DNA from: Treponema sp.
GTDB lineage: Bacteria > Spirochaetota > Spirochaetia > Treponematales > Breznakiellaceae
NCBI GenBank assembly: GCA_009784935.1
Contig: WQXI01000015.1
Span: 1-47,783, forward strand
DNA length: 47,783 nt
Reading direction: 5' to 3'
This document shows, in pieces, positions 1-47,783 of the stretch. Under the pieces are notes generated by a model. It was not told where the DNA came from and did not search any database. It saw nothing but the letters and a program-made list of their open reading frames with translations. Numbering within the stretch: the stretch's first letter is position 1; each line of letters starts with the position of its first letter. Position numbers and translations under genes: made by a program.

Positions 1-54
1 GTATGGTTTGTAGAGGGGAAGCACTTTAATTTGTTGACGTCATTCTCGCTGCCC

Positions 55-82
55 GAGGAGCGGGGGGGGGGGGTGGGGGGGT
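55..82 (+). promoter_or_regulatory. Poly-G tract (G12-T-G7) between a GAGGAG motif and the start codon
   Basis: Seen directly: twelve G (62-73), one T (74), seven G (75-81) and one T stand immediately before the ATG at 83. A Shine-Dalgarno-like GAGGAG lies at 55-60, 22 nt from the ATG, which is much too far for normal initiation, and the G tract fills the gap. No other ATG, GTG or TTG lies in frame between the in-frame stop at 35-37 and 83. Homopolymeric G tracts of this length are prone to slipped-strand changes and control phase-variable surface genes in treponemes and other bacteria (general knowledge). I infer that tract length changes either the RBS spacing or a promoter spacing here. 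Confidence 0.6.
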
Positions 83-3001
83 ATGAGTATACCCAAACCC
101 TTCTTTGCTGTTTTTCTCCTGCTCGCTGTCTTTTCATTGACTCAGTGTGATTTACTAAATATATCCATACAGCCGTATATCGATGAAGCCTCAAGCAGTG
201 CAGGCGGCATGGGTATACAGATTACCTCACCTCATTTTGTTAATACGCAGGGTGATGCCGAGTCAGGCGGGCTGCCGTTTACCGCAATACTTCCCGAGGC
301 GCCGACAATTATTACCGTACAGCTTCGTAATCCGCAAGGTCACAATCTGGAGCTTGCTTTAATAGACAATGACGGTAACCCTGTGTCGTCATCGATTGCA
401 ATTGCAACTATTTCTTCTGACAACAAATCCGCCACAGTAACAATAACCGGCGGTTCCCGAAATACTTTGTTTGATTATACAATGACAATTACCTCAGAAG
501 TCAGCGGTATTACAACCGAAGTAAAACTGCCGAGAATGATAAGCCGGCATTTGAACGCTAATCTCAATTCGTTGTCAGTAACTTCTGTAGAACGCACTGA
601 TACATTTAGTTCGCGCCTTAATGATCCTGATGATAAAGAGTACGAAATCGAACTTGAGCCGGAAACAGCAAGCATCAGCATTTCTGCCGCTGTCCCTTCC
701 GGCAGGTATTCCTCGTTTGAAATATACACAAGAAACGGCAATACAAGAGCTGTTATACAAGCGCCTTATAACAATATACCCATGGAGTTCGGCACAAACT
801 GGATTTATATAGACGTTACAGCCGACTCCGGCGAAGTAAAAACATATACTTTAAAAGTAAACAGGGGATTAAGTTCGACTAACGATATAGTTGAATTTAA
901 AGTGACAAGTACGACTCCGGAAAGAATTGCGACGATAAACGGAACTAATATTAACGTAGAGGTGCCTAGCAATGCGCCGCTTAGCGTTTTAAATGTAGAA
1001 ATTACCCACAACGGGCAATCTGTAAGGCTTGAAAACGGATCGCCGGAAATCGACAACCCAGCTGTATTAACAGCGGATTTTACAAGCCCAAGAACATTTA
1101 ATGTAATTGCGCAAGACGGAAGCCAAAAAGAATACTCCGTCACAGTCACGGTTTTGCCTGCCCAGGCGCGCCTCCAATCAGACGGCATTGATTACCCGAC
1201 ACTTGAAATGGCAATCTCATATGCACAGGATACTGACACAATAACTATTTTATCTAATTTTACCGCATTGAACGGATACACCATAGAAGGTAAAAATATA
1301 ACGTTGATCGCAAGCGCTGCAAGGACAATTACAGCTTCTGCAGGAAACTTTACTTTGTTTACTGTTAATGCAAGCGCTGCGCTTACATTAGGCGGAACAT
1401 CTGCTCCGAATAACGGAACAATTACTTTATCCGGTGGTAATGAAGCAGCTCAGGCAAATCGCAGGGGTGTACATAATTCCGGAACATTTACAATGAATTC
1501 GACCGCTGTTATAAGAAGTTTTAATAATAACAACACTACTGGTGGTGCCGGTGTGTTACAAAGCAACGGAACATTTTATATGAATGGCGGGACAATTGGC
1601 GGATCAGGCAATGCAAACATAAATACTGCAACTAACGGCGGCGGAGTTTATGTAGCCAGCGGTGTATTCAATATGACAGGCAATAGTAATATACAAAGTA
1701 ACACTGCAACTAACGGCGGCGGTGTGTATGTAGCCAGCGGAACATTCAATATGGCTGGTAGTGCAAGAGTGACTCCGTCTACCAATAATACTAACGCTGG
1801 TAACAACGATGTATATCTTGTAAACGAGCAAAGCATTTCTATAGCCACTAGCGGGCTTGCTGCAAATTCGGGAATTGTTGCCAGAATTACACCGCAAAAT
1901 TACTCGGAAAGCACACAGGTGTTAACAGGTGTTGATATAATATTAAATGAATATTTCTCAAGATTTGTCGTAACACCTAATGCATCCGGACAATGGTCGA
2001 TTAATAGCACCGGATATTTATATCCCGCTCTTGGTTCGGCGGCAAATCCGCGTTTAATTAACAATCTGGCTGACTTGCAAAACATCGGAGCAGGCGGAAC
2101 TAGTGGCACTCCGTTAGGTGATCACTACAGGCTTATGACGTCTACTATAACTATTAGTGGTAACTGGACACCGCGTGGACCTTTTACTGGTACATTTGAA
2201 GGCAACGGTCATACAATAACGATGAACAACACTTCTCTTTCCGGTGATGGAGGTTTATTTGGAAATATAGGCGCAAGTGGTATTGTAAGGAATCTTAAGT
2301 TTACAGGTGCATTAAGAGGAATAAATAACGCAGCTACGGTTGCTTATAACAATTTAGGACAAGTTTATAATATATCTTCTTCCGTAAATGTATCATTATT
2401 AAATCCTTCTGCTACCACAATAAGAGCTGGAGGAATAGTTGTAATAAATGGTTCGACAGGGACTATCAGAAATTGTTATTCCACAGGGAATGTTAATGCA
2501 ACTGACACTTTTTCTGTTACTGCACGTGCAGGTAGAATTGCAGCAGAAAACGCCAGCGGTGGTATCATTGAATATTGCTGGGCTTCTGGAAATGTCACTG
2601 CTGAATCAACAGCACTACAACAACTGGAGCTTGTTTTTGCAGGGGGTATAGTCGGTACTGGTATTGTAAACAGATGTGTGTCTTTACTTGGTACTATAAC
2701 AGCGGGTCGGATTGGTCGTATTTCGGTTAATGCCTCAGGAAGTAATAATTTTTCAAATCTTAGTGGTATTAATATGAATGGTTCTGCGAATAATACTGTT
2801 GATCAAGGGACTAATGTTTTTGGTGGTTCTGGAGGTTTTGACGACCGGGAATGGTGGAGAATAACTGCCGACTTTAATACTCATGATAGTAAAGTAATCG
2901 CAACTGGTGTTGCAAACACAGAGTCTGCATTAGGAAACCATAGTTTCTTGCCCTGGTATTGGGATGCTAGCACTAATAGACCAAGACTGTGGTTTGATTA
3001 A
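83..3001 (+). CDS. Repeat-rich surface lipoprotein (cadherin-like, beta-helix, GLUG-like)
   Basis: Predicted exported lipoprotein of 972 aa. Residues 1-22 are a signal peptide ending in a lipobox (LTQC, Cys22). About 155-260 looks like a bacterial cadherin-like beta-sandwich ending in YTLKVNRG, and about 262-358 a second sandwich ending in QKEYSVTVTV. About 375-610 is rich in short G/N/T turns typical of a right-handed parallel beta-helix, with two near-identical 26-residue units carrying NGGGVYVASG. About 650-880 has GLUG-like repeats such as GGIVGTGIVNRC. These architectures are typical of surface or adhesin-like proteins; a true function cannot be read. The start is the only one available in frame and sits directly behind the G tract, so expression may vary. 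The gene is separate from the cyclase unit downstream (40-bp gap). Confidence 0.8.
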   Translation: MSIPKPFFAVFLLLAVFSLTQCDLLNISIQPYIDEASSSAGGMGIQITSPHFVNTQGDAESGGLPFTAILPEAPTIITVQLRNPQGHNLELALIDNDGNPVSSSIAIATISSDNKSATVTITGGSRNTLFDYTMTITSEVSGITTEVKLPRMISRHLNANLNSLSVTSVERTDTFSSRLNDPDDKEYEIELEPETASISISAAVPSGRYSSFEIYTRNGNTRAVIQAPYNNIPMEFGTNWIYIDVTADSGEVKTYTLKVNRGLSSTNDIVEFKVTSTTPERIATINGTNINVEVPSNAPLSVLNVEITHNGQSVRLENGSPEIDNPAVLTADFTSPRTFNVIAQDGSQKEYSVTVTVLPAQARLQSDGIDYPTLEMAISYAQDTDTITILSNFTALNGYTIEGKNITLIASAARTITASAGNFTLFTVNASAALTLGGTSAPNNGTITLSGGNEAAQANRRGVHNSGTFTMNSTAVIRSFNNNNTTGGAGVLQSNGTFYMNGGTIGGSGNANINTATNGGGVYVASGVFNMTGNSNIQSNTATNGGGVYVASGTFNMAGSARVTPSTNNTNAGNNDVYLVNEQSISIATSGLAANSGIVARITPQNYSESTQVLTGVDIILNEYFSRFVVTPNASGQWSINSTGYLYPALGSAANPRLINNLADLQNIGAGGTSGTPLGDHYRLMTSTITISGNWTPRGPFTGTFEGNGHTITMNNTSLSGDGGLFGNIGASGIVRNLKFTGALRGINNAATVAYNNLGQVYNISSSVNVSLLNPSATTIRAGGIVVINGSTGTIRNCYSTGNVNATDTFSVTARAGRIAAENASGGIIEYCWASGNVTAESTALQQLELVFAGGIVGTGIVNRCVSLLGTITAGRIGRISVNASGSNNFSNLSGINMNGSANNTVDQGTNVFGGSGGFDDREWWRITADFNTHDSKVIATGVANTESALGNHSFLPWYWDASTNRPRLWFD
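1625..1753 (+). repeat. Near-identical direct repeat, 51-bp copies with a 78-bp period
   Basis: The 51 bp at 1625-1675 recur at 1703-1753 with only a few differences. They encode two successive beta-helix rungs, each with NGGGVYVASG followed by FNM. The 78-bp period (26 codons) keeps the frame, so unequal recombination here could add or remove rungs without breaking the gene. Confidence 0.8.
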
Positions 3002-3041
3002 AAAATCCGCAGTAGCAGAGTAGCATAAAAGAGGTAGAAAA

Positions 3042-4946
3042 GTGAGTTTCGATAAAATTGAACGCCCCATAGGCGCAAAACTGATCATAATAATGACCGC
3101 ATTAATTTTGCTGTCACTCGGCGCGATTACGATATTAGTCTCGGCTCTGGTCTCCAATGATATCCGAATAACAGCAGAAGACAATAATTATACAATAAAC
3201 AGGCGTTCTGCGTATGAAGCCGAAAACTATCTGACAATGGTGCGCTCCAATACTTTGGTTCTTCTTGATACATTAAACGCCGCAGGCTCCGCATCTCCTG
3301 TAGCGCGTCTTGCGTCTGATTTTTTTTATGAACGCAATCAGCAGATTGCTTTTATCGGCGTAGTGCGCCAAAACGCAGGCGGTTTTAATTTGATAAGAAG
3401 CCTCGTTAATGACAGATTTTTTCTTTCTAACGAGTTGGACTATTCTGTAACAGCTGCTTTTCTTTCTGCCTATGACAAAGAACTAGAACGTTCCTGCGCC
3501 GGAGAGACATTAATAGTAAACGCAGCTCCACTTTTTGGCAGTCCTGTTCTTGCGTTGTTTTTTCCATGGCAGGAGACAGGCGAAGAAAATGCCGCGGTTG
3601 TTTTCTTTTCGTCAAATTCACTCACAGAAAATTTTGGTACAGGCGCAAATCTTTCTTATATGATTAACAGTGACGGCGATTATCTTGTGCATTCGGATTA
3701 TGAACTTATCCGCGCGGGTGTTAACGCGGCAAGTTCTTCGTTTGTTTCAGAAGTTTTAGAAAATCCTGCTTCTAATTTACAGACACTGTACAGAGAAGAC
3801 GGCAAAAGATACTTTGGCGCTTACAGAAAAATATGGGCTTCTTCTGTAGTTATTACTATTATTCCTTATGATGTAGTATTCGAAGGAATCGTAACAACAA
3901 CAAGACGTAATATCTTTTTAACAGGCGCGGTTCTTTTTATTACAATTATTTTTATCTGGTTCTTTAGTAAAACAGTAAGCGTTCCGTTAAAGACGCTTGC
4001 GGCAGCCGCAGCTCAGATAGAAGGCGGTAATTTTGAACTTCATCTAACGCCAAAAACAAAAGACGAAGTCGGCTATTTAACAAAGAGTTTCCAAAAAATG
4101 AGCAGCGCGCTTGGAATCTTTGGCAGGTTTACAAACCGCGAAATCGCAGTACGCGCAATGCGCGGCGAAATTAAACCCGGCGGGCTTCCCAAACATGCGA
4201 CAATATTTTTCTCTGATATACGAGGTTTTACAGAAAAGAGCGAAAACTTTACAAAAGTGTTCGGAGACCAAGCGTCTGATAAGATTGTTTTTTGGCTTAA
4301 CGAATATTTTACAAAAATGGTTGACTGCGTAGAAAAAACAGGTGGCGTAGTTGACAAATTTATCGGCGACGCTGTAATGGCGCATTGGGGAACAGCGTAT
4401 TCTGCGGGATCTCCAAGCGAAGACGCTTTTAACGGTATACGAGCTTCTATAATGATGCGTGACTCTCTAATCGAATTAAACGCAAAACGCGCAATAGGAG
4501 ATACCGGTAATCCTTCGATACAAATCGGCTGCGGGCTCAACTCAGGTATTGTTACAGCAGGACAGCTGGGAAGCGAACAGCGCATGGAATACACAGTTAT
4601 AGGAGATCCTGTTAACCTTGCAAGCCGAACAGAAGCTTTAAATAAACCGCTTGGGACAGATATTCTCATAACAGAAGATACATACAATCTTGCAGGCGAA
4701 CGTTTTATAACCGAAGAAATGCCCTCAGTTACAGTAAAAGGAAAAGAAAAACCCGTTCGTATTTTTGCGGTAGTAAATTTAAAAGGCGCAGAAGGACCTC
4801 AGACTCTTGCAGAACTCAGAAACCTTTTGGGAATAAAACCCCCTGATACAGATGTAGATTTAGATTCGGAAGAAAAAAAATATAAAATAGGCAGCGATTC
4901 CGAAGGAAACGCAGGAAGCGCAGGAAACGCAGGAAGCTCAGTATGA
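3042..4946 (+). CDS. Membrane class III adenylate/guanylate cyclase with HAMP
   Basis: Makes cyclic nucleotide, most likely cAMP, from the cytoplasmic face of the inner membrane. The 634-aa protein has a first membrane helix at about 14-36, a periplasmic CACHE-like sensor to about 285, a second helix at 286-306, HAMP at about 305-358 and a catalytic domain at about 383-580. The first metal-binding Asp lies in FFSDIRGFT, the second in KFIGDAVMAHWG, whose Lys is the base-selecting position. YTVIGDPVNLASR carries the Thr that partners that Lys in bacterial ATP-using enzymes, plus the transition-state Asn and Arg. GTG start with GAGG at 3031-3034. It overlaps the next gene by 4 nt (ATGA), so the two are translationally coupled. 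Catalysis looks intact; the ligand is unknown. Confidence 0.9.
   Translation: MSFDKIERPIGAKLIIIMTALILLSLGAITILVSALVSNDIRITAEDNNYTINRRSAYEAENYLTMVRSNTLVLLDTLNAAGSASPVARLASDFFYERNQQIAFIGVVRQNAGGFNLIRSLVNDRFFLSNELDYSVTAAFLSAYDKELERSCAGETLIVNAAPLFGSPVLALFFPWQETGEENAAVVFFSSNSLTENFGTGANLSYMINSDGDYLVHSDYELIRAGVNAASSSFVSEVLENPASNLQTLYREDGKRYFGAYRKIWASSVVITIIPYDVVFEGIVTTTRRNIFLTGAVLFITIIFIWFFSKTVSVPLKTLAAAAAQIEGGNFELHLTPKTKDEVGYLTKSFQKMSSALGIFGRFTNREIAVRAMRGEIKPGGLPKHATIFFSDIRGFTEKSENFTKVFGDQASDKIVFWLNEYFTKMVDCVEKTGGVVDKFIGDAVMAHWGTAYSAGSPSEDAFNGIRASIMMRDSLIELNAKRAIGDTGNPSIQIGCGLNSGIVTAGQLGSEQRMEYTVIGDPVNLASRTEALNKPLGTDILITEDTYNLAGERFITEEMPSVTVKGKEKPVRIFAVVNLKGAEGPQTLAELRNLLGIKPPDTDVDLDSEEKKYKIGSDSEGNAGSAGNAGSSV
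4905..4940 (+). repeat. 18-bp tandem repeat, two copies, at the cyclase C-terminus
   Basis: GGAAACGCAGGAAGCGCA (4905-4922) is repeated at 4923-4940 with one base changed. It encodes the tail GNAGSAGNAGSS just before the stop codon, which overlaps the FecR-like gene. A change of one unit adds or removes six residues without breaking frame. Confidence 0.75.
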
Positions 4947-7744
4947 CAGAGGGTGCGCAAAAGCAGACGCAAAAGCAAAGTGTTTTTGATAAGTATATAA
5001 CAGACGTAATTGTAACAATTTCGTGCGTTCTCGGATTTGCATTGTGTCTGTTTCTTTTTTGGAACGACCTAAATATGACGCTCACTAGGTTAGGTGAAAC
5101 TCAAATAGGGACCATATCGTTTAGATACAATACAGCGCAGCGCCGTTTTATAGACAGAGTACTCTGGGACAGACTCAGAAACGATTCTCCCGTATATAAC
5201 GGAGACGTTATCCGCACAGCGGATTTATCAGAAGCTGTAATCAGATTTGCCGACGGCAATACAATCGAATTATACCCAAACACATTAATACAAATATTTT
5301 TAGATAAGATCGAATTTTCACTCGGAGGCCTTGTCGTTAATGTTTCTTCGGACTCAGGGATGTTAATCGCTTCCGGGAGCAATACATTAACAGCAGGATT
5401 AGGTTCAGTGTTTCAGCTTGGTTCAGATGAAGAAGGCGCTTTTGATCTTACAGTAAACGAAGGAAACGCTTTTTTAGGAAACAATCAAATCACAGCCGGC
5501 GATATTATGAGCTTAAGTGCGTCTGGGCAGATCCAGCAAAGACCGAGAGCTGCCGCTGTTTTTCCTGCGCCGGGCGCGAGTTTGTTAACGCAGGAGTCTT
5601 CTCCGTTAGGAATCGAATTTGTCTGGAATAAAATTAATTATCCGCCCCAAATCCAAACACGCTTGGAAATTTCTGCCGACAGAAACTTTAGCCGCGTTTC
5701 TTATTCTGTAAACACTGAGGAAAACAGGCAATTGGTTAATCTCCCTCAGGGGACATGGTTTTGGCGGGTAATTGCGCTTTCCGGCGAAGCGCAAAGAGAA
5801 ACTCAGTATTCAAGGCTTACTGTTATTAACAGTCCGGTCCCAACATTAAAAAGCCCTGCAAATAATCAAGAATTTAATTACCGCAGCCGTTCGCCTTCGA
5901 TTAGGTTTCAGTGGACATCATCAGAAGGCGCTTCTCATTATATATTAGAGGCAGCCAATAATGATTCATTTAACAACCCGCAAATACGTCAGCAGGTGCG
6001 TTCAAATGAGGGCAGAGATATTTCTGTATCATCATCGGTTTTAGGGGAAGGTATCTGGTACTGGAGAGTTACTCCTGTATACGGGCGCGAAGTTTCTGTA
6101 AGTCAGAATGTATCTTCTTCGCAGACAGGAACATTTACATTAAGACGCGGCGCGGCTTTGCAGGCTCCTGTGCTTACAGCCCCGGATAATGATACGTATA
6201 TTAATATAGAAGAAGGAAGACGCGATATTCTTTTTTCGTGGCGAAGGGAAAACGAAGCTGCTTCCTATACTATTAGAATTTCTGCAGACAGAAACATGAA
6301 CTCTCCCATTATCGAACACGTAACAACAGACAGTTTTTATAGATACGGCGCGGCAGAAACCGCAATTACGCCGGGAGTATGGTACTGGACTGTTTCGTAT
6401 AGAGCCGCCGACGGAGCGCAGTCTCCTTCTGCTGTGCCAAGAACATTTACAGCTCTGCGCGGCGAAATTATTCAGCGTACGATTTTTCCGCCGGATAACT
6501 ATATAATCGCAGAAAATCTTTTGCCGGATATGCGTTTTACATGGAAAACAAATCTTAATAATACGCGGTTTCAGGTTTCCAGAACAGAAAACTTTGCAGT
6601 ACTTGTATTAAACGAACCTGCATTCGCAGAAGCATACACTGTTTCAAGCCTGAGAAGCGGCGAATATTATTGGCGCATAACAGGAACAAGCGGAACACAG
6701 CAGTTTCAAAGTCAGCCGCGCGGTCTTTCTGTCGCAGAAGCGCTGCCTCCTCCTGCACTTTCACCGCCGGAGAGCGGTATTTCTTCCGGGTTAAGCGGAA
6801 GAGTTATAATTCAATACGGCGAACCTGTTAATTTTGCATGGGACTCATTAACAGAAGCTGATTATTATTCATTTAAATTATACCGCGGAGACGGATCGGG
6901 TGCGCCTATATATGAAACGCTTGTTTATGATTCAAATATTTCTGTTAATCTTGATGATTACGAAGACGGTACATTTACATGGACTGTACAGGCTATGGCA
7001 AGGGACAGTATTACACACTCAAGAAGAACAGGTCTTGCCGCTTCTCAAAGCGCAATCTTTAGGCATATTCAGCCTGTCGTTATCGAATATCCTGTATCGG
7101 GTTTTGAATACGCGGGTATAGACGCTTCGCGCCGTCCGGGTACCGCTAGATGGTCTTCTTTAGAGGTTCCGCATAATGTTCAATTTATTATTGCGCGGGA
7201 TCAACGGATGACAGATATCGTTGCAGAAATAAATGATGTCGAACGTTCATTCACTCTGCCGCGTCTTGCTTCCGGTGATTACTATTGGATGATAAAAGCG
7301 CAGACAGTCGAAGGTTTTGATATTTCTACGCGTTCTCTGTCGCATATAAAAGTTCTGCCGATTGCTCCTCTTCCCGCTCCGCAAAACCGTTCGCCGGCTG
7401 ACGGTTTAACAATAGGCGCTGCGCAAATAAGGGCTTCTCGCAGTATTAATTTTTCGTGGAACCGTGTGAACGGCGCAAATGGATATATAGTTACAATCAC
7501 TCAAGGAAGCGGAAGATCGCAAAGAACTGTCTTTGAATCAGATGTGATCACACAGACAAGATTCTCGTTAGAAGACTTGCGCTCATTAGGACGAGGAGAT
7601 TTTTCGTGGAGTGTAGAAGCTGTTTTTACTTATGAAGGCTTAATCGAACAAAGAGGAATAATTCAACAGAACAGATTGATAATTGATATTCCTGTTCCGC
7701 CGCAGATTCAAACCAGAGATTCGGGTGTTTTATATGGCCAATAA
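4943..7744 (+). CDS. FecR-domain membrane protein with FnIII/Ig-like repeats
   Basis: A 933-aa protein with a short cytoplasmic N-terminus, one membrane helix at about 18-40 and no clear cleavage site, so it is probably anchored with a large periplasmic part. About 50-190 matches the FecR fold: GDVIRT, then RFADGNTIELYPNT, then a second sandwich with LSLSASGQIQ-like spacing. From about 195 to 930 there are several ~100-residue modules with the recurring pattern of a Trp start (FVW or FSW), SADRNF and a GxWYWRV-type ending, which resemble fibronectin III or Ig-like folds. FecR domains outside iron signalling are often found in peptidoglycan- or surface-linked scaffolds. It overlaps the cyclase and the barrel gene, so the three are made together; I infer a shared envelope-sensing job. 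Confidence 0.8.
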   Translation: MTEGAQKQTQKQSVFDKYITDVIVTISCVLGFALCLFLFWNDLNMTLTRLGETQIGTISFRYNTAQRRFIDRVLWDRLRNDSPVYNGDVIRTADLSEAVIRFADGNTIELYPNTLIQIFLDKIEFSLGGLVVNVSSDSGMLIASGSNTLTAGLGSVFQLGSDEEGAFDLTVNEGNAFLGNNQITAGDIMSLSASGQIQQRPRAAAVFPAPGASLLTQESSPLGIEFVWNKINYPPQIQTRLEISADRNFSRVSYSVNTEENRQLVNLPQGTWFWRVIALSGEAQRETQYSRLTVINSPVPTLKSPANNQEFNYRSRSPSIRFQWTSSEGASHYILEAANNDSFNNPQIRQQVRSNEGRDISVSSSVLGEGIWYWRVTPVYGREVSVSQNVSSSQTGTFTLRRGAALQAPVLTAPDNDTYINIEEGRRDILFSWRRENEAASYTIRISADRNMNSPIIEHVTTDSFYRYGAAETAITPGVWYWTVSYRAADGAQSPSAVPRTFTALRGEIIQRTIFPPDNYIIAENLLPDMRFTWKTNLNNTRFQVSRTENFAVLVLNEPAFAEAYTVSSLRSGEYYWRITGTSGTQQFQSQPRGLSVAEALPPPALSPPESGISSGLSGRVIIQYGEPVNFAWDSLTEADYYSFKLYRGDGSGAPIYETLVYDSNISVNLDDYEDGTFTWTVQAMARDSITHSRRTGLAASQSAIFRHIQPVVIEYPVSGFEYAGIDASRRPGTARWSSLEVPHNVQFIIARDQRMTDIVAEINDVERSFTLPRLASGDYYWMIKAQTVEGFDISTRSLSHIKVLPIAPLPAPQNRSPADGLTIGAAQIRASRSINFSWNRVNGANGYIVTITQGSGRSQRTVFESDVITQTRFSLEDLRSLGRGDFSWSVEAVFTYEGLIEQRGIIQQNRLIIDIPVPPQIQTRDSGVLYGQ

Positions 7745-8954
7745 AAATCTGACACGCTCGATAATTTCTGCGCTGCTTTTGTGCTTTTGCCTGTCTCTGG
7801 TTTTTGCTGACGATACAGAAACAACAGAAGTAAATTATTTTATAGACCGAAGCGAAAGAGAAGTGCGTTTTATTCAGCGTCTTATCTGGAACGAGGCAGA
7901 ATTTGTTCTTCGTTATGTTGTCGTTGTTCAGCGCCGTGAACCTAACGGAACATTCAGAGAAGTTTCGCGGATAGAAACCGAAAACGCCTATGCCGAAGTT
8001 TCGCTTCTTGCCGGAAGCTACCGGTACAATGTAACGCTCTACGATCTTTTTGACGAAGAAACTTTTACCACTCAATGGCGTGAGTTCGAAGTATTCCGTG
8101 CATTACAGCCGGCAGTCAGCAGTTACAGTCCGTCTGCTTTTTACCTTGACGAAGATGATGTGTGGGAAATAACCGTACGCGGCAGAAATATTCTTCCGCA
8201 GTCAGAAGTTTATTTGATATCTATAGAAGGAAACAGAATAATAAGGCCAATAAGGCATACGCCTGCAGCCGACGGAAACTCAACCCTTGTGGTATTTTCG
8301 GGAGCTGCGCTTTATACAGGAAGGTTCGAAGTCTATATTAAAAATCCCGGCGGGCTGGACACTAAAATGAGCACTTTTACCATTGCCAATAAAAAACCCT
8401 TCGATATAAATCTATCCGGCGGTTATTCGCCCTTAATACCTGTTTACGGCTTTCTTTTTAACGATTTTGATTTTGGCGGCAACAATGTGCCGGCGCCGTT
8501 CCCGGGATTTTTCTACCCGCTGGGAGTTGGTATTAAATCCAACTTTATGCCTTTTAAACGGGTTTACGGGAATATGGGAGTAGAGCTTTCTGCCGCTTTC
8601 TTCATGCTGTCTCATGATCATGAAGTTTTCGAGCCGAATGCTCTGCTTTTTGACGCTCATGTGTCCTTTTTATACCAGTATTTCTTTATAAGGAAGGTTT
8701 TTGCCGTCAATCTCAGCATTGGAGCCGGTTTTTCGTTCTTGCAGGGGTTTAAATATGATTATCCCGGCTCGAACATCCCCTATGAAGTGCCTGCTGTTCT
8801 TTACCCTTCTGCAATCGGGAATGTTTCGTTTACGGTTTTTGTATCCAGGCCTTATTTTATTAGTTTTGGAGCTGATTTTGTCCATGTTTTTTCGGCTGAG
8901 ACCCCAATGCCGGGCTATATCCGCCCCTTCATATTTGCAGGTATTCAATTTTAA
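7734..8954 (+). CDS. Outer-membrane beta-barrel-like protein
   Basis: A 406-aa exported protein. I chose ATG 7734 because it gives a clean signal peptide (MANKNLTRS, a hydrophobic stretch, then VFA before DD at about 25) and overlaps the end of the FecR gene in the usual coupled way; an in-frame ATG at 7683 would put charged residues before the signal. Residues about 30-230 are beta-rich with an IPT/Ig-like section (VRGRNILPQSEVYL). About 240-406 alternates hydrophobic and polar residues and ends in an aromatic residue (FAGIQF), as outer-membrane barrels do. The family is unknown to me; it probably forms the outer-membrane end of the cyclase-FecR unit. Confidence 0.75.
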   Translation: MANKNLTRSIISALLLCFCLSLVFADDTETTEVNYFIDRSEREVRFIQRLIWNEAEFVLRYVVVVQRREPNGTFREVSRIETENAYAEVSLLAGSYRYNVTLYDLFDEETFTTQWREFEVFRALQPAVSSYSPSAFYLDEDDVWEITVRGRNILPQSEVYLISIEGNRIIRPIRHTPAADGNSTLVVFSGAALYTGRFEVYIKNPGGLDTKMSTFTIANKKPFDINLSGGYSPLIPVYGFLFNDFDFGGNNVPAPFPGFFYPLGVGIKSNFMPFKRVYGNMGVELSAAFFMLSHDHEVFEPNALLFDAHVSFLYQYFFIRKVFAVNLSIGAGFSFLQGFKYDYPGSNIPYEVPAVLYPSAIGNVSFTVFVSRPYFISFGADFVHVFSAETPMPGYIRPFIFAGIQF

Positions 8955-8990
8955 ATGCGCCTATTTTTTGTTATTTTTTATCAAAACCTA

Positions 8991-9019
8991 TTGACTCTTT
9001 TTTTTTATTTTGATAGATT
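8991..9019 (+). promoter_or_regulatory. Promoter of rpsL-rpsG
   Basis: A sigma-70 type promoter: TTGACT at 8991-8996, a 17-bp T-rich spacer, and TAGATT at 9014-9019. It gives a start near 9026 and a ~40-nt leader that ends in the strong AAGGAG at 9052-9057. It separates the ribosomal genes from the envelope operon. Confidence 0.65.
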
Positions 9020-9067
9020 TTGAATTCGCCCCTTTTCTTAAGGGAGTTTTTAAGGAGTTGTTGACGA

Positions 9068-9442
9068 ATGCCTACTATTAACCAATTGGTTCGTTTTGGA
9101 CGGCAAAAGGTTACTACCAAGACGAAATCCCCAGCATTAAAGAATTGCCCGCAAAAGAGGGGAGTTTGCACCCGTGTTATGACCGTAACGCCAAAAAAGC
9201 CCAATTCGGCTCTAAGAAAAGTAGCCCGTGTCCGTCTTTCCCATGGTACAGAAGTTACCGCGTATATTCCGGGAATCGGCCACAATTTGCAGGAACACTC
9301 TGTAGTTTTAGTAAGAGGCGGACGCGTTAAGGACCTTCCTGGCGTTCGATATCATATTGTCCGCGGCGCGAAAGATACTTTGGGTGTTACAGACCGCAAA
9401 CGCGGCCGTTCAAAATACGGCGCAAAGAAACCCAAGGCTTAG
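9068..9442 (+). CDS. rpsL: 30S ribosomal protein S12
   Basis: Decoding-centre protein of the small subunit, 124 aa, the usual length. It starts MPTINQLVR and contains [25 protein letters not shown] and [10 protein letters not shown], the conserved S12 blocks. The Lys of PKKPNS (the classical streptomycin-site lysine) is present, so it looks wild type. AAGGAG precedes the ATG. rpsG follows after 13 bp. Unlike many bacteria, the gene is not preceded by rpoBC. Confidence 0.98.
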
Positions 9443-9455
9443 GTGAGATAGAAGT

Positions 9456-9926
9456 ATGGGAAGAAAGAAAAAAACAATCGACCGGGGCATTTTACCGGAT
9501 CCTAAATACAACAGCGTTGTTGTTTCCAAGTTTGTAAACAGAATGATGTGGGAAGGCAAAAGGTCTTTGGGCCTTCGTATTATCCATGACGCTCTGGAAG
9601 TTCTCAAGACAAAAACAGATAAAGAACCCCTTGAAGTTTTCTTAAAAGCTTTAGATAATGTAAAACCTGTTATAGAAGTCAAGTCAAGACGCGTAGGCGG
9701 CGCGACTTATCAGGTTCCTGTAGAAATACGGGAGACAAGAAGAGAAGCCCTTTGCATGCGCTGGATTATTTCTGCCGCCAGGGCTCGTTCAGGAAAAGGC
9801 ATGGGAGACCGTTTAGCCGCGGAACTTTTAGATGCCTATAACAATACAGGTACTGCCTTCAAAAAGAAGGAAGATACGCATAAAATGGCCGAAGCCAACA
9901 AGGCATTCGCCCATTATCGCTGGTGA
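9456..9926 (+). CDS. rpsG: 30S ribosomal protein S7
   Basis: Assembly protein of the 30S head, 156 aa. It begins [20 protein letters not shown], carries [12 protein letters not shown] and [15 protein letters not shown], and ends in AHYRW, all typical. Together with rpsL it forms a two-gene unit. fusA, which normally follows S7 in the str operon, is absent; hairpins follow the stop at once. Confidence 0.98.
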
Positions 9927-9927
9927 G

Positions 9928-9977
9928 TAAAATACCCGCAGGGTATTTTACTTTGGAGTTCCGCTACGCAGAACTCC
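9928..9977 (+). terminator. Two adjacent hairpins after rpsG
   Basis: Hairpin 1 is a perfect 10-bp stem, TAAAATACCC (9928-9937) with GGGTATTTTA (9941-9950) around a 3-nt GCA loop. Hairpin 2 pairs GGAGTTC (9955-9961) with GAACTCC (9971-9977). There is no long T run on either strand after them, except that stem 1 itself ends TATTTTA. They may end or slow transcription from rpsL-rpsG, or mark an RNA processing site before tuf. Confidence 0.5.
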
Positions 9978-10013
9978 ATGATTCTGTTAGTCTTTTAAAG
10001 ATGATAGACAGAA

Positions 10014-10019
10014 TATAAT
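10014..10019 (+). promoter_or_regulatory. Possible distal tuf promoter -10
   Basis: A perfect TATAAT stands at 10014-10019. No good -35 is found 16-18 bp upstream, so support is partial. If used, it would give a leader of about 260 nt to tuf, containing hairpins at 10024-10041, 10048-10069 and 10096-10115. Confidence 0.35.
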
Positions 10020-10023
10020 GATT

Positions 10024-10115
10024 GGTTTGCTATTCCAAACCGTTCGTCAGCAGTTGGTTTTAACCGCTGATGAAACAGGTGGAACGATGTGGATGTTGCA
10101 TAACGCTTGTTGCAA
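10024..10115 (+). promoter_or_regulatory. Hairpin-rich leader region before tuf
   Basis: Three stem-loops can be drawn: GGTTTG with CAAACC (10024-10041), CAGC-a-GTT with AAC-c-GCTG (10048-10069), and TTGCA with TGCAA (10096-10115). No known riboswitch or tRNA fold is recognised and no ORF is convincing. The region fills most of the gap between rpsG and tuf, and its role is open. Confidence 0.35.
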
Positions 10116-10174
10116 AAGTGACTTGAACGTTAAACTGCTGATTTTCCGCTTTATTCGTTTCCCCTCAATTTTTG

Positions 10175-10180
10175 TATAAA
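10175..10180 (+). promoter_or_regulatory. Possible proximal tuf promoter -10 (TATAAA)
   Basis: TATAAA at 10175-10180 directly precedes the first palindrome of the array. I see no convincing -35 at 16-18 bp. If it is used, transcription would begin inside the array, so the palindromes would act as operators at the start site or as 5' RNA hairpins. Confidence 0.3.
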
Positions 10181-10248
10181 TGTGCTTTAGTACATAATGT
10201 GCATTAGCACATAATGTACTTACAAGTACAGCGTACTTAACTGGTACG
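10181..10248 (+). repeat. Array of four 17-bp-spaced palindromes upstream of tuf
   Basis: Four short inverted repeats follow each other on a 17-bp rhythm: TGTGCTTTAGTACA (10181-10194), TGTGCATTAGCACA (10198-10211), TGTACTTACAAGTACA (10215-10230) and CGTAC...GTACG (10232-10248). Units 1 and 2 share the TAATGTGC/ACATAA surroundings, and the TGTrC/GyACA arms persist in all. They end 24 bp before the tuf RBS. This could be a cooperative operator array or a run of RNA hairpins. I know of no such array at tuf. Confidence 0.8.
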
Positions 10249-10284
10249 AAGAAAATATATTTAGTGTTCATAAGGAGGACACAA

Positions 10285-11475
10285 ATGGCAAAGGATAAAT
10301 TTAATAGAACCAAACCGCACATGAATGTCGGAACGATTGGTCACGTAGATCACGGTAAAACCACTCTTTCTGCGGCTATAACCCAGCACTGCGCCAGAAA
10401 ATTCGGCGACAAGGTAATGAGTTATGATCAAATTGACAATGCTCCGGAAGAAAAAGCGCGCGGTATTACAATTAATACCCGTCACCTTGAGTATCAGTCA
10501 GACAAGCGCCACTACGCGCACATCGACTGTCCGGGGCACGCTGACTACATTAAGAATATGATTACAGGCGCTGCTCAGATGGACGGCGCTATTCTCGTAG
10601 TTTCAGCTCCTGATTCTGTTATGCCTCAGACAAGAGAGCATATCATTCTTTCACGTCAGGTAGGCGTACCTCACATGATCGTCTTCCTTAACAAGATCGA
10701 TCTTCTTGACGATCCCGACCTTGTCGAACTCGTAGAAGAAGAAGTAAAAGACGTTCTTACAGCTAACGGATTCCCCGGCGACAAAACCCCGATCATCAAA
10801 GGTTCGGGCTTTAAAGCTATGTCAGAACCTGACAATCCAGAAGCGACAAAATGTATCGACGAACTTTTAGCGGCAATGGATTCATACTTCCCCGATCCGG
10901 AACGTGATCAGGACAAACCGTTTATTATGCCTATAGAAGACGTATTTACAATTCAGGGACGCGGCACAGTCGTAACCGGAAAAGTAGAACGCGGTATTCT
11001 TAAGCTTAACGAAGAAGTAGAAATTATCGGTATTAAAGAAACAAAGAAAACTGTTATTACCGGTATCGAAATGTTTAACAAATTACTTGACGAAGCTCAG
11101 GCCGGCGATAACGTTGGTACTCTTCTTCGCGGTATCGATAAAAAAGAAGTTGAGCGCGGACAGGTTCTTGCAAAGCCCGGTTCAATTAAACCTTACAGCA
11201 AATTCAAAGGCCAGATTTACTGTCTGTCAAAAGAAGAAGGCGGACGCCACAGTCCGTTCTTTACAGGTTATAGACCTCAGTTCTATTTCCGCACAACAGA
11301 CATTACAGGTACTGTAAAACTTCCAGAAGGAAAAGAAATGGTAATGCCCGGCGATAACTCAGAAGTTATCGGCGAACTTATCTATCCTATCGCTATGGAA
11401 AAGGGACTTCGCTTTGCTATCCGCGAAGGCGGCAAAACCGTCGCTTCCGGTCAGGTTACAGAGATTATCGAATAA
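10285..11475 (+). CDS. tuf: Translation elongation factor Tu
   Basis: GTPase that brings aminoacyl-tRNA to the ribosome, 396 aa. ATG 10285 is chosen over an in-frame ATG at 10264 because AAGGAGG (10272-10278) is placed correctly and the product begins [12 protein letters not shown]. The P-loop is GHVDHGKT (19-26), followed by DCPGH and NKID; domain 2 and 3 blocks run to the end at QVTEIIE. It heads the S10 operon here, as in treponemes, instead of following fusA. The long upstream gap with palindromes suggests separate control. Confidence 0.98.
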
Positions 11476-11483
11476 GGATTGCT

Positions 11484-11517
11484 TATCTTCTGACCGCCTG
11501 ATTCAGGCGGTTAGATA
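11484..11517 (+). terminator. Strong hairpin between tuf and rpsJ
   Basis: ACCGCCTG (11493-11500) pairs perfectly with CAGGCGGT (11504-11511) around ATT, and the outer TATCT (11484-11488) pairs with AGATA (11513-11517). No T run follows, so it is more likely an attenuator, a processing site or a stabiliser of the tuf mRNA 3' end than a full terminator. The rpsJ RBS begins 8 nt later. Confidence 0.5.
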
Positions 11518-11534
11518 GATAGTACGGAGGAATG

Positions 11535-11843
11535 ATGGCAAAGGAAGGAATACGAGTAAGGCTGCGCGGTTTTGATGTCGAATTAATTGATCAGAGCGCA
11601 AAATCAATCGCCGCTGCGGTACGTAAGGCAGGGGCTAAAGTTACAGGACCTATCCCGCTGCCGACAAGAATTAACAAGGTGACGGTTTTACGTTCACCGC
11701 ATGTCAACAAAAAGGCCCGCGAACAATTCGAAATGCGGACCCATAAAAGATTGATCGATATTATTAATCCATCAGCAGAAGTTATGGATTCTTTAATGAA
11801 GCTTGAACTACCCGCTGGTGTGGATGTAGAGATCAAGCAGTAA
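11535..11843 (+). CDS. rpsJ: 30S ribosomal protein S10
   Basis: Small-subunit head protein that also works in antitermination with NusB; 102 aa. Two ATGs stand in tandem (11532, 11535); the second gives the usual [14 protein letters not shown] start and better spacing to CGGAGG (11525-11530). It has [21 protein letters not shown] and ends with GVDVEIKQ. First gene of the S10 block, with rplC 20 bp on. Confidence 0.97.
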
Positions 11844-11863
11844 TAAGTAAACGGAGTACAACG

Positions 11864-12490
11864 ATGTTAGGGCTATATGCCAGAAAGTTGGGGATGACTC
11901 AGGTTTTTGACGACTCAGGTAATTTAATGCCGGTAACGGTTTTAAAATTTGATCCAAATGTTGTCATTGGCACAAAAACAAAAGAAGCGGACGGTTATGC
12001 GGCTGTTGTTGTCGGTATTGATGACGCAAAGAAAAATCGCGTAACAAAAGCCCGCGCGGGACAGTTCCCGGAAAATATAACTCCCAAGAAAAAGATTTGC
12101 GAACTGCGTGATTTCGAAAAAGAAGTCAAAGTAGGAGATTCCTTGGGTCTGGAAGTGCTGAATGGCGTAAGGTACGTTGATGTCAGCGGCGTAAGCAAAG
12201 GCAAAGGGTTTCAGGGTGTTGTCAGACGGTTTAAGTTTGGCGGCGGACGTAAAACTCACGGTTCAAAGTTTCACCGCGAGCCCGGTTCTACAGGTCAGAA
12301 TACTTATCCGCACAGAACTTTTAAAAATAGAAAACTGCCGGGGCGTATGGGGCGCGAGAATGTAACGACATTAAGCCTTAAAGTTGTAAAAACAGACCCG
12401 GAAAAACAGCTCATTATGGTACACGGCGCAGTTCCCGGTATTAATAAGGGTCTTGTATTTGTCCGCACTGCGGTCAAGAAGGGACGGTAA
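11864..12490 (+). CDS. rplC: 50S ribosomal protein L3
   Basis: Early assembly protein near the peptidyl-transferase centre, 208 aa. It begins [15 protein letters not shown] and holds the conserved long-loop sequence around [17 protein letters not shown] and KLPGRMG. The loop Gln that PrmB methylates in other bacteria lies in the STGQNTYP stretch. rplD starts 2 bp after its stop. Confidence 0.97.
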
Positions 12491-12492
12491 AC

Positions 12493-13125
12493 ATGAACTG
12501 TAAGGTGTATTCAAAAGAAGGCAAAGAACTAAGAACAATGGTTCTTGATGATAATGTTTTTGGTCTTCCTGTAAACGAAGATCTAATCTGGTACGCGATT
12601 AATAACGAACTTGCAAACAAACGGCAGGGTAATGCATGTACAAAAGGACGCGCAGAAGTTCATGGTTCTAATGCAAGACCTTTTAAACAGAAAGGTACGG
12701 GGCGCGCTCGTCAGGGTGATAAAAAATCTCCGATCCTTGTAGGCGGCGGTACAATATTCGGACCCAAACCGCGCGATTTTTCCTATACCATGCCAAAAAA
12801 AGCAAAGAGAGCTGCGTTAAGAACTATTCTTAGTTTAAAAGCGCAGAGCGATACATTAAAAATAATAGAAGACTTTTCTGTAGAATCCGGAAAAACAAAA
12901 GACCTTGCAAAGCTTCTCGAAAACTTTGATCCCGGATTGCGCACTGTTTTAATATTAAAAGATGATGATCCCAAGATTAAACGCGCTGCCGCGAATATTC
13001 CATGGGTCAAGTATCTTTCATATAACCGATTAGAAGCGCATGAATTATTTTACGGCAGACAGGTGTTAATGCTGGAAACTGCCGCAAAAAATCTTAATGA
13101 TTTTTATAAGGAGGACGGGAAATGA
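12493..13125 (+). CDS. rplD: 50S ribosomal protein L4
   Basis: Exit-tunnel protein, and in enterobacteria the autoregulator of the S10 operon; 210 aa. The tunnel loop is recognisable at KQKGTGRARQGDKKSPI, followed by GGGTIFGPKPRDFSY. No classical S10 leader is visible, so such control is not shown here. It overlaps rplW by 4 nt (ATGA), and the GGAGG just before serves rplW. Confidence 0.97.
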   Translation: MNCKVYSKEGKELRTMVLDDNVFGLPVNEDLIWYAINNELANKRQGNACTKGRAEVHGSNARPFKQKGTGRARQGDKKSPILVGGGTIFGPKPRDFSYTMPKKAKRAALRTILSLKAQSDTLKIIEDFSVESGKTKDLAKLLENFDPGLRTVLILKDDDPKIKRAAANIPWVKYLSYNRLEAHELFYGRQVLMLETAAKNLNDFYKEDGK

Positions 13126-13409
13126 TTCAATACGAAGACATTCTAATAGAACCTGTTCTTTCAGAAAAAGCAAATCAGCTTCGCGAAGAAGGTAAATATG
13201 TTTTTAAAGTAGCTCAATCCGCTACAAAAACACAAATTAAAGAAGCAGTAAAAAGATTATTTAATGTTAATCCTATTTCCTGCACAACTATGGTGGTAGG
13301 CGGCAAGCCAAAAAGGCTGCGGTACCGCAAAGGTTTCACTTCGACCTGGAAGAAAGCAATAGTGCGTCTTTCTAAAGACGAAAAAATTGCAATCTTCGAA
13401 GGGGTATAA
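13122..13409 (+). CDS. rplW: 50S ribosomal protein L23
   Basis: Exit-port protein that docks trigger factor and SRP, 95 aa. Typical blocks are EDILIEPVLSEKAN, YVFKVAQSATKTQIKEAVKRLFNV and the basic RYRKGFTSTWKKAIVRL. It starts inside the end of rplD (4-nt overlap) with AAGGAGG upstream; rplB follows after 11 bp. Confidence 0.97.
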   Translation: MIQYEDILIEPVLSEKANQLREEGKYVFKVAQSATKTQIKEAVKRLFNVNPISCTTMVVGGKPKRLRYRKGFTSTWKKAIVRLSKDEKIAIFEGV

Positions 13410-13420
13410 GGTAAAAGAAT

Positions 13421-14251
13421 ATGGCAATTAAAACATATAAACCGATAACACCAGGAATGCGCCAATATACAAGTTTGGATTTTTCTGATCTGACAAAAGG
13501 CGCAAAACCGGAAAAAACACTTACAAGAGGAAAAAAAACCGGATCCGGACGTGATTCGAACGGCCGTATCAGTATGTGGCATAAAGGCGGCGGACACAAA
13601 CGCAAATACAGAATAATAGATTTTAAACGCGACAAAATCGGCGTTCCCGGCAAAGTCGCTTCTATAGAATACGATCCTAACCGCAGTGCAAACATCGCTC
13701 TTATTTATTATAAAGACGGCGAAAAACGCTATATCATAGCGCCCAAAGAATTAAAAGTCGGCGCTTCTGTTATCAGCGGTCCAAATGCTCCGATCGAGCC
13801 GGGCAATGCGCTTCCTTTAGAAAACATTCCGTTAGGTTTTACTGTTTACAATATAGAACTTACATTGGGTAAGGGCGGGCAGATGGCTCGTTCCGCCGGT
13901 GTTGGCGCGCTTATCGCGGCCAAAGAAGGAGAATATGTAACTATTAAGCTTCCGTCGGGCGAAATGCGCATGGTTCTTAAAAAATGTTATGCGACAATCG
14001 GAAACGTAGGCAACGAAGACCACATGAATACAAATATGGGTAAAGCAGGCCGTAAGCGCTGGAAGGGTATTCGCCCGACAGTACGCGGTATGTCAATGAA
14101 CCCGGTAGATCACCCCCACGGCGGCGGCGAAGGAAGAAGCAAGGGTAAACACCCTGTTACTCCATGGGGACAGCCGACTAAGGGATATAAGACCCGCAAA
14201 AAGAATAAACCTTCATCAAAGTTTATTGTCAGCCGCGGTAAAAAGAAGTAG
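13421..14251 (+). CDS. rplB: 50S ribosomal protein L2
   Basis: Core protein at the peptidyl-transferase centre and subunit interface, 276 aa, the normal length. It starts [14 protein letters not shown] and has [17 protein letters not shown], the [18 protein letters not shown] signature with its functional His, and a basic tail. rpsS is 15 bp downstream. Confidence 0.98.
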
Positions 14252-14266
14252 GAGTAGGAAGGGAGT

Positions 14267-14548
14267 ATGTCAAGATCTGTAAAGAAGGGTCCTTTTATAG
14301 AAAAGAGCCTGTACAAAAAGGTATTGGAATTGAGCAAGTCAGGTGAAAGGAAGCAAATAAAAACCTATTCACGCTGCTCGACAATTATTCCCGAAATGGT
14401 TGGCGGAACAATTTCCGTTTACAATGGTAAAACATGGGTTCCTGTGTATATCACAGAAAACCTTGTTGGTCATAAGCTGGGCGAGTTTGCTCCTACGCGT
14501 ATTTTCCGCGGACATGCAGGCTCTGACAAGAAGGCTTCGGCAAAATAG
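14267..14548 (+). CDS. rpsS: 30S ribosomal protein S19
   Basis: Head protein that binds 16S rRNA together with S13, 93 aa. It shows [28 protein letters not shown] and the signature [21 protein letters not shown] lies just before the ATG. Preserved operon place between L2 and L22. Confidence 0.98.
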
Positions 14549-14556
14549 GCAGGGAT

Positions 14557-14964
14557 ATGAAAGAGAAAACAGGATACAGGGCAATAAGTAAATTCTTAAT
14601 TGGTTCGCCTTCTAAAATAAGACCGGTTGCAGATCTTGTGCGCCGCAGAACTTATCCGGAAGCGATTTCCATTCTGGAAAACATGCCCCACAAGGGTGCA
14701 AAACTCATCCGTAAAACAGTAAAGTCTGCGGCTTCTAATGCGCTTTCTGGCAATAAAAAACTTGATGAGGATATGCTTTATGTACGCGAAATATATATCG
14801 ATGAAGGTCCCCGTCTTAAGAGAATTTGGTTTCGCGGCAGGGGACGCGCGGATATGCAGTTAAAAAGATTGTGTCACATAACTGTAGTGGTTGATGAAGC
14901 GGCGCAGGAAGCTCCGCTTGGCGAAACAAAGGTTAGTAAACCTTCTAAAAAGGCGGCTAAATAA
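14557..14964 (+). CDS. rplV: 50S ribosomal protein L22
   Basis: Exit-tunnel protein whose hairpin loop lines the tunnel; 135 aa, about 20 longer than the usual ~110-115. The extra length is a C-terminal tail rich in Glu, Ala, Lys and Pro after VVDEAAQE. Family blocks: [13 protein letters not shown] and the loop [16 protein letters not shown]. Its last base is the first base of rpsC. Confidence 0.97.
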
Positions 14965-15668
14965 TGGGACAAAAAGTTAATCCGACCGGTTTAAGAATCG
15001 GCATTAATAAAACTTGGGGTTCCCGCTGGTATGTCGACCCAAAAGAATATGTTGACGCTCTCCACGAAGATCTGCTGCTTCGCAAAATCATTATGGATAT
15101 GCCGGAAACAAAAGGCGCGGATATAGCAGAGCTGGAAATTATCCGTCATCCGCAGAGAATTACAATTACTATTCATACAGCCCGTCCCGGTGTAATCATC
15201 GGCGTTAAAGGCGCAAACATAGAAAAAATCGGCAACGATCTGCAAAAGAAAGTCAGCAAAAAAGTACAGATCAAAATTAAAGAAGTACGTAATGCCGACA
15301 ACAATGCGCAGATTATTTCTCAGAATATCGCACGCCAGCTGCTCGCGCGATCTTCGTTTAGACGCACAATGAAGCAGGCAATTACAAACGCTATTAAAAA
15401 AGGCAACGCTCAAGGTGTAAAGGTTCGTCTTTCCGGCCGTCTCGGCGGCGCAGAAATGTCCCGCACAGAAGAAGCAAAAGAAGGACGCATTCCGCTTCAT
15501 ACATTAAGAGCGGATATTGATTACGGTTTTTCCGAAGCGCACACACCATTTGGTTCGATTGGCGTTAAGGTTTGGGTTTACAACGGCATGAAGTACGGTA
15601 AAGAACAGAAAGAAGACGCAGGAGCTCTTGTCAGAAAACGACGTGAACGCGCTCCCGCGAGAGGATAG
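14964..15668 (+). CDS. rpsC: 30S ribosomal protein S3
   Basis: mRNA entry-channel protein, 234 aa. It starts [18 protein letters not shown] and carries the KH-domain core [16 protein letters not shown] and the C-terminal domain from [17 protein letters not shown]. It overlaps rplV by 1 nt (TAATG), so translation is coupled. Confidence 0.98.
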
Positions 15669-15678
15669 AGGTTAAGGT

Positions 15679-16107
15679 ATGCAAAGTCCAAAACGTGTAA
15701 AGCGCCGCAAGGTGCACAGAGGCAACATGCCGGGAAACGCCACCAGATGCAACAGTGTTGTATTTGGTGATTATGCTCTTGTTGCTTTGGACAGGATGTG
15801 GATTACAAACAGGCAGGTAGAAGCGGCTCGTGTCGCGATTAACCGCCATGTAAAACGCGGCGGAAAAATGTGGATTCGCATTTATTGCGATAAGCCGTAT
15901 TCCAAAAAACCTGCAGAAACCAGAATGGGTAAGGGCAAAGGCGCTCCGGAATACTGGGTAGCGGTCGTAAAACCCGGAACAGTTATGTTCGAACTCGGCG
16001 GCGGCATTAACCGTACGCTTGCAGAAGAAGCAATGGCATTGGCAGGATCAAAACTGCCGATTAAAACAAAATTTGTCGCTCGTTCAGAAATGGAACTTGG
16101 GGCTTAG
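15679..16107 (+). CDS. rplP: 50S ribosomal protein L16
   Basis: Large-subunit protein next to the A site, 142 aa. Blocks: [15 protein letters not shown], the [22 protein letters not shown] core and [18 protein letters not shown]. The Arg of VHRGN-type loops and the normal length suggest a standard protein. It lies between S3 and L29 as usual. Confidence 0.97.
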
Positions 16108-16115
16108 GGGGCAGG

Positions 16116-16337
16116 ATGAAAAATTCGTTTAAAAACTTGTCATATCCTGAACTTAAAGCCAAACGTGACGAATTAAAAAAGAAGTACATGGAATTCCGTT
16201 TTAAAATGGTTATAGGTCATGTAGATAACCCTCTGCAAAGGCGAAATATGCGCAGACAGATTGCAAGGCTTAACACCTTAATTCATGCGCACGATAAAGC
16301 TGAGCAGAAAGCGGCTCGAAAGGTAGCGGAGGTTTAA
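16116..16337 (+). CDS. rpmC: 50S ribosomal protein L29
   Basis: Exit-port protein made of two helices, 73 aa. Recognised by LSYPELKAKRDELKKKYMEFRFKM and by the RRQIARLNTLI motif that matches the family signature R-x(2)-IARxxT. rpsQ follows after 3 bp. Confidence 0.95.
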   Translation: MKNSFKNLSYPELKAKRDELKKKYMEFRFKMVIGHVDNPLQRRNMRRQIARLNTLIHAHDKAEQKAARKVAEV

Positions 16338-16340
16338 TAA

Positions 16341-16628
16341 ATGGCAGGAATGGCAGCAGCAAAAGCTCCGGCAAAAGCCGAAAGCGGCAAAAAAGAATTT
16401 ATTGGATTAGTAAAGAGCGACAAAATGGAGAAAACAATTGTTGTTTCGATCGAAACATTAAAACTCCATCCTCTTTACAAAAAATACGTCAAGAGATCAA
16501 AAAAAGTTAAGGCTCATGACGAAAAGAACGATGCAAAAATCGGTGACCGCGTAAGGGTAATCGAATGCAGGCCAATCAGCAAAGAAAAATGCTGGAAGCT
16601 CGTAGAAATTATAGAGCGCGCCAAATAA
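16341..16628 (+). CDS. rpsQ: 30S ribosomal protein S17 with Ala-rich N-terminal extension
   Basis: 16S rRNA binder of the OB-fold type, 95 aa. The family core starts near residue 20 ([20 protein letters not shown]) and continues to the [13 protein letters not shown] and [14 protein letters not shown] blocks. The first ~18 residues ([18 protein letters not shown]) are an Ala/Lys-rich addition. An internal ATG at residue 4 would shorten it by only three residues, so the extension is probably real. Confidence 0.95.
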
Positions 16629-16641
16629 AGGGAGATAGAAG

Positions 16642-17013
16642 ATGGTTCAAGGAGAAAGCTTCCTGAATGTGGCAGATAATTCAGGCGCCAAACTGGTTCA
16701 GTGTATAAAAGTACTGGGCGGCAGTAAAAGAAGATATGCCGGAATCGGCGACATTGTTGTTGTGGCAGTTAAAGAAGCTCTGCCGACATCAACTATAAAG
16801 AAAGGCGCGGTAGAAAAAGCAGTTGTGGTGCGTACGCATAAAGAGTACCGCCGTCCCGATGGAACTTATATTAGGTTTGACGATAATGCATGCGTTATTA
16901 TTGACGCTGCGCTGAATCCAAAAGGAAAGCGTATCTTTGGACCTGTAGCGCGCGAATTAAGGGAAAGGAGCGAATTTATGAAGATCGTTTCTTTGGCCCC
17001 AGAGGTATTGTAG
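16642..17013 (+). CDS. rplN: 50S ribosomal protein L14
   Basis: Interface protein that contacts 16S rRNA, 123 aa, the standard size. It begins [17 protein letters not shown], with [13 protein letters not shown], the basic [14 protein letters not shown] loop and the C-terminal [14 protein letters not shown] precedes the start. Normal order S17-L14-L24. Confidence 0.97.
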
Positions 17014-17027
17014 GATAGGAGCAGGGT

Positions 17028-17351
17028 ATGGCAGAAGCATTACATAAATTTAAACTCAAAAAAGAAGATACTGTAGAAGTTATCGCCGGAAAAGACAAAG
17101 GAAAGCGCGGAAAGATTTTAAAGATTCAGCGCGACACTGATCGTATTGTTGTAGAAGGCGTTAACATGGTTAAAAAAGCAAAGAAGAAAAGAAAGCAGTC
17201 CGATCGCGGCGGTATCGTAGAAATAGAAGCTGCTATTCATTCTTCTAACTTAATGATTGTGTGCAAAAAATGCGGACCTTGCCGCATTGGAAATAAACTG
17301 GATGGAGAAAAGAGAGTGCGAGTTTGCAGAAAATGCGGGGAGGCGTTGTAA
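17028..17351 (+). CDS. rplX: 50S ribosomal protein L24 with zinc-ribbon-like C-terminus
   Basis: Early assembly protein with a KOW motif, 107 aa: [18 protein letters not shown] at 14-31, then EGVNMVKKA. Cys79, 82 and 85 (CKKCGPC) and Cys100 and 103 (CRKC) form two CxxC knuckles that could hold zinc; many L24 proteins lack these or keep only part. The stop overlaps the rplE start by 1 nt (TAATG). Confidence 0.96.
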
Positions 17352-17905
17352 TGAGCAAAAATTATATCCCCCGGCTTAAAACAATTTATAAAGAGCAGAT
17401 TGCTCCGGAATTGCTAAAAGAATTTAACTATAAGTCTAATATGCAGATTCCCAAACTTAGCAAGATTGTAGTAAGTATGGGCGTAGGCGAAGCTATTCAG
17501 AATAAAAAACTTTTGGACGCTGCTGTTGATACATTGACTCAGATTACCGGGCAAAAAGCGGTAAAAACAAAAGCAAAAAAGAGTATTGCAAACTTTAAAA
17601 TTAGACAAGGTCAGGAAATCGGCGCAAAAGTTACTCTTCGCGGAAAAATGATGTATGAGTTTTTTGACAGACTTGTTAACGTAGCTCTTCCCCGCGTTAA
17701 AGACTTTCATGGCGTTAATCAAAATGCGTTTGACGGACATGGAAATTATTCGATGGGGATTCAAGAGCAGATTATTTTTCCGGAAATTGACTTTGACAAG
17801 ATAGAAAAAGTTGCCGGGCTTAATGTTGTTATTGCAACAACGGCAAAAACAGATGCAGAAGCGAAAGCATTCCTTTCAAAATTTGGAATGCCTTTCAGGA
17901 AATAG
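17351..17905 (+). CDS. rplE: 50S ribosomal protein L5
   Basis: 5S rRNA-binding protein of the central protuberance, 184 aa. I chose ATG 17351 ([10 protein letters not shown]) over an in-frame ATG nine codons upstream, because GGGGAGG (17337-17343) fits it and it couples to the rplX stop. Blocks: [25 protein letters not shown] and [12 protein letters not shown]. Confidence 0.97.
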
Positions 17906-17920
17906 GGGGAAGCGTTTAGA

Positions 17921-18106
17921 ATGGCAAGAAAAGCGATGATTAATAAGGCGCAGCGGACGCCTAAGTACAAAACAAGAAAAGTTAACCGCTGCAGAATTTG
18001 CGGAAGACCAAGGGGTTTTTTGCGAAAATATGAAATGTGCCGCCTTTGCTTCCGAAAACTCGCAAGTGAAGGGATGATTCCCGGCGTTACTAAATCAAGC
18101 TGGTAG
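17921..18106 (+). CDS. rpsN: 30S ribosomal protein S14, zinc-binding short form
   Basis: Head protein of 61 aa, the short type. Zinc ligands are Cys24, Cys27, Cys40 and Cys43 (CRIC and CRLC), followed by [18 protein letters not shown] at the end. So this organism uses the C+ form at this locus; no second copy is seen in the window. Confidence 0.97.
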
Positions 18107-18115
18107 GAGGAAAGA

Positions 18116-18517
18116 ATGAGCGTATCAGATCCGGTTGCGGACATGCTGACAAAAATAAGAAATGCCGGCATGGCAGGACATGAAAAAGTTGATATTCCCA
18201 CCTCCAGACTTAAACTTGAAATAGTCAAGATATTAAAGACCGAAGGGTATATTAAGAATTTTAAAAAGGCGGCTAATCAGGAAGGCGCAAACGTAATTCG
18301 TGTTTTCCTTAAGTATGATGATAATACGGCTCCTATTATTCACGGCATAGAAAAGGTTTCTAAACCCGGCCGCCGCGTGTATATGGGATATAAAAGCATG
18401 CCGAGAGTATTAAACGGCTACGGAACCCTGATCGTTTCTACGTCACAGGGTGTTACAACAGGCAAGAAAGCTGCAGAAAAAAAAGTCGGCGGCGAAGTTA
18501 TTTGCACCGTTTGGTAA
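18116..18517 (+). CDS. rpsH: 30S ribosomal protein S8
   Basis: Central 16S rRNA-binding protein and, in E. coli, repressor of the spc operon; 133 aa. It begins [17 protein letters not shown] and ends with the signature [28 protein letters not shown] sits directly upstream. Confidence 0.97.
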
Positions 18518-18541
18518 AACAAAAGGTTTTAAGAGGGTTAT

Positions 18542-19081
18542 ATGTCGAGAATCGGAAAAATACCGGTTAAGGTTCCTAGCGGAGTTAAAGTTGCGTTTCA
18601 GAATGAAATGATAACTGTAGAAGGTCCAAAAGGAAAACTAACTCAAAAGTACCATCCCGTCGTCAGTTTCGAAGACAAAGGCGGAGAAATAATCGTCAGC
18701 CGTTCGAGTGATGAAAAACAGGTTAAGTCTTTTCACGGACTTTATCGCTGCCTCCTTAGTAACATGATTACTGGAGTATCTGCCGGTTTTAACAAATCGC
18801 TCATCGTAAACGGTGTAGGTTATAAAGCTGAGGTTCAGGGAAAGCTTCTTGCGATGAGTCTTGGATTCTCCAATGATGTATATGTAGCAATTCCGGAAGG
18901 TCTTGCTGTGGCTGTTGATCAAGGCGGTAAATTAACAATTTCCGGAATTGATAAGCAAAGAGTGGGCGAATTTGCCGCGCAGATTCGTAAATTAAGAGGA
19001 CCTGAGCCGTATAAGGGCAAAGGTATCCGTTATGAAGATGAAATCATCAGGCGGAAAGTCGGTAAATCCGGGGTTAAATAG
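18542..19081 (+). CDS. rplF: 50S ribosomal protein L6
   Basis: Two-domain protein near the factor-binding site, 179 aa. Blocks are [35 protein letters not shown] and the C-terminal signature [19 protein letters not shown]. The start follows GAGGG after 5 nt. Confidence 0.97.
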
Positions 19082-19090
19082 GAAAGTTAT

Positions 19091-19453
19091 ATGTTACAGA
19101 AAATGCTGGAAAAAAACAGAAAACGTCTGAGAAGAAAAATACATATCCGCAAAAGAATTAACGGAACCGCGGAACGTCCGAGAATGACTGTTTCAAAGAG
19201 CAATCGCAGTCTTTCTGTTCAGATTATAGATGATGTTAAGGGTCATACTCTTGTTTCGGCTTCATTGCTGGAAAAAGAATTAAAAAATATTAAGGCAAAT
19301 ATCACGGGCGCAGGGCAGTTGGGAGAAATTGTCGGCAAGCGTCTTTTGGAAAGAAACATCAAGACAGTAGTCTTTGATCGTAATGGGTATTTGTATCATG
19401 GAATAGTTAAGGCTTTGGCCGACGGGACCCGAAAAACGGGAATCAATTTCTAG
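19091..19453 (+). CDS. rplR: 50S ribosomal protein L18
   Basis: 5S rRNA-binding protein, 120 aa. The basic N-terminus (KNRKRLRRKIHIRKRINGTAE) leads into RPRMTVSKSNRSLSVQIIDD, and VFDRNGYLYHGIVKALADG is the family C-terminus. Position between L6 and S5 is conserved. Confidence 0.96.
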   Translation: MLQKMLEKNRKRLRRKIHIRKRINGTAERPRMTVSKSNRSLSVQIIDDVKGHTLVSASLLEKELKNIKANITGAGQLGEIVGKRLLERNIKTVVFDRNGYLYHGIVKALADGTRKTGINF

Positions 19454-19476
19454 CTGTATTTGCAGCAGGGGGCATA

Positions 19477-20151
19477 ATGGCAAAATCGAAAGATGTGTTA
19501 GACGAAACAATGGTTGATGAAACTATTGAAGATAAAGAAGTAGAAACAGAAACAGATTCGGATTCTGACGCTGTAGAAACTGCCTCGGAAAGCCGTCATG
19601 AAGGCAGAAGCGAAGGAAGACGCGGAAGAGGGCGCGGACGTGACAGAGATCGCGGAGACAGAGGACCTGTCGAAAAAGAATTTATAGAAAAACTTGTTAA
19701 ACTTAACAGAACCGCTAAGGTTGTAAAGGGCGGAAGGCGTTTTTCATTCTCTGCTCTTACAGTAATCGGTGACGGAAAAGGAAGAGTAGGATACGGATTT
19801 GGAAAAGCAAATGATGTATCAGAAGCAATAAGAAAAAGTATAGACAGGGCAAAACGCGGTTTGATTCAGCTTCCTGTAAAAAACGGCACTATCCCGCATG
19901 AAGTAAAAGGATTTTTTAAATCTTCTTATGTTTTATTAAAACCGGCGCGTTCCGGTACCGGTATTATTGCCGGAGGTCCTGTCCGCGCAATTATGGAAGC
20001 AGGCGGAGTAACTGACGTGCTTTCTAAATCTATCGGATCGTCAAGTCAGTATAATGTTGTAAAAGCAACGTTTGATTGTATAAGCAAAATGATGGATGCA
20101 AAGACAATATCCAGAAACAGGGGCAAATCCCTGAATGAGCTGTGGGGTTAA
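19477..20151 (+). CDS. rpsE: 30S ribosomal protein S5 with long disordered N-terminal extension
   Basis: Small-subunit accuracy protein of 224 aa against the usual ~165. The normal S5 begins near residue 62 ([20 protein letters not shown]) with [14 protein letters not shown] and the C-terminal fold to LNELWG. Residues 1-45 are acidic ([13 protein letters not shown] and SDSDA stretches), followed by an Arg-Gly-Asp block ([17 protein letters not shown]) at about 46-60. GGGGG before the first ATG at 19477 supports this start, and there is no better start nearer the core. The extension looks like an RNA- or protein-binding tail. Confidence 0.95.
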
Positions 20152-20152
20152 T

Positions 20153-20335
20153 ATGGCTAAAATAAAAGTTCGTCTTGTACGCAGTACAATAGGTCAGCTT
20201 CCGCAGCATCGCGCGACTGTACGTTCGCTTGGTCTTCGTAAGATTGGCTCTGTTAAAGTACAGGAAGCAAGCCCGGCTATTATGGGAATGGTAAAAGCTG
20301 TATCTCATTTAGTGACAGTAGAGGAAAATAAATAA
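20153..20335 (+). CDS. rpmD: 50S ribosomal protein L30
   Basis: Small 60-aa protein: [28 protein letters not shown], then [14 protein letters not shown] 20153 lies 1 bp after the rpsE stop and is preferred over an in-frame ATG six codons up inside rpsE. Its stop overlaps the rplO start by 1 nt. Confidence 0.96.
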
Positions 20336-20868
20336 TGGCGCACGATTTTAATTTGCACGCCCCAGCCGGCGCAAACAAGAAAAAAAGAATAGTCGGACGC
20401 GGACAAGGTTCCGGACGCGGTACTACCGCAGGTAAGGGACACAAGGGTCAGCAGGCTCGTTCCGGAGGCGGCAATCCTTATGTTGGTTTCGAAGGCGGAC
20501 AAATGCCTCTATACAGAAGACTCGCAAGAAGAGGCTTTTCTAACCATCCGTTTAAACAAGAATGGCAGATTGTTAATCTCGGCGAAATCGAAAAACGCTT
20601 TGAATCAGGCGAAACTGTAGATTTAGCTTCGCTTTATAAAAAGGGACTTATTAAAGGCAAAGATCCGGTAAAGATTCTTGCTAACGGGAACTTTTCTAAA
20701 AAACTCAGCCTTAAAGTTGACGCTATCTCCGCTTCTGCAAAAGAAAAAATCGAAAAAGCGGGCGGCGATGTAACAGTTATTCCTGCGCCGGAAAAAGCAA
20801 GGCCTAAAAATAAAATGGGTACAAAAAAAGCTGCAAAAGCGGCAAAAGCTAAGGCAGGCAAGAAATAA
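20335..20868 (+). CDS. rplO: 50S ribosomal protein L15
   Basis: Late-assembly 23S binder, 177 aa, ~30 longer than usual because of a Lys/Ala tail (AAKAAKAKAGKK). The conserved Gly-rich arm is RGQGSGRGTTAGKGHKGQQ, with GGQMPLYRRLARRGF after it. It overlaps both neighbours by 1 nt (TAATG at each end). Confidence 0.97.
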   Translation: MAHDFNLHAPAGANKKKRIVGRGQGSGRGTTAGKGHKGQQARSGGGNPYVGFEGGQMPLYRRLARRGFSNHPFKQEWQIVNLGEIEKRFESGETVDLASLYKKGLIKGKDPVKILANGNFSKKLSLKVDAISASAKEKIEKAGGDVTVIPAPEKARPKNKMGTKKAAKAAKAKAGKK

Positions 20869-22193
20869 TGGCAAATCCAATAATTGGAATGTTTAGAATA
20901 AAGGAATTGCGCGAGCGTATTCTCTTTACCTTCGGAATGCTTGTAGTATTCCGAATCGGCGCTGTATTTCCAATCCCCGGCATTAACGTAAGAGAGCTGT
21001 CACGCTTTTTTATGACTCAAACAACAGGTAATCCAATAGTAGACTACCTTGACTTCTTTGCCGGCGGCGCGTTCTCAAACTTCTCAGTATTCATGCTCGG
21101 TATTATGCCGTACATTACAATGTCAATTATTATGCAGCTTTTATTAATCGTCTTTCCTAACTTAAAGAAAATATCACAGGAAGACGGCGGACGCAAAAAA
21201 ATTCAAAAATGGCAGAGATACGGTACTGTAGTTGTCTGTATTATTCAGGCGCTCGCAGTTTCGCAGTTTGCAAGATATATTGATAGTCAAGTAGATAGTC
21301 TTCTTTATGTAAGTATGTTCCAGTTTACAATGATTTCGATTTTGACGGTAACGACGGGAACGATATTCCTTATGTGGATAGGTGAGCAGATTACAAAGCG
21401 GGGTGTCGGTAACGGTATATCGCTTTTAATTTACGCCGGTATCGTCGCGCGTCTTCCTGATGCTGTTTTCCAGTTATTCAGAATGATGAGAAGCGGCGAT
21501 ATTAATCCTGTTTTTGTTCTTATTGTTCTTGTAATGTTTGTTGCAATTGTCGCCTTGGTCGTTTTTGAACAGCAAGGTCAGAGAAAAATTCCTGTAAATT
21601 ATGCAAAACGCGTAGTAGGAAGAAGAATGTACGGAGCGCAGAATACATATATTCCGTTTAAGATTAATCCGTCAGGCGTTATTCCTGTTATCTTTGCTTC
21701 TTCTATCTTAATGTTCCCAATGCAGATTGCGCAGTCTCTGGGAAGCGAAGGCAATTGGCTTACATCAGTATCTAATGCGTTAAATCCGCAGAGTCTTTTA
21801 TATAATATTATATACGTACTTTTAATTGTATTCTTTGCGTATTTCTACACACAAGTAACGCTTAACCCAATCGAAATCGCAAAGCAAATAAGAGAAAACG
21901 GCGGCTCTATTCCCGGAATCAGAACAGAACGAATAGAAGAGCACCTTACAAAAATACTTAACCGTATCGTGCTTCCCGGTTCATTATACTTGGCATTTAT
22001 TGCCGTTACGCCGACTCTTATTCAGTTGGCATTTAGGATACCGTCTTCGGTTGCTTATATAATGGGCGGTACATCGCTTCTCATTATGGTTGGTGTTGGT
22101 TTGGATACCATGACACAGATAGAAGGGCTGCTTAAAATGCACCATCATGAGGGTTTGGTAAAACGCGGTAAATTGCGCGGACGGAATCTGTAA
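20868..22193 (+). CDS. secY: SecYEG translocon channel subunit SecY
   Basis: Pore-forming inner-membrane subunit for Sec export, 441 aa with about ten hydrophobic helices. Conserved signatures are [11 protein letters not shown], the plug and lateral-gate region after [10 protein letters not shown], the cytosolic loop [13 protein letters not shown] and [13 protein letters not shown]. It couples to rplO by TAATG. rpmJ follows directly; adk, map and infA, which often stand here, are absent (adk is at 47013). Confidence 0.98.
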
Positions 22194-22204
22194 GGAGTTT
22201 AGGT

Positions 22205-22318
22205 ATGAAAGTTAGAACAAGCGTAAAACCTATTTGCGACAAATGCAAAGTTATTAAGCGCAATGGGATTATTCGTATTATATGCCAAAATCCCAAGCAT
22301 AAACAAAAGCAAGGATAA
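22205..22318 (+). CDS. rpmJ: 50S ribosomal protein L36
   Basis: A 37-aa gene too short for ordinary ORF listings. Product: [19 protein letters not shown], then [18 protein letters not shown]. Zinc ligands Cys11, Cys14, Cys27 and His32 are in the family spacing, so this is the zinc-binding form. AGGAG stands before the ATG, and rpsM starts 9 bp after the stop. The place between secY and rpsM is the standard one. Confidence 0.97.
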
Positions 22319-22327
22319 GGAGAATAT

Positions 22328-22693
22328 ATGGCGCGTCTGGTAGGGGTTGACCTCCCAAATAAACACGTAAATATCGCATTGACCTATATTTTTGGAATAG
22401 GAAGGTCAAGCGCGGATGAGATTGTCGCAAAGGCAAAACTCGATCCAATGAGAATGATTAATGATTTATCTCAGGAAGAATTAAACGAACTGAGAAACAT
22501 TATAGAAAGTGATTATAAAGTAGAAGGCCGTCTGCGCACAGAAGTAGCGCTTAATATCAAAAGATTAATGGATATCGGCTGTTACCGCGGACTTAGGCAT
22601 CGCAAAGGATTGCCGCTTCGAGGTCAGCGCACAAGAACAAATGCACGTACCCGCAAAGGTAAAAAGAAAACCGTTGCCGGTAAGAAGAAATAG
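22328..22693 (+). CDS. rpsM: 30S ribosomal protein S13
   Basis: Head protein contacting the P-site tRNA and the 50S bridge, 121 aa. Blocks: [43 protein letters not shown] and the basic [10 protein letters not shown] tail. Good AAGGAG upstream. Confidence 0.97.
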
Positions 22694-22708
22694 GAATTGG
22701 AGGAATAA

Positions 22709-23101
22709 GTGGCAACAGCTGCAAAGACTACAAAGAAGAAAAAAGAAAAAAAATCAGTATATGAGGGTAATGTCTTTATTCAGGCAACCTTTAACAATAC
22801 GATTGTTACTATTACCGATTTAATGGGAAACACTGTATCATGGGCAAGTTCTGGTATGCTTCAATTTAGGGGAGCAAAAAAGTCAACGCCTTTTGCCGCG
22901 CAGTCTGTTACAGAAACAGCCGCCGCCAAAGCATTGCAGGCAGGCTTGAGAGAAGTTCATGTTTATATTAAGGGTCCCGGTATTGGAAGAGAATCTGCAA
23001 TTAGACAGCTTGGTGTAATGGGTATAAAAGTTAAATCAATAAGCGATGTAACACCCATTCCGCATAATGGCTGCAGACCAAGGAAAACGCGTCGTATATA
23101 A
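22709..23101 (+). CDS. rpsK: 30S ribosomal protein S11
   Basis: Platform protein of 130 aa with a GTG start, placed 5 nt after GGAGG. The N-terminus is Lys/Ala-rich; family blocks begin at [17 protein letters not shown], then [21 protein letters not shown], and end in the signature [18 protein letters not shown]. Confidence 0.97.
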
Positions 23102-23122
23102 CGATTTATATAGGAGAAACAT

Positions 23123-23758
23123 ATGGCTAGATACACCGGCCCTGTTTGCAGAATGTGCCGTGTAGAACAAAAGAAGTTAATGCTCAAAGGGAACCGCTGT
23201 AAAAGCGACAAGTGCCCGATGAATAAAAAGAGAGCAGCTCCCGGTAAGGATCCAAAATCCCGTCCCGGCAAGAGATCTGATTACGGTGTGCAGCTTCGCG
23301 AAAAGCAAAAGCTCAAAAGAATATACGGAATGATGGAAAAACAGTTCCGTCTTTTCTTTGATCGCGCCCAGCGTATGTCAGGTATTGCAGGCGAAAATCT
23401 CTTTATCCTGCTGGAAAGACGCCTTGATAATGTTGTGTATCGCCTTCGTTTTGCTTCTTCGAGAAGTCAGGCAAGACAGCTTGTTCTGCATGGTCATATT
23501 CTTGTTAACGGCAAGAAAATAACGATTCCTTCCTATCTTGTAAAGACAGAAAGCGAAATCAGCGTTGTAGAAAATAGCAAGAATTTAACGGTTATCAAGG
23601 ATGCATTAAGAGAATACGGCAAGTCAGGCGTAATGCCATGGCTTAGTCTCGATCCAGATGCGATGAAAGGAAAATTCCTTGCGGCTCCGCGCCGCAGTGA
23701 TATCACTGATCTTGGTGATATTAAGGAACAGATGATCATCGAATTATATTCTAAATAG
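23123..23758 (+). CDS. rpsD: 30S ribosomal protein S4, zinc-binding form
   Basis: Primary 16S binder and early assembly protein, 211 aa. Cys9, Cys12, Cys26 and Cys31 make a zinc site (the C+ form). The S4 domain reads LDNVVYRLRFASSRSQARQ followed by VLHGHILVNGKKI. AGGAG upstream; rpoA begins 8 bp after the stop. Confidence 0.97.
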   Translation: MARYTGPVCRMCRVEQKKLMLKGNRCKSDKCPMNKKRAAPGKDPKSRPGKRSDYGVQLREKQKLKRIYGMMEKQFRLFFDRAQRMSGIAGENLFILLERRLDNVVYRLRFASSRSQARQLVLHGHILVNGKKITIPSYLVKTESEISVVENSKNLTVIKDALREYGKSGVMPWLSLDPDAMKGKFLAAPRRSDITDLGDIKEQMIIELYSK

Positions 23759-23766
23759 GAGTTATC

Positions 23767-24822
23767 ATGGCCCGTAAGAACCTTATGCAAGGATTCAAAC
23801 GCCCGAAGAGCTTTACATTAGAACATGGAGAACTCAATCAGAACTACGGTAAGTTCATTGCGTCTCCGTTTGAGCCGGGCTTTGGTACTACTGTCGGCAA
23901 TACATTACGAAGAGTTCTTCTTTCGTCAATTCAGGGGTATGCCATAACAGCGGTAAGGATAGAATCTATCGATGGCAGCGGAACAACACACAATGTTTCC
24001 AGCGAATTCGAAACGATTCCGAATATCGTAGAGGATACCCTCGAAGTTATTAATAACCTCAAGCAGATACGGCTTAAACTGCCGGAAGACGCAGAACAGG
24101 AAGTTCTTCTTTTTGAATGGTCCGGTAAACAAGAAATAAAAAGCGATGATTTTTCCAGCCCGGGGCGCGTAGAAGTTCTTTCTTCCGGTCAGCATATTAT
24201 GACATTAATGGACAGCGCCAATGTAAGGTTCGAAATTCAAATTGACCTTGGACGCGGATATGTGCCGTCAGAAGTTAATGAACGGTATATCGAAGTTATT
24301 AATACAATTCCTGTTGACGCTATTTTTTCGCCTGTAAAAAAGGTAAAATTTAATGTAGAGTCTACCCGCGTCGGACAGAGAAACGATTATGACAAGCTTG
24401 TTTTAGAAATATGGACAGACGGAACAATTAGGCCGGAAGACGCTCTTGCAGAATCCGCCAAAATAGCAAAGGATCATTTTTCTGTTTTTATTAATTTTGA
24501 CGAAAATAATCTTGGTTCTGACGATGATCTTGATGATGAAGACGATCACATAAGAAAAATTCTCGGCACTCCGGTAGAAGAGCTGGAACTTTCTGTTCGT
24601 TCTTCTAATTGTTTAAAGAATGCAAATATTAAAACAATCGGTGAGCTTACACGAAAAACAGAAGATGATATTGCAAGGACGCGTAACTTTGGAAAAAAGT
24701 CGCTTCAGGAAATTAAAGAAAAACTAAGAGAATGGAATTTGAGTTTTGGGATAACAGATTTAAATGTCCTAAAAAACGCCCGTATGGAAATTAAAGTAAA
24801 GGAAACAGAAGATGAAGCATAA
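23767..24822 (+). CDS. rpoA: RNA polymerase alpha subunit
   Basis: Dimerises to start core assembly and contacts UP elements and activators; 351 aa, slightly longer than the usual ~330. The N-terminal domain has the dimer block [23 protein letters not shown] linker rich in Asp ([10 protein letters not shown]) leads to the C-terminal domain, with [19 protein letters not shown] and [13 protein letters not shown], the DNA-contact helices. It overlaps rplQ by 11 nt. Confidence 0.98.
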
Positions 24823-25240
24823 AAGAGGATTTAACCCGCTTCAGCGAATGTCGTCTCATCGCAAGGCGCTAAAAAGAAACATGGTAACTTCGCTTTTTAG
24901 GCAGGAAAGAATTAAAACAACAAAGGCAAAAGCCCTTGAGATTCGCAGAACTGCAGAAAAAATGATTACCCGTGCAAAAGAAGATACGGTTCATAACCGG
25001 CGGATAGTTTCCAGCCGTTTATTTGACGAAGGAATTGTCGCAAAACTTTTTACTAATATCGCTCCGCGTATGAAAAATCGCAACGGCGGTTATACTCGTA
25101 TAATAAAGCTCGGCGAAAGAAAAGGTGATGCCGCAGAAGTAGTTATTTTGGAACTGGTTGACTACAAACTTGATACAGGCGAAGACAAGAAAAAAGCAAA
25201 AAAGAGCGATAAGAACGAAAAGAGCGAGAAGGGGAAATAA
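24812..25240 (+). CDS. rplQ: 50S ribosomal protein L17
   Basis: Exit-side 50S protein of 142 aa. It starts [24 protein letters not shown] and has [20 protein letters not shown] Lys/Glu-rich tail ([17 protein letters not shown]) lengthens the usual ~120 aa. It starts inside rpoA, and its stop is directly followed by the next ATG with no gap. Confidence 0.96.
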
Positions 25241-25558
25241 ATGTCTAAAGCGCACAGAGGCAAAGGAATAAGAGAATTATTTGCGAATGGACGCGGTGAA
25301 TGTCCTGTATGCAAAAGATGTAATGTAAAAGTACTTTACGAACAGGAAGCCGCAGGGCAGAAGTTTAAAATATGTAAGACATGCAAGGCAGCGATTAAAA
25401 ACGGCAAGAAAAAACTGCCTGTTGTAGACATACCTGCGCCGGCAGAAGCACCCGCAGCGCCTGCTCCAGCAGCTGCGCCTGTACCTGCTGCAGAAACTGC
25501 CGCGCCGGCTGCCGCACCTGCAGAAGAAGCCGCGCCAACAGAAGAAGCTGCCAGCTAA
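25241..25558 (+). CDS. Cys-rich (zinc-ribbon-like) protein with Ala/Pro/Glu tail, end of ribosomal operon
   Basis: A 105-aa protein I do not recognise by family name. Residues 1-58 are basic, with Cys21, 24 and 27 (CPVCKRC) and Cys45 and 48 (CKTC), a spacing that fits a zinc ribbon. About 60-105 is a low-complexity tail of Ala, Pro and Glu (APAAAPVPAA and similar), likely disordered. It follows rplQ with zero spacing, so it is co-translated with ribosomal genes and may be a ribosome- or polymerase-associated factor (inference). Its stop overlaps the stop of the convergent CapA gene. Confidence 0.75.
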   Translation: MSKAHRGKGIRELFANGRGECPVCKRCNVKVLYEQEAAGQKFKICKTCKAAIKNGKKKLPVVDIPAPAEAPAAPAPAAAPVPAAETAAPAAAPAEEAAPTEEAAS

Positions 25559-26712
25559 CGAGTAAAAGGGTTATGCATAATAACTTTTGCGTTTATTCTG
25601 TTTAATACACCGTAGAAAAAGTTCATATTTAAACCCGGGTCTTGAGTTCTAAGCCCGTGGTTTGCAAGCAGTTCTTCTGTGTACGAATATAACGGGATTA
25701 CTTTTGTGTTTCTAAAACTGCGATCATAATGCGTTATTACAGGAATCATTCCATAATCAGAAATTGCAAGCTCTCCGCTTCTGGTTTTTGTAAATGTCAC
25801 TACCATCATTCCGCCAATTATTCTTTCTCTTTGTCTCTGATGAGAAGCAAAGTTTCCCAGCGAATAATAACATAATGTAGTTTTTCCGTCGGGCCTGGCG
25901 ATTGTATCAACGCGCTGAAGCACGTGCGGATGATGTCCGACTATTAGGTCAACATTGTGCTGTGCGATAAAATTGGCGAGAGAAACTTGATCCCTGTCAG
26001 GTTCTAAAAGATACTCTCCGCCCCAATGAATAGAAACAATTAAAAAATCGCACAATGGACGAAGCGCATTCATTTCTTGTGTCATTTTATTTCTGTCAAT
26101 CATCGATACAAGATTCGGGTTTTCTCTCGGAAGCGGAATGCCGTTAAGACTGAATGTATATGCAAGAAAACCAAGCGTCATGTTGTTTCTTGTTACAATT
26201 CTTGCGCTCTCGCCTTCTTTTCGGGCGCCGATAACAACAAATTGCTCGAACGTGTCTAAATAATCCAATGTAGCATAAAGAGCATCTCTGCCTTTGTCCA
26301 TCGCGTGATTGTTTGCAAGATTAATTATCTCAAAGCCTGTATCGGCGAGCGCTGGAGCAAGAGATTGGGGCGTATTAAACGCAGGATAACCTGTATAGCC
26401 AAAACGTGTACCGCCCATTATTGTTTCTTGATTAATAAACGCAAGGTCTGCGCCTTGAACAATACTTTTAACTTCGGTATATATAGGAATAAAGTCATAA
26501 GTTCCGTCTGCCATAAGCGCGGATCGGATCAGCGAATCATGAAAAAGATTATCGCCTACTGCGACAAAAGTAAGAGAAGAGTTTTGAGAAGATCTTGGAG
26601 TCTGCGTAATGCTTCTGTCAGCTGCCGGTTTTGAATGACAGGAAAAAATAATTAAAATAATTATTGGTACTGCCAATGCCGATATAACAAGGTTTATTAT
26701 TCTATTCTTCAT
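25555..26712 (-). CDS. CapA/PgsA-like metallophosphatase lipoprotein
   Basis: A 385-aa lipoprotein: hydrophobic N-terminus then IFSC lipobox (about residue 24). The CapA fold is marked by AVGDNLFHDS, ADLAFINQET, NLANNHAMDKG, VSIHWGGEY and GHHPHVLQ, which supply the two-metal ligands of this calcineurin-like family. Members are linked to poly-gamma-glutamate or capsule, but single copies without the capB/C genes, as here, are of unknown substrate. It is last in the prfA-prmC operon, overlapping prmC by 11 nt. Confidence 0.85.
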   Translation of the reverse strand: MKNRIINLVISALAVPIIILIIFSCHSKPAADRSITQTPRSSQNSSLTFVAVGDNLFHDSLIRSALMADGTYDFIPIYTEVKSIVQGADLAFINQETIMGGTRFGYTGYPAFNTPQSLAPALADTGFEIINLANNHAMDKGRDALYATLDYLDTFEQFVVIGARKEGESARIVTRNNMTLGFLAYTFSLNGIPLPRENPNLVSMIDRNKMTQEMNALRPLCDFLIVSIHWGGEYLLEPDRDQVSLANFIAQHNVDLIVGHHPHVLQRVDTIARPDGKTTLCYYSLGNFASHQRQRERIIGGMMVVTFTKTRSGELAISDYGMIPVITHYDRSFRNTKVIPLYSYTEELLANHGLRTQDPGLNMNFFYGVLNRINAKVIMHNPFTR

Positions 26713-27601
26713 ATTTGCCTCCGATTACCCTAAATGAATCCGAAAGATCCTTATATAATTGTATATCTTTAAAACCTCTTTTAGCAAGGGATTGTTTTAT
26801 ATTTTCCATTAAAGGAGGGTGAGCTTCTAATAATAAAAAACCGCCCTTTACAAGATAATCAGGCGCGTTATTAATTATCCGCTCGATTATTTCTAACCCT
26901 GATTCGCCGCCGTCAAGCGCGAGAAGCGGTTCGTTTTGTACTTCTGCAGATAGGGTTTTTATTTCTGCCGATGGAATATACGGCGGATTGGAGACGATAA
27001 GAGAGAACTTTTTCGGCGAAGAGTTCACAGAGAAAAGATCTCCGTGAAGAAATTGAATTTTATTTTTGCCAAGGAGTTTTTGTGAATTTTGTTTGGCGAT
27101 TTTGAGCGCTTTGGGGCAAATATCTGTTGCGTACACTTCCAGTTCCGGCAATTCATGTTTTAATGAAATCGCAATCGCTCCTGACCCGGTGCATAAATCC
27201 AAAACTTTTATTTTTTCTCCTTCTTTCTCTGTGATACTCTGTGTACTCTGTGGTTTGTATTTAGATATGTAGGAATCGATTATTTGTTGGGCAGCTTCTA
27301 CAAGAGTCTCTGTGTCGGGTCTTGGCACTAAAACATATTTATTTACAGTAAACTCAAGCCCCATAAATTCTTTTTTACCTGTTATATACGCGACACATTC
27401 TCCGTTTGATCTTCGTTCTATTAGTTTGCAGTACTTTTTACAGATCTTTTCTGAGATTGTTTCTGTGCCTGCAGTTAAAAGCGAAGTGCGGTTTGTTTTT
27501 AATAAAAACGCAAGTAAAACCGAAGCGTCTAGAGACGGAGTTTTTATATCTGCAAATTTTAAATCGGCGCTTCCCTGCGCCAGCGCTTCGCGGATGAGCA
27601 T
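26702..27601 (-). CDS. prmC: Release-factor glutamine methyltransferase PrmC, with repeat-derived insert
   Basis: Methylates the Gln of the GGQ motif of release factors using SAM; 299 aa. Blocks: YITGKKEFMGLEF, VLVPRPDTETLVE, SAM loop LDLCTGSGAIAI (135-146) and catalytic NPPY (205-208). Relative to the compact family layout there is an extra segment at about 110-131, between the PRPDTE helix and the SAM loop, and part of it (KPQSTQSITEKE) is encoded by a CACAGAG repeat tract. The core residues remain, so the enzyme is probably active. It follows its substrate gene prfA by 3 bp. Confidence 0.95.
   Translation of the reverse strand: MLIREALAQGSADLKFADIKTPSLDASVLLAFLLKTNRTSLLTAGTETISEKICKKYCKLIERRSNGECVAYITGKKEFMGLEFTVNKYVLVPRPDTETLVEAAQQIIDSYISKYKPQSTQSITEKEGEKIKVLDLCTGSGAIAISLKHELPELEVYATDICPKALKIAKQNSQKLLGKNKIQFLHGDLFSVNSSPKKFSLIVSNPPYIPSAEIKTLSAEVQNEPLLALDGGESGLEIIERIINNAPDYLVKGGFLLLEAHPPLMENIKQSLAKRGFKDIQLYKDLSDSFRVIGGKYEE
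27224..27256 (-). repeat. CACAGAG repeat tract inside prmC
   Basis: On the coding strand the stretch begins AAACCACAGAGTACACAGAG and goes on with a further CACAGAG copy. It encodes Lys-Pro-Gln-Ser-Thr-Gln-Ser-Ile-Thr-Glu in an added loop. The same units recur at 32819-32866, 35969-35994 and 40759-40797, in other genes and in other frames. Confidence 0.8.
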
Positions 27602-27604
27602 ATT

Positions 27605-28693
27605 CTAATCTTCGTCATTATCCGAACTTGCGCTGCTCATTAAAAGTTCTTCTTTTGCGGACAGCTTTAACGTATCAAAAAGTTCTGCAGTTTCGCCGTT
27701 CATTACAAGGTCGAGTTTATATAAAGTAAGGTTTATGCGGTGATCTGTAAGACGGTTTTGCGGAAAATTATAAGTTCTTATCCGCTGCGAACGATCGCCG
27801 GAACCTACTTGGCTTTTTCTTGCCTCGGCTCTCTGCGCGGCGGCTTTAGATTCTTCCAGCTCATAAATGCGGGCGCGTAATATGCGCATTGCCTTTGCCT
27901 TGTTTTTAATTTGGCTTTTTTCGTCTTGGCAGTGAACTGTTACTCCGGTAGGAAGGTGTGTTATGCGCACAGCAGAGTCGGTAGTGTTAACGCTTTGTCC
28001 TCCCGGACCGCCCGCGCGCATTACGTCAATACGAAGATCGTCCTGCTTTATGTCGATTTCGGTCTCGTCAGCTTCGGGCAAAACAGCTACAGTTACTGCG
28101 GATGTATGGATTCTTCCCGAAGCTTCTGTCGCAGGAACCCTCTGTACCCTGTGAACGCCGGATTCGTAGCGGAGGTTTTCGTAAACATTATTGCCGCTGA
28201 TAGAAAAAACAATTTCTTTAATGCCGCCGAGTTCGGTTTCGTTGGAATTCATTATTTCGAATTTCCAGCCTTTTGTTTCTGCAAAACGCGAGTACATTCT
28301 GTATAAATCCGCTACAAAAAGAGCTGCTTCATCGCCGCCTGTTCCTGCTCTAATTTCCATTATGATGTTTTTTTCATCTAATGGGTCTTTTGGTATAAGA
28401 AGGAATTTCAATTTTTCGTTGTCTGATTCTAGTTTGGTTTCGAGCTCTTTTAATTCTTCGCGCGCAAGCTCCTTCATGTCCGTATCTTTTTCATCCTGAA
28501 TAAGAGTTTTTGCGTCGCTGACTTGTTTTTCTAGAGCCTCTATATTGATGTGTAATTCGGAAATTTCGCTTAAATAGGAGTGCTCTTTCATTACGCTGCG
28601 GTAACGGTTTTGGTCTTTTACCAAAGAGGGGTCCTGAATAAGTTCTGACAGTTCATCGTATCTTTTAAGAAGGGAAATTAACCGTTCGTTCAT
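27605..28693 (-). CDS. prfA: Peptide chain release factor 1
   Basis: Reads UAA and UAG and triggers peptide release; 362 aa, full length. The codon-reading PAT tripeptide is at 187-189, and the peptidyl-hydrolysis GGQ at 231-233 within [14 protein letters not shown]. The start has only a weak SD; it lies 9 bp after the stop of a 55-aa gene, so translation may be coupled to it. Gene order prfA-prmC is the common bacterial pairing. Confidence 0.98.
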
Positions 28694-28702
28694 TTTATTG
28701 CC

Positions 28703-28870
28703 TTATTTTTCGTTAAAATTAGGACAGGAATAGATAACCAGTTCCATCGGATCGTCTTCGCTGGAAAACCTGTTCAGCGTTTCTCTTAGAGTCTCCTGCA
28801 CTTGGCAGTTTCCCGTAAACGAGCAAAACGGGCACGCGCCGTTTCCCCGTGCATTCATTTCGACTTGCAT
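28703..28870 (-). CDS. Short cysteine protein (55 aa) upstream of prfA
   Basis: A small open frame that ordinary length cut-offs would miss. It reads MQVEMNARGNGACPFCSFTG, then NCQVQETLRETLNRFSSEDD, ending YSCPNFNEK. Cys13 and Cys16 (CPFC), Cys22 and Cys49 could bind a metal. The frame is open throughout, runs up to 9 bp before prfA, and has a good promoter placed right at its start, which supports it being a gene. The first ATG coincides with the expected transcription start, so it may be leaderless; Met5 is an alternative start. I know no family name. Confidence 0.6.
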   Translation of the reverse strand: MQVEMNARGNGACPFCSFTGNCQVQETLRETLNRFSSEDDPMELVIYSCPNFNEK

Positions 28871-28875
28871 GGTTT

Positions 28876-28904
28876 ACAATAGCAGAAATATAAGCTTAAA
28901 GCAA
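28876..28904 (-). promoter_or_regulatory. Promoter of the 55-aa gene-prfA-prmC-capA operon
   Basis: On the minus strand: TTGCTT (28904-28899), a 17-bp spacer, and TATTGT (28881-28876). The -10 ends 5 nt before the ATG at 28870, so the mRNA would start at or beside the start codon. Confidence 0.55.
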
Positions 28905-28910
28905 GGTACT

Positions 28911-28972
28911 GGGGTCCTGTCGGCTGGTCAAAAATACCATGCTGCGCATACTATTTTTACCACCGACACCCC
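28911..28972. repeat. 62-bp imperfect inverted repeat between divergent operons
   Basis: AAAAATA (28930-28936) pairs with TATTTTT (28952-28958), with ATGC/GCAT inside around TGC. Outside, GGGGT..GTCGG..TGGT (from 28911) pairs, with small bulges, with ACCACCGACACCCC (28959-28972). It lies between two promoters facing apart, so it is not placed to terminate either gene; it could be an operator or a dispersed palindromic element. Confidence 0.6.
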
Positions 28973-28989
28973 TCAAGTAATTTTTTGTA

Positions 28990-29018
28990 CTTACATTTAT
29001 GAATTTTCGTGATATAAT
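28990..29018 (+). promoter_or_regulatory. Promoter of the 29034 gene pair
   Basis: CTTACA at 28990-28995, 17-bp spacer, TATAAT at 29013-29018 preceded by TG at 29010-29011 (extended -10). Expected start near 29025, leaving a leader of about 10 nt that is mainly the SD GAGGGG (29025-29030). Confidence 0.65.
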
Positions 29019-29033
29019 ATAGAAGAGGGGAAA

Positions 29034-29426
29034 TTGGAAAAATTTAATCAAATTATTCTCGGTATTCAGGAATGGTTTAAGAGGCTTTCTGCCGAAAACA
29101 AACGGCGGCTGGCGCTTTTTTGCACAATTGTTTTCGCCTTACTCCTGACAATATCCGTACTAACATCTCTAAAAGGCTGTCCCGAAAAAGAAGATGACGG
29201 TATGCCCGAAAGACGAAATCTTATCTCCCCGATTCCGGCAGAAGAGCTTTTTCTGCCCGATGAACCAGACTATATTCCCGGAGTAATTCTTGAACGGGAA
29301 CAAAGAGAAGCCTGGACAAATAATGACGCAAATGAACATTGGCAGGATGTTCTGAGTCATGGAGAAGAGCAGTGGCGCGAAAAAATAGAAGCCGCTATAG
29401 ATGAATATTTGGAGCGTATCCCATGA
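29034..29426 (+). CDS. Single-helix membrane-anchored protein
   Basis: A 130-aa protein of unknown family starting at TTG 29034, 3 nt after GAGGGG. Residues ~26-46 (a stretch starting LALFCTIVFALLL) are one membrane helix; the N-terminus is amphipathic and basic, so the ~85-residue acidic C-terminal part should be periplasmic, ending in EEQWREKIEAAIDEYLERIP, a likely helix. It overlaps the lipoprotein gene by ATGA. The pair suggests an inner-membrane partner for the outer-membrane lipoprotein (inference). Confidence 0.7.
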   Translation: MEKFNQIILGIQEWFKRLSAENKRRLALFCTIVFALLLTISVLTSLKGCPEKEDDGMPERRNLISPIPAEELFLPDEPDYIPGVILEREQREAWTNNDANEHWQDVLSHGEEQWREKIEAAIDEYLERIP

Positions 29427-30919
29427 AAAATACAAGTTTAGTTTTTTTATTGGCATTTATTTTATTGGTGTTCTCATGTAATGCAACCCCTCATTCTTGG
29501 CATAACCCGTTGATTGTTCCTTCTAATACTGAAACAGCGCAAACAGCAGCAACGGCAGAAAAGACCGAAGAAAAAATAGAAATAACAGAAACAGAAGAAG
29601 CGCCTAGTATTATTGAAGAAATCGCAGAAACTCCGGAAACAACAGGAGAAATTGTTTTAAATATAATAGAGACAGAAGAAGTTATCGCTTTTGCTATTGC
29701 CGAAGCGCAAACTCCTGTCCCTGCGCCAACACCGGCTCCAACGCCAGTGCCGACACCGGCTCCAACCCCGGTACCTGCGCCTGTACCTACTCCTACGCCA
29801 ACACCGGCTCCAACGCCACCAGCGCCTACACCAACGCCTGCGCCCACTCCAGCTCCAACACTGCCGCCAGCTCCAGTCCCTGCGCCGGTACCTGCACCTG
29901 TACCAACGCCCGAACCAACTGCAGAAGAATCGTCTCCGCGCAGAATTACTCCGGATTTCCCGTCGGGACCTGCGCCTATGGTTGATTCGCTCACTCAGAT
30001 GGGCATGATTCCTACAGACAGCGAAATAATGTATTCGAGAATTGTACGCGCAACAGTGGGGCAGATATTAGAAATTCCATATAGAGGATCGGGCTGGGTT
30101 TATTTGGGCGAACTCGCTTCGCGCCGCGGCATTGTTTATAATTCGCGCCGCAATGACCCTGATGGACTAAGTTTTATTTTTACGCTGGAAGAAGCCGGAA
30201 CTTATGCATTAAAATTTTACCGTCAGGATTTTATTAGAGATTTTATTATAAATGATCATGTTCAGGTGATTGTCGGAGAAGCGCCGTCAAGCGGCGCGGC
30301 TTGGTTTGGTCCGCCGCAGGAACGAAGCAGAATTGTAGCACAGCCGCGCTGGCCGTCAGCAATGGAAGAAGCGCAAATACGAAGCGGAGCAAGACCAACT
30401 GGTGAACCTGTAGTTTCCGGCGCTCCTCCGCAAGCTGCAGCGTCTGCTCAAGCTGCAACACCTGCACCTGTTACATCAGCGCCAACTGCACCTGCGGCTG
30501 TGCCGGAAGCTGCTGTTACCGCCGCTGTGCCTCCTGCGCCGCCGTTACCGCCGCCGGTAATGACGAGTACGCCTGCGACGCCTTCTGTTGTGACAGCGCC
30601 GCCGGTTATAACTCCTCCTACAGAAGAAAGATTATCGCCTGATTCAGTAATGCAAAGAGCTCAGCAATTATTTGAGGCTGGCAATACAACATCGGCAATA
30701 GCGTTACTCGATCAATTTATGCTGGAATACCCCGGCGGCAGTGACGAAGCTTATTGGCTTTTAGGGCAGTTTTATGAAGCGAACACACCAAGCAGAAACA
30801 TACTTCTTTCTTTGGATTATTATAACCGTCTTGTAAACGAGTATCCGCAAAGCAGGCGGCTAACAGAAGCCCGAAGACGCATAGCATATCTGGAAAGGTT
30901 TTATATTAATATTCGCTGA
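29423..30919 (+). CDS. Lipoprotein with Pro-rich stalk and C-terminal TPR
   Basis: A 498-aa lipoprotein: signal peptide with lipobox VFSC, an acidic Thr/Glu stretch, then at about 92-165 a Pro-Ala-Thr-Val repeat (PTPAPTPVP and similar), which forms an extended stalk. About 170-300 is a globular beta-type region (GQILEIPYRGSGWVYLGE). A second Ala/Pro linker follows, then at about 405-498 tetratricopeptide-like helices (AQQLFEAGNTTSAIALLDQF) of the CpoB/BamD kind. It may span the periplasm, perhaps binding peptidoglycan or outer-membrane machinery; function not shown. Its last 19 bp overlap the convergent ABC-F gene. Confidence 0.8.
   Translation: MKNTSLVFLLAFILLVFSCNATPHSWHNPLIVPSNTETAQTAATAEKTEEKIEITETEEAPSIIEEIAETPETTGEIVLNIIETEEVIAFAIAEAQTPVPAPTPAPTPVPTPAPTPVPAPVPTPTPTPAPTPPAPTPTPAPTPAPTLPPAPVPAPVPAPVPTPEPTAEESSPRRITPDFPSGPAPMVDSLTQMGMIPTDSEIMYSRIVRATVGQILEIPYRGSGWVYLGELASRRGIVYNSRRNDPDGLSFIFTLEEAGTYALKFYRQDFIRDFIINDHVQVIVGEAPSSGAAWFGPPQERSRIVAQPRWPSAMEEAQIRSGARPTGEPVVSGAPPQAAASAQAATPAPVTSAPTAPAAVPEAAVTAAVPPAPPLPPPVMTSTPATPSVVTAPPVITPPTEERLSPDSVMQRAQQLFEAGNTTSAIALLDQFMLEYPGGSDEAYWLLGQFYEANTPSRNILLSLDYYNRLVNEYPQSRRLTEARRRIAYLERFYINIR
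29700..29930 (+). repeat. Degenerate CCNRCNCCN tandem tract encoding the Pro stalk
   Basis: About 230 bp of irregular 6- to 12-bp units, such as CCGGCTCCAACGCCAGT, that encode alternating Pro with Thr, Ala or Val. Such DNA easily changes length by multiples of three, so the stalk length may vary between strains. Confidence 0.75.
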
Positions 30920-32544
30920 GAATACGCTTTGCTTCTAAGTTCTTTTACATTCTGGTCTTTTAAGTAATCGTCAAAGGGCATCATTCGGTCTATACAGCGA
31001 TCTCCCGTTTTTTCTTGGGGTAAGATTTCGATGATTCGGTTTGCGATAGAATTAATAAACTCGTGATCGTGCGAATTAAATAGAATCACTCCGGGAAAGG
31101 CTGTAAGTCCGTCATTAAGAGCAGTTATTGCTTCGAGGTCAAGATGATTTGTCGGCTCATCAAGGATTAAAACATTTGCGCTGCAGAGCATCATTTTAGA
31201 AAGCATGCAGCGGACTTTTTCGCCGCCGCTAAGCACGTTTACTGGTTTAAGCGCTTCTTCGCCGGAGAAAAGCATGCGGCCAAGAAAACTTCGTACATAG
31301 GTTTCATCCTGATCGGGCGAATATTGCCTAAGCCAGTCAGTTATCGATAGATCAGAATCAAAATATGCGGAGTTTTCTTTTGGAAAATACGAAAAAGACG
31401 TAGTCTGTCCCCAATAGTAATCTCCGCTTTCTGCTTGTTTTTCGCCTGCTATAATATCAAAAAAGGCAGATTTTGAAGTATGTTCGAGTCCTACAAAAGC
31501 AATCTTATCGCCTTTGTTTACAGTTAAAGAAAAATCTTTTAATAAAGCAGTACCTTCGAATGAATAATTTATTTTTTCTGCTCTTAAAACATTATTGCCT
31601 ATTTCGCGTTCGGGCTTAAAACCGACATACGGAAACTTACGGCTTGTTACGGGAACATTGTCAAGATCAAGTTTTTCCAGTACTTTTTTTCTGCTTGTCG
31701 CCTGACGCGCCTTGCTTGCGTTAGACGAAAACCTCTGTATAAAATCTTTTAATTCTTTTGCTTTTTCTTCACGTTTTTTTAACTGGTCTTTTGCCTGCCG
31801 CTGTAATATCTGGCTCATCTGATACCAGAAATCATAGTTGCCGGAATACGGAGATATTCTGCCAAAGTCGATGTCGCATACATTTGTACAGACTGCGTTT
31901 AAAAAGTGGCGGTCGTGTGATACGACAATTACCGTATTAGGAAAATCAATTAAAAACTCCTCAAGCCATGAGATGGATTCCAGATCCAAGCCATTGGTTG
32001 GTTCGTCCATAAGCAGAATATCGGGATTGCCAAAGAGAGCCTGCGCTAAAAGCACGCGTACTTTTTTTGATTCATCAAGTTCTGCCATTAATCGGCTGTG
32101 ATCATCTTCGTCTAGACCAAGACCGGAAAGAAGCTGGCTTGCCTGCGCTTCGGCTTCCCATCCTCCAAGATCTGCAAAATCTGCTTCCAGTTCGCTTGCT
32201 CTAAGACCGTCTTCTTCTGAAAAATCTTCTTTTGCATAAATTGCTTCGCGTTCTTTAAAAACTTTGTAAAGTTTTTGGTATCCCATAATTACGGTTTCTA
32301 AAGCAGGGTATTTTTCATATGCAAAGTGATCCTGCTTTAAGACAGCCATACGTTGATTTTTTGCAATTGAGATTTCTCCCTTGTCGTGTTCGATCTCGCC
32401 GGAAAGTATTTTTAGAAAAGTTGATTTACCCGCTCCGTTTGCGCCGATTATTCCGTAGCAGTTTCCGGGAGTGAATTTTAAATTAACGTCTTTAAAAAGA
32501 GTGCGCTCTCCAAAGACAAGGCTTACATCTGTAACGGTGATCAT
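30901..32544 (-). CDS. ABC-F ATPase (YbiT-like) with altered second Walker A
   Basis: Soluble ATPase of the ribosome-binding ABC-F type, 547 aa, no membrane helices. Domain 1: Walker A GANGAGKS (34-41), Walker B LLMDEPTNGLD, switch SHDRHF; its signature is degenerate (ELDESKKVRVLLAQ), as in YbiT. The arm/linker QRFSSNASKARQATSRKK lies at about 270-287. Domain 2: signature LSGGE (438-442), LILDEPTNHLD and NSHDHEF, but the P-loop is GLEHTSKS (352-359), with Ser in place of the Gly before Lys. The second site may bind nucleotide differently. It overlaps the helicase gene by 4 nt. Confidence 0.9.
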   Translation of the reverse strand: MITVTDVSLVFGERTLFKDVNLKFTPGNCYGIIGANGAGKSTFLKILSGEIEHDKGEISIAKNQRMAVLKQDHFAYEKYPALETVIMGYQKLYKVFKEREAIYAKEDFSEEDGLRASELEADFADLGGWEAEAQASQLLSGLGLDEDDHSRLMAELDESKKVRVLLAQALFGNPDILLMDEPTNGLDLESISWLEEFLIDFPNTVIVVSHDRHFLNAVCTNVCDIDFGRISPYSGNYDFWYQMSQILQRQAKDQLKKREEKAKELKDFIQRFSSNASKARQATSRKKVLEKLDLDNVPVTSRKFPYVGFKPEREIGNNVLRAEKINYSFEGTALLKDFSLTVNKGDKIAFVGLEHTSKSAFFDIIAGEKQAESGDYYWGQTTSFSYFPKENSAYFDSDLSITDWLRQYSPDQDETYVRSFLGRMLFSGEEALKPVNVLSGGEKVRCMLSKMMLCSANVLILDEPTNHLDLEAITALNDGLTAFPGVILFNSHDHEFINSIANRIIEILPQEKTGDRCIDRMMPFDDYLKDQNVKELRSKAYSQRILI

Positions 32545-34106
32545 TTTTTATTTTCCTTTTTTTTAAATATTCCAGCAAGTTTAGATAAAAACCCTTTCTT
32601 AGAAGAAGAATTAGAAACCACGGAGGGACACGGAGGTTTTGAAACAGAGCTTTTACCTTCTCCGTGAAACTCTGTGGTTAAATTCTTTTTTGCAGGTGCT
32701 CCTGCATATTTTTTCTTGTAATGCGCCATGCGTTCTTCCATGGAAAGCTGCGAGAGATTAGTGTTTTGCGTTCTTGGCGTTTTGGCGTCTTGGCGAGAGG
32801 TCTTCTTAGAAAATTCTCTTTCTCCTCTCTGTGACCTCTGCGCCCCTGTGCCTCTGTGTGATGCCTTCCCTTTAAATTCTCTCTTCGCTTTATCATCTCT
32901 TTTTCCGCGATCTTCATATCTATCAGTCTGTATCCGCATGCCTGCGCTTTTGTCTTGCGCATAATGTTCTTCCATCGCTATTTCCGAAGGAATTTTTTTG
33001 CCAATGTAGCGTTCGATTGCAGGCAGCTCGTAAACATCGTGTTCGCTTGAGAGAGTAAAGGCTTTCCCTGTTTTTCCCGCGCGCGCTGTTCTTCCGATTC
33101 TGTGAACATAATTTTCGGCTTCTGTCGGCACATCGTAATTTATAACCATCGAAAGACTTTCTATATCAAGACCGCGCGCCGCAACATCCGTTGCGACAAG
33201 CATTTTAATTTTTCCGGATTTTACGTTTTCAATTACTTTTAGACGTTTTACCTGCGGTAAATCGCCGATTATAAATTCGCAGGTGTAGCCGTTCATCTTT
33301 AGCCGTTTTGCGACAATTTCTGTGTGCTTCTTTGTATTACAAAAAATAATCGCGCTTTGCGGCTGTTCTTTCTGCAGTATACCCAAAAGCAGCGGCATTT
33401 TATCTTCTGACGGAACATGGTAAAGTATCTGTGTAATTTCTTCGACCGTTACTACTTCTGGTTCTATTTCGATCTCATGCGGCGATTTTGTATATTCCCA
33501 AGCAAGATTTTTTACCCATGCATTCAATGTCGCGCTGAACAACATTGTTTGTCTGCGGTCTGCAGGCGGAACTACTTTGATAAGTTTTCGCAAATCGGGA
33601 TAAAATCCCATATCAAACATACGGTCGGCTTCGTCAAGAACCAAAAACGAAATTTCCATCAGGTTCATTTTGCCGGATTTATTAAGGTCGAGAACCCGTC
33701 CCGGTGTCCCTACAAGTATTTGTACATTATCGCGCAGAAGTTTTTCCTGCTGAGCATAACCGACCCCGCCGTAAAAAGCGCCTGTTTTAAAAGGCAGGTA
33801 TTTGCCGAGCATTTTAGCCTCTTCTTCGATCTGAACGGCAAGCTCTCTTGTGGGAGCCATAATTATTGCTTTGCGCTTAAACAATGCTTCTTCTGTCAGC
33901 ATTCTTTGAAAAATTACGATTAAAAAAGCGGCGGTTTTTCCTGTGCCTGTCTGGGATTGAACATATAAATCTTGTTTTGAATTGCTGTTTTGGCTGCCAA
34001 AGGCATGGGAGAGTACCTGTTCCTGAACAGGCATGCATTCTATATATCCGGCTTCTGATATGCCTCTTTGTAAATCGGAATGCAGGTTAAAGTCTGTAAA
34101 TTTCAT
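32541..34106 (-). CDS. DEAD-box RNA helicase with repeat-laden tail
   Basis: ATP-dependent RNA helicase of the RhlB/RhlE type, 521 aa. Q motif region CMPVQEQV, Walker A SQTGTGKT (51-58), PTREL (85-89), DEAD (158-161), SAT (191-193) and HRIGRTARAG (335-344) are all intact. From ~390 the tail is basic and disordered. It holds three repeat-derived pieces: HRGTGAQRSQRGERE (CACAGAG type), SRQDAKTPRTQN (CGCCAAGA type) and, near 475-500, a segment coded by a 65-bp inverted element. It couples to the ABC-F gene by ATGA, so both may act on ribosomes. Confidence 0.93.
   Translation of the reverse strand: MKFTDFNLHSDLQRGISEAGYIECMPVQEQVLSHAFGSQNSNSKQDLYVQSQTGTGKTAAFLIVIFQRMLTEEALFKRKAIIMAPTRELAVQIEEEAKMLGKYLPFKTGAFYGGVGYAQQEKLLRDNVQILVGTPGRVLDLNKSGKMNLMEISFLVLDEADRMFDMGFYPDLRKLIKVVPPADRRQTMLFSATLNAWVKNLAWEYTKSPHEIEIEPEVVTVEEITQILYHVPSEDKMPLLLGILQKEQPQSAIIFCNTKKHTEIVAKRLKMNGYTCEFIIGDLPQVKRLKVIENVKSGKIKMLVATDVAARGLDIESLSMVINYDVPTEAENYVHRIGRTARAGKTGKAFTLSSEHDVYELPAIERYIGKKIPSEIAMEEHYAQDKSAGMRIQTDRYEDRGKRDDKAKREFKGKASHRGTGAQRSQRGEREFSKKTSRQDAKTPRTQNTNLSQLSMEERMAHYKKKYAGAPAKKNLTTEFHGEGKSSVSKPPCPSVVSNSSSKKGFLSKLAGIFKKKENKK
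32616..32680. repeat. 65-bp inverted element (ACCAC...GTGGT ends) inside the DEAD-box gene
   Basis: Left end AAACCACGGAGGGACACGGAGG (32616-32637, quoted in two blocks: AAACCACGGAGG, then GACACGGAGG) and right end CTTCTCCGTGAAACTC plus TGTGGTTAA (to about 32681) are imperfect inverted copies. The right half recurs in reverse in the intergenic element at 35894-35994, where ACCTTCTCCGTGAAACTC is the shared core. It encodes residues ~476-498 of the helicase tail without a stop. Confidence 0.7.
32771..32797 (-). repeat. CGCCAAGA-type repeat tract inside the DEAD-box gene
   Basis: On the plus strand TTCTTGGCGTTTTGGCGTC, then TTGGCGAG; on the coding strand CGCCAAGACGCCAAAACGCC followed by AAGAA. 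Three ~9- to 10-bp units coding for SRQDAKTPRT. Similar CGCCAAGACGCC units are familiar to me from unrelated bacterial genomes, but I cannot run the search. Confidence 0.7.
32819..32866 (-). repeat. CACAGAG repeat tract inside the DEAD-box gene
   Basis: On the coding strand: CACACAGAGGCACAGGGGCG, then CAGAGGTCACAGAGAGGAG. It encodes SHRGTGAQRSQRGERE, a different reading frame from the related tract in prmC. Confidence 0.75.
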
Positions 34107-34132
34107 AATCGCTGCCTTTATTTTAGCGATTT

Positions 34133-34161
34133 TTGAAGGTTTTGAGAAGGGATCCTAAGAA
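34133..34161 (+). promoter_or_regulatory. Possible promoter for the structured RNA at 34185-34330
   Basis: TTGAAG at 34133-34138, 17-bp spacer, TAAGAA at 34156-34161. Only a moderate match to consensus, but correctly spaced and 27 bp into the gap beside the divergent helicase gene. Confidence 0.35.
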
Positions 34162-34184
34162 GGCAAAAAATACGCAAAGTCTAG

Positions 34185-34330
34185 GAGTTTTTACAAAAAG
34201 GCGGGCTTTTAGCCCTAAAGTCCCCCGCAATAAAAGCCGATAATGTTATTACCGGGAGGGTATCCTCTCACAATCAGACGGTGTGCATAGGGCCAAAAGC
34301 CCTGACGTCCAGGCACATCGTCTTTTTTTT
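34185..34330 (+). ncRNA. Structured RNA candidate ending in an intrinsic terminator
   Basis: From about 34185 the plus strand can fold into several helices: GGGC/GCCC at 34203-34216, and CCCG-c-AATAA with TTATT-ac-CGGG at about 34226-34257. The final one is a ten-pair closing stem GACGGTGTGC (34277-34286) with GCACATCGTC (34314-34323), holding an inner GGGCCAAAAGCCC hairpin, and it runs straight into a T run up to 34330. That is an intrinsic terminator. No ORF fits and I recognise no Rfam class. A small RNA of about 145-170 nt is the simplest reading; boundaries are approximate. Confidence 0.45.
34277..34330 (+). terminator. Intrinsic terminator with branched stem
   Basis: GACGGTGTGC pairs with GCACATCGTC (one G-T pair) around a nested GGGC-CAAAA-GCCC hairpin, followed by T9 (34322-34330). 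Strong on the plus strand. No protein gene ends just before it, which points to a non-coding transcript upstream. Confidence 0.7.
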
Positions 34331-34331
34331 G

Positions 34332-34515
34332 TGCCAATGTATGCCTAAATTACCACGAATTCCTAAGAGCCATGCTGCTGTCCAAAAAAACTCTGGAGAA
34401 TCCACTTACGGAGCCTCTCACTTTGCTCGGTCTCCTCCGGTGGAGAACTCCAGAAATGTTTTTTTGATCAGCCCCCGTCTCTTAGGTTTAGCTATGTTTA
34501 CAGCATACATTGGCA
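34332..34515. repeat. 184-bp imperfect inverted repeat, 6S-RNA-like or MITE-like
   Basis: Ends are perfect 13-bp inverted copies: TGCCAATGTATGC (34332-34344) and GCATACATTGGCA (34503-34515). Inward: CCTAAGAG (34362-34369) with CTCTTAGG (34479-34486); an open region of 14 and 13 nt; then AAAAAAAC with GTTTTTTT (34384-34391 / 34458-34465), CTGGAG with CTCCAG, CCAC with GTGG and CGGAG with CTCCG. The loop holds TTTGCTCGGTCTC. One rod of ~184 nt with a central bubble is the 6S RNA plan, but no flanking promoter or terminator is clear. A MITE is the alternative, though I see no target duplication. Confidence 0.5.
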
Positions 34516-34537
34516 TAATTGGCTGGTGGTTTTGATA

Positions 34538-34574
34538 CCCTTCGACGCTTCGACATGCTCAGCGTCCCAAGCTC
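34538..34574. repeat. CTTCGACATGCTCAGC-type palindromic repeat
   Basis: GACGCT (34544-34549) and AGCGTC (34561-34566) are inverted copies around TCGACATGCTC, inside CCCTTCGACGCTTCGACATG and CTCAGCGTCCCAAGCTC. This resembles a widespread short palindromic repeat built on CTTCGAC..GCTCAG. One copy is seen here. Confidence 0.5.
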
Positions 34575-34681
34575 GGAGGCGGATTCTTACAGAGTTTTTC
34601 TGGGCGGCTGTTTACCTTGCCTTCGTATTGGAAGTAACACTTTTAGGCACACATTGTTGTAAATTTAGTTAAATTTCATTA

Positions 34682-34710
34682 TTGACAGGCTGTTGTTTGT
34701 AGGGTATCAT
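34682..34710 (+). promoter_or_regulatory. Promoter of the MalK/MsmK-type ATPase gene
   Basis: Perfect TTGACA (34682-34687), 17-bp spacer, TATCAT (34705-34710). Expected start near 34717, with GGGAGG at 34732-34737 and ATG at 34745. The best promoter in the window. Confidence 0.8.
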
Positions 34711-34744
34711 GAACCCATAAAATAACCCTATGGGAGGCCAGCAG

Positions 34745-35854
34745 ATGGCAAAAGTTGAGATTAAAAGCGTATCTAAGGTGTATGACGGCGGCGTTCGCGC
34801 AGTAGACAATGCCAACATCACAGTCGAGGACAAAGAATTTGTCGTATTAGTAGGACCTTCGGGCTGCGGTAAATCTACCACACTCAGAATGGTTGCGGGT
34901 CTTGAGGACATCACCGAAGGTGAACTCCTTATTGACGGCGAAAAAATGAACGATGTTCCGCCGAAAGACAGGAATATCGCGATGGTTTTCCAGAACTACG
35001 CCCTTTATCCCCATATGTCAGTTTACGAAAACATGGCATTCGGTCTTAGGATTAAAAAAGTACCTAAAGCAGAAATTGACAAGCGTGTTAACGAAGCTGC
35101 CCGTACTCTTGATATCGAAAAATTTCTGGATCGCAAACCAAAAGCTCTTTCTGGCGGTCAGAGACAGCGTGTAGCGGTAGGCCGCGCAATTGTTCGTAAC
35201 CCAAAAGTATTCCTTTTTGACGAACCTCTCTCCAACCTTGACGCTAAATTACGCGTACAGATGAGAAAAGAACTTTCGGAATTGCACCTTAAATTGAATG
35301 CAACAATGATTTATGTTACTCACGATCAGGTAGAAGCTATGACAATGGCTGACAGATTCGTTGTTATGAAAGACGGTAAAGTTCAGCAGATCGGTTCACC
35401 TTTATTCCTCTACAACCACCCGGTAAACAAGTTCGTAGCCGGCTTTATCGGATCACCTCCGATGAACTTCCTTACTGTAAGAGTAAGAGACGAAGGCGGC
35501 GGAATAATGCTGGAAGAAGGTTCATTCAAGATTAAGGCTGATTCTTCGCATAACGAATACCTTAAACCATATGTCGGCAAAGAAGTTTCTTTTGGTATAC
35601 GTCCGGAAGATTTGATTTTTACCGACAAAAAAGGCGCAGACAACAGCATTACAGTAAATGTAACTGTAGTTGAACCTTTGGGCGCAGATATTCATCTCTG
35701 GCTGACAACAAAAACACAGCCGTTAATTGCGCGCAGTGAACCAAGTCATGTATTTAAAGTTGGAGACGAAGTATTCTTTATTCCAAAAATGGAAAAAGCG
35801 CGCTATTTCGACAAAGAAACCGAACTGGCGATTATTCCGTCACCGGATCTATAG
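34745..35854 (+). CDS. Sugar ABC transporter ATPase (MalK/MsmK/UgpC type), stand-alone
   Basis: Energising subunit for sugar importers, 369 aa. ATG 34745 is chosen over an in-frame ATG at 34730 because GGGAGG (34732-34737) lies between them. Walker A GPSGCGKST (37-45), Q-loop FQNYALYPHMS, signature LSGGQRQRVAVGRA (~134), Walker B FLFDEPLSNLDAK and switch THDQVEA; the TOBE/regulatory domain follows from ~240 (GIRPEDLIF). No permease or binding protein gene is near and it has its own promoter, so it probably serves several transporters, as MsmK does in Gram-positives (inference). Confidence 0.93.
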   Translation: MAKVEIKSVSKVYDGGVRAVDNANITVEDKEFVVLVGPSGCGKSTTLRMVAGLEDITEGELLIDGEKMNDVPPKDRNIAMVFQNYALYPHMSVYENMAFGLRIKKVPKAEIDKRVNEAARTLDIEKFLDRKPKALSGGQRQRVAVGRAIVRNPKVFLFDEPLSNLDAKLRVQMRKELSELHLKLNATMIYVTHDQVEAMTMADRFVVMKDGKVQQIGSPLFLYNHPVNKFVAGFIGSPPMNFLTVRVRDEGGGIMLEEGSFKIKADSSHNEYLKPYVGKEVSFGIRPEDLIFTDKKGADNSITVNVTVVEPLGADIHLWLTTKTQPLIARSEPSHVFKVGDEVFFIPKMEKARYFDKETELAIIPSPDL

Positions 35855-35893
35855 AATACAATCCTTAGTGTAAGCGTGGATTAAGTAAGAGTT

Positions 35894-35994
35894 AACCACG
35901 GGGTACTGCTGTCCTGCGGACAGCTTGGAGTTTCACGGAGAAGGTTAAGATTTTCATATCAAAACCCCCGTGTTTCTCTGTGTACTCTGTGGTT
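35894..35994. repeat. 101-bp inverted element with nested hairpin after the ATPase gene
   Basis: AACCAC (35894-35899) and GTGGTT (35989-35994) bound it; CACGGGG and CCCCGTG inside also pair. The right half is CTCTGTGTACTCTGTGGTT, the left half contains GAGTTTCACGGAGAAGGT, the reverse of the core inside the helicase element. The left half carries an extra perfect hairpin GCTGTCCTGCGGACAGC (35908-35924). The T7 after the right end could make it the terminator of the ATPase gene. Confidence 0.7.
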
Positions 35995-36013
35995 TTTTTA
36001 TTCTTCTACTTTG

Positions 36014-37369
36014 TTACTTTTTTTTGAAACCTTCGGAAAGATTGCTGTCTCCGACGTTTCGGATTGTTCCGCCGCCTTGGTTGCGGTATTTCCCCGGGCT
36101 GATACCTGTGTATGCCTTAAATATTTTTGAGAACCAGCTTTGGTCTTCGAAACAGCAGCAAGCGGCGATCTCGCTTAACGACATTTCTGTATCCAGCAAA
36201 AGCCTGCTAGCCTTTTCTACACGCAGCCTGTTAAGGTATTTGGAAAGATTTTCACCCATTTCTTCTTTAAAGATCGTGCTAAAGTAGGGAGGCGACAATC
36301 CTGCTACAGCAGAGATTTCCTTTAGGCTGATCTTTCTTGTAAAGTTTTCCATGATAAAGTTTTCGGCTTTTCGCAGGGCTGCGGCATGGGGTATTCCCTT
36401 AAATGACGAGATGTTACCCGAAACCCTGTCAACGATGTTATGCAAAATGTCAGTGAGCTCTTCTATGGATTTGGCTTCCTGAACAAGCTTGAGGTTTTGG
36501 CTGTTTACTTCCATTGAGAGGTTCCCGCTCTGAGTTGGGCTTATTTCTACTCTAGAAATTAACACTACAATCTCAATTGCCCGCAGTTGTACGTATTTAA
36601 TCTGTCCTGGGTTTGTAAAGAACAACACTGCCAAGAGTTCGTCGAGTGTTTTCTTTGCCTCGGCAGGGTCACCCTTTCGTAAAGCAGATAACAGTACTTT
36701 TTCCTTTTCTAGAGGATAGCCCAACTTGTCGGTATTTTCGGGGTATTGCTGCTTTAATTCTTCGATAATTTTTGTTATAGTCTCTTGCTGCTGGGTTCTT
36801 CGTTTAATTGTTTCGTGATACTCCTCGCTTCCAGTACTAAGAGATTCCGCACATAGCTGCATCATCTCTGCCATGGATTGGACCTTGTCCCCATCCGCTT
36901 CCGGCAGAGAAGTGACGCGCTCTTTAAACTCTTCATTCGATATTTCACTATTGCACATAACAAAATTATCATTTGCATTTGAAAAAATGTCAACAGTTTT
37001 TTGCTTTTCTGTTAAAAAACCTGATCCCCTGATTGCGCCCGCGAAATTACCTTTTATATATACGGGGCTTGTCCAAAAAAGCAATCCTGTATTGCATTTA
37101 TAAATATGACATCCGCCCTTTTTATTTGCTTCTTTTACGGCGTTTATGTGCATTTCATGACAAGGATATTTGTCCTGCAAGTTAGATCCTTGGCGGTTAT
37201 TTTTACAATATGGACAAATTTTCATTTCCGGGCTGTTCTCTGTTCCGCACCTGTCCGGAAAGTCAGGTTTAAATGCGCTGTCATAAATGCATATGCAGCT
37301 GCCTGTCGCTTGATTGTAATCAAACATTATTTTTGCGGCTTTTTCTTTTAAGTTTACTTCTTGTTCCAT
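36014..37369 (-). CDS. PocR-domain AraC-family regulator (copy 2)
   Basis: Transcription regulator of 451 aa. N-terminal ~1-165 is a PocR-type sensor with a Cys-rich core (CGTENSP, ICPYCKNN, YPCHEMH, YKCNTG) and LLFWTSPVYIKGNFAGAI. A helical middle part leads to two AraC HTH motifs at ~345-445: ISLKEISAVAGLSPPYFSTIF and SLSEIAACCCFEDQSWFSKIF, then YTGISPGKYR. PocR domains bind small hydroxylated compounds, e.g. in propanediol/cobalamin control. It starts 19 bp after the stop of its paralogue upstream. Targets are not evident. Confidence 0.9.
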   Translation of the reverse strand: MEQEVNLKEKAAKIMFDYNQATGSCICIYDSAFKPDFPDRCGTENSPEMKICPYCKNNRQGSNLQDKYPCHEMHINAVKEANKKGGCHIYKCNTGLLFWTSPVYIKGNFAGAIRGSGFLTEKQKTVDIFSNANDNFVMCNSEISNEEFKERVTSLPEADGDKVQSMAEMMQLCAESLSTGSEEYHETIKRRTQQQETITKIIEELKQQYPENTDKLGYPLEKEKVLLSALRKGDPAEAKKTLDELLAVLFFTNPGQIKYVQLRAIEIVVLISRVEISPTQSGNLSMEVNSQNLKLVQEAKSIEELTDILHNIVDRVSGNISSFKGIPHAAALRKAENFIMENFTRKISLKEISAVAGLSPPYFSTIFKEEMGENLSKYLNRLRVEKASRLLLDTEMSLSEIAACCCFEDQSWFSKIFKAYTGISPGKYRNQGGGTIRNVGDSNLSEGFKKK

Positions 37370-37388
37370 AATTGTACCCTGTTTTCGG

Positions 37389-38573
37389 CTAACCTAGGAT
37401 ACTGCCTTCGGCAGTTATACCGTTTTCGCGGTATTTACCCGGGGTTAAGCCCGTGTTGTTTTTGAATATTTTTGAGAACCAGCTTTGATCCTCAAAACCG
37501 CATTTAGAAGCTATCTCGCTTATCGGCTGGTTTGTCGTTACCAGCATAGCGGCAGCTTTTTCTACACGCAGCCTGTTAAGGTAGTTTGAAAGGTTCTCAC
37601 CCATTTCTTCCTTAAAGACTGTGCTAAAATACGGAGCCGAAAGCCCGGACGCATTTGCGATTTCCTTTAAGCTAAGCTTTCTCGTATAATTTGTCCAAAT
37701 GTACCTTTCCGCCTTTCTTAGCGCCGAAAAATGACGCACTCCGGAAAAAGAAAATATTTTCCCGGACATCCGCTCTGTAATAGAGCAAAGAATTTCTGTA
37801 ATCTCTTCCAGGCTTCCGCTTTCTTCAATTTTTTTTATGCAATGGTTCATTGTCTCCAAGGATGAATTATCCTTGATGTAATGAGGGTCAGCCGACGCTC
37901 TCGAAAGCAGTACAGCCAGCTCCATTGCTTTTAGCCGGAAAACCGGAAAACTCCCCTTAACTATAAAATAGAGAATCTTAAGAAGATTGACCAGTATTTT
38001 TTTTGCGTCAATGTTATCTCCGCGGCGTAAACTTGCAATTAACATTCTTTCCATGTCAAATGTGCTTGTATTAGATTCGGATGTTATGTTTGTAACAGGT
38101 TGTTCGCATTTTTGTTCAGTTTTATTTTTTTTAACATCGCTGTATTCAGGATAAAAAACCACATTCTTTTGAATAATCGAAGCTTTTGTTATTTGATCGG
38201 CGCACAATAACATTATTTGAGCAAGGGATTTAACGCGCAAACTGTTTTTTTCTGTCTTTTTAAACCCGCCGGAGAACAGCGACCCCGCAAATCTTTCTCC
38301 CGAATAAAACGGACTTGTCCAAAAGACAAGGCTTTTTGGACATAAGTAGATATACGAGCCTCCCAATTCTCTTGCTTTATCAACAGCCTCCGAATGAATA
38401 AGGGAGCATTCTTTCTCTTTGCAGCGTTTGCAAATCGAATCCGGATTAACAGTTCCGGCTCCGGCAACAGAAGCTGATGAATTAGCGGCTTTTTCATAAA
38501 ACTTTGCGATTTTACTGGCTTTAAGCATTAACGGTTCAATTTCCCTTTTTTGGATAATGTTTAGTTTCGACAT
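37389..38573 (-). CDS. PocR-domain AraC-family regulator (copy 1)
   Basis: 394-aa paralogue of the next gene: PocR-like N-terminus (ICKRCKEKECSLIHSEAVDKA, YIYLCPKSLVFWTSPFYSG), and AraC HTHs with LSLKEIANASGLSAPYFSTVF and PISEIASKCGFEDQSWFSKIF before LTPGKYR. The sensor is shorter: ~55 residues missing between the PocR part and the helical linker. AAGGAG stands before the ATG at 38573. Both copies share FKEEMGENLSxYLNRLRVEKA almost exactly, so they arose by tandem duplication and then diverged in the sensor. Confidence 0.9.
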   Translation of the reverse strand: MSKLNIIQKREIEPLMLKASKIAKFYEKAANSSASVAGAGTVNPDSICKRCKEKECSLIHSEAVDKARELGGSYIYLCPKSLVFWTSPFYSGERFAGSLFSGGFKKTEKNSLRVKSLAQIMLLCADQITKASIIQKNVVFYPEYSDVKKNKTEQKCEQPVTNITSESNTSTFDMERMLIASLRRGDNIDAKKILVNLLKILYFIVKGSFPVFRLKAMELAVLLSRASADPHYIKDNSSLETMNHCIKKIEESGSLEEITEILCSITERMSGKIFSFSGVRHFSALRKAERYIWTNYTRKLSLKEIANASGLSAPYFSTVFKEEMGENLSNYLNRLRVEKAAAMLVTTNQPISEIASKCGFEDQSWFSKIFKNNTGLTPGKYRENGITAEGSILG

Positions 38574-38662
38574 TGGTCTCTCCTTATATAAATAAGGTAG
38601 AAAAACTCAATGGAACAAAATACACCCCATTTTAAGAAAAAATAATAACAAAAATGACCTTA

Positions 38663-38691
38663 TTGTGTGTTTTGAACATAAAATATATAAT
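38663..38691 (+). promoter_or_regulatory. Promoter of the WD40 gene
   Basis: TTGTGT (38663-38668), 17-bp spacer, TATAAT (38686-38691). It would start the mRNA at ~38698, one base before ATG 38699, which has no SD. Confidence 0.5.
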
Positions 38692-38698
38692 AAAAATT

Positions 38699-40627
38699 AT
38701 GAAAAATCGTTTGTTATCGCAGTTTCTTCTATTAACTGTATTATTTACAGCTTTTTGCTTAAATACTGCTGCGCAGACTGACGCGATTTCGTCTGTCGCT
38801 TTTAGTCCCTGCGGAACAATGATACTTTCTGAATCCGGCGGCAATGTGCTGCTTAGAGAAATCGAAACAGGTAAGGTTATAAGGATTTTTGCCGGCGGTT
38901 ATTCCGGCTGGTACGGTACCGCATTATTCAGCCCTGACGGCAGTAATGTTCTATTTGGAACTCTTGACGGCACTATAGTGATCTGGGATACCAATTCTGG
39001 TGAAGAAAAAATAAGAATTAATACAAATAGAATAATCCTATCTGCCTCGTATAATGCAGATGGAAGATTAATACTTATAAGTACAGAAGATAATAGAATT
39101 GAATTATGGGAAACAGCGTCAGGAAGCCTAATAAGAACAATTATTGACTCGCATAATATTTTTTCATCTGCCGCATTTAGTCCCTGCGGCGCATTTATTG
39201 TATCCGGCTCGGAAGAAGGAACGATTTTTTTATTTGAAACAGCGACAGGTAATCAAATAAGAATGTTTGAAGGTCATTCAGAAGAAGTTTATTCTGCCGC
39301 ATTTAGTCCATGCGGCGCATTCATTGTATCCGGCTCGGGAGATTTAACAATTAAATTATGGAATACTGCGACAGGAAGATTGATAAGAACACTTGACGGT
39401 CATTTTGAAGCAGTATTATTTGCCAGATTCAGCGCTGATGGGACTCAAATACTTTCTGGTTCGGCAGATTGGACATTGGCATTATGGGATGTAAGAACCG
39501 GCCGTTATTTGCGGGGTTTTTCTGAACATTTAGGTGATATTAATTGGGCTGCGTTTAGTCCCTGCGGAACCAGAATTGCTTCTGCTTCGGGTGATTCGTC
39601 TGTAAAACTTTGGGATATTTCATCCGGTTTAGCGATTAATACATACTTATTATTAGACGAGTTTGAATCTGTTTACAGCGCTGGATTTAATTCTGACGGT
39701 ACAAGGATTATTTCCGGGGGCAGAGACGGAATAATTAGAATTTGGGATACACAGTCAGGCGAATTGATAACTTCGATGTCAGGGCATTCAAAATATATTA
39801 GTTCTGTTTCATTTAGTCCCGGAGATTCTCTTGCGTTTTCTTCTTCCATGGACGGCTCTATTAGGTTTTGGGATATATCAAAGGAACGTTCTATTTTTAT
39901 TTTTCACACCTTTGCTGTGCATGGAATATTTGCCGCCGCATTAAGCCCTGACGGCAGAAGATTTGTTTCTGACGCTATTTTGAGAAATTTTACCAGAGTA
40001 GCGCTTTGGGATATTGCGGGATATTTTAATGTTGCCGAAGACGGGTTTCCGGAGATAGAGTATACTGTAATCGAAGAAACAGGTATGTTGGTGACTTCAG
40101 TTTCGTTCTCATATGACAGCAGATACTTTCTTGTAAGCTTTCCAAATGGAACAATTAATATTTATGAAGCTGAGACAGGTTCTTTTATAAAGGAATTGAA
40201 AGAAAGTGACTTTATAAAGGATTATGGATGGGTTCGCTCAGCGGTATTCAGCCGCTGCGGCAGATTTATAGCTTCCGGCTCGGATAAAAAAATTCATTTT
40301 TGGGATGCATTAGAAGGCGAAATAATCAGGACATTTGGGCAAGATTATACGAACTATACTTTTATGGGTGATGAAGTAAACAGCGTATCTTTTAACAATA
40401 ACACAAGCTTAATAGTTTCGGGATACGGAAACGGAACAATAGGGCTTTGGGATGTTTTAACAGGCGAATTAGTAAAATCATTTTCCGGGCATGAAGACAG
40501 CGTTAACACAGTTGTATTTAGTCCTGACGAAAGTCAAATATTATCCAGTTCTAGTGACGGAACAATAAGACTCTGGGATGTTTCATCAGGTAATTTAATA
40601 AGAACAATGGCTGTAAATTATGAATAA
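38699..40627 (+). CDS. Exported WD40-repeat protein (14 repeats)
   Basis: 642 aa. ATG 38699 gives a clean signal peptide (MKNRLLSQ, hydrophobic core, AAQ), whereas an ATG 15 codons upstream would precede the putative promoter -10. After the signal there are 14 WD40 units, each ending in a form of LWD, FWD, IWD or a variant (REIETG, WETASG, FETATG, YEAETG), which fits two 7-bladed propellers. Most units carry AFSPCG or FSPDG turns. Likely a periplasmic scaffold; the partner is unknown. It overlaps the mutase gene by 8 nt. Confidence 0.85.
   Translation: MKNRLLSQFLLLTVLFTAFCLNTAAQTDAISSVAFSPCGTMILSESGGNVLLREIETGKVIRIFAGGYSGWYGTALFSPDGSNVLFGTLDGTIVIWDTNSGEEKIRINTNRIILSASYNADGRLILISTEDNRIELWETASGSLIRTIIDSHNIFSSAAFSPCGAFIVSGSEEGTIFLFETATGNQIRMFEGHSEEVYSAAFSPCGAFIVSGSGDLTIKLWNTATGRLIRTLDGHFEAVLFARFSADGTQILSGSADWTLALWDVRTGRYLRGFSEHLGDINWAAFSPCGTRIASASGDSSVKLWDISSGLAINTYLLLDEFESVYSAGFNSDGTRIISGGRDGIIRIWDTQSGELITSMSGHSKYISSVSFSPGDSLAFSSSMDGSIRFWDISKERSIFIFHTFAVHGIFAAALSPDGRRFVSDAILRNFTRVALWDIAGYFNVAEDGFPEIEYTVIEETGMLVTSVSFSYDSRYFLVSFPNGTINIYEAETGSFIKELKESDFIKDYGWVRSAVFSRCGRFIASGSDKKIHFWDALEGEIIRTFGQDYTNYTFMGDEVNSVSFNNNTSLIVSGYGNGTIGLWDVLTGELVKSFSGHEDSVNTVVFSPDESQILSSSSDGTIRLWDVSSGNLIRTMAVNYE
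39167..39340 (+). repeat. 126-bp direct duplication of one WD40 unit
   Basis: From 39167 and again from 39293 the DNA is nearly identical for about 48 bp (TCTGCCGCATTTAGTCC then TGCGGCGCATT), spaced 126 bp, exactly one 42-residue repeat. A recent duplication or gene conversion inside the propeller. Confidence 0.7.
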
Positions 40628-42419
40628 TATGATTTTGTCCGCTTCCGGATGGCGCGGTATTTTTGCCGCAGACGGCGATGAAGAAAGCAGAACAGAGCAA
40701 ATCAGAGAAGAACATAAAATATTCTGCGCTTGCGCGGCAAAGGTATTTGCTGAATTCCTCACACAGAGACACAAAGACACAGAGAACACAGAGAAAATAA
40801 AGATTTTAATAGGTACCGATACACGCCCTACAGGTAAGTCAATAATAGAAGCGATGATACCTGTTTTATTATCGATGGGGTGTGATGTAAAGTACGCAGG
40901 CATTGTTGCCGCGCCGGAGATCATGGCGTGGGCGCGAACTTATAACATAAATAAATCGTGCGGTTTTATTTATGTCTCGGCGAGTCATAATCCAATTGGA
41001 CACAATGGATTAAAATTCGGGCTGACAGACGGCGGAGTGCTCGGCGCAGAAGAAGCGAATAAACTTATCAAGAATTTTAACTCGTTTACTGAAAATAAAG
41101 ATAATATTACAAAAATTAATTCTATTATTTTTACCACGAACCAGCACGAACCAACACGAACAGAAGAGAGAGATGTAAATACGAGTTCGTGTGGTTTGTG
41201 GTTAAATAAAAAGGAAAGTTTCAAAGCTTACTATGATTTTTGCGGCAAAGTTGTCTCAATGAAGAACAGTGTTATAAAAAATCCGCCGGGGATTGTCTGC
41301 GATTTTAACGGCAGTGCGCGCACAGTATCCATAGATAAAGATTTTTTTACCGCGCTTGGTTTTAAATTTAAAAGCATTAATGACAAACCAGGGCAGATTG
41401 TTCATCGAATAGTGCCGGAAGGTGATTCGCTCGAACCTTGCGCGCGGTTACTGGAAGAAGCCCATGCTCAAGACCCATCGTTTGTACTGGGGTATGTTCC
41501 CGATTGCGACGGCGACAGAGGCAATCTGGTTATATGGGACGATACAATTAATAAAGCGCGTCATCTCGAAGCGCAGGAAGTGTTCGCCCTTGCATGCCTT
41601 GCCGAGTTTGCTCACCTTGATAAAAAAGCGCTAAAAAAAGCGGCGGTTGCTATAAACGATCCTACTTCTATGAGAATAGATAGAATTGCAGAATGTTTTG
41701 GAATTTCTGTTTTTCGCGCAGAAGTAGGAGAAGCAAATGTTGTTACCCTCGCCCGAAACCTGCGCGAAGAAGGCTATCATGTGCGGATACTTGGCGAAGG
41801 TTCTGCCGGAGGAAACATTACTCATCCTTCTGCCGTTCGCGATCCTATAAATACTGTGCTTGCAATCGCAAAATTGCTTACGATAAGATCGGTTTGCTGT
41901 AAGGCAGGGCTTTATAAGATCTGGTGTAAAAAAAGCGGACAAATGAAAAAGTACAAAAGCAATTTTACGCTTGCGGACATTATAAAGAGCCTGCCGCAGT
42001 TTGCGACTACTGCCGCATACAATGAAAATGCAATTATGCGTATTAAAACAGCAGATCATGCTATACTAAAAGACAGGTATCAGGAAGTTTTTCTGCGGGA
42101 TTGGGAAGAAAAGAAAACCGAACTTAAAGAAAAATTTGGTTTTTGCGGCTGGGAAGCGATTGCCTATAACGGAACTGTGGAAAAGCGGAATCTAACCCGT
42201 TTTGGAGAAGCCGGCAGGGGAGGGCTTAAAGTCCTCTTTAAGGACAGCGCAGGAAAAGAAACCGCCTATATATGGATGAGGGGTTCTGCCACAGAGCCGG
42301 TTTTCCGCATAATGGCTGACGTGGAAGGAACAGACGTAGCAACAGCTGATAGCTGTGTTGAAAGGTATCTGTTAGACTGGCAGAGACAAATGATAATGAC
42401 CGCAGACACTGGCGAATAG
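40620..42419 (+). CDS. Alpha-D-phosphohexomutase (phosphoglucomutase/phosphomannomutase family) with two repeat-derived inserts
   Basis: Shifts phosphate between C1 and C6 of a hexose phosphate; 599 aa, long for the family. Catalytic phosphoserine loop SASHNP (120-125), metal loop DCDGDR (295-300, Cys where Pro is more usual), sugar loop GEGSAGG, and phosphate loop RGSATEP, with Ala for the common Gly (SGTEP). Extra segments at ~47-60 (LTQRHKDTENTEK) and ~170-198 (TTNQHEPTRTEE and on) are coded by CACAGAG and CACGAAC repeats. The core motifs remain, so activity is plausible; the exact substrate cannot be read. Confidence 0.88.
   Translation: MNNMILSASGWRGIFAADGDEESRTEQIREEHKIFCACAAKVFAEFLTQRHKDTENTEKIKILIGTDTRPTGKSIIEAMIPVLLSMGCDVKYAGIVAAPEIMAWARTYNINKSCGFIYVSASHNPIGHNGLKFGLTDGGVLGAEEANKLIKNFNSFTENKDNITKINSIIFTTNQHEPTRTEERDVNTSSCGLWLNKKESFKAYYDFCGKVVSMKNSVIKNPPGIVCDFNGSARTVSIDKDFFTALGFKFKSINDKPGQIVHRIVPEGDSLEPCARLLEEAHAQDPSFVLGYVPDCDGDRGNLVIWDDTINKARHLEAQEVFALACLAEFAHLDKKALKKAAVAINDPTSMRIDRIAECFGISVFRAEVGEANVVTLARNLREEGYHVRILGEGSAGGNITHPSAVRDPINTVLAIAKLLTIRSVCCKAGLYKIWCKKSGQMKKYKSNFTLADIIKSLPQFATTAAYNENAIMRIKTADHAILKDRYQEVFLRDWEEKKTELKEKFGFCGWEAIAYNGTVEKRNLTRFGEAGRGGLKVLFKDSAGKETAYIWMRGSATEPVFRIMADVEGTDVATADSCVERYLLDWQRQMIMTADTGE
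40759..40797 (+). repeat. CACAGAG repeat tract inside the phosphohexomutase gene
   Basis: CACACAGAGACACAAAGACA, then CAGAGAACACAGAGAAAA. It encodes TQRHKDTENTEK between the N-terminal strand and the conserved ILIGTDTRP block. Confidence 0.8.
41132..41203. repeat. 72-bp inverted element of CACGAAC type inside the phosphohexomutase gene
   Basis: Left: ACCACGAACCAGCACGAAC plus CAACACGAAC (41132-41161); right: GTTCGTGTGGTTTGTGGT (41186-41203). The ends pair as ACCAC with GTGGT, with CACGAAC/GTTCGTG inside. It is in frame and free of stops, and adds ~25 residues before the LNKKESFKAYYDF segment. Confidence 0.8.
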
Positions 42420-42420
42420 T

Positions 42421-42449
42421 GCGCGAAGGATTTATCCTGAGCTGCGCGC
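42421..42449 (+). terminator. Hairpin between mutase and PUR genes
   Basis: GCGCG (42421-42425) pairs with CGCGC (42445-42449), and inside AGGAT pairs with ATCCT (42427-42438). No T run follows, so it is a weak terminator or an mRNA-stability hairpin. Confidence 0.35.
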
Positions 42450-42491
42450 CCGGGGTACATTTAATGAAGAGCAAATTTTAAGGAGAGATTT

Positions 42492-43067
42492 ATGGGAATT
42501 CGAGGCGAAATATTCTCGCAGAAAGTAATATTACCTAACAGGACATATTTTTTTAACGTCAAAGAGAATAGACTAGGAGACTTATATCTCAACATAGTCG
42601 AAAGCAAAAACCGTGACAACGGCGGTTTTGACAGGCAGTCTGTCATTTTATTTGCCGATGATTTGCAGGAGTTTCTAAAAGGTTTCGAAGAATCATTAAA
42701 AGTACTGGAAAAAGCGACCCGCGAAAAACGGCACAGCGGAAAAACCAGCGCCAAACTGCGTGAAAATAAAGAAAGAAGCCATTCGTACAAAGACACAGGT
42801 TCCAGCGCTGCTTCTGGCAGGGCGCAAAGACCGCGGAGAGAGGATAAGGGGGGCGAAAGATCTGGAAGAGACGGTAAAAACGACCGCAACAGTAACAGAC
42901 CTATGCGCAGTAACAGTCCCGAACATAATCGCGGCAGAGAACGGGGAGCAGATCGCAGTAATCGCAGTAATCGTAGTAACCGAAGTGATAATCGAAGCGA
43001 GCATCGCAGTGATCATAACCGCAGACCGGCAGGAAACAAGAGAGTAGTAATAAAAAAGAGAGATTAA
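42492..43067 (+). CDS. PUR-domain (DUF3276-like) nucleic-acid-binding protein with long basic tail
   Basis: 191 aa. Residues 1-75 match the bacterial PUR-alpha-type fold: GEIFSQKVILPNRTYFFNVK, GDLYLNIVESKNRDNGGFDR and ILFADDLQEFLKGFEE. Such proteins bind single-stranded nucleic acid; a spirochaete member in Borrelia binds RNA and DNA (family knowledge). Residues ~85-191 are Arg/Lys/Ser/Asn-rich and low-complexity, with SNRSNRSNRSDNRSEHRSDH. AAGGAGAG precedes the ATG. Its tail resembles RG/RS-type phase-forming tails (inference). It stands before the nrdJ promoter. Confidence 0.85.
   Translation: MGIRGEIFSQKVILPNRTYFFNVKENRLGDLYLNIVESKNRDNGGFDRQSVILFADDLQEFLKGFEESLKVLEKATREKRHSGKTSAKLRENKERSHSYKDTGSSAASGRAQRPRREDKGGERSGRDGKNDRNSNRPMRSNSPEHNRGRERGADRSNRSNRSNRSDNRSEHRSDHNRRPAGNKRVVIKKRD
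42952..43022 (+). repeat. Degenerate 9-bp tandem repeats in the PUR tail
   Basis: Units like CGCAGTAAT and CGAAGTGAT repeat about seven times (9-bp step), coding for (Arg-Ser-Asn/Asp) triplets. Length can vary in frame. Confidence 0.75.
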
Positions 43068-43151
43068 AGATTTTCTAAAATTCTTAATTTTCACCCTGTT
43101 TTTTAAATATAGTTATATCGTAAAAAAATACATGAATTTGCGCCTACCCCC

Positions 43152-43180
43152 TTGCTATACCGCTGTATATGGTGTACACT
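43152..43180 (+). promoter_or_regulatory. nrdJ: Promoter of nrdJ
   Basis: TTGCTA (43152-43157), 17-bp spacer, TACACT (43175-43180). The first NrdR-like box fills the spacer and touches the -10. Confidence 0.6.
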
Positions 43181-43206
43181 AAAAAAAAACACGCTATCTA
43201 TGTGGT
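43160..43206 (+). promoter_or_regulatory. Pair of NrdR-box-like operators upstream of nrdJ
   Basis: Box 1 CCGCTGTATATGGTGT (43160-43175) matches the NrdR consensus ACACTATATATAGTGT at 12 of 16 places; box 2 ACGCTATCTATGTGGT (43191-43206) at 11 of 16. They start 31 bp apart, three helical turns, as in known NrdR sites. NrdR represses reductase genes when dATP is high (known). I infer that nrdJ is repressed by NrdR; the nrdR gene is not in the window. Confidence 0.7.
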
Positions 43207-43268
43207 CATATGCTTTTAGATACTGCTTGGAAGTGTTCAAATAAAGTCGATAAAAAAAGGATTTGGGG

Positions 43269-46200
43269 ATGAAAGTTCAACGTTTTTTCACTGACTGCGA
43301 GAGCGGTCCGTATTTTGATATTGTCTGGGAACGGCGCAAAAGCGAAATTCGAAACCCTAACGGCAAAGCTATCTTTTCTGAGGACACCGTTGTTGTGCCC
43401 GCATTCTGGAGCCAGATTGCCGCTGACATAATTGCGCAAAAATACTTCCGTAAAGCCGGAGTTCCCAAAGATAAAGTATATGAATGGAAGAAATGGGCAA
43501 AAATGGGCGAAAACCCGGAAGATCCCGGCAATTCCTTGCCTGATGACGGCGCAGAGCATGACAGCCGTCAGGTCTTTCACCGTCTTGCCTACACATGGAT
43601 GGAATGGGGCAGGCAGAATAACTATTTTGACACCAAAGAAGACGAAAACGCCTTTTACGATGAAACCTGCTATATGCTGGCTCACCAGTTTGCAGCCCCT
43701 AACAGCCCCCAGTGGTTCAATACCGGTCTTTATTCGGTATATGGGATCGACGGTCCGGCGCAGGGACATTATTATTTTGACATTGATAAGGGCAAAGTTG
43801 TAAAATCCGACAGTTCATATAAAAGGCCTCAGCCGCACGCCTGTTTTATTCTTTCTATAGATGACGACCTTGTAAACGAAGGCGGCATTATGGATCTTAT
43901 GACCCGTGAAGCGCGCCTTTTTAAATACGGTTCGGGTACGGGTTCTAACTTTTCACGTATACGCGGAATGAACGAAACCCTTTCCGGCGGCGGTGTTTCG
44001 TCAGGGCTTTTATCGTTCTTAAAGGTCAGCGACCGTTCGGCTTCTGCGATTAAATCCGGCGGCACTACCCGCCGCGCCGCAAAAATGGTAACTCTCGATA
44101 TCGACCACCCTGATGTCGAAAAATACATTGGCTGGAAAGCGGGCGAAGAACATAAAGTCGCCTCTATGGTAACCGGCTCTCTTATTTTAAAGAAACATAT
44201 CGACGCGATTAAACGCGCGCTGACAGGTTTTAGGGGTCCCGAAGACGACAAGTTTAACGCAGAAAAAAATCACGAGCTTGCTATGGTTCTCCGCGCTGCG
44301 ATGGGCGATAAAATTCCGCCTTCTTATCTTTATCAGCAGCTTCGCCGTCTTGAACAGGGCGATGAAGAAGTAGATATTTCCCAGTATTCCACCGCGTGGG
44401 ATGATGAAGCTTACAATACCGTATCGGGGCAGAGTTCCAATAACAGTCTTCGCTTAAGCGATGATTTTATGAGAGCAGTGCTGAATGACAGCGATTGGGA
44501 TTTAAGAAACCGCACTGCCGGGGAACCGATTAAAACTGTAAAAGCGCGCAAACTTTGGAGCGACATTGCAAAGACAAGCTGGCAGTGCGCAGACCCCGGG
44601 CTTCAGTATCATACGACAATTAACGACTGGCATACATGCCCTGCAGGCGGCCAGATACGCGCTTCTAATCCATGTTCGGAATATATGTTTTTGGACGATA
44701 CTGCATGTAACTTGGCTTCGATTAATCTTGCATCGCTTTATGATAAAAGAAACAAAACATTTAACGTTGACGGATATCTTCATGCTATTGATATCTGGAC
44801 AACGATATTAGAAATCTCTGTAGTGATGGCGCAGTTTCCCGCTCCTCGTATCGCGGAACTTTCTTATCAATACCGCACGCTTGGTTTGGGTTATGCAAAC
44901 CTCGGAACGCTTCTTATGGTTATGGGGCTTGCATATGATTCAGAACAGGGACGTTCTGTCGCCGGTGCGTTATCTGCAATTCTTTCCGGAGAAGCGTACG
45001 CGCAATCTGCCCGCATGGCTGCAGAACACGGCGCTTTTGAGCGTTACGGTGAAAATGCGGACAGTATGCTTCGTGTTATCCGCAATCACAGGCGGGCTGT
45101 AAATAATGCGCCGGACAGCGAGTACGAAAGTTTAAATACAGCGCCAAGAGGAATTGATCCTGCCAGCTGTCCTTCTTATCTTTTGGATGCGGCAAAAGCT
45201 TCTTGGGACAGAGCTTTGGATTTAGGAAAAGTGCACGGTTACCGTAACGCGCAAGTTACAGCTATTGCGCCTACAGGGACAATTGGTCTTTTAATGGACT
45301 GCGACACAACAGGAATAGAACCTGATTTTGCGCTTGTTAAATTTAAAAAACTGGCAGGCGGCGGCTACTTTAAAATTATTAATCAGTCAGTGCCGCCCGC
45401 GCTGGAAAGCCTTGGTTATTCTCCGCAGTCAATCGAAGAAATAGTCGCATACGCAACAGGAAGAAAAACATTAAACGGCGCTCCGGCGATAAGTCATGAG
45501 ACTCTTAAAGCAAAAGATTTTACTCCGGAAGTTCTAGCAATTATCGAAGACGCTGTTAAAACAGCGCTTAATCTCGAAGGTGTTTTTAATCCGTATATTC
45601 TCGGCAAAAAATTTGTAGAAGAAGTTCTTAATGTGCCGGAATCCACTTGGTCGCTTACAGGATTTAATCTTCTTAAACATCTTGGTTTTAGCACTCAGGA
45701 TATCGAAGACGCAGAACTCTTTGCATGCGGTACTATGGGATTAGAAGGCGCGCCCGGCCTTAAAAAAGAACATTATCCTGTTTTTGATACAGCCGCTCCG
45801 TCAGGTAAAAAAGGAAAACGTTCGATATCATGGAAAGCCCATATCGACATGATGGCTGCAACACAGCCTTTTATTTCCGGGGCAATTTCTAAAACAATCA
45901 ATATGCCAAACAGCGCAAACTACGATGATGTTAAAGGCGCGTATATGGTTTCTTGGAAGGCAGGCCTAAAAGCGGTAGCATTGTACCGTGACGGATCAAA
46001 ACTTTCTCAGCCGTTAAATACTTTTGCGCCGGGAACAGATCCGTTAGCTGACACTATTCTCAAAGTAGAAAAAGGGCTGGAACTTCCTTCTTCTCTGCCG
46101 GATCGCAAAAAAGCGGCGACGATAAGAGGGCTTAGAAAACCATTGCCTAACCGCAGAATGGGCTACACTCAAAAAGCAAAAATCGGCGGACATTCAATAT

Positions 46201-46970
46201 TTATAAGAACAGGCGAATACGAAGACGGAAGCCTCGGAGAAATCTTTCTTGATATGCACAAAGAAGGCGCGGCATTCCGCAGTCTTTTAAACAGTTTTGC
46301 AATTACTGTTTCTCTTGGTTTGCAGTACGGTGTTCCGCTGGAAGAATATGTTGATGCGTTTACATTCAGCAGATTTGAACCAAACGGTCTTGTACAGGGA
46401 CATGATTATGTAAAGATGGCAACAAGCGTTATCGATTATGTTTTCCGTGATCTTGCGATTAGTTATTTAAAACGAAGCGATTTAGGTCAGGTAAAACCCG
46501 AAGATTTAATTGCGACAGGAACAAAGAGCGAAGCGGATGCGGCTGATCCAAAATCCAGAACCGAAAAAAGCGGCGTAGGATTTAGGCCTAACAGCGTTAC
46601 AGTTCCCGCAAGTAAAGCTGTTAAACAACAGTCAATACCGCCTGTTTCGCCTTCCGGCAGTGTACCAAAGGCTTCGATAGCTGCTGCAGTTTCGTCTCCT
46701 GTTATGGTTTCTCAATCGCCTGTCGCGGTAATGACGCAGGCAAAAGCTCAAACTGCTGTAAAAGAACAAGCGGGTTTTGCACAGACAAGATATGAAAACC
46801 AAAAACAAGATGAATCCTATCCGCAGGAGAGCGAAGTAATTAAAATTGTTCAGGCGCGCATAAAAGGTTATGAAGGAGACCCGTGTTCTTCGTGCGGTTC
46901 TTTTACATTGTTAAGAAATGGAACTTGTATGAAGTGTGATACATGCGGCGGAACTACAGGCTGTTCGTGA
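43269..46970 (+). CDS. nrdJ: Class II (adenosylcobalamin-dependent) ribonucleotide reductase
   Basis: Makes deoxyribonucleotides by a B12-derived radical, without oxygen; 1233 aa. ATG 43269, preceded by AAGGA, is preferred to a TTG two codons upstream. NSPQWFNTG (~144) and PHACFILS (~190) bring the first redox Cys; [20 protein letters not shown] (~466) brings the thiyl-radical Cys and Glu; APTGTIG lies near ~675. No intein is visible. From ~1090 there is a Ser/Ala/Gln-rich linker, then a Cys-rich end ([14 protein letters not shown]) that probably shuttles electrons or binds zinc. The sensor-like controls are the NrdR boxes. Confidence 0.95.
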
Positions 46971-47012
46971 GCATATTAAGCTATTGCGAAATTTCAGTTT
47001 AAGGAGAAAATT

Positions 47013-47642
47013 ATGAAATTGATTTTTTTGGGTCCTCCCGGAGCAGGGAAGGGTACGTTAGCTGTCAGGGCAGTAGATATTTTAAAAGTACAGCAGATCA
47101 GTACAGGATCTATTTTTCGCGCTGCGATAGCAGAAGAAACGCCGTTAGGATTAAAAGTAAAATCCATTATTGATGCGGGGAAGCTCGTAGATGATGAAAC
47201 TACAATTGCGCTTGTAAAAGAACGCCTTGCAAAAGATGATGTTAAAAATGGATATATTCTTGACGGCTTCCCAAGGACTATTCCGCAGGCAGAAGCTCTT
47301 GCAACTTTTTCTACTGTAGAAAAAGTTATTAACTTTGATATCCCTGATGAGGGCGTACTAGAGCGGCTTGGCGGAAGGCAAGTCTGCCGTAAGTGCGGTT
47401 TTAATTTTCATGCGATTTTTAATAAGCCGTCAAAAGAAGGCAATTGCGATCACTGCGGCGGCGAAGTATATATCCGCGATGACGATAAACCCGAAGCAGT
47501 ACAAAAACGACTGGAAGTTTACCGCGCGCAGACAGCCCCGTTAATAGATTTTTACCGCGCCAAGGGATTATTAATCGACATTGACGCACGCCCGATGGTA
47601 GATGAAATTGTTGTAAACTTTAAAAAGGCTCTGGGGATTTAA
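47013..47642 (+). CDS. adk: Adenylate kinase with zinc-type LID
   Basis: Interconverts ATP+AMP and 2 ADP; 209 aa. P-loop GPPGAGKGT (7-15), AMP-site block ISTGSIFRAAI, DGFPRT (84-89) and LID with Cys125, Cys128, Cys145 and Cys148, a four-Cys zinc site. AAGGAG sits before the ATG. Usually adk lies next to secY; here it is 25 kb away and follows nrdJ, with both products serving nucleotide supply. Confidence 0.96.
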   Translation: MKLIFLGPPGAGKGTLAVRAVDILKVQQISTGSIFRAAIAEETPLGLKVKSIIDAGKLVDDETTIALVKERLAKDDVKNGYILDGFPRTIPQAEALATFSTVEKVINFDIPDEGVLERLGGRQVCRKCGFNFHAIFNKPSKEGNCDHCGGEVYIRDDDKPEAVQKRLEVYRAQTAPLIDFYRAKGLLIDIDARPMVDEIVVNFKKALGI

Positions 47643-47647
47643 GCGGT

Positions 47648-47783
47648 TTATATTCTTCTTCTGCTTATTATATTGCCGTCTCTGATATTAAATCTGTATT
47701 CGTAAGATTCTAATGTCCTAATAATTATTTGATTATTTTCCATTATTATTGAATTTCTGTCATTATTGTATCTTGTCCATTGA
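47648..47783 (-). CDS. Partial CDS entering from the right edge (C-terminal part)
   Basis: On the minus strand a frame stays open for 45 codons from the window edge to TAA (47650-47648): ...QWTRYNNDRNSIIMENNQ, then IIIRTLESYEYRFN and NIISRRRI. The alternating polar and hydrophobic residues look like the last strands of a small beta-sandwich or lipocalin-like protein. The start lies outside. It is convergent with adk and ends 5 bp from its stop. The gene is likely but unproven. Confidence 0.45.
   Translation of the reverse strand, partial: QWTRYNNDRNSIIMENNQIIIRTLESYEYRFNIRDGNIISRRRI

Follow-up and report, generated by a model that had tools for sequence, protein, structure and literature searches.

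The window, a 47,783-nucleotide stretch of a Treponema sp. contig (WQXI01000015.1), contains seven tracts of short spaced repeats, six of them within a prmC-like methyltransferase gene, a DEAD-box helicase gene and a phosphohexomutase gene, and the seventh in an intergenic gap (Table 1). An earlier sequence-only reading had listed these tracts, and their positions were borne out: 14 same-strand unit pairs occur at 6-14 bp spacing, as compared with 0.19 expected (maximum 2) from 200 third-order Markov simulations. Among single units, only CACAGAG (17 vs 3.3 expected; simulation maximum 9) and ACCACnGAG (4 vs 0.31; maximum 2) exceed all 200 simulations of the window, with no such excess for CACGGAG, CACGAAC, CGCCAAGA, CACGAAG and CGCAGAG; the signal in the window is therefore mainly one of spaced arrays. 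The 16-kb ribosomal-protein cluster, described in that reading as free of repeats, indeed contains no spaced unit pair, and an Rfam search of the window gave no match at gathering scores.

Palindromes make up three of the seven tracts, and a fourth is a half-palindrome, an architecture that the sequence-only reading overlooked. Nor do the tracts form a single repeat family, as it had proposed; there are at least four unit classes (A to D), and classes A and B match the flanks of different genes encoding a GxxExxY protein. Nested mini-hairpin modules like the one in the intergenic palindrome recur in copies L004, L006, L022, L048 and L050.

Table 1. Repeat tracts of the window and the genes that contain them
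Feature	Position	Strand	Context
prmC-like methyltransferase gene	26702..27601	-	host of first tract; orthologue alignment
Class A half element, ACCACAGAG-TA-CACAGAG-TAT-CACAGAG	27224..27256	-	inside prmC, read as KPQSTQSITEK
DEAD-box helicase gene	32541..34106	-	three tracts in variable tail; orthologue alignment
Class A palindrome, AACCACGGAG-GGA-CACGGAG ... CTCCGTG-AAA-CTCTGTGGTT	32616..32680		3' end of DEAD-box gene
Class C array, CGCCAAGACGCCAAAACGCCAAGAA	32771..32797	-	in DEAD-box gene
Class B array, ATCACACAGAGGCACAGGGGCGCAGAGGTCACAGAG	32819..32866	-	in DEAD-box gene; class of the flanks of GxxExxY gene L380
Class A palindrome	35894..35994		intergenic; no copy at orthologous gap of sister species
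Nested mini-hairpin module, TACTGC-TGTCCTGCGGACA-GCTTGGAG	35904..35930		replaces one unit of intergenic palindrome
Phosphohexomutase gene, PGM_PMM domains	40620..42419	+	host of two tracts; domain match, orthologue alignment
Class B array, TCACACAGAGACACAAAGACACAGAGAACACAGAG	40759..40797	+	in phosphohexomutase gene, read as LTQRHKDTENTEK; class of the inverted arrays around L380
Class D palindrome, ACCACGAAC-CAG-CACGAAC-CAA-CACGAAC ... GTTCGTG-TGGTTTGTGGT	41132..41203		in phosphohexomutase gene

Repeat Classes Across the Genome

A genome-wide search, suggested earlier as a check, found the strict dyad CACRGAGnnnCACRGAG 107 times in this genome (94.6% complete) and 0 times in a reversed control. 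The pattern CRCSAASN{1,4}CRCSAAS occurs at 37 places, compared with 7 in the control; by hand count of the list, 27 of these are CACGAAC pairs and four are CGCCAAG pairs. When intact, a class A copy is a palindrome built of 7-bp units, and all 63 ACCAC-initial triple arrays have the spacing (2,3), as does the half element in prmC. The two arms of solo copies often differ in unit letters. A selected RNA or DNA stem was rejected, as the A/G position of paired arms shows no co-variation (15 same, 21 different, p 0.14; 12 full palindromes). The tracts likewise do not have the regular direct repeats and unique 25-40 bp spacers of a CRISPR array; their 7-bp repeats are separated by a few bp and face head to head.

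Copies Within Conserved Genes

The reading frame is open through all six genic tracts, as first reported, and the phenomenon extends beyond the window, with nine further conserved genes carrying tracts in frame, read without a stop. Pfam domains were found in all ten host proteins scanned, and the housekeeping enzyme genes concerned include prmC, dxr, trpF, trpC, lnt, hydF and that of a Mur ligase. The proposal that genic copies occupy extra loops or the tail was upheld by orthologue alignment only in part. In prmC there are about 15 extra residues at the tract, and all five relatives lack or mostly lack the loop. The phosphohexomutase and helicase tracts, by contrast, largely replace sequence: the former substitute for existing loop sequence, with net gains of about 4 (40759..40797) and about 8 residues (41132..41203), and the latter take the place of a variable tail and leave it no longer than in the sister species, whose own tail is unrelated and of about the same length. 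That genic copies often replace sequence, instead of adding to it, is a point against the mobile-element reading proposed below.

Serving as a protein-coding insert, the role first suggested for the repeat, is not its main behavior: only 16 of 83 distinct tracts lie inside long frames, under a strict rule (a frame of at least 150 codons, with 50 codons on either side) that misses two genic tracts of the window near a gene end. Because the other 67 lie outside such frames and the elements exceed random DNA only modestly in the number of open frames (3.63 vs 2.99 of 6), the in-frame copies are probably survivors of selection.

Absence From the Sister Species and From Some Phage Sites

Several comparisons agree with the mobility that the sequence-only reading had envisaged. 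All six assessable intergenic copies are missing from the sister species, the 99%-complete genome of this same-genus organism contains no strict CACRGAG dyad, and dyads are patchy in the family (16 of 58 genomes). Related phage contigs differ by one element, providing sites with and without the array, a comparison that alone cannot separate insertion from loss and in which the 11 tracts compared do not amount to 11 independent positions. No consistent target-site duplication was found at the phage sites, the sister-species junctions or a duplicated pair of nuclease units (L332 and L475; see below); one phage position (L207) fits a 5-bp duplication and the others do not, and the sister-species junctions are too diverged.

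A GxxExxY Nuclease Gene Between Inverted Arrays

The genome encodes two GxxExxY proteins (TIGR04256/PF13366), one on contig 2, between inverted class A arrays, and one on contig 28 (L380), between inverted class B arrays. GxxExxY is a PDDEXK nuclease of about 120 amino acids, similar to RecB and Cas4; all five linked proteins that were scored reach 134-153 bits, above the curated cut-off of 35, and the product of the linked gene has the restriction-like fold of PDDEXK enzymes together with their invariant active-site residues, acidic and lysine. A sequence profile compared with PDB chains returned one chain only (E 0.43).

An inverted unit class is present at 76 of 134 GxxExxY loci and a strong flanking inverted repeat at 75, compared with 1 and 1 of 215 control frames; 42 of the 134 loci have neither. 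The unit class tracks nuclease phylogeny, and unit letters frequently differ between the arrays on either side of a gene. The class D unit of the phosphohexomutase palindrome is also that of the inverted arrays around a GxxExxY gene in a relative (L364); no cognate gene for classes C and D was found in this 94.6%-complete assembly. In other genomes the spacing of solo copies matches that of the nuclease arrays in about 17 of 22 cases by hand count, which is suggestive but says little, so common is the (2,2) spacing. A recent duplication of a complete unit, of a type other than the window classes, was found in one genome, where two 94%-identical nuclease units (L332 and L475) lie at unrelated sites; because they share the gene and both inverted ends and their flanks are unrelated, the whole unit moved. 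GxxExxY is the likely owner of the repeats.

Distribution in Other Phyla

Similar motifs had been guessed to exist in other phyla, and a three-unit array is found in at least 19, archaea included; our cross-phylum scan yielded at least 117 genome loci. Among 50 array-bearing genomes of this set, 43 encode GxxExxY and seven do not, a proportion to be set against 36 of 149 in a contrast that mixes phyla and sampling schemes. No clear link between dyads and GxxExxY was seen in the family sample, where strong GxxExxY matches are present in 5 of the 16 dyad-bearing genomes and in 9 of the other 42 (raw counts); one genome (G163; 66% complete) has 21 dyads and no GxxExxY. In the phylum sample, a strong match is missing from 5 of 14 array-bearing genomes. 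Gene clusters near arrays were drawn from 237 loci (at least 117 genome, 120 viral); related phage contigs dominated, so only genome loci were used. GxxExxY, found close to the array at all four loci of its cluster, ranks second behind an ORF cluster (5 of 10 loci) that we take for a wrong reading frame.

IMG/VR contigs carry arrays, and a closer set of seven GxxExxY proteins found no relative in IMG/VR. Inverted arrays also flank genes of an unrelated family, the PF05635 (S23) four-helix bundle, at 18 of 26 loci, but there consist of other units (the GxxExxY unit class at 0 of 26); such arrays therefore cannot always require a nuclease.

Proposed Element and Alternatives

We consider it fairly probable, at roughly two chances in three, that the tracts stem, as copies and remnants, from mobile elements of very small size, which in full consist of a GxxExxY gene between inverted arrays. 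The complete element would measure about 0.4-0.5 kb and carry this single gene, with an array of a short unit (7 bp in the window classes) on each side in inverted orientation; the solo palindromes and half arrays of the window would be non-autonomous derivatives that lack the gene. The contig 2 nuclease would be the partner of class A solos (ACCACRGAG, spacing 2,3), and the contig 28 nuclease that of class B solos (TCACACRGAG). The nuclease may bind its own unit, recognized as a spaced array or hairpin, and then cut; host replication or repair would copy the arms to a new site, where a few target bases would often be lost. Within genes, copies would survive only if they leave the frame open and fall in a tolerant loop or linker. 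Several results weigh against this reading: no consistent target-site duplication was found, some array-bearing genomes have no GxxExxY, 42 of 134 loci show neither feature, classes C and D have no cognate gene here, and PF05635 genes are flanked by arrays too.

An alternative that we regard as unlikely is homing, in which the host's own processes or another enzyme spread an older family of palindromic arrays, the GxxExxY gene invades the palindrome loop, and the solos are empty targets. It would account for the excess of solo tracts in this genome (dozens, against two gene-bearing ones) and for the differing letters of arrays flanking one gene and of solo arms alike, and it agrees with the presence of arrays in IMG/VR contigs while one GxxExxY query had no match among 50,697 phage records in another collection. 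However, the duplicated unit took both inverted ends with it, unit type follows nuclease clade, and the solos would still need a mover, no Y1 transposase having been found in this genome. Less probable still, a DDE or HUH transposase, either missing from the assembly or working in trans, could have the tracts as its ordinary MITEs, with GxxExxY as cargo or present for another reason, such as defense or repair. Element size and inverted arms are MITE-like, a transposase gene may be missing from the incomplete assembly, and a second gene family (PF05635) also sits between such arrays; yet PF01797 was not found in this genome, the recurrence of GxxExxY as partner across phyla far exceeds that in control frames, and array letters that track the nuclease are not expected of a cargo gene.

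We give very little credence to the units being functional binding sites or terminators (uptake-signal-like, regulatory or nucleoid) spread by selection, with the palindromes terminating transcription. Many palindromes are intergenic, one that we examined lies directly behind a stop codon, and the motif is degenerate at one base in the manner of a binding site, but the sister species lacks the units, their occurrence in the family is patchy, copies lie within enzymes and are carried with a nuclease gene, and orthologous positions are not conserved between species at six of six sites. Chance or low-complexity sequence, which the single units without enrichment in the window might suggest, is already refuted by the spaced pairs and the dyads.

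Relation to Known Systems and Implications

As outlined in PMC3733652, REP/REPIN sequences and their RAYT (TnpA-REP) tyrosine transposases combine many short dispersed palindromes, some within genes, with one dedicated repeat-flanked gene. A dedicated gene flanked by the inverted dispersed repeat is likewise found here, for both GxxExxY genes of this genome and at the 76 loci noted above, but it encodes a PDDEXK nuclease and not a Y1/HUH enzyme, and the arms are arrays of 7-bp units; with no PF01797 (Y1/HUH transposase) match in this 94.6%-complete genome, a REP/RAYT system was rejected. Rickettsia palindromic elements (RPEs) are described in PMC10969869 as palindromic repeats in frame within unrelated conserved genes. 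The genic copies resemble them in this respect; unlike RPEs, which lie mostly within protein genes, most copies here are outside long frames, and the units are modular, linked to a candidate nuclease and spread over many phyla. We know of no gene linked to RPEs. The 23S rRNA intervening sequence (IVS) presented in PMC4990558 is 428 nt long, has terminal inverted repeats on either side of its one small ORF, occurs sporadically and is thought to be horizontally transferred. It shares with our elements the small gene between inverted repeats, and its S23 ORF belongs to the array-flanked PF05635 family; the protein and units differ, the window tracts lie in protein genes and an intergenic gap, and PF05635 has no match in this genome. 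Unlike Cas4, lambda exonuclease and Hjc-type PDDEXK nucleases, GxxExxY stands alone between repeat arrays.

In the literature searched, we found no description of a nuclease-repeat element. We tentatively suggest, at somewhat less than even odds, that these elements belong to a mobile DNA class of their own, perhaps the smallest of the autonomous ones, in which a stand-alone Cas4-like PDDEXK nuclease takes the place of a DDE, HUH, tyrosine or serine recombinase and the terminal arrays are nuclease-specific, with a parallel S23 class, of other units, of which the 23S IVS would be a local form. Each nuclease clade would then define its own repeat family (CACRGAG, CRCRAAG, CACGAAC, CGCAGAT, ACAGGATTAA and others). 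Such short dispersed repeats are widespread in genomes, and the literature searched gives no accepted owner for them; a large share of those unexplained in bacteria and archaea would be accounted for. Since unit type matches nuclease clade, the specificity is directly testable. If the nuclease moves the repeats, GxxExxY, a family annotated by motif only, would gain a function, and it would offer a very small system in which to study how sequence-specific nucleases turn into mobile elements. It would likewise reveal a way in which selfish DNA is still adding peptides to housekeeping enzymes, as described for Rickettsia.

The repeats and their anatomy

The main result of this analysis is a link between the repeats and the gene for GxxExxY (TIGR04256/PF13366), a PDDEXK nuclease of about 120 residues. 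All seven tracts that the sequence-only reading had placed in the window were found there, and same-strand pairs of units at 6-14 bp spacing number 14 in the window, compared with 0.19 expected and a maximum of 2 in 200 third-order Markov sequences. None of these pairs lies in the ribosomal cluster, which had been correctly described as free of tracts. Counted singly, CACGGAG, CACGAAC, CGCCAAGA, CACGAAG, and CGCAGAG show no excess over the simulation range in the window. Across the genome (2.37 Mb searched, 94.6% complete), the strict dyad CACRGAGnnnCACRGAG occurs 60 times in forward and 47 times in reverse orientation versus 0 for the reversed pattern, and CRCSAASN{1,4}CRCSAAS has 37 versus 7 in its control; by manual count, 27 of the 37 are CACGAAC pairs and four are CGCCAAG pairs. 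The spaced pairs and the 107 dyads contradict the proposition that the units are no commoner than base composition predicts.

The anatomy of the elements was derived from 83 distinct tracts, each with at least three units, that lie in 71 sequences taken from this genome around dyad matches and from the window, a set that favours strict dyads. Class A takes the form of a palindrome, ACCACRGAG-nn-CACRGAG-nnn-CACRGAG followed by a loop and then the inverse with a GTGGT end. The spacers are exactly 2 and 3 bases in all 63 distinct ACCAC-initial triple arrays (spacers of 1 to 4 tested), and 12 distinct copies retain all six strict-form units, with loops of 25-30 nt in 11 and 10 nt in one. About ten A/T-rich bases external to ACCAC are weakly conserved and are probably part of the element. 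Co-variation of the arms at the variable base was not found in the 12 full palindromes (15 unit pairs same, 21 different). Some class A copies, such as the one in prmC, consist of half an element. In others, in the window and in five other loci (L004, L006, L022, L048, L050), a nested mini-hairpin takes the place of one unit. Such hairpins replace or split the unit and have recurrent sequences, including GCAACTAAAGTTGC, as though class A elements were themselves entered by another, even smaller element.

Repeat classes and other features of the window
Position	Location	Feature
	prmC	Class A, half element
32616-32680	helicase	Tract close to gene end
32771	helicase	Class C, CGCCAAG
32819	helicase	Class B, TCACAC start; CACRGAG, CACAAAG, CGCAGAG units mixed
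40759-40797	mutase	Class B; tract close to gene end
41132	mutase	Class D, CACGAAC
35904-35930		Nested mini-hairpin in class A copy
34540-34580		CTTCGACGCTTCGACATGCTCAGCG, resembling another dispersed palindrome, of CTTCGACAAGCTCAG type, present in many bacteria
39167-39424	WD40-like repeat gene	126-bp tandem repeat, two copies; ordinary-looking
29720-29915	probable lipoprotein gene	PAPTP-rich low-complexity stretch; ordinary-looking

Association with the GxxExxY nuclease

When the genes neighbouring 117 genome loci, chosen solely by their class A array, were clustered, one GxxExxY cluster adjoined the array in 4/4 of its own loci, two of these in one Omnitrophota contig. This genome carries two such genes, one between inverted class A arrays (contig 2, L327) and the other between inverted class B arrays (contig 28, L380). 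We then compared 134 GxxExxY loci with both flanks (left from 140 domain matches once identical proteins and short flanks were removed, and representing the better-scoring GxxExxY matches) with 215 other open frames of 100-300 codons from six-frame translation of the same loci. The same preset unit class lies inverted on both sides of 76/134 GxxExxY genes versus 1/215 control frames, and an inverted-repeat score of at least 30 is reached by 75/134 versus 1/215. By class and by score, the counts are 49/70 and 50/70 in genomes picked for the units, 23/47 and 20/47 in an unselected phylum sample, and 4/17 and 5/17 in a family sample; 42 of the 134 loci have neither unit class nor strong inverted repeat. 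Unit class changes 23 times on a tree of 76 classified nucleases, compared with a shuffled mean of 41.2 (0/200 shuffles as low), the tree being weakly resolved and near copies favouring clustering. Two loci of one genome (L332 and L475), with a unit outside the preset classes, have in common 516 bp at 93.8% identity, comprising the gene and both inverted ends; this stretch stops within ~15 bp of the inverted termini, and the flanks are unrelated. Another pair (L308 and L462) has 426 bp in common at 79%, with differing right ends.

Distribution and mobility

The sequence-only reading suspected the motif in other phyla, and ACCACRGAGN{2,3}CACRGAGN{2,3}CACRGAG indeed occurs in at least 117 genome records from at least 19 named phyla (five archaeal and five without a named phylum among the 117 listed); by our own arithmetic with equal base use, chance would give ~0.2 in 257 Gb. 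GxxExxY was found in 43 of 50 array-bearing genomes searched from the 117. In the phylum of the window, taken to be Spirochaetota, 14/149 genomes have a three-unit array. GxxExxY matches above 50 bits, a threshold that removed 7 of 43 matching genomes, count as strong and occur in 9 of these 14 versus 27 of the other 135 (Fisher p 9e-4). The 58-genome family sample showed no clear excess: 16 genomes have the dyad and 14 a strong GxxExxY match, with five having both. A search with a single GxxExxY protein gave matches in 8/72,556 plasmids and in 0/50,697 phage records from a collection other than IMG/VR. Class A arrays are nevertheless frequent in related IMG/VR contigs (L188-L307); therefore, phages may carry the arrays without carrying the nuclease.

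The earlier suggestion of a mobile repeat is well supported. A same-genus genome (99% complete) has no dyads and lacks all six intergenic copies compared (one in the window, three on contig 11, two on contig 7). The comparison covers sites spanned by an alignment and so omits three more dyad sites, two of contig 11 and one of contig 7. Eleven IMG/VR phage tracts, in our reading about five independent positions since related phages repeat several of them, were paired with related contigs that have matching flanks (79-98%). The array is missing from the partner in 10/11, a presence/absence pattern that alone cannot separate insertion from loss, and is shorter in the partner of L273. The size differences are 32 to 52 bp; a 5-bp duplication fits one position (L207) but not others.

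Copies inside genes

Comparison of three window genes with orthologues bore out the proposed extra loops only in part: ~15 residues of prmC are missing or mostly missing in 5/5 relatives and the mutase tracts give net gains of ~4 and ~8 residues, while the helicase tail shows no net increase in length relative to the same-genus genome. Tracts in frames of at least 150 codons, flanked on each side by 50 codons or more, number 16/83, a rule that excludes two window tracts close to gene ends. All ten host proteins scanned from these frames have conserved domains: the phosphohexomutase and, outside the window, ATP-grasp, Pyr_redox_2, HydF, Lnt, Mur ligase (two tracts), DXP reductoisomerase, a PP-loop protein, TrpF, and TrpC, with stop-free reading through the tract in 9/9 of the latter. 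The encoded peptides are related (for example, PQRSQSFTEEEK...CSSVYSVV in TrpC, PQSSRSSTEEEKE in HydF). Elements have 3.63 of six frames open versus 2.99 for random genomic DNA; given this modest excess, in-frame copies are most simply explained by survival after selection. The tracts do lie in frame in conserved genes, as had been claimed, but we judge these coding inserts a side effect.

A second gene family and a possible mechanism

PF05635 (S23) four-helix-bundle genes, with no match in this genome, are common in the same set of genomes (above cut-off in 28/43). Their loci reach an inverted-repeat score of at least 30 in 18/26 cases (L485-L510, e.g. L494, L501, L491, L502), indicating that the nuclease is not the only gene with arrays as termini. 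GxxExxY unit classes surround 0/26, the units instead resembling GGGAGTA, GGGGCAT, AACTAGG, ATCAGCG, and others; therefore, unit family matches gene family. This arrangement parallels both the GxxExxY case and 23S rRNA intervening sequences; that of Coxiella measures 428 nt, carries terminal inverted repeats together with an S23 ORF, and has been termed a selfish element (PMC4990558).

Among the papers listed by full-text searches on the repeat unit (a weak search), GxxExxY and its accessions, in-frame palindromes, REP systems, S23, and PDDEXK mobile elements, in a collection with few subscription papers and no bioRxiv preprints, we met no description of the GxxExxY-repeat link. We propose that the nuclease would recognise its own unit, spaced and inverted, and cut at or near it; copying through the hairpin, or repair, would place a new copy elsewhere, with the loss of a few bases. 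A repeat with a dedicated gene is a plan common to REP/RAYT and the GxxExxY elements, and should the nuclease be shown to move the repeats, the latter would constitute a new class.
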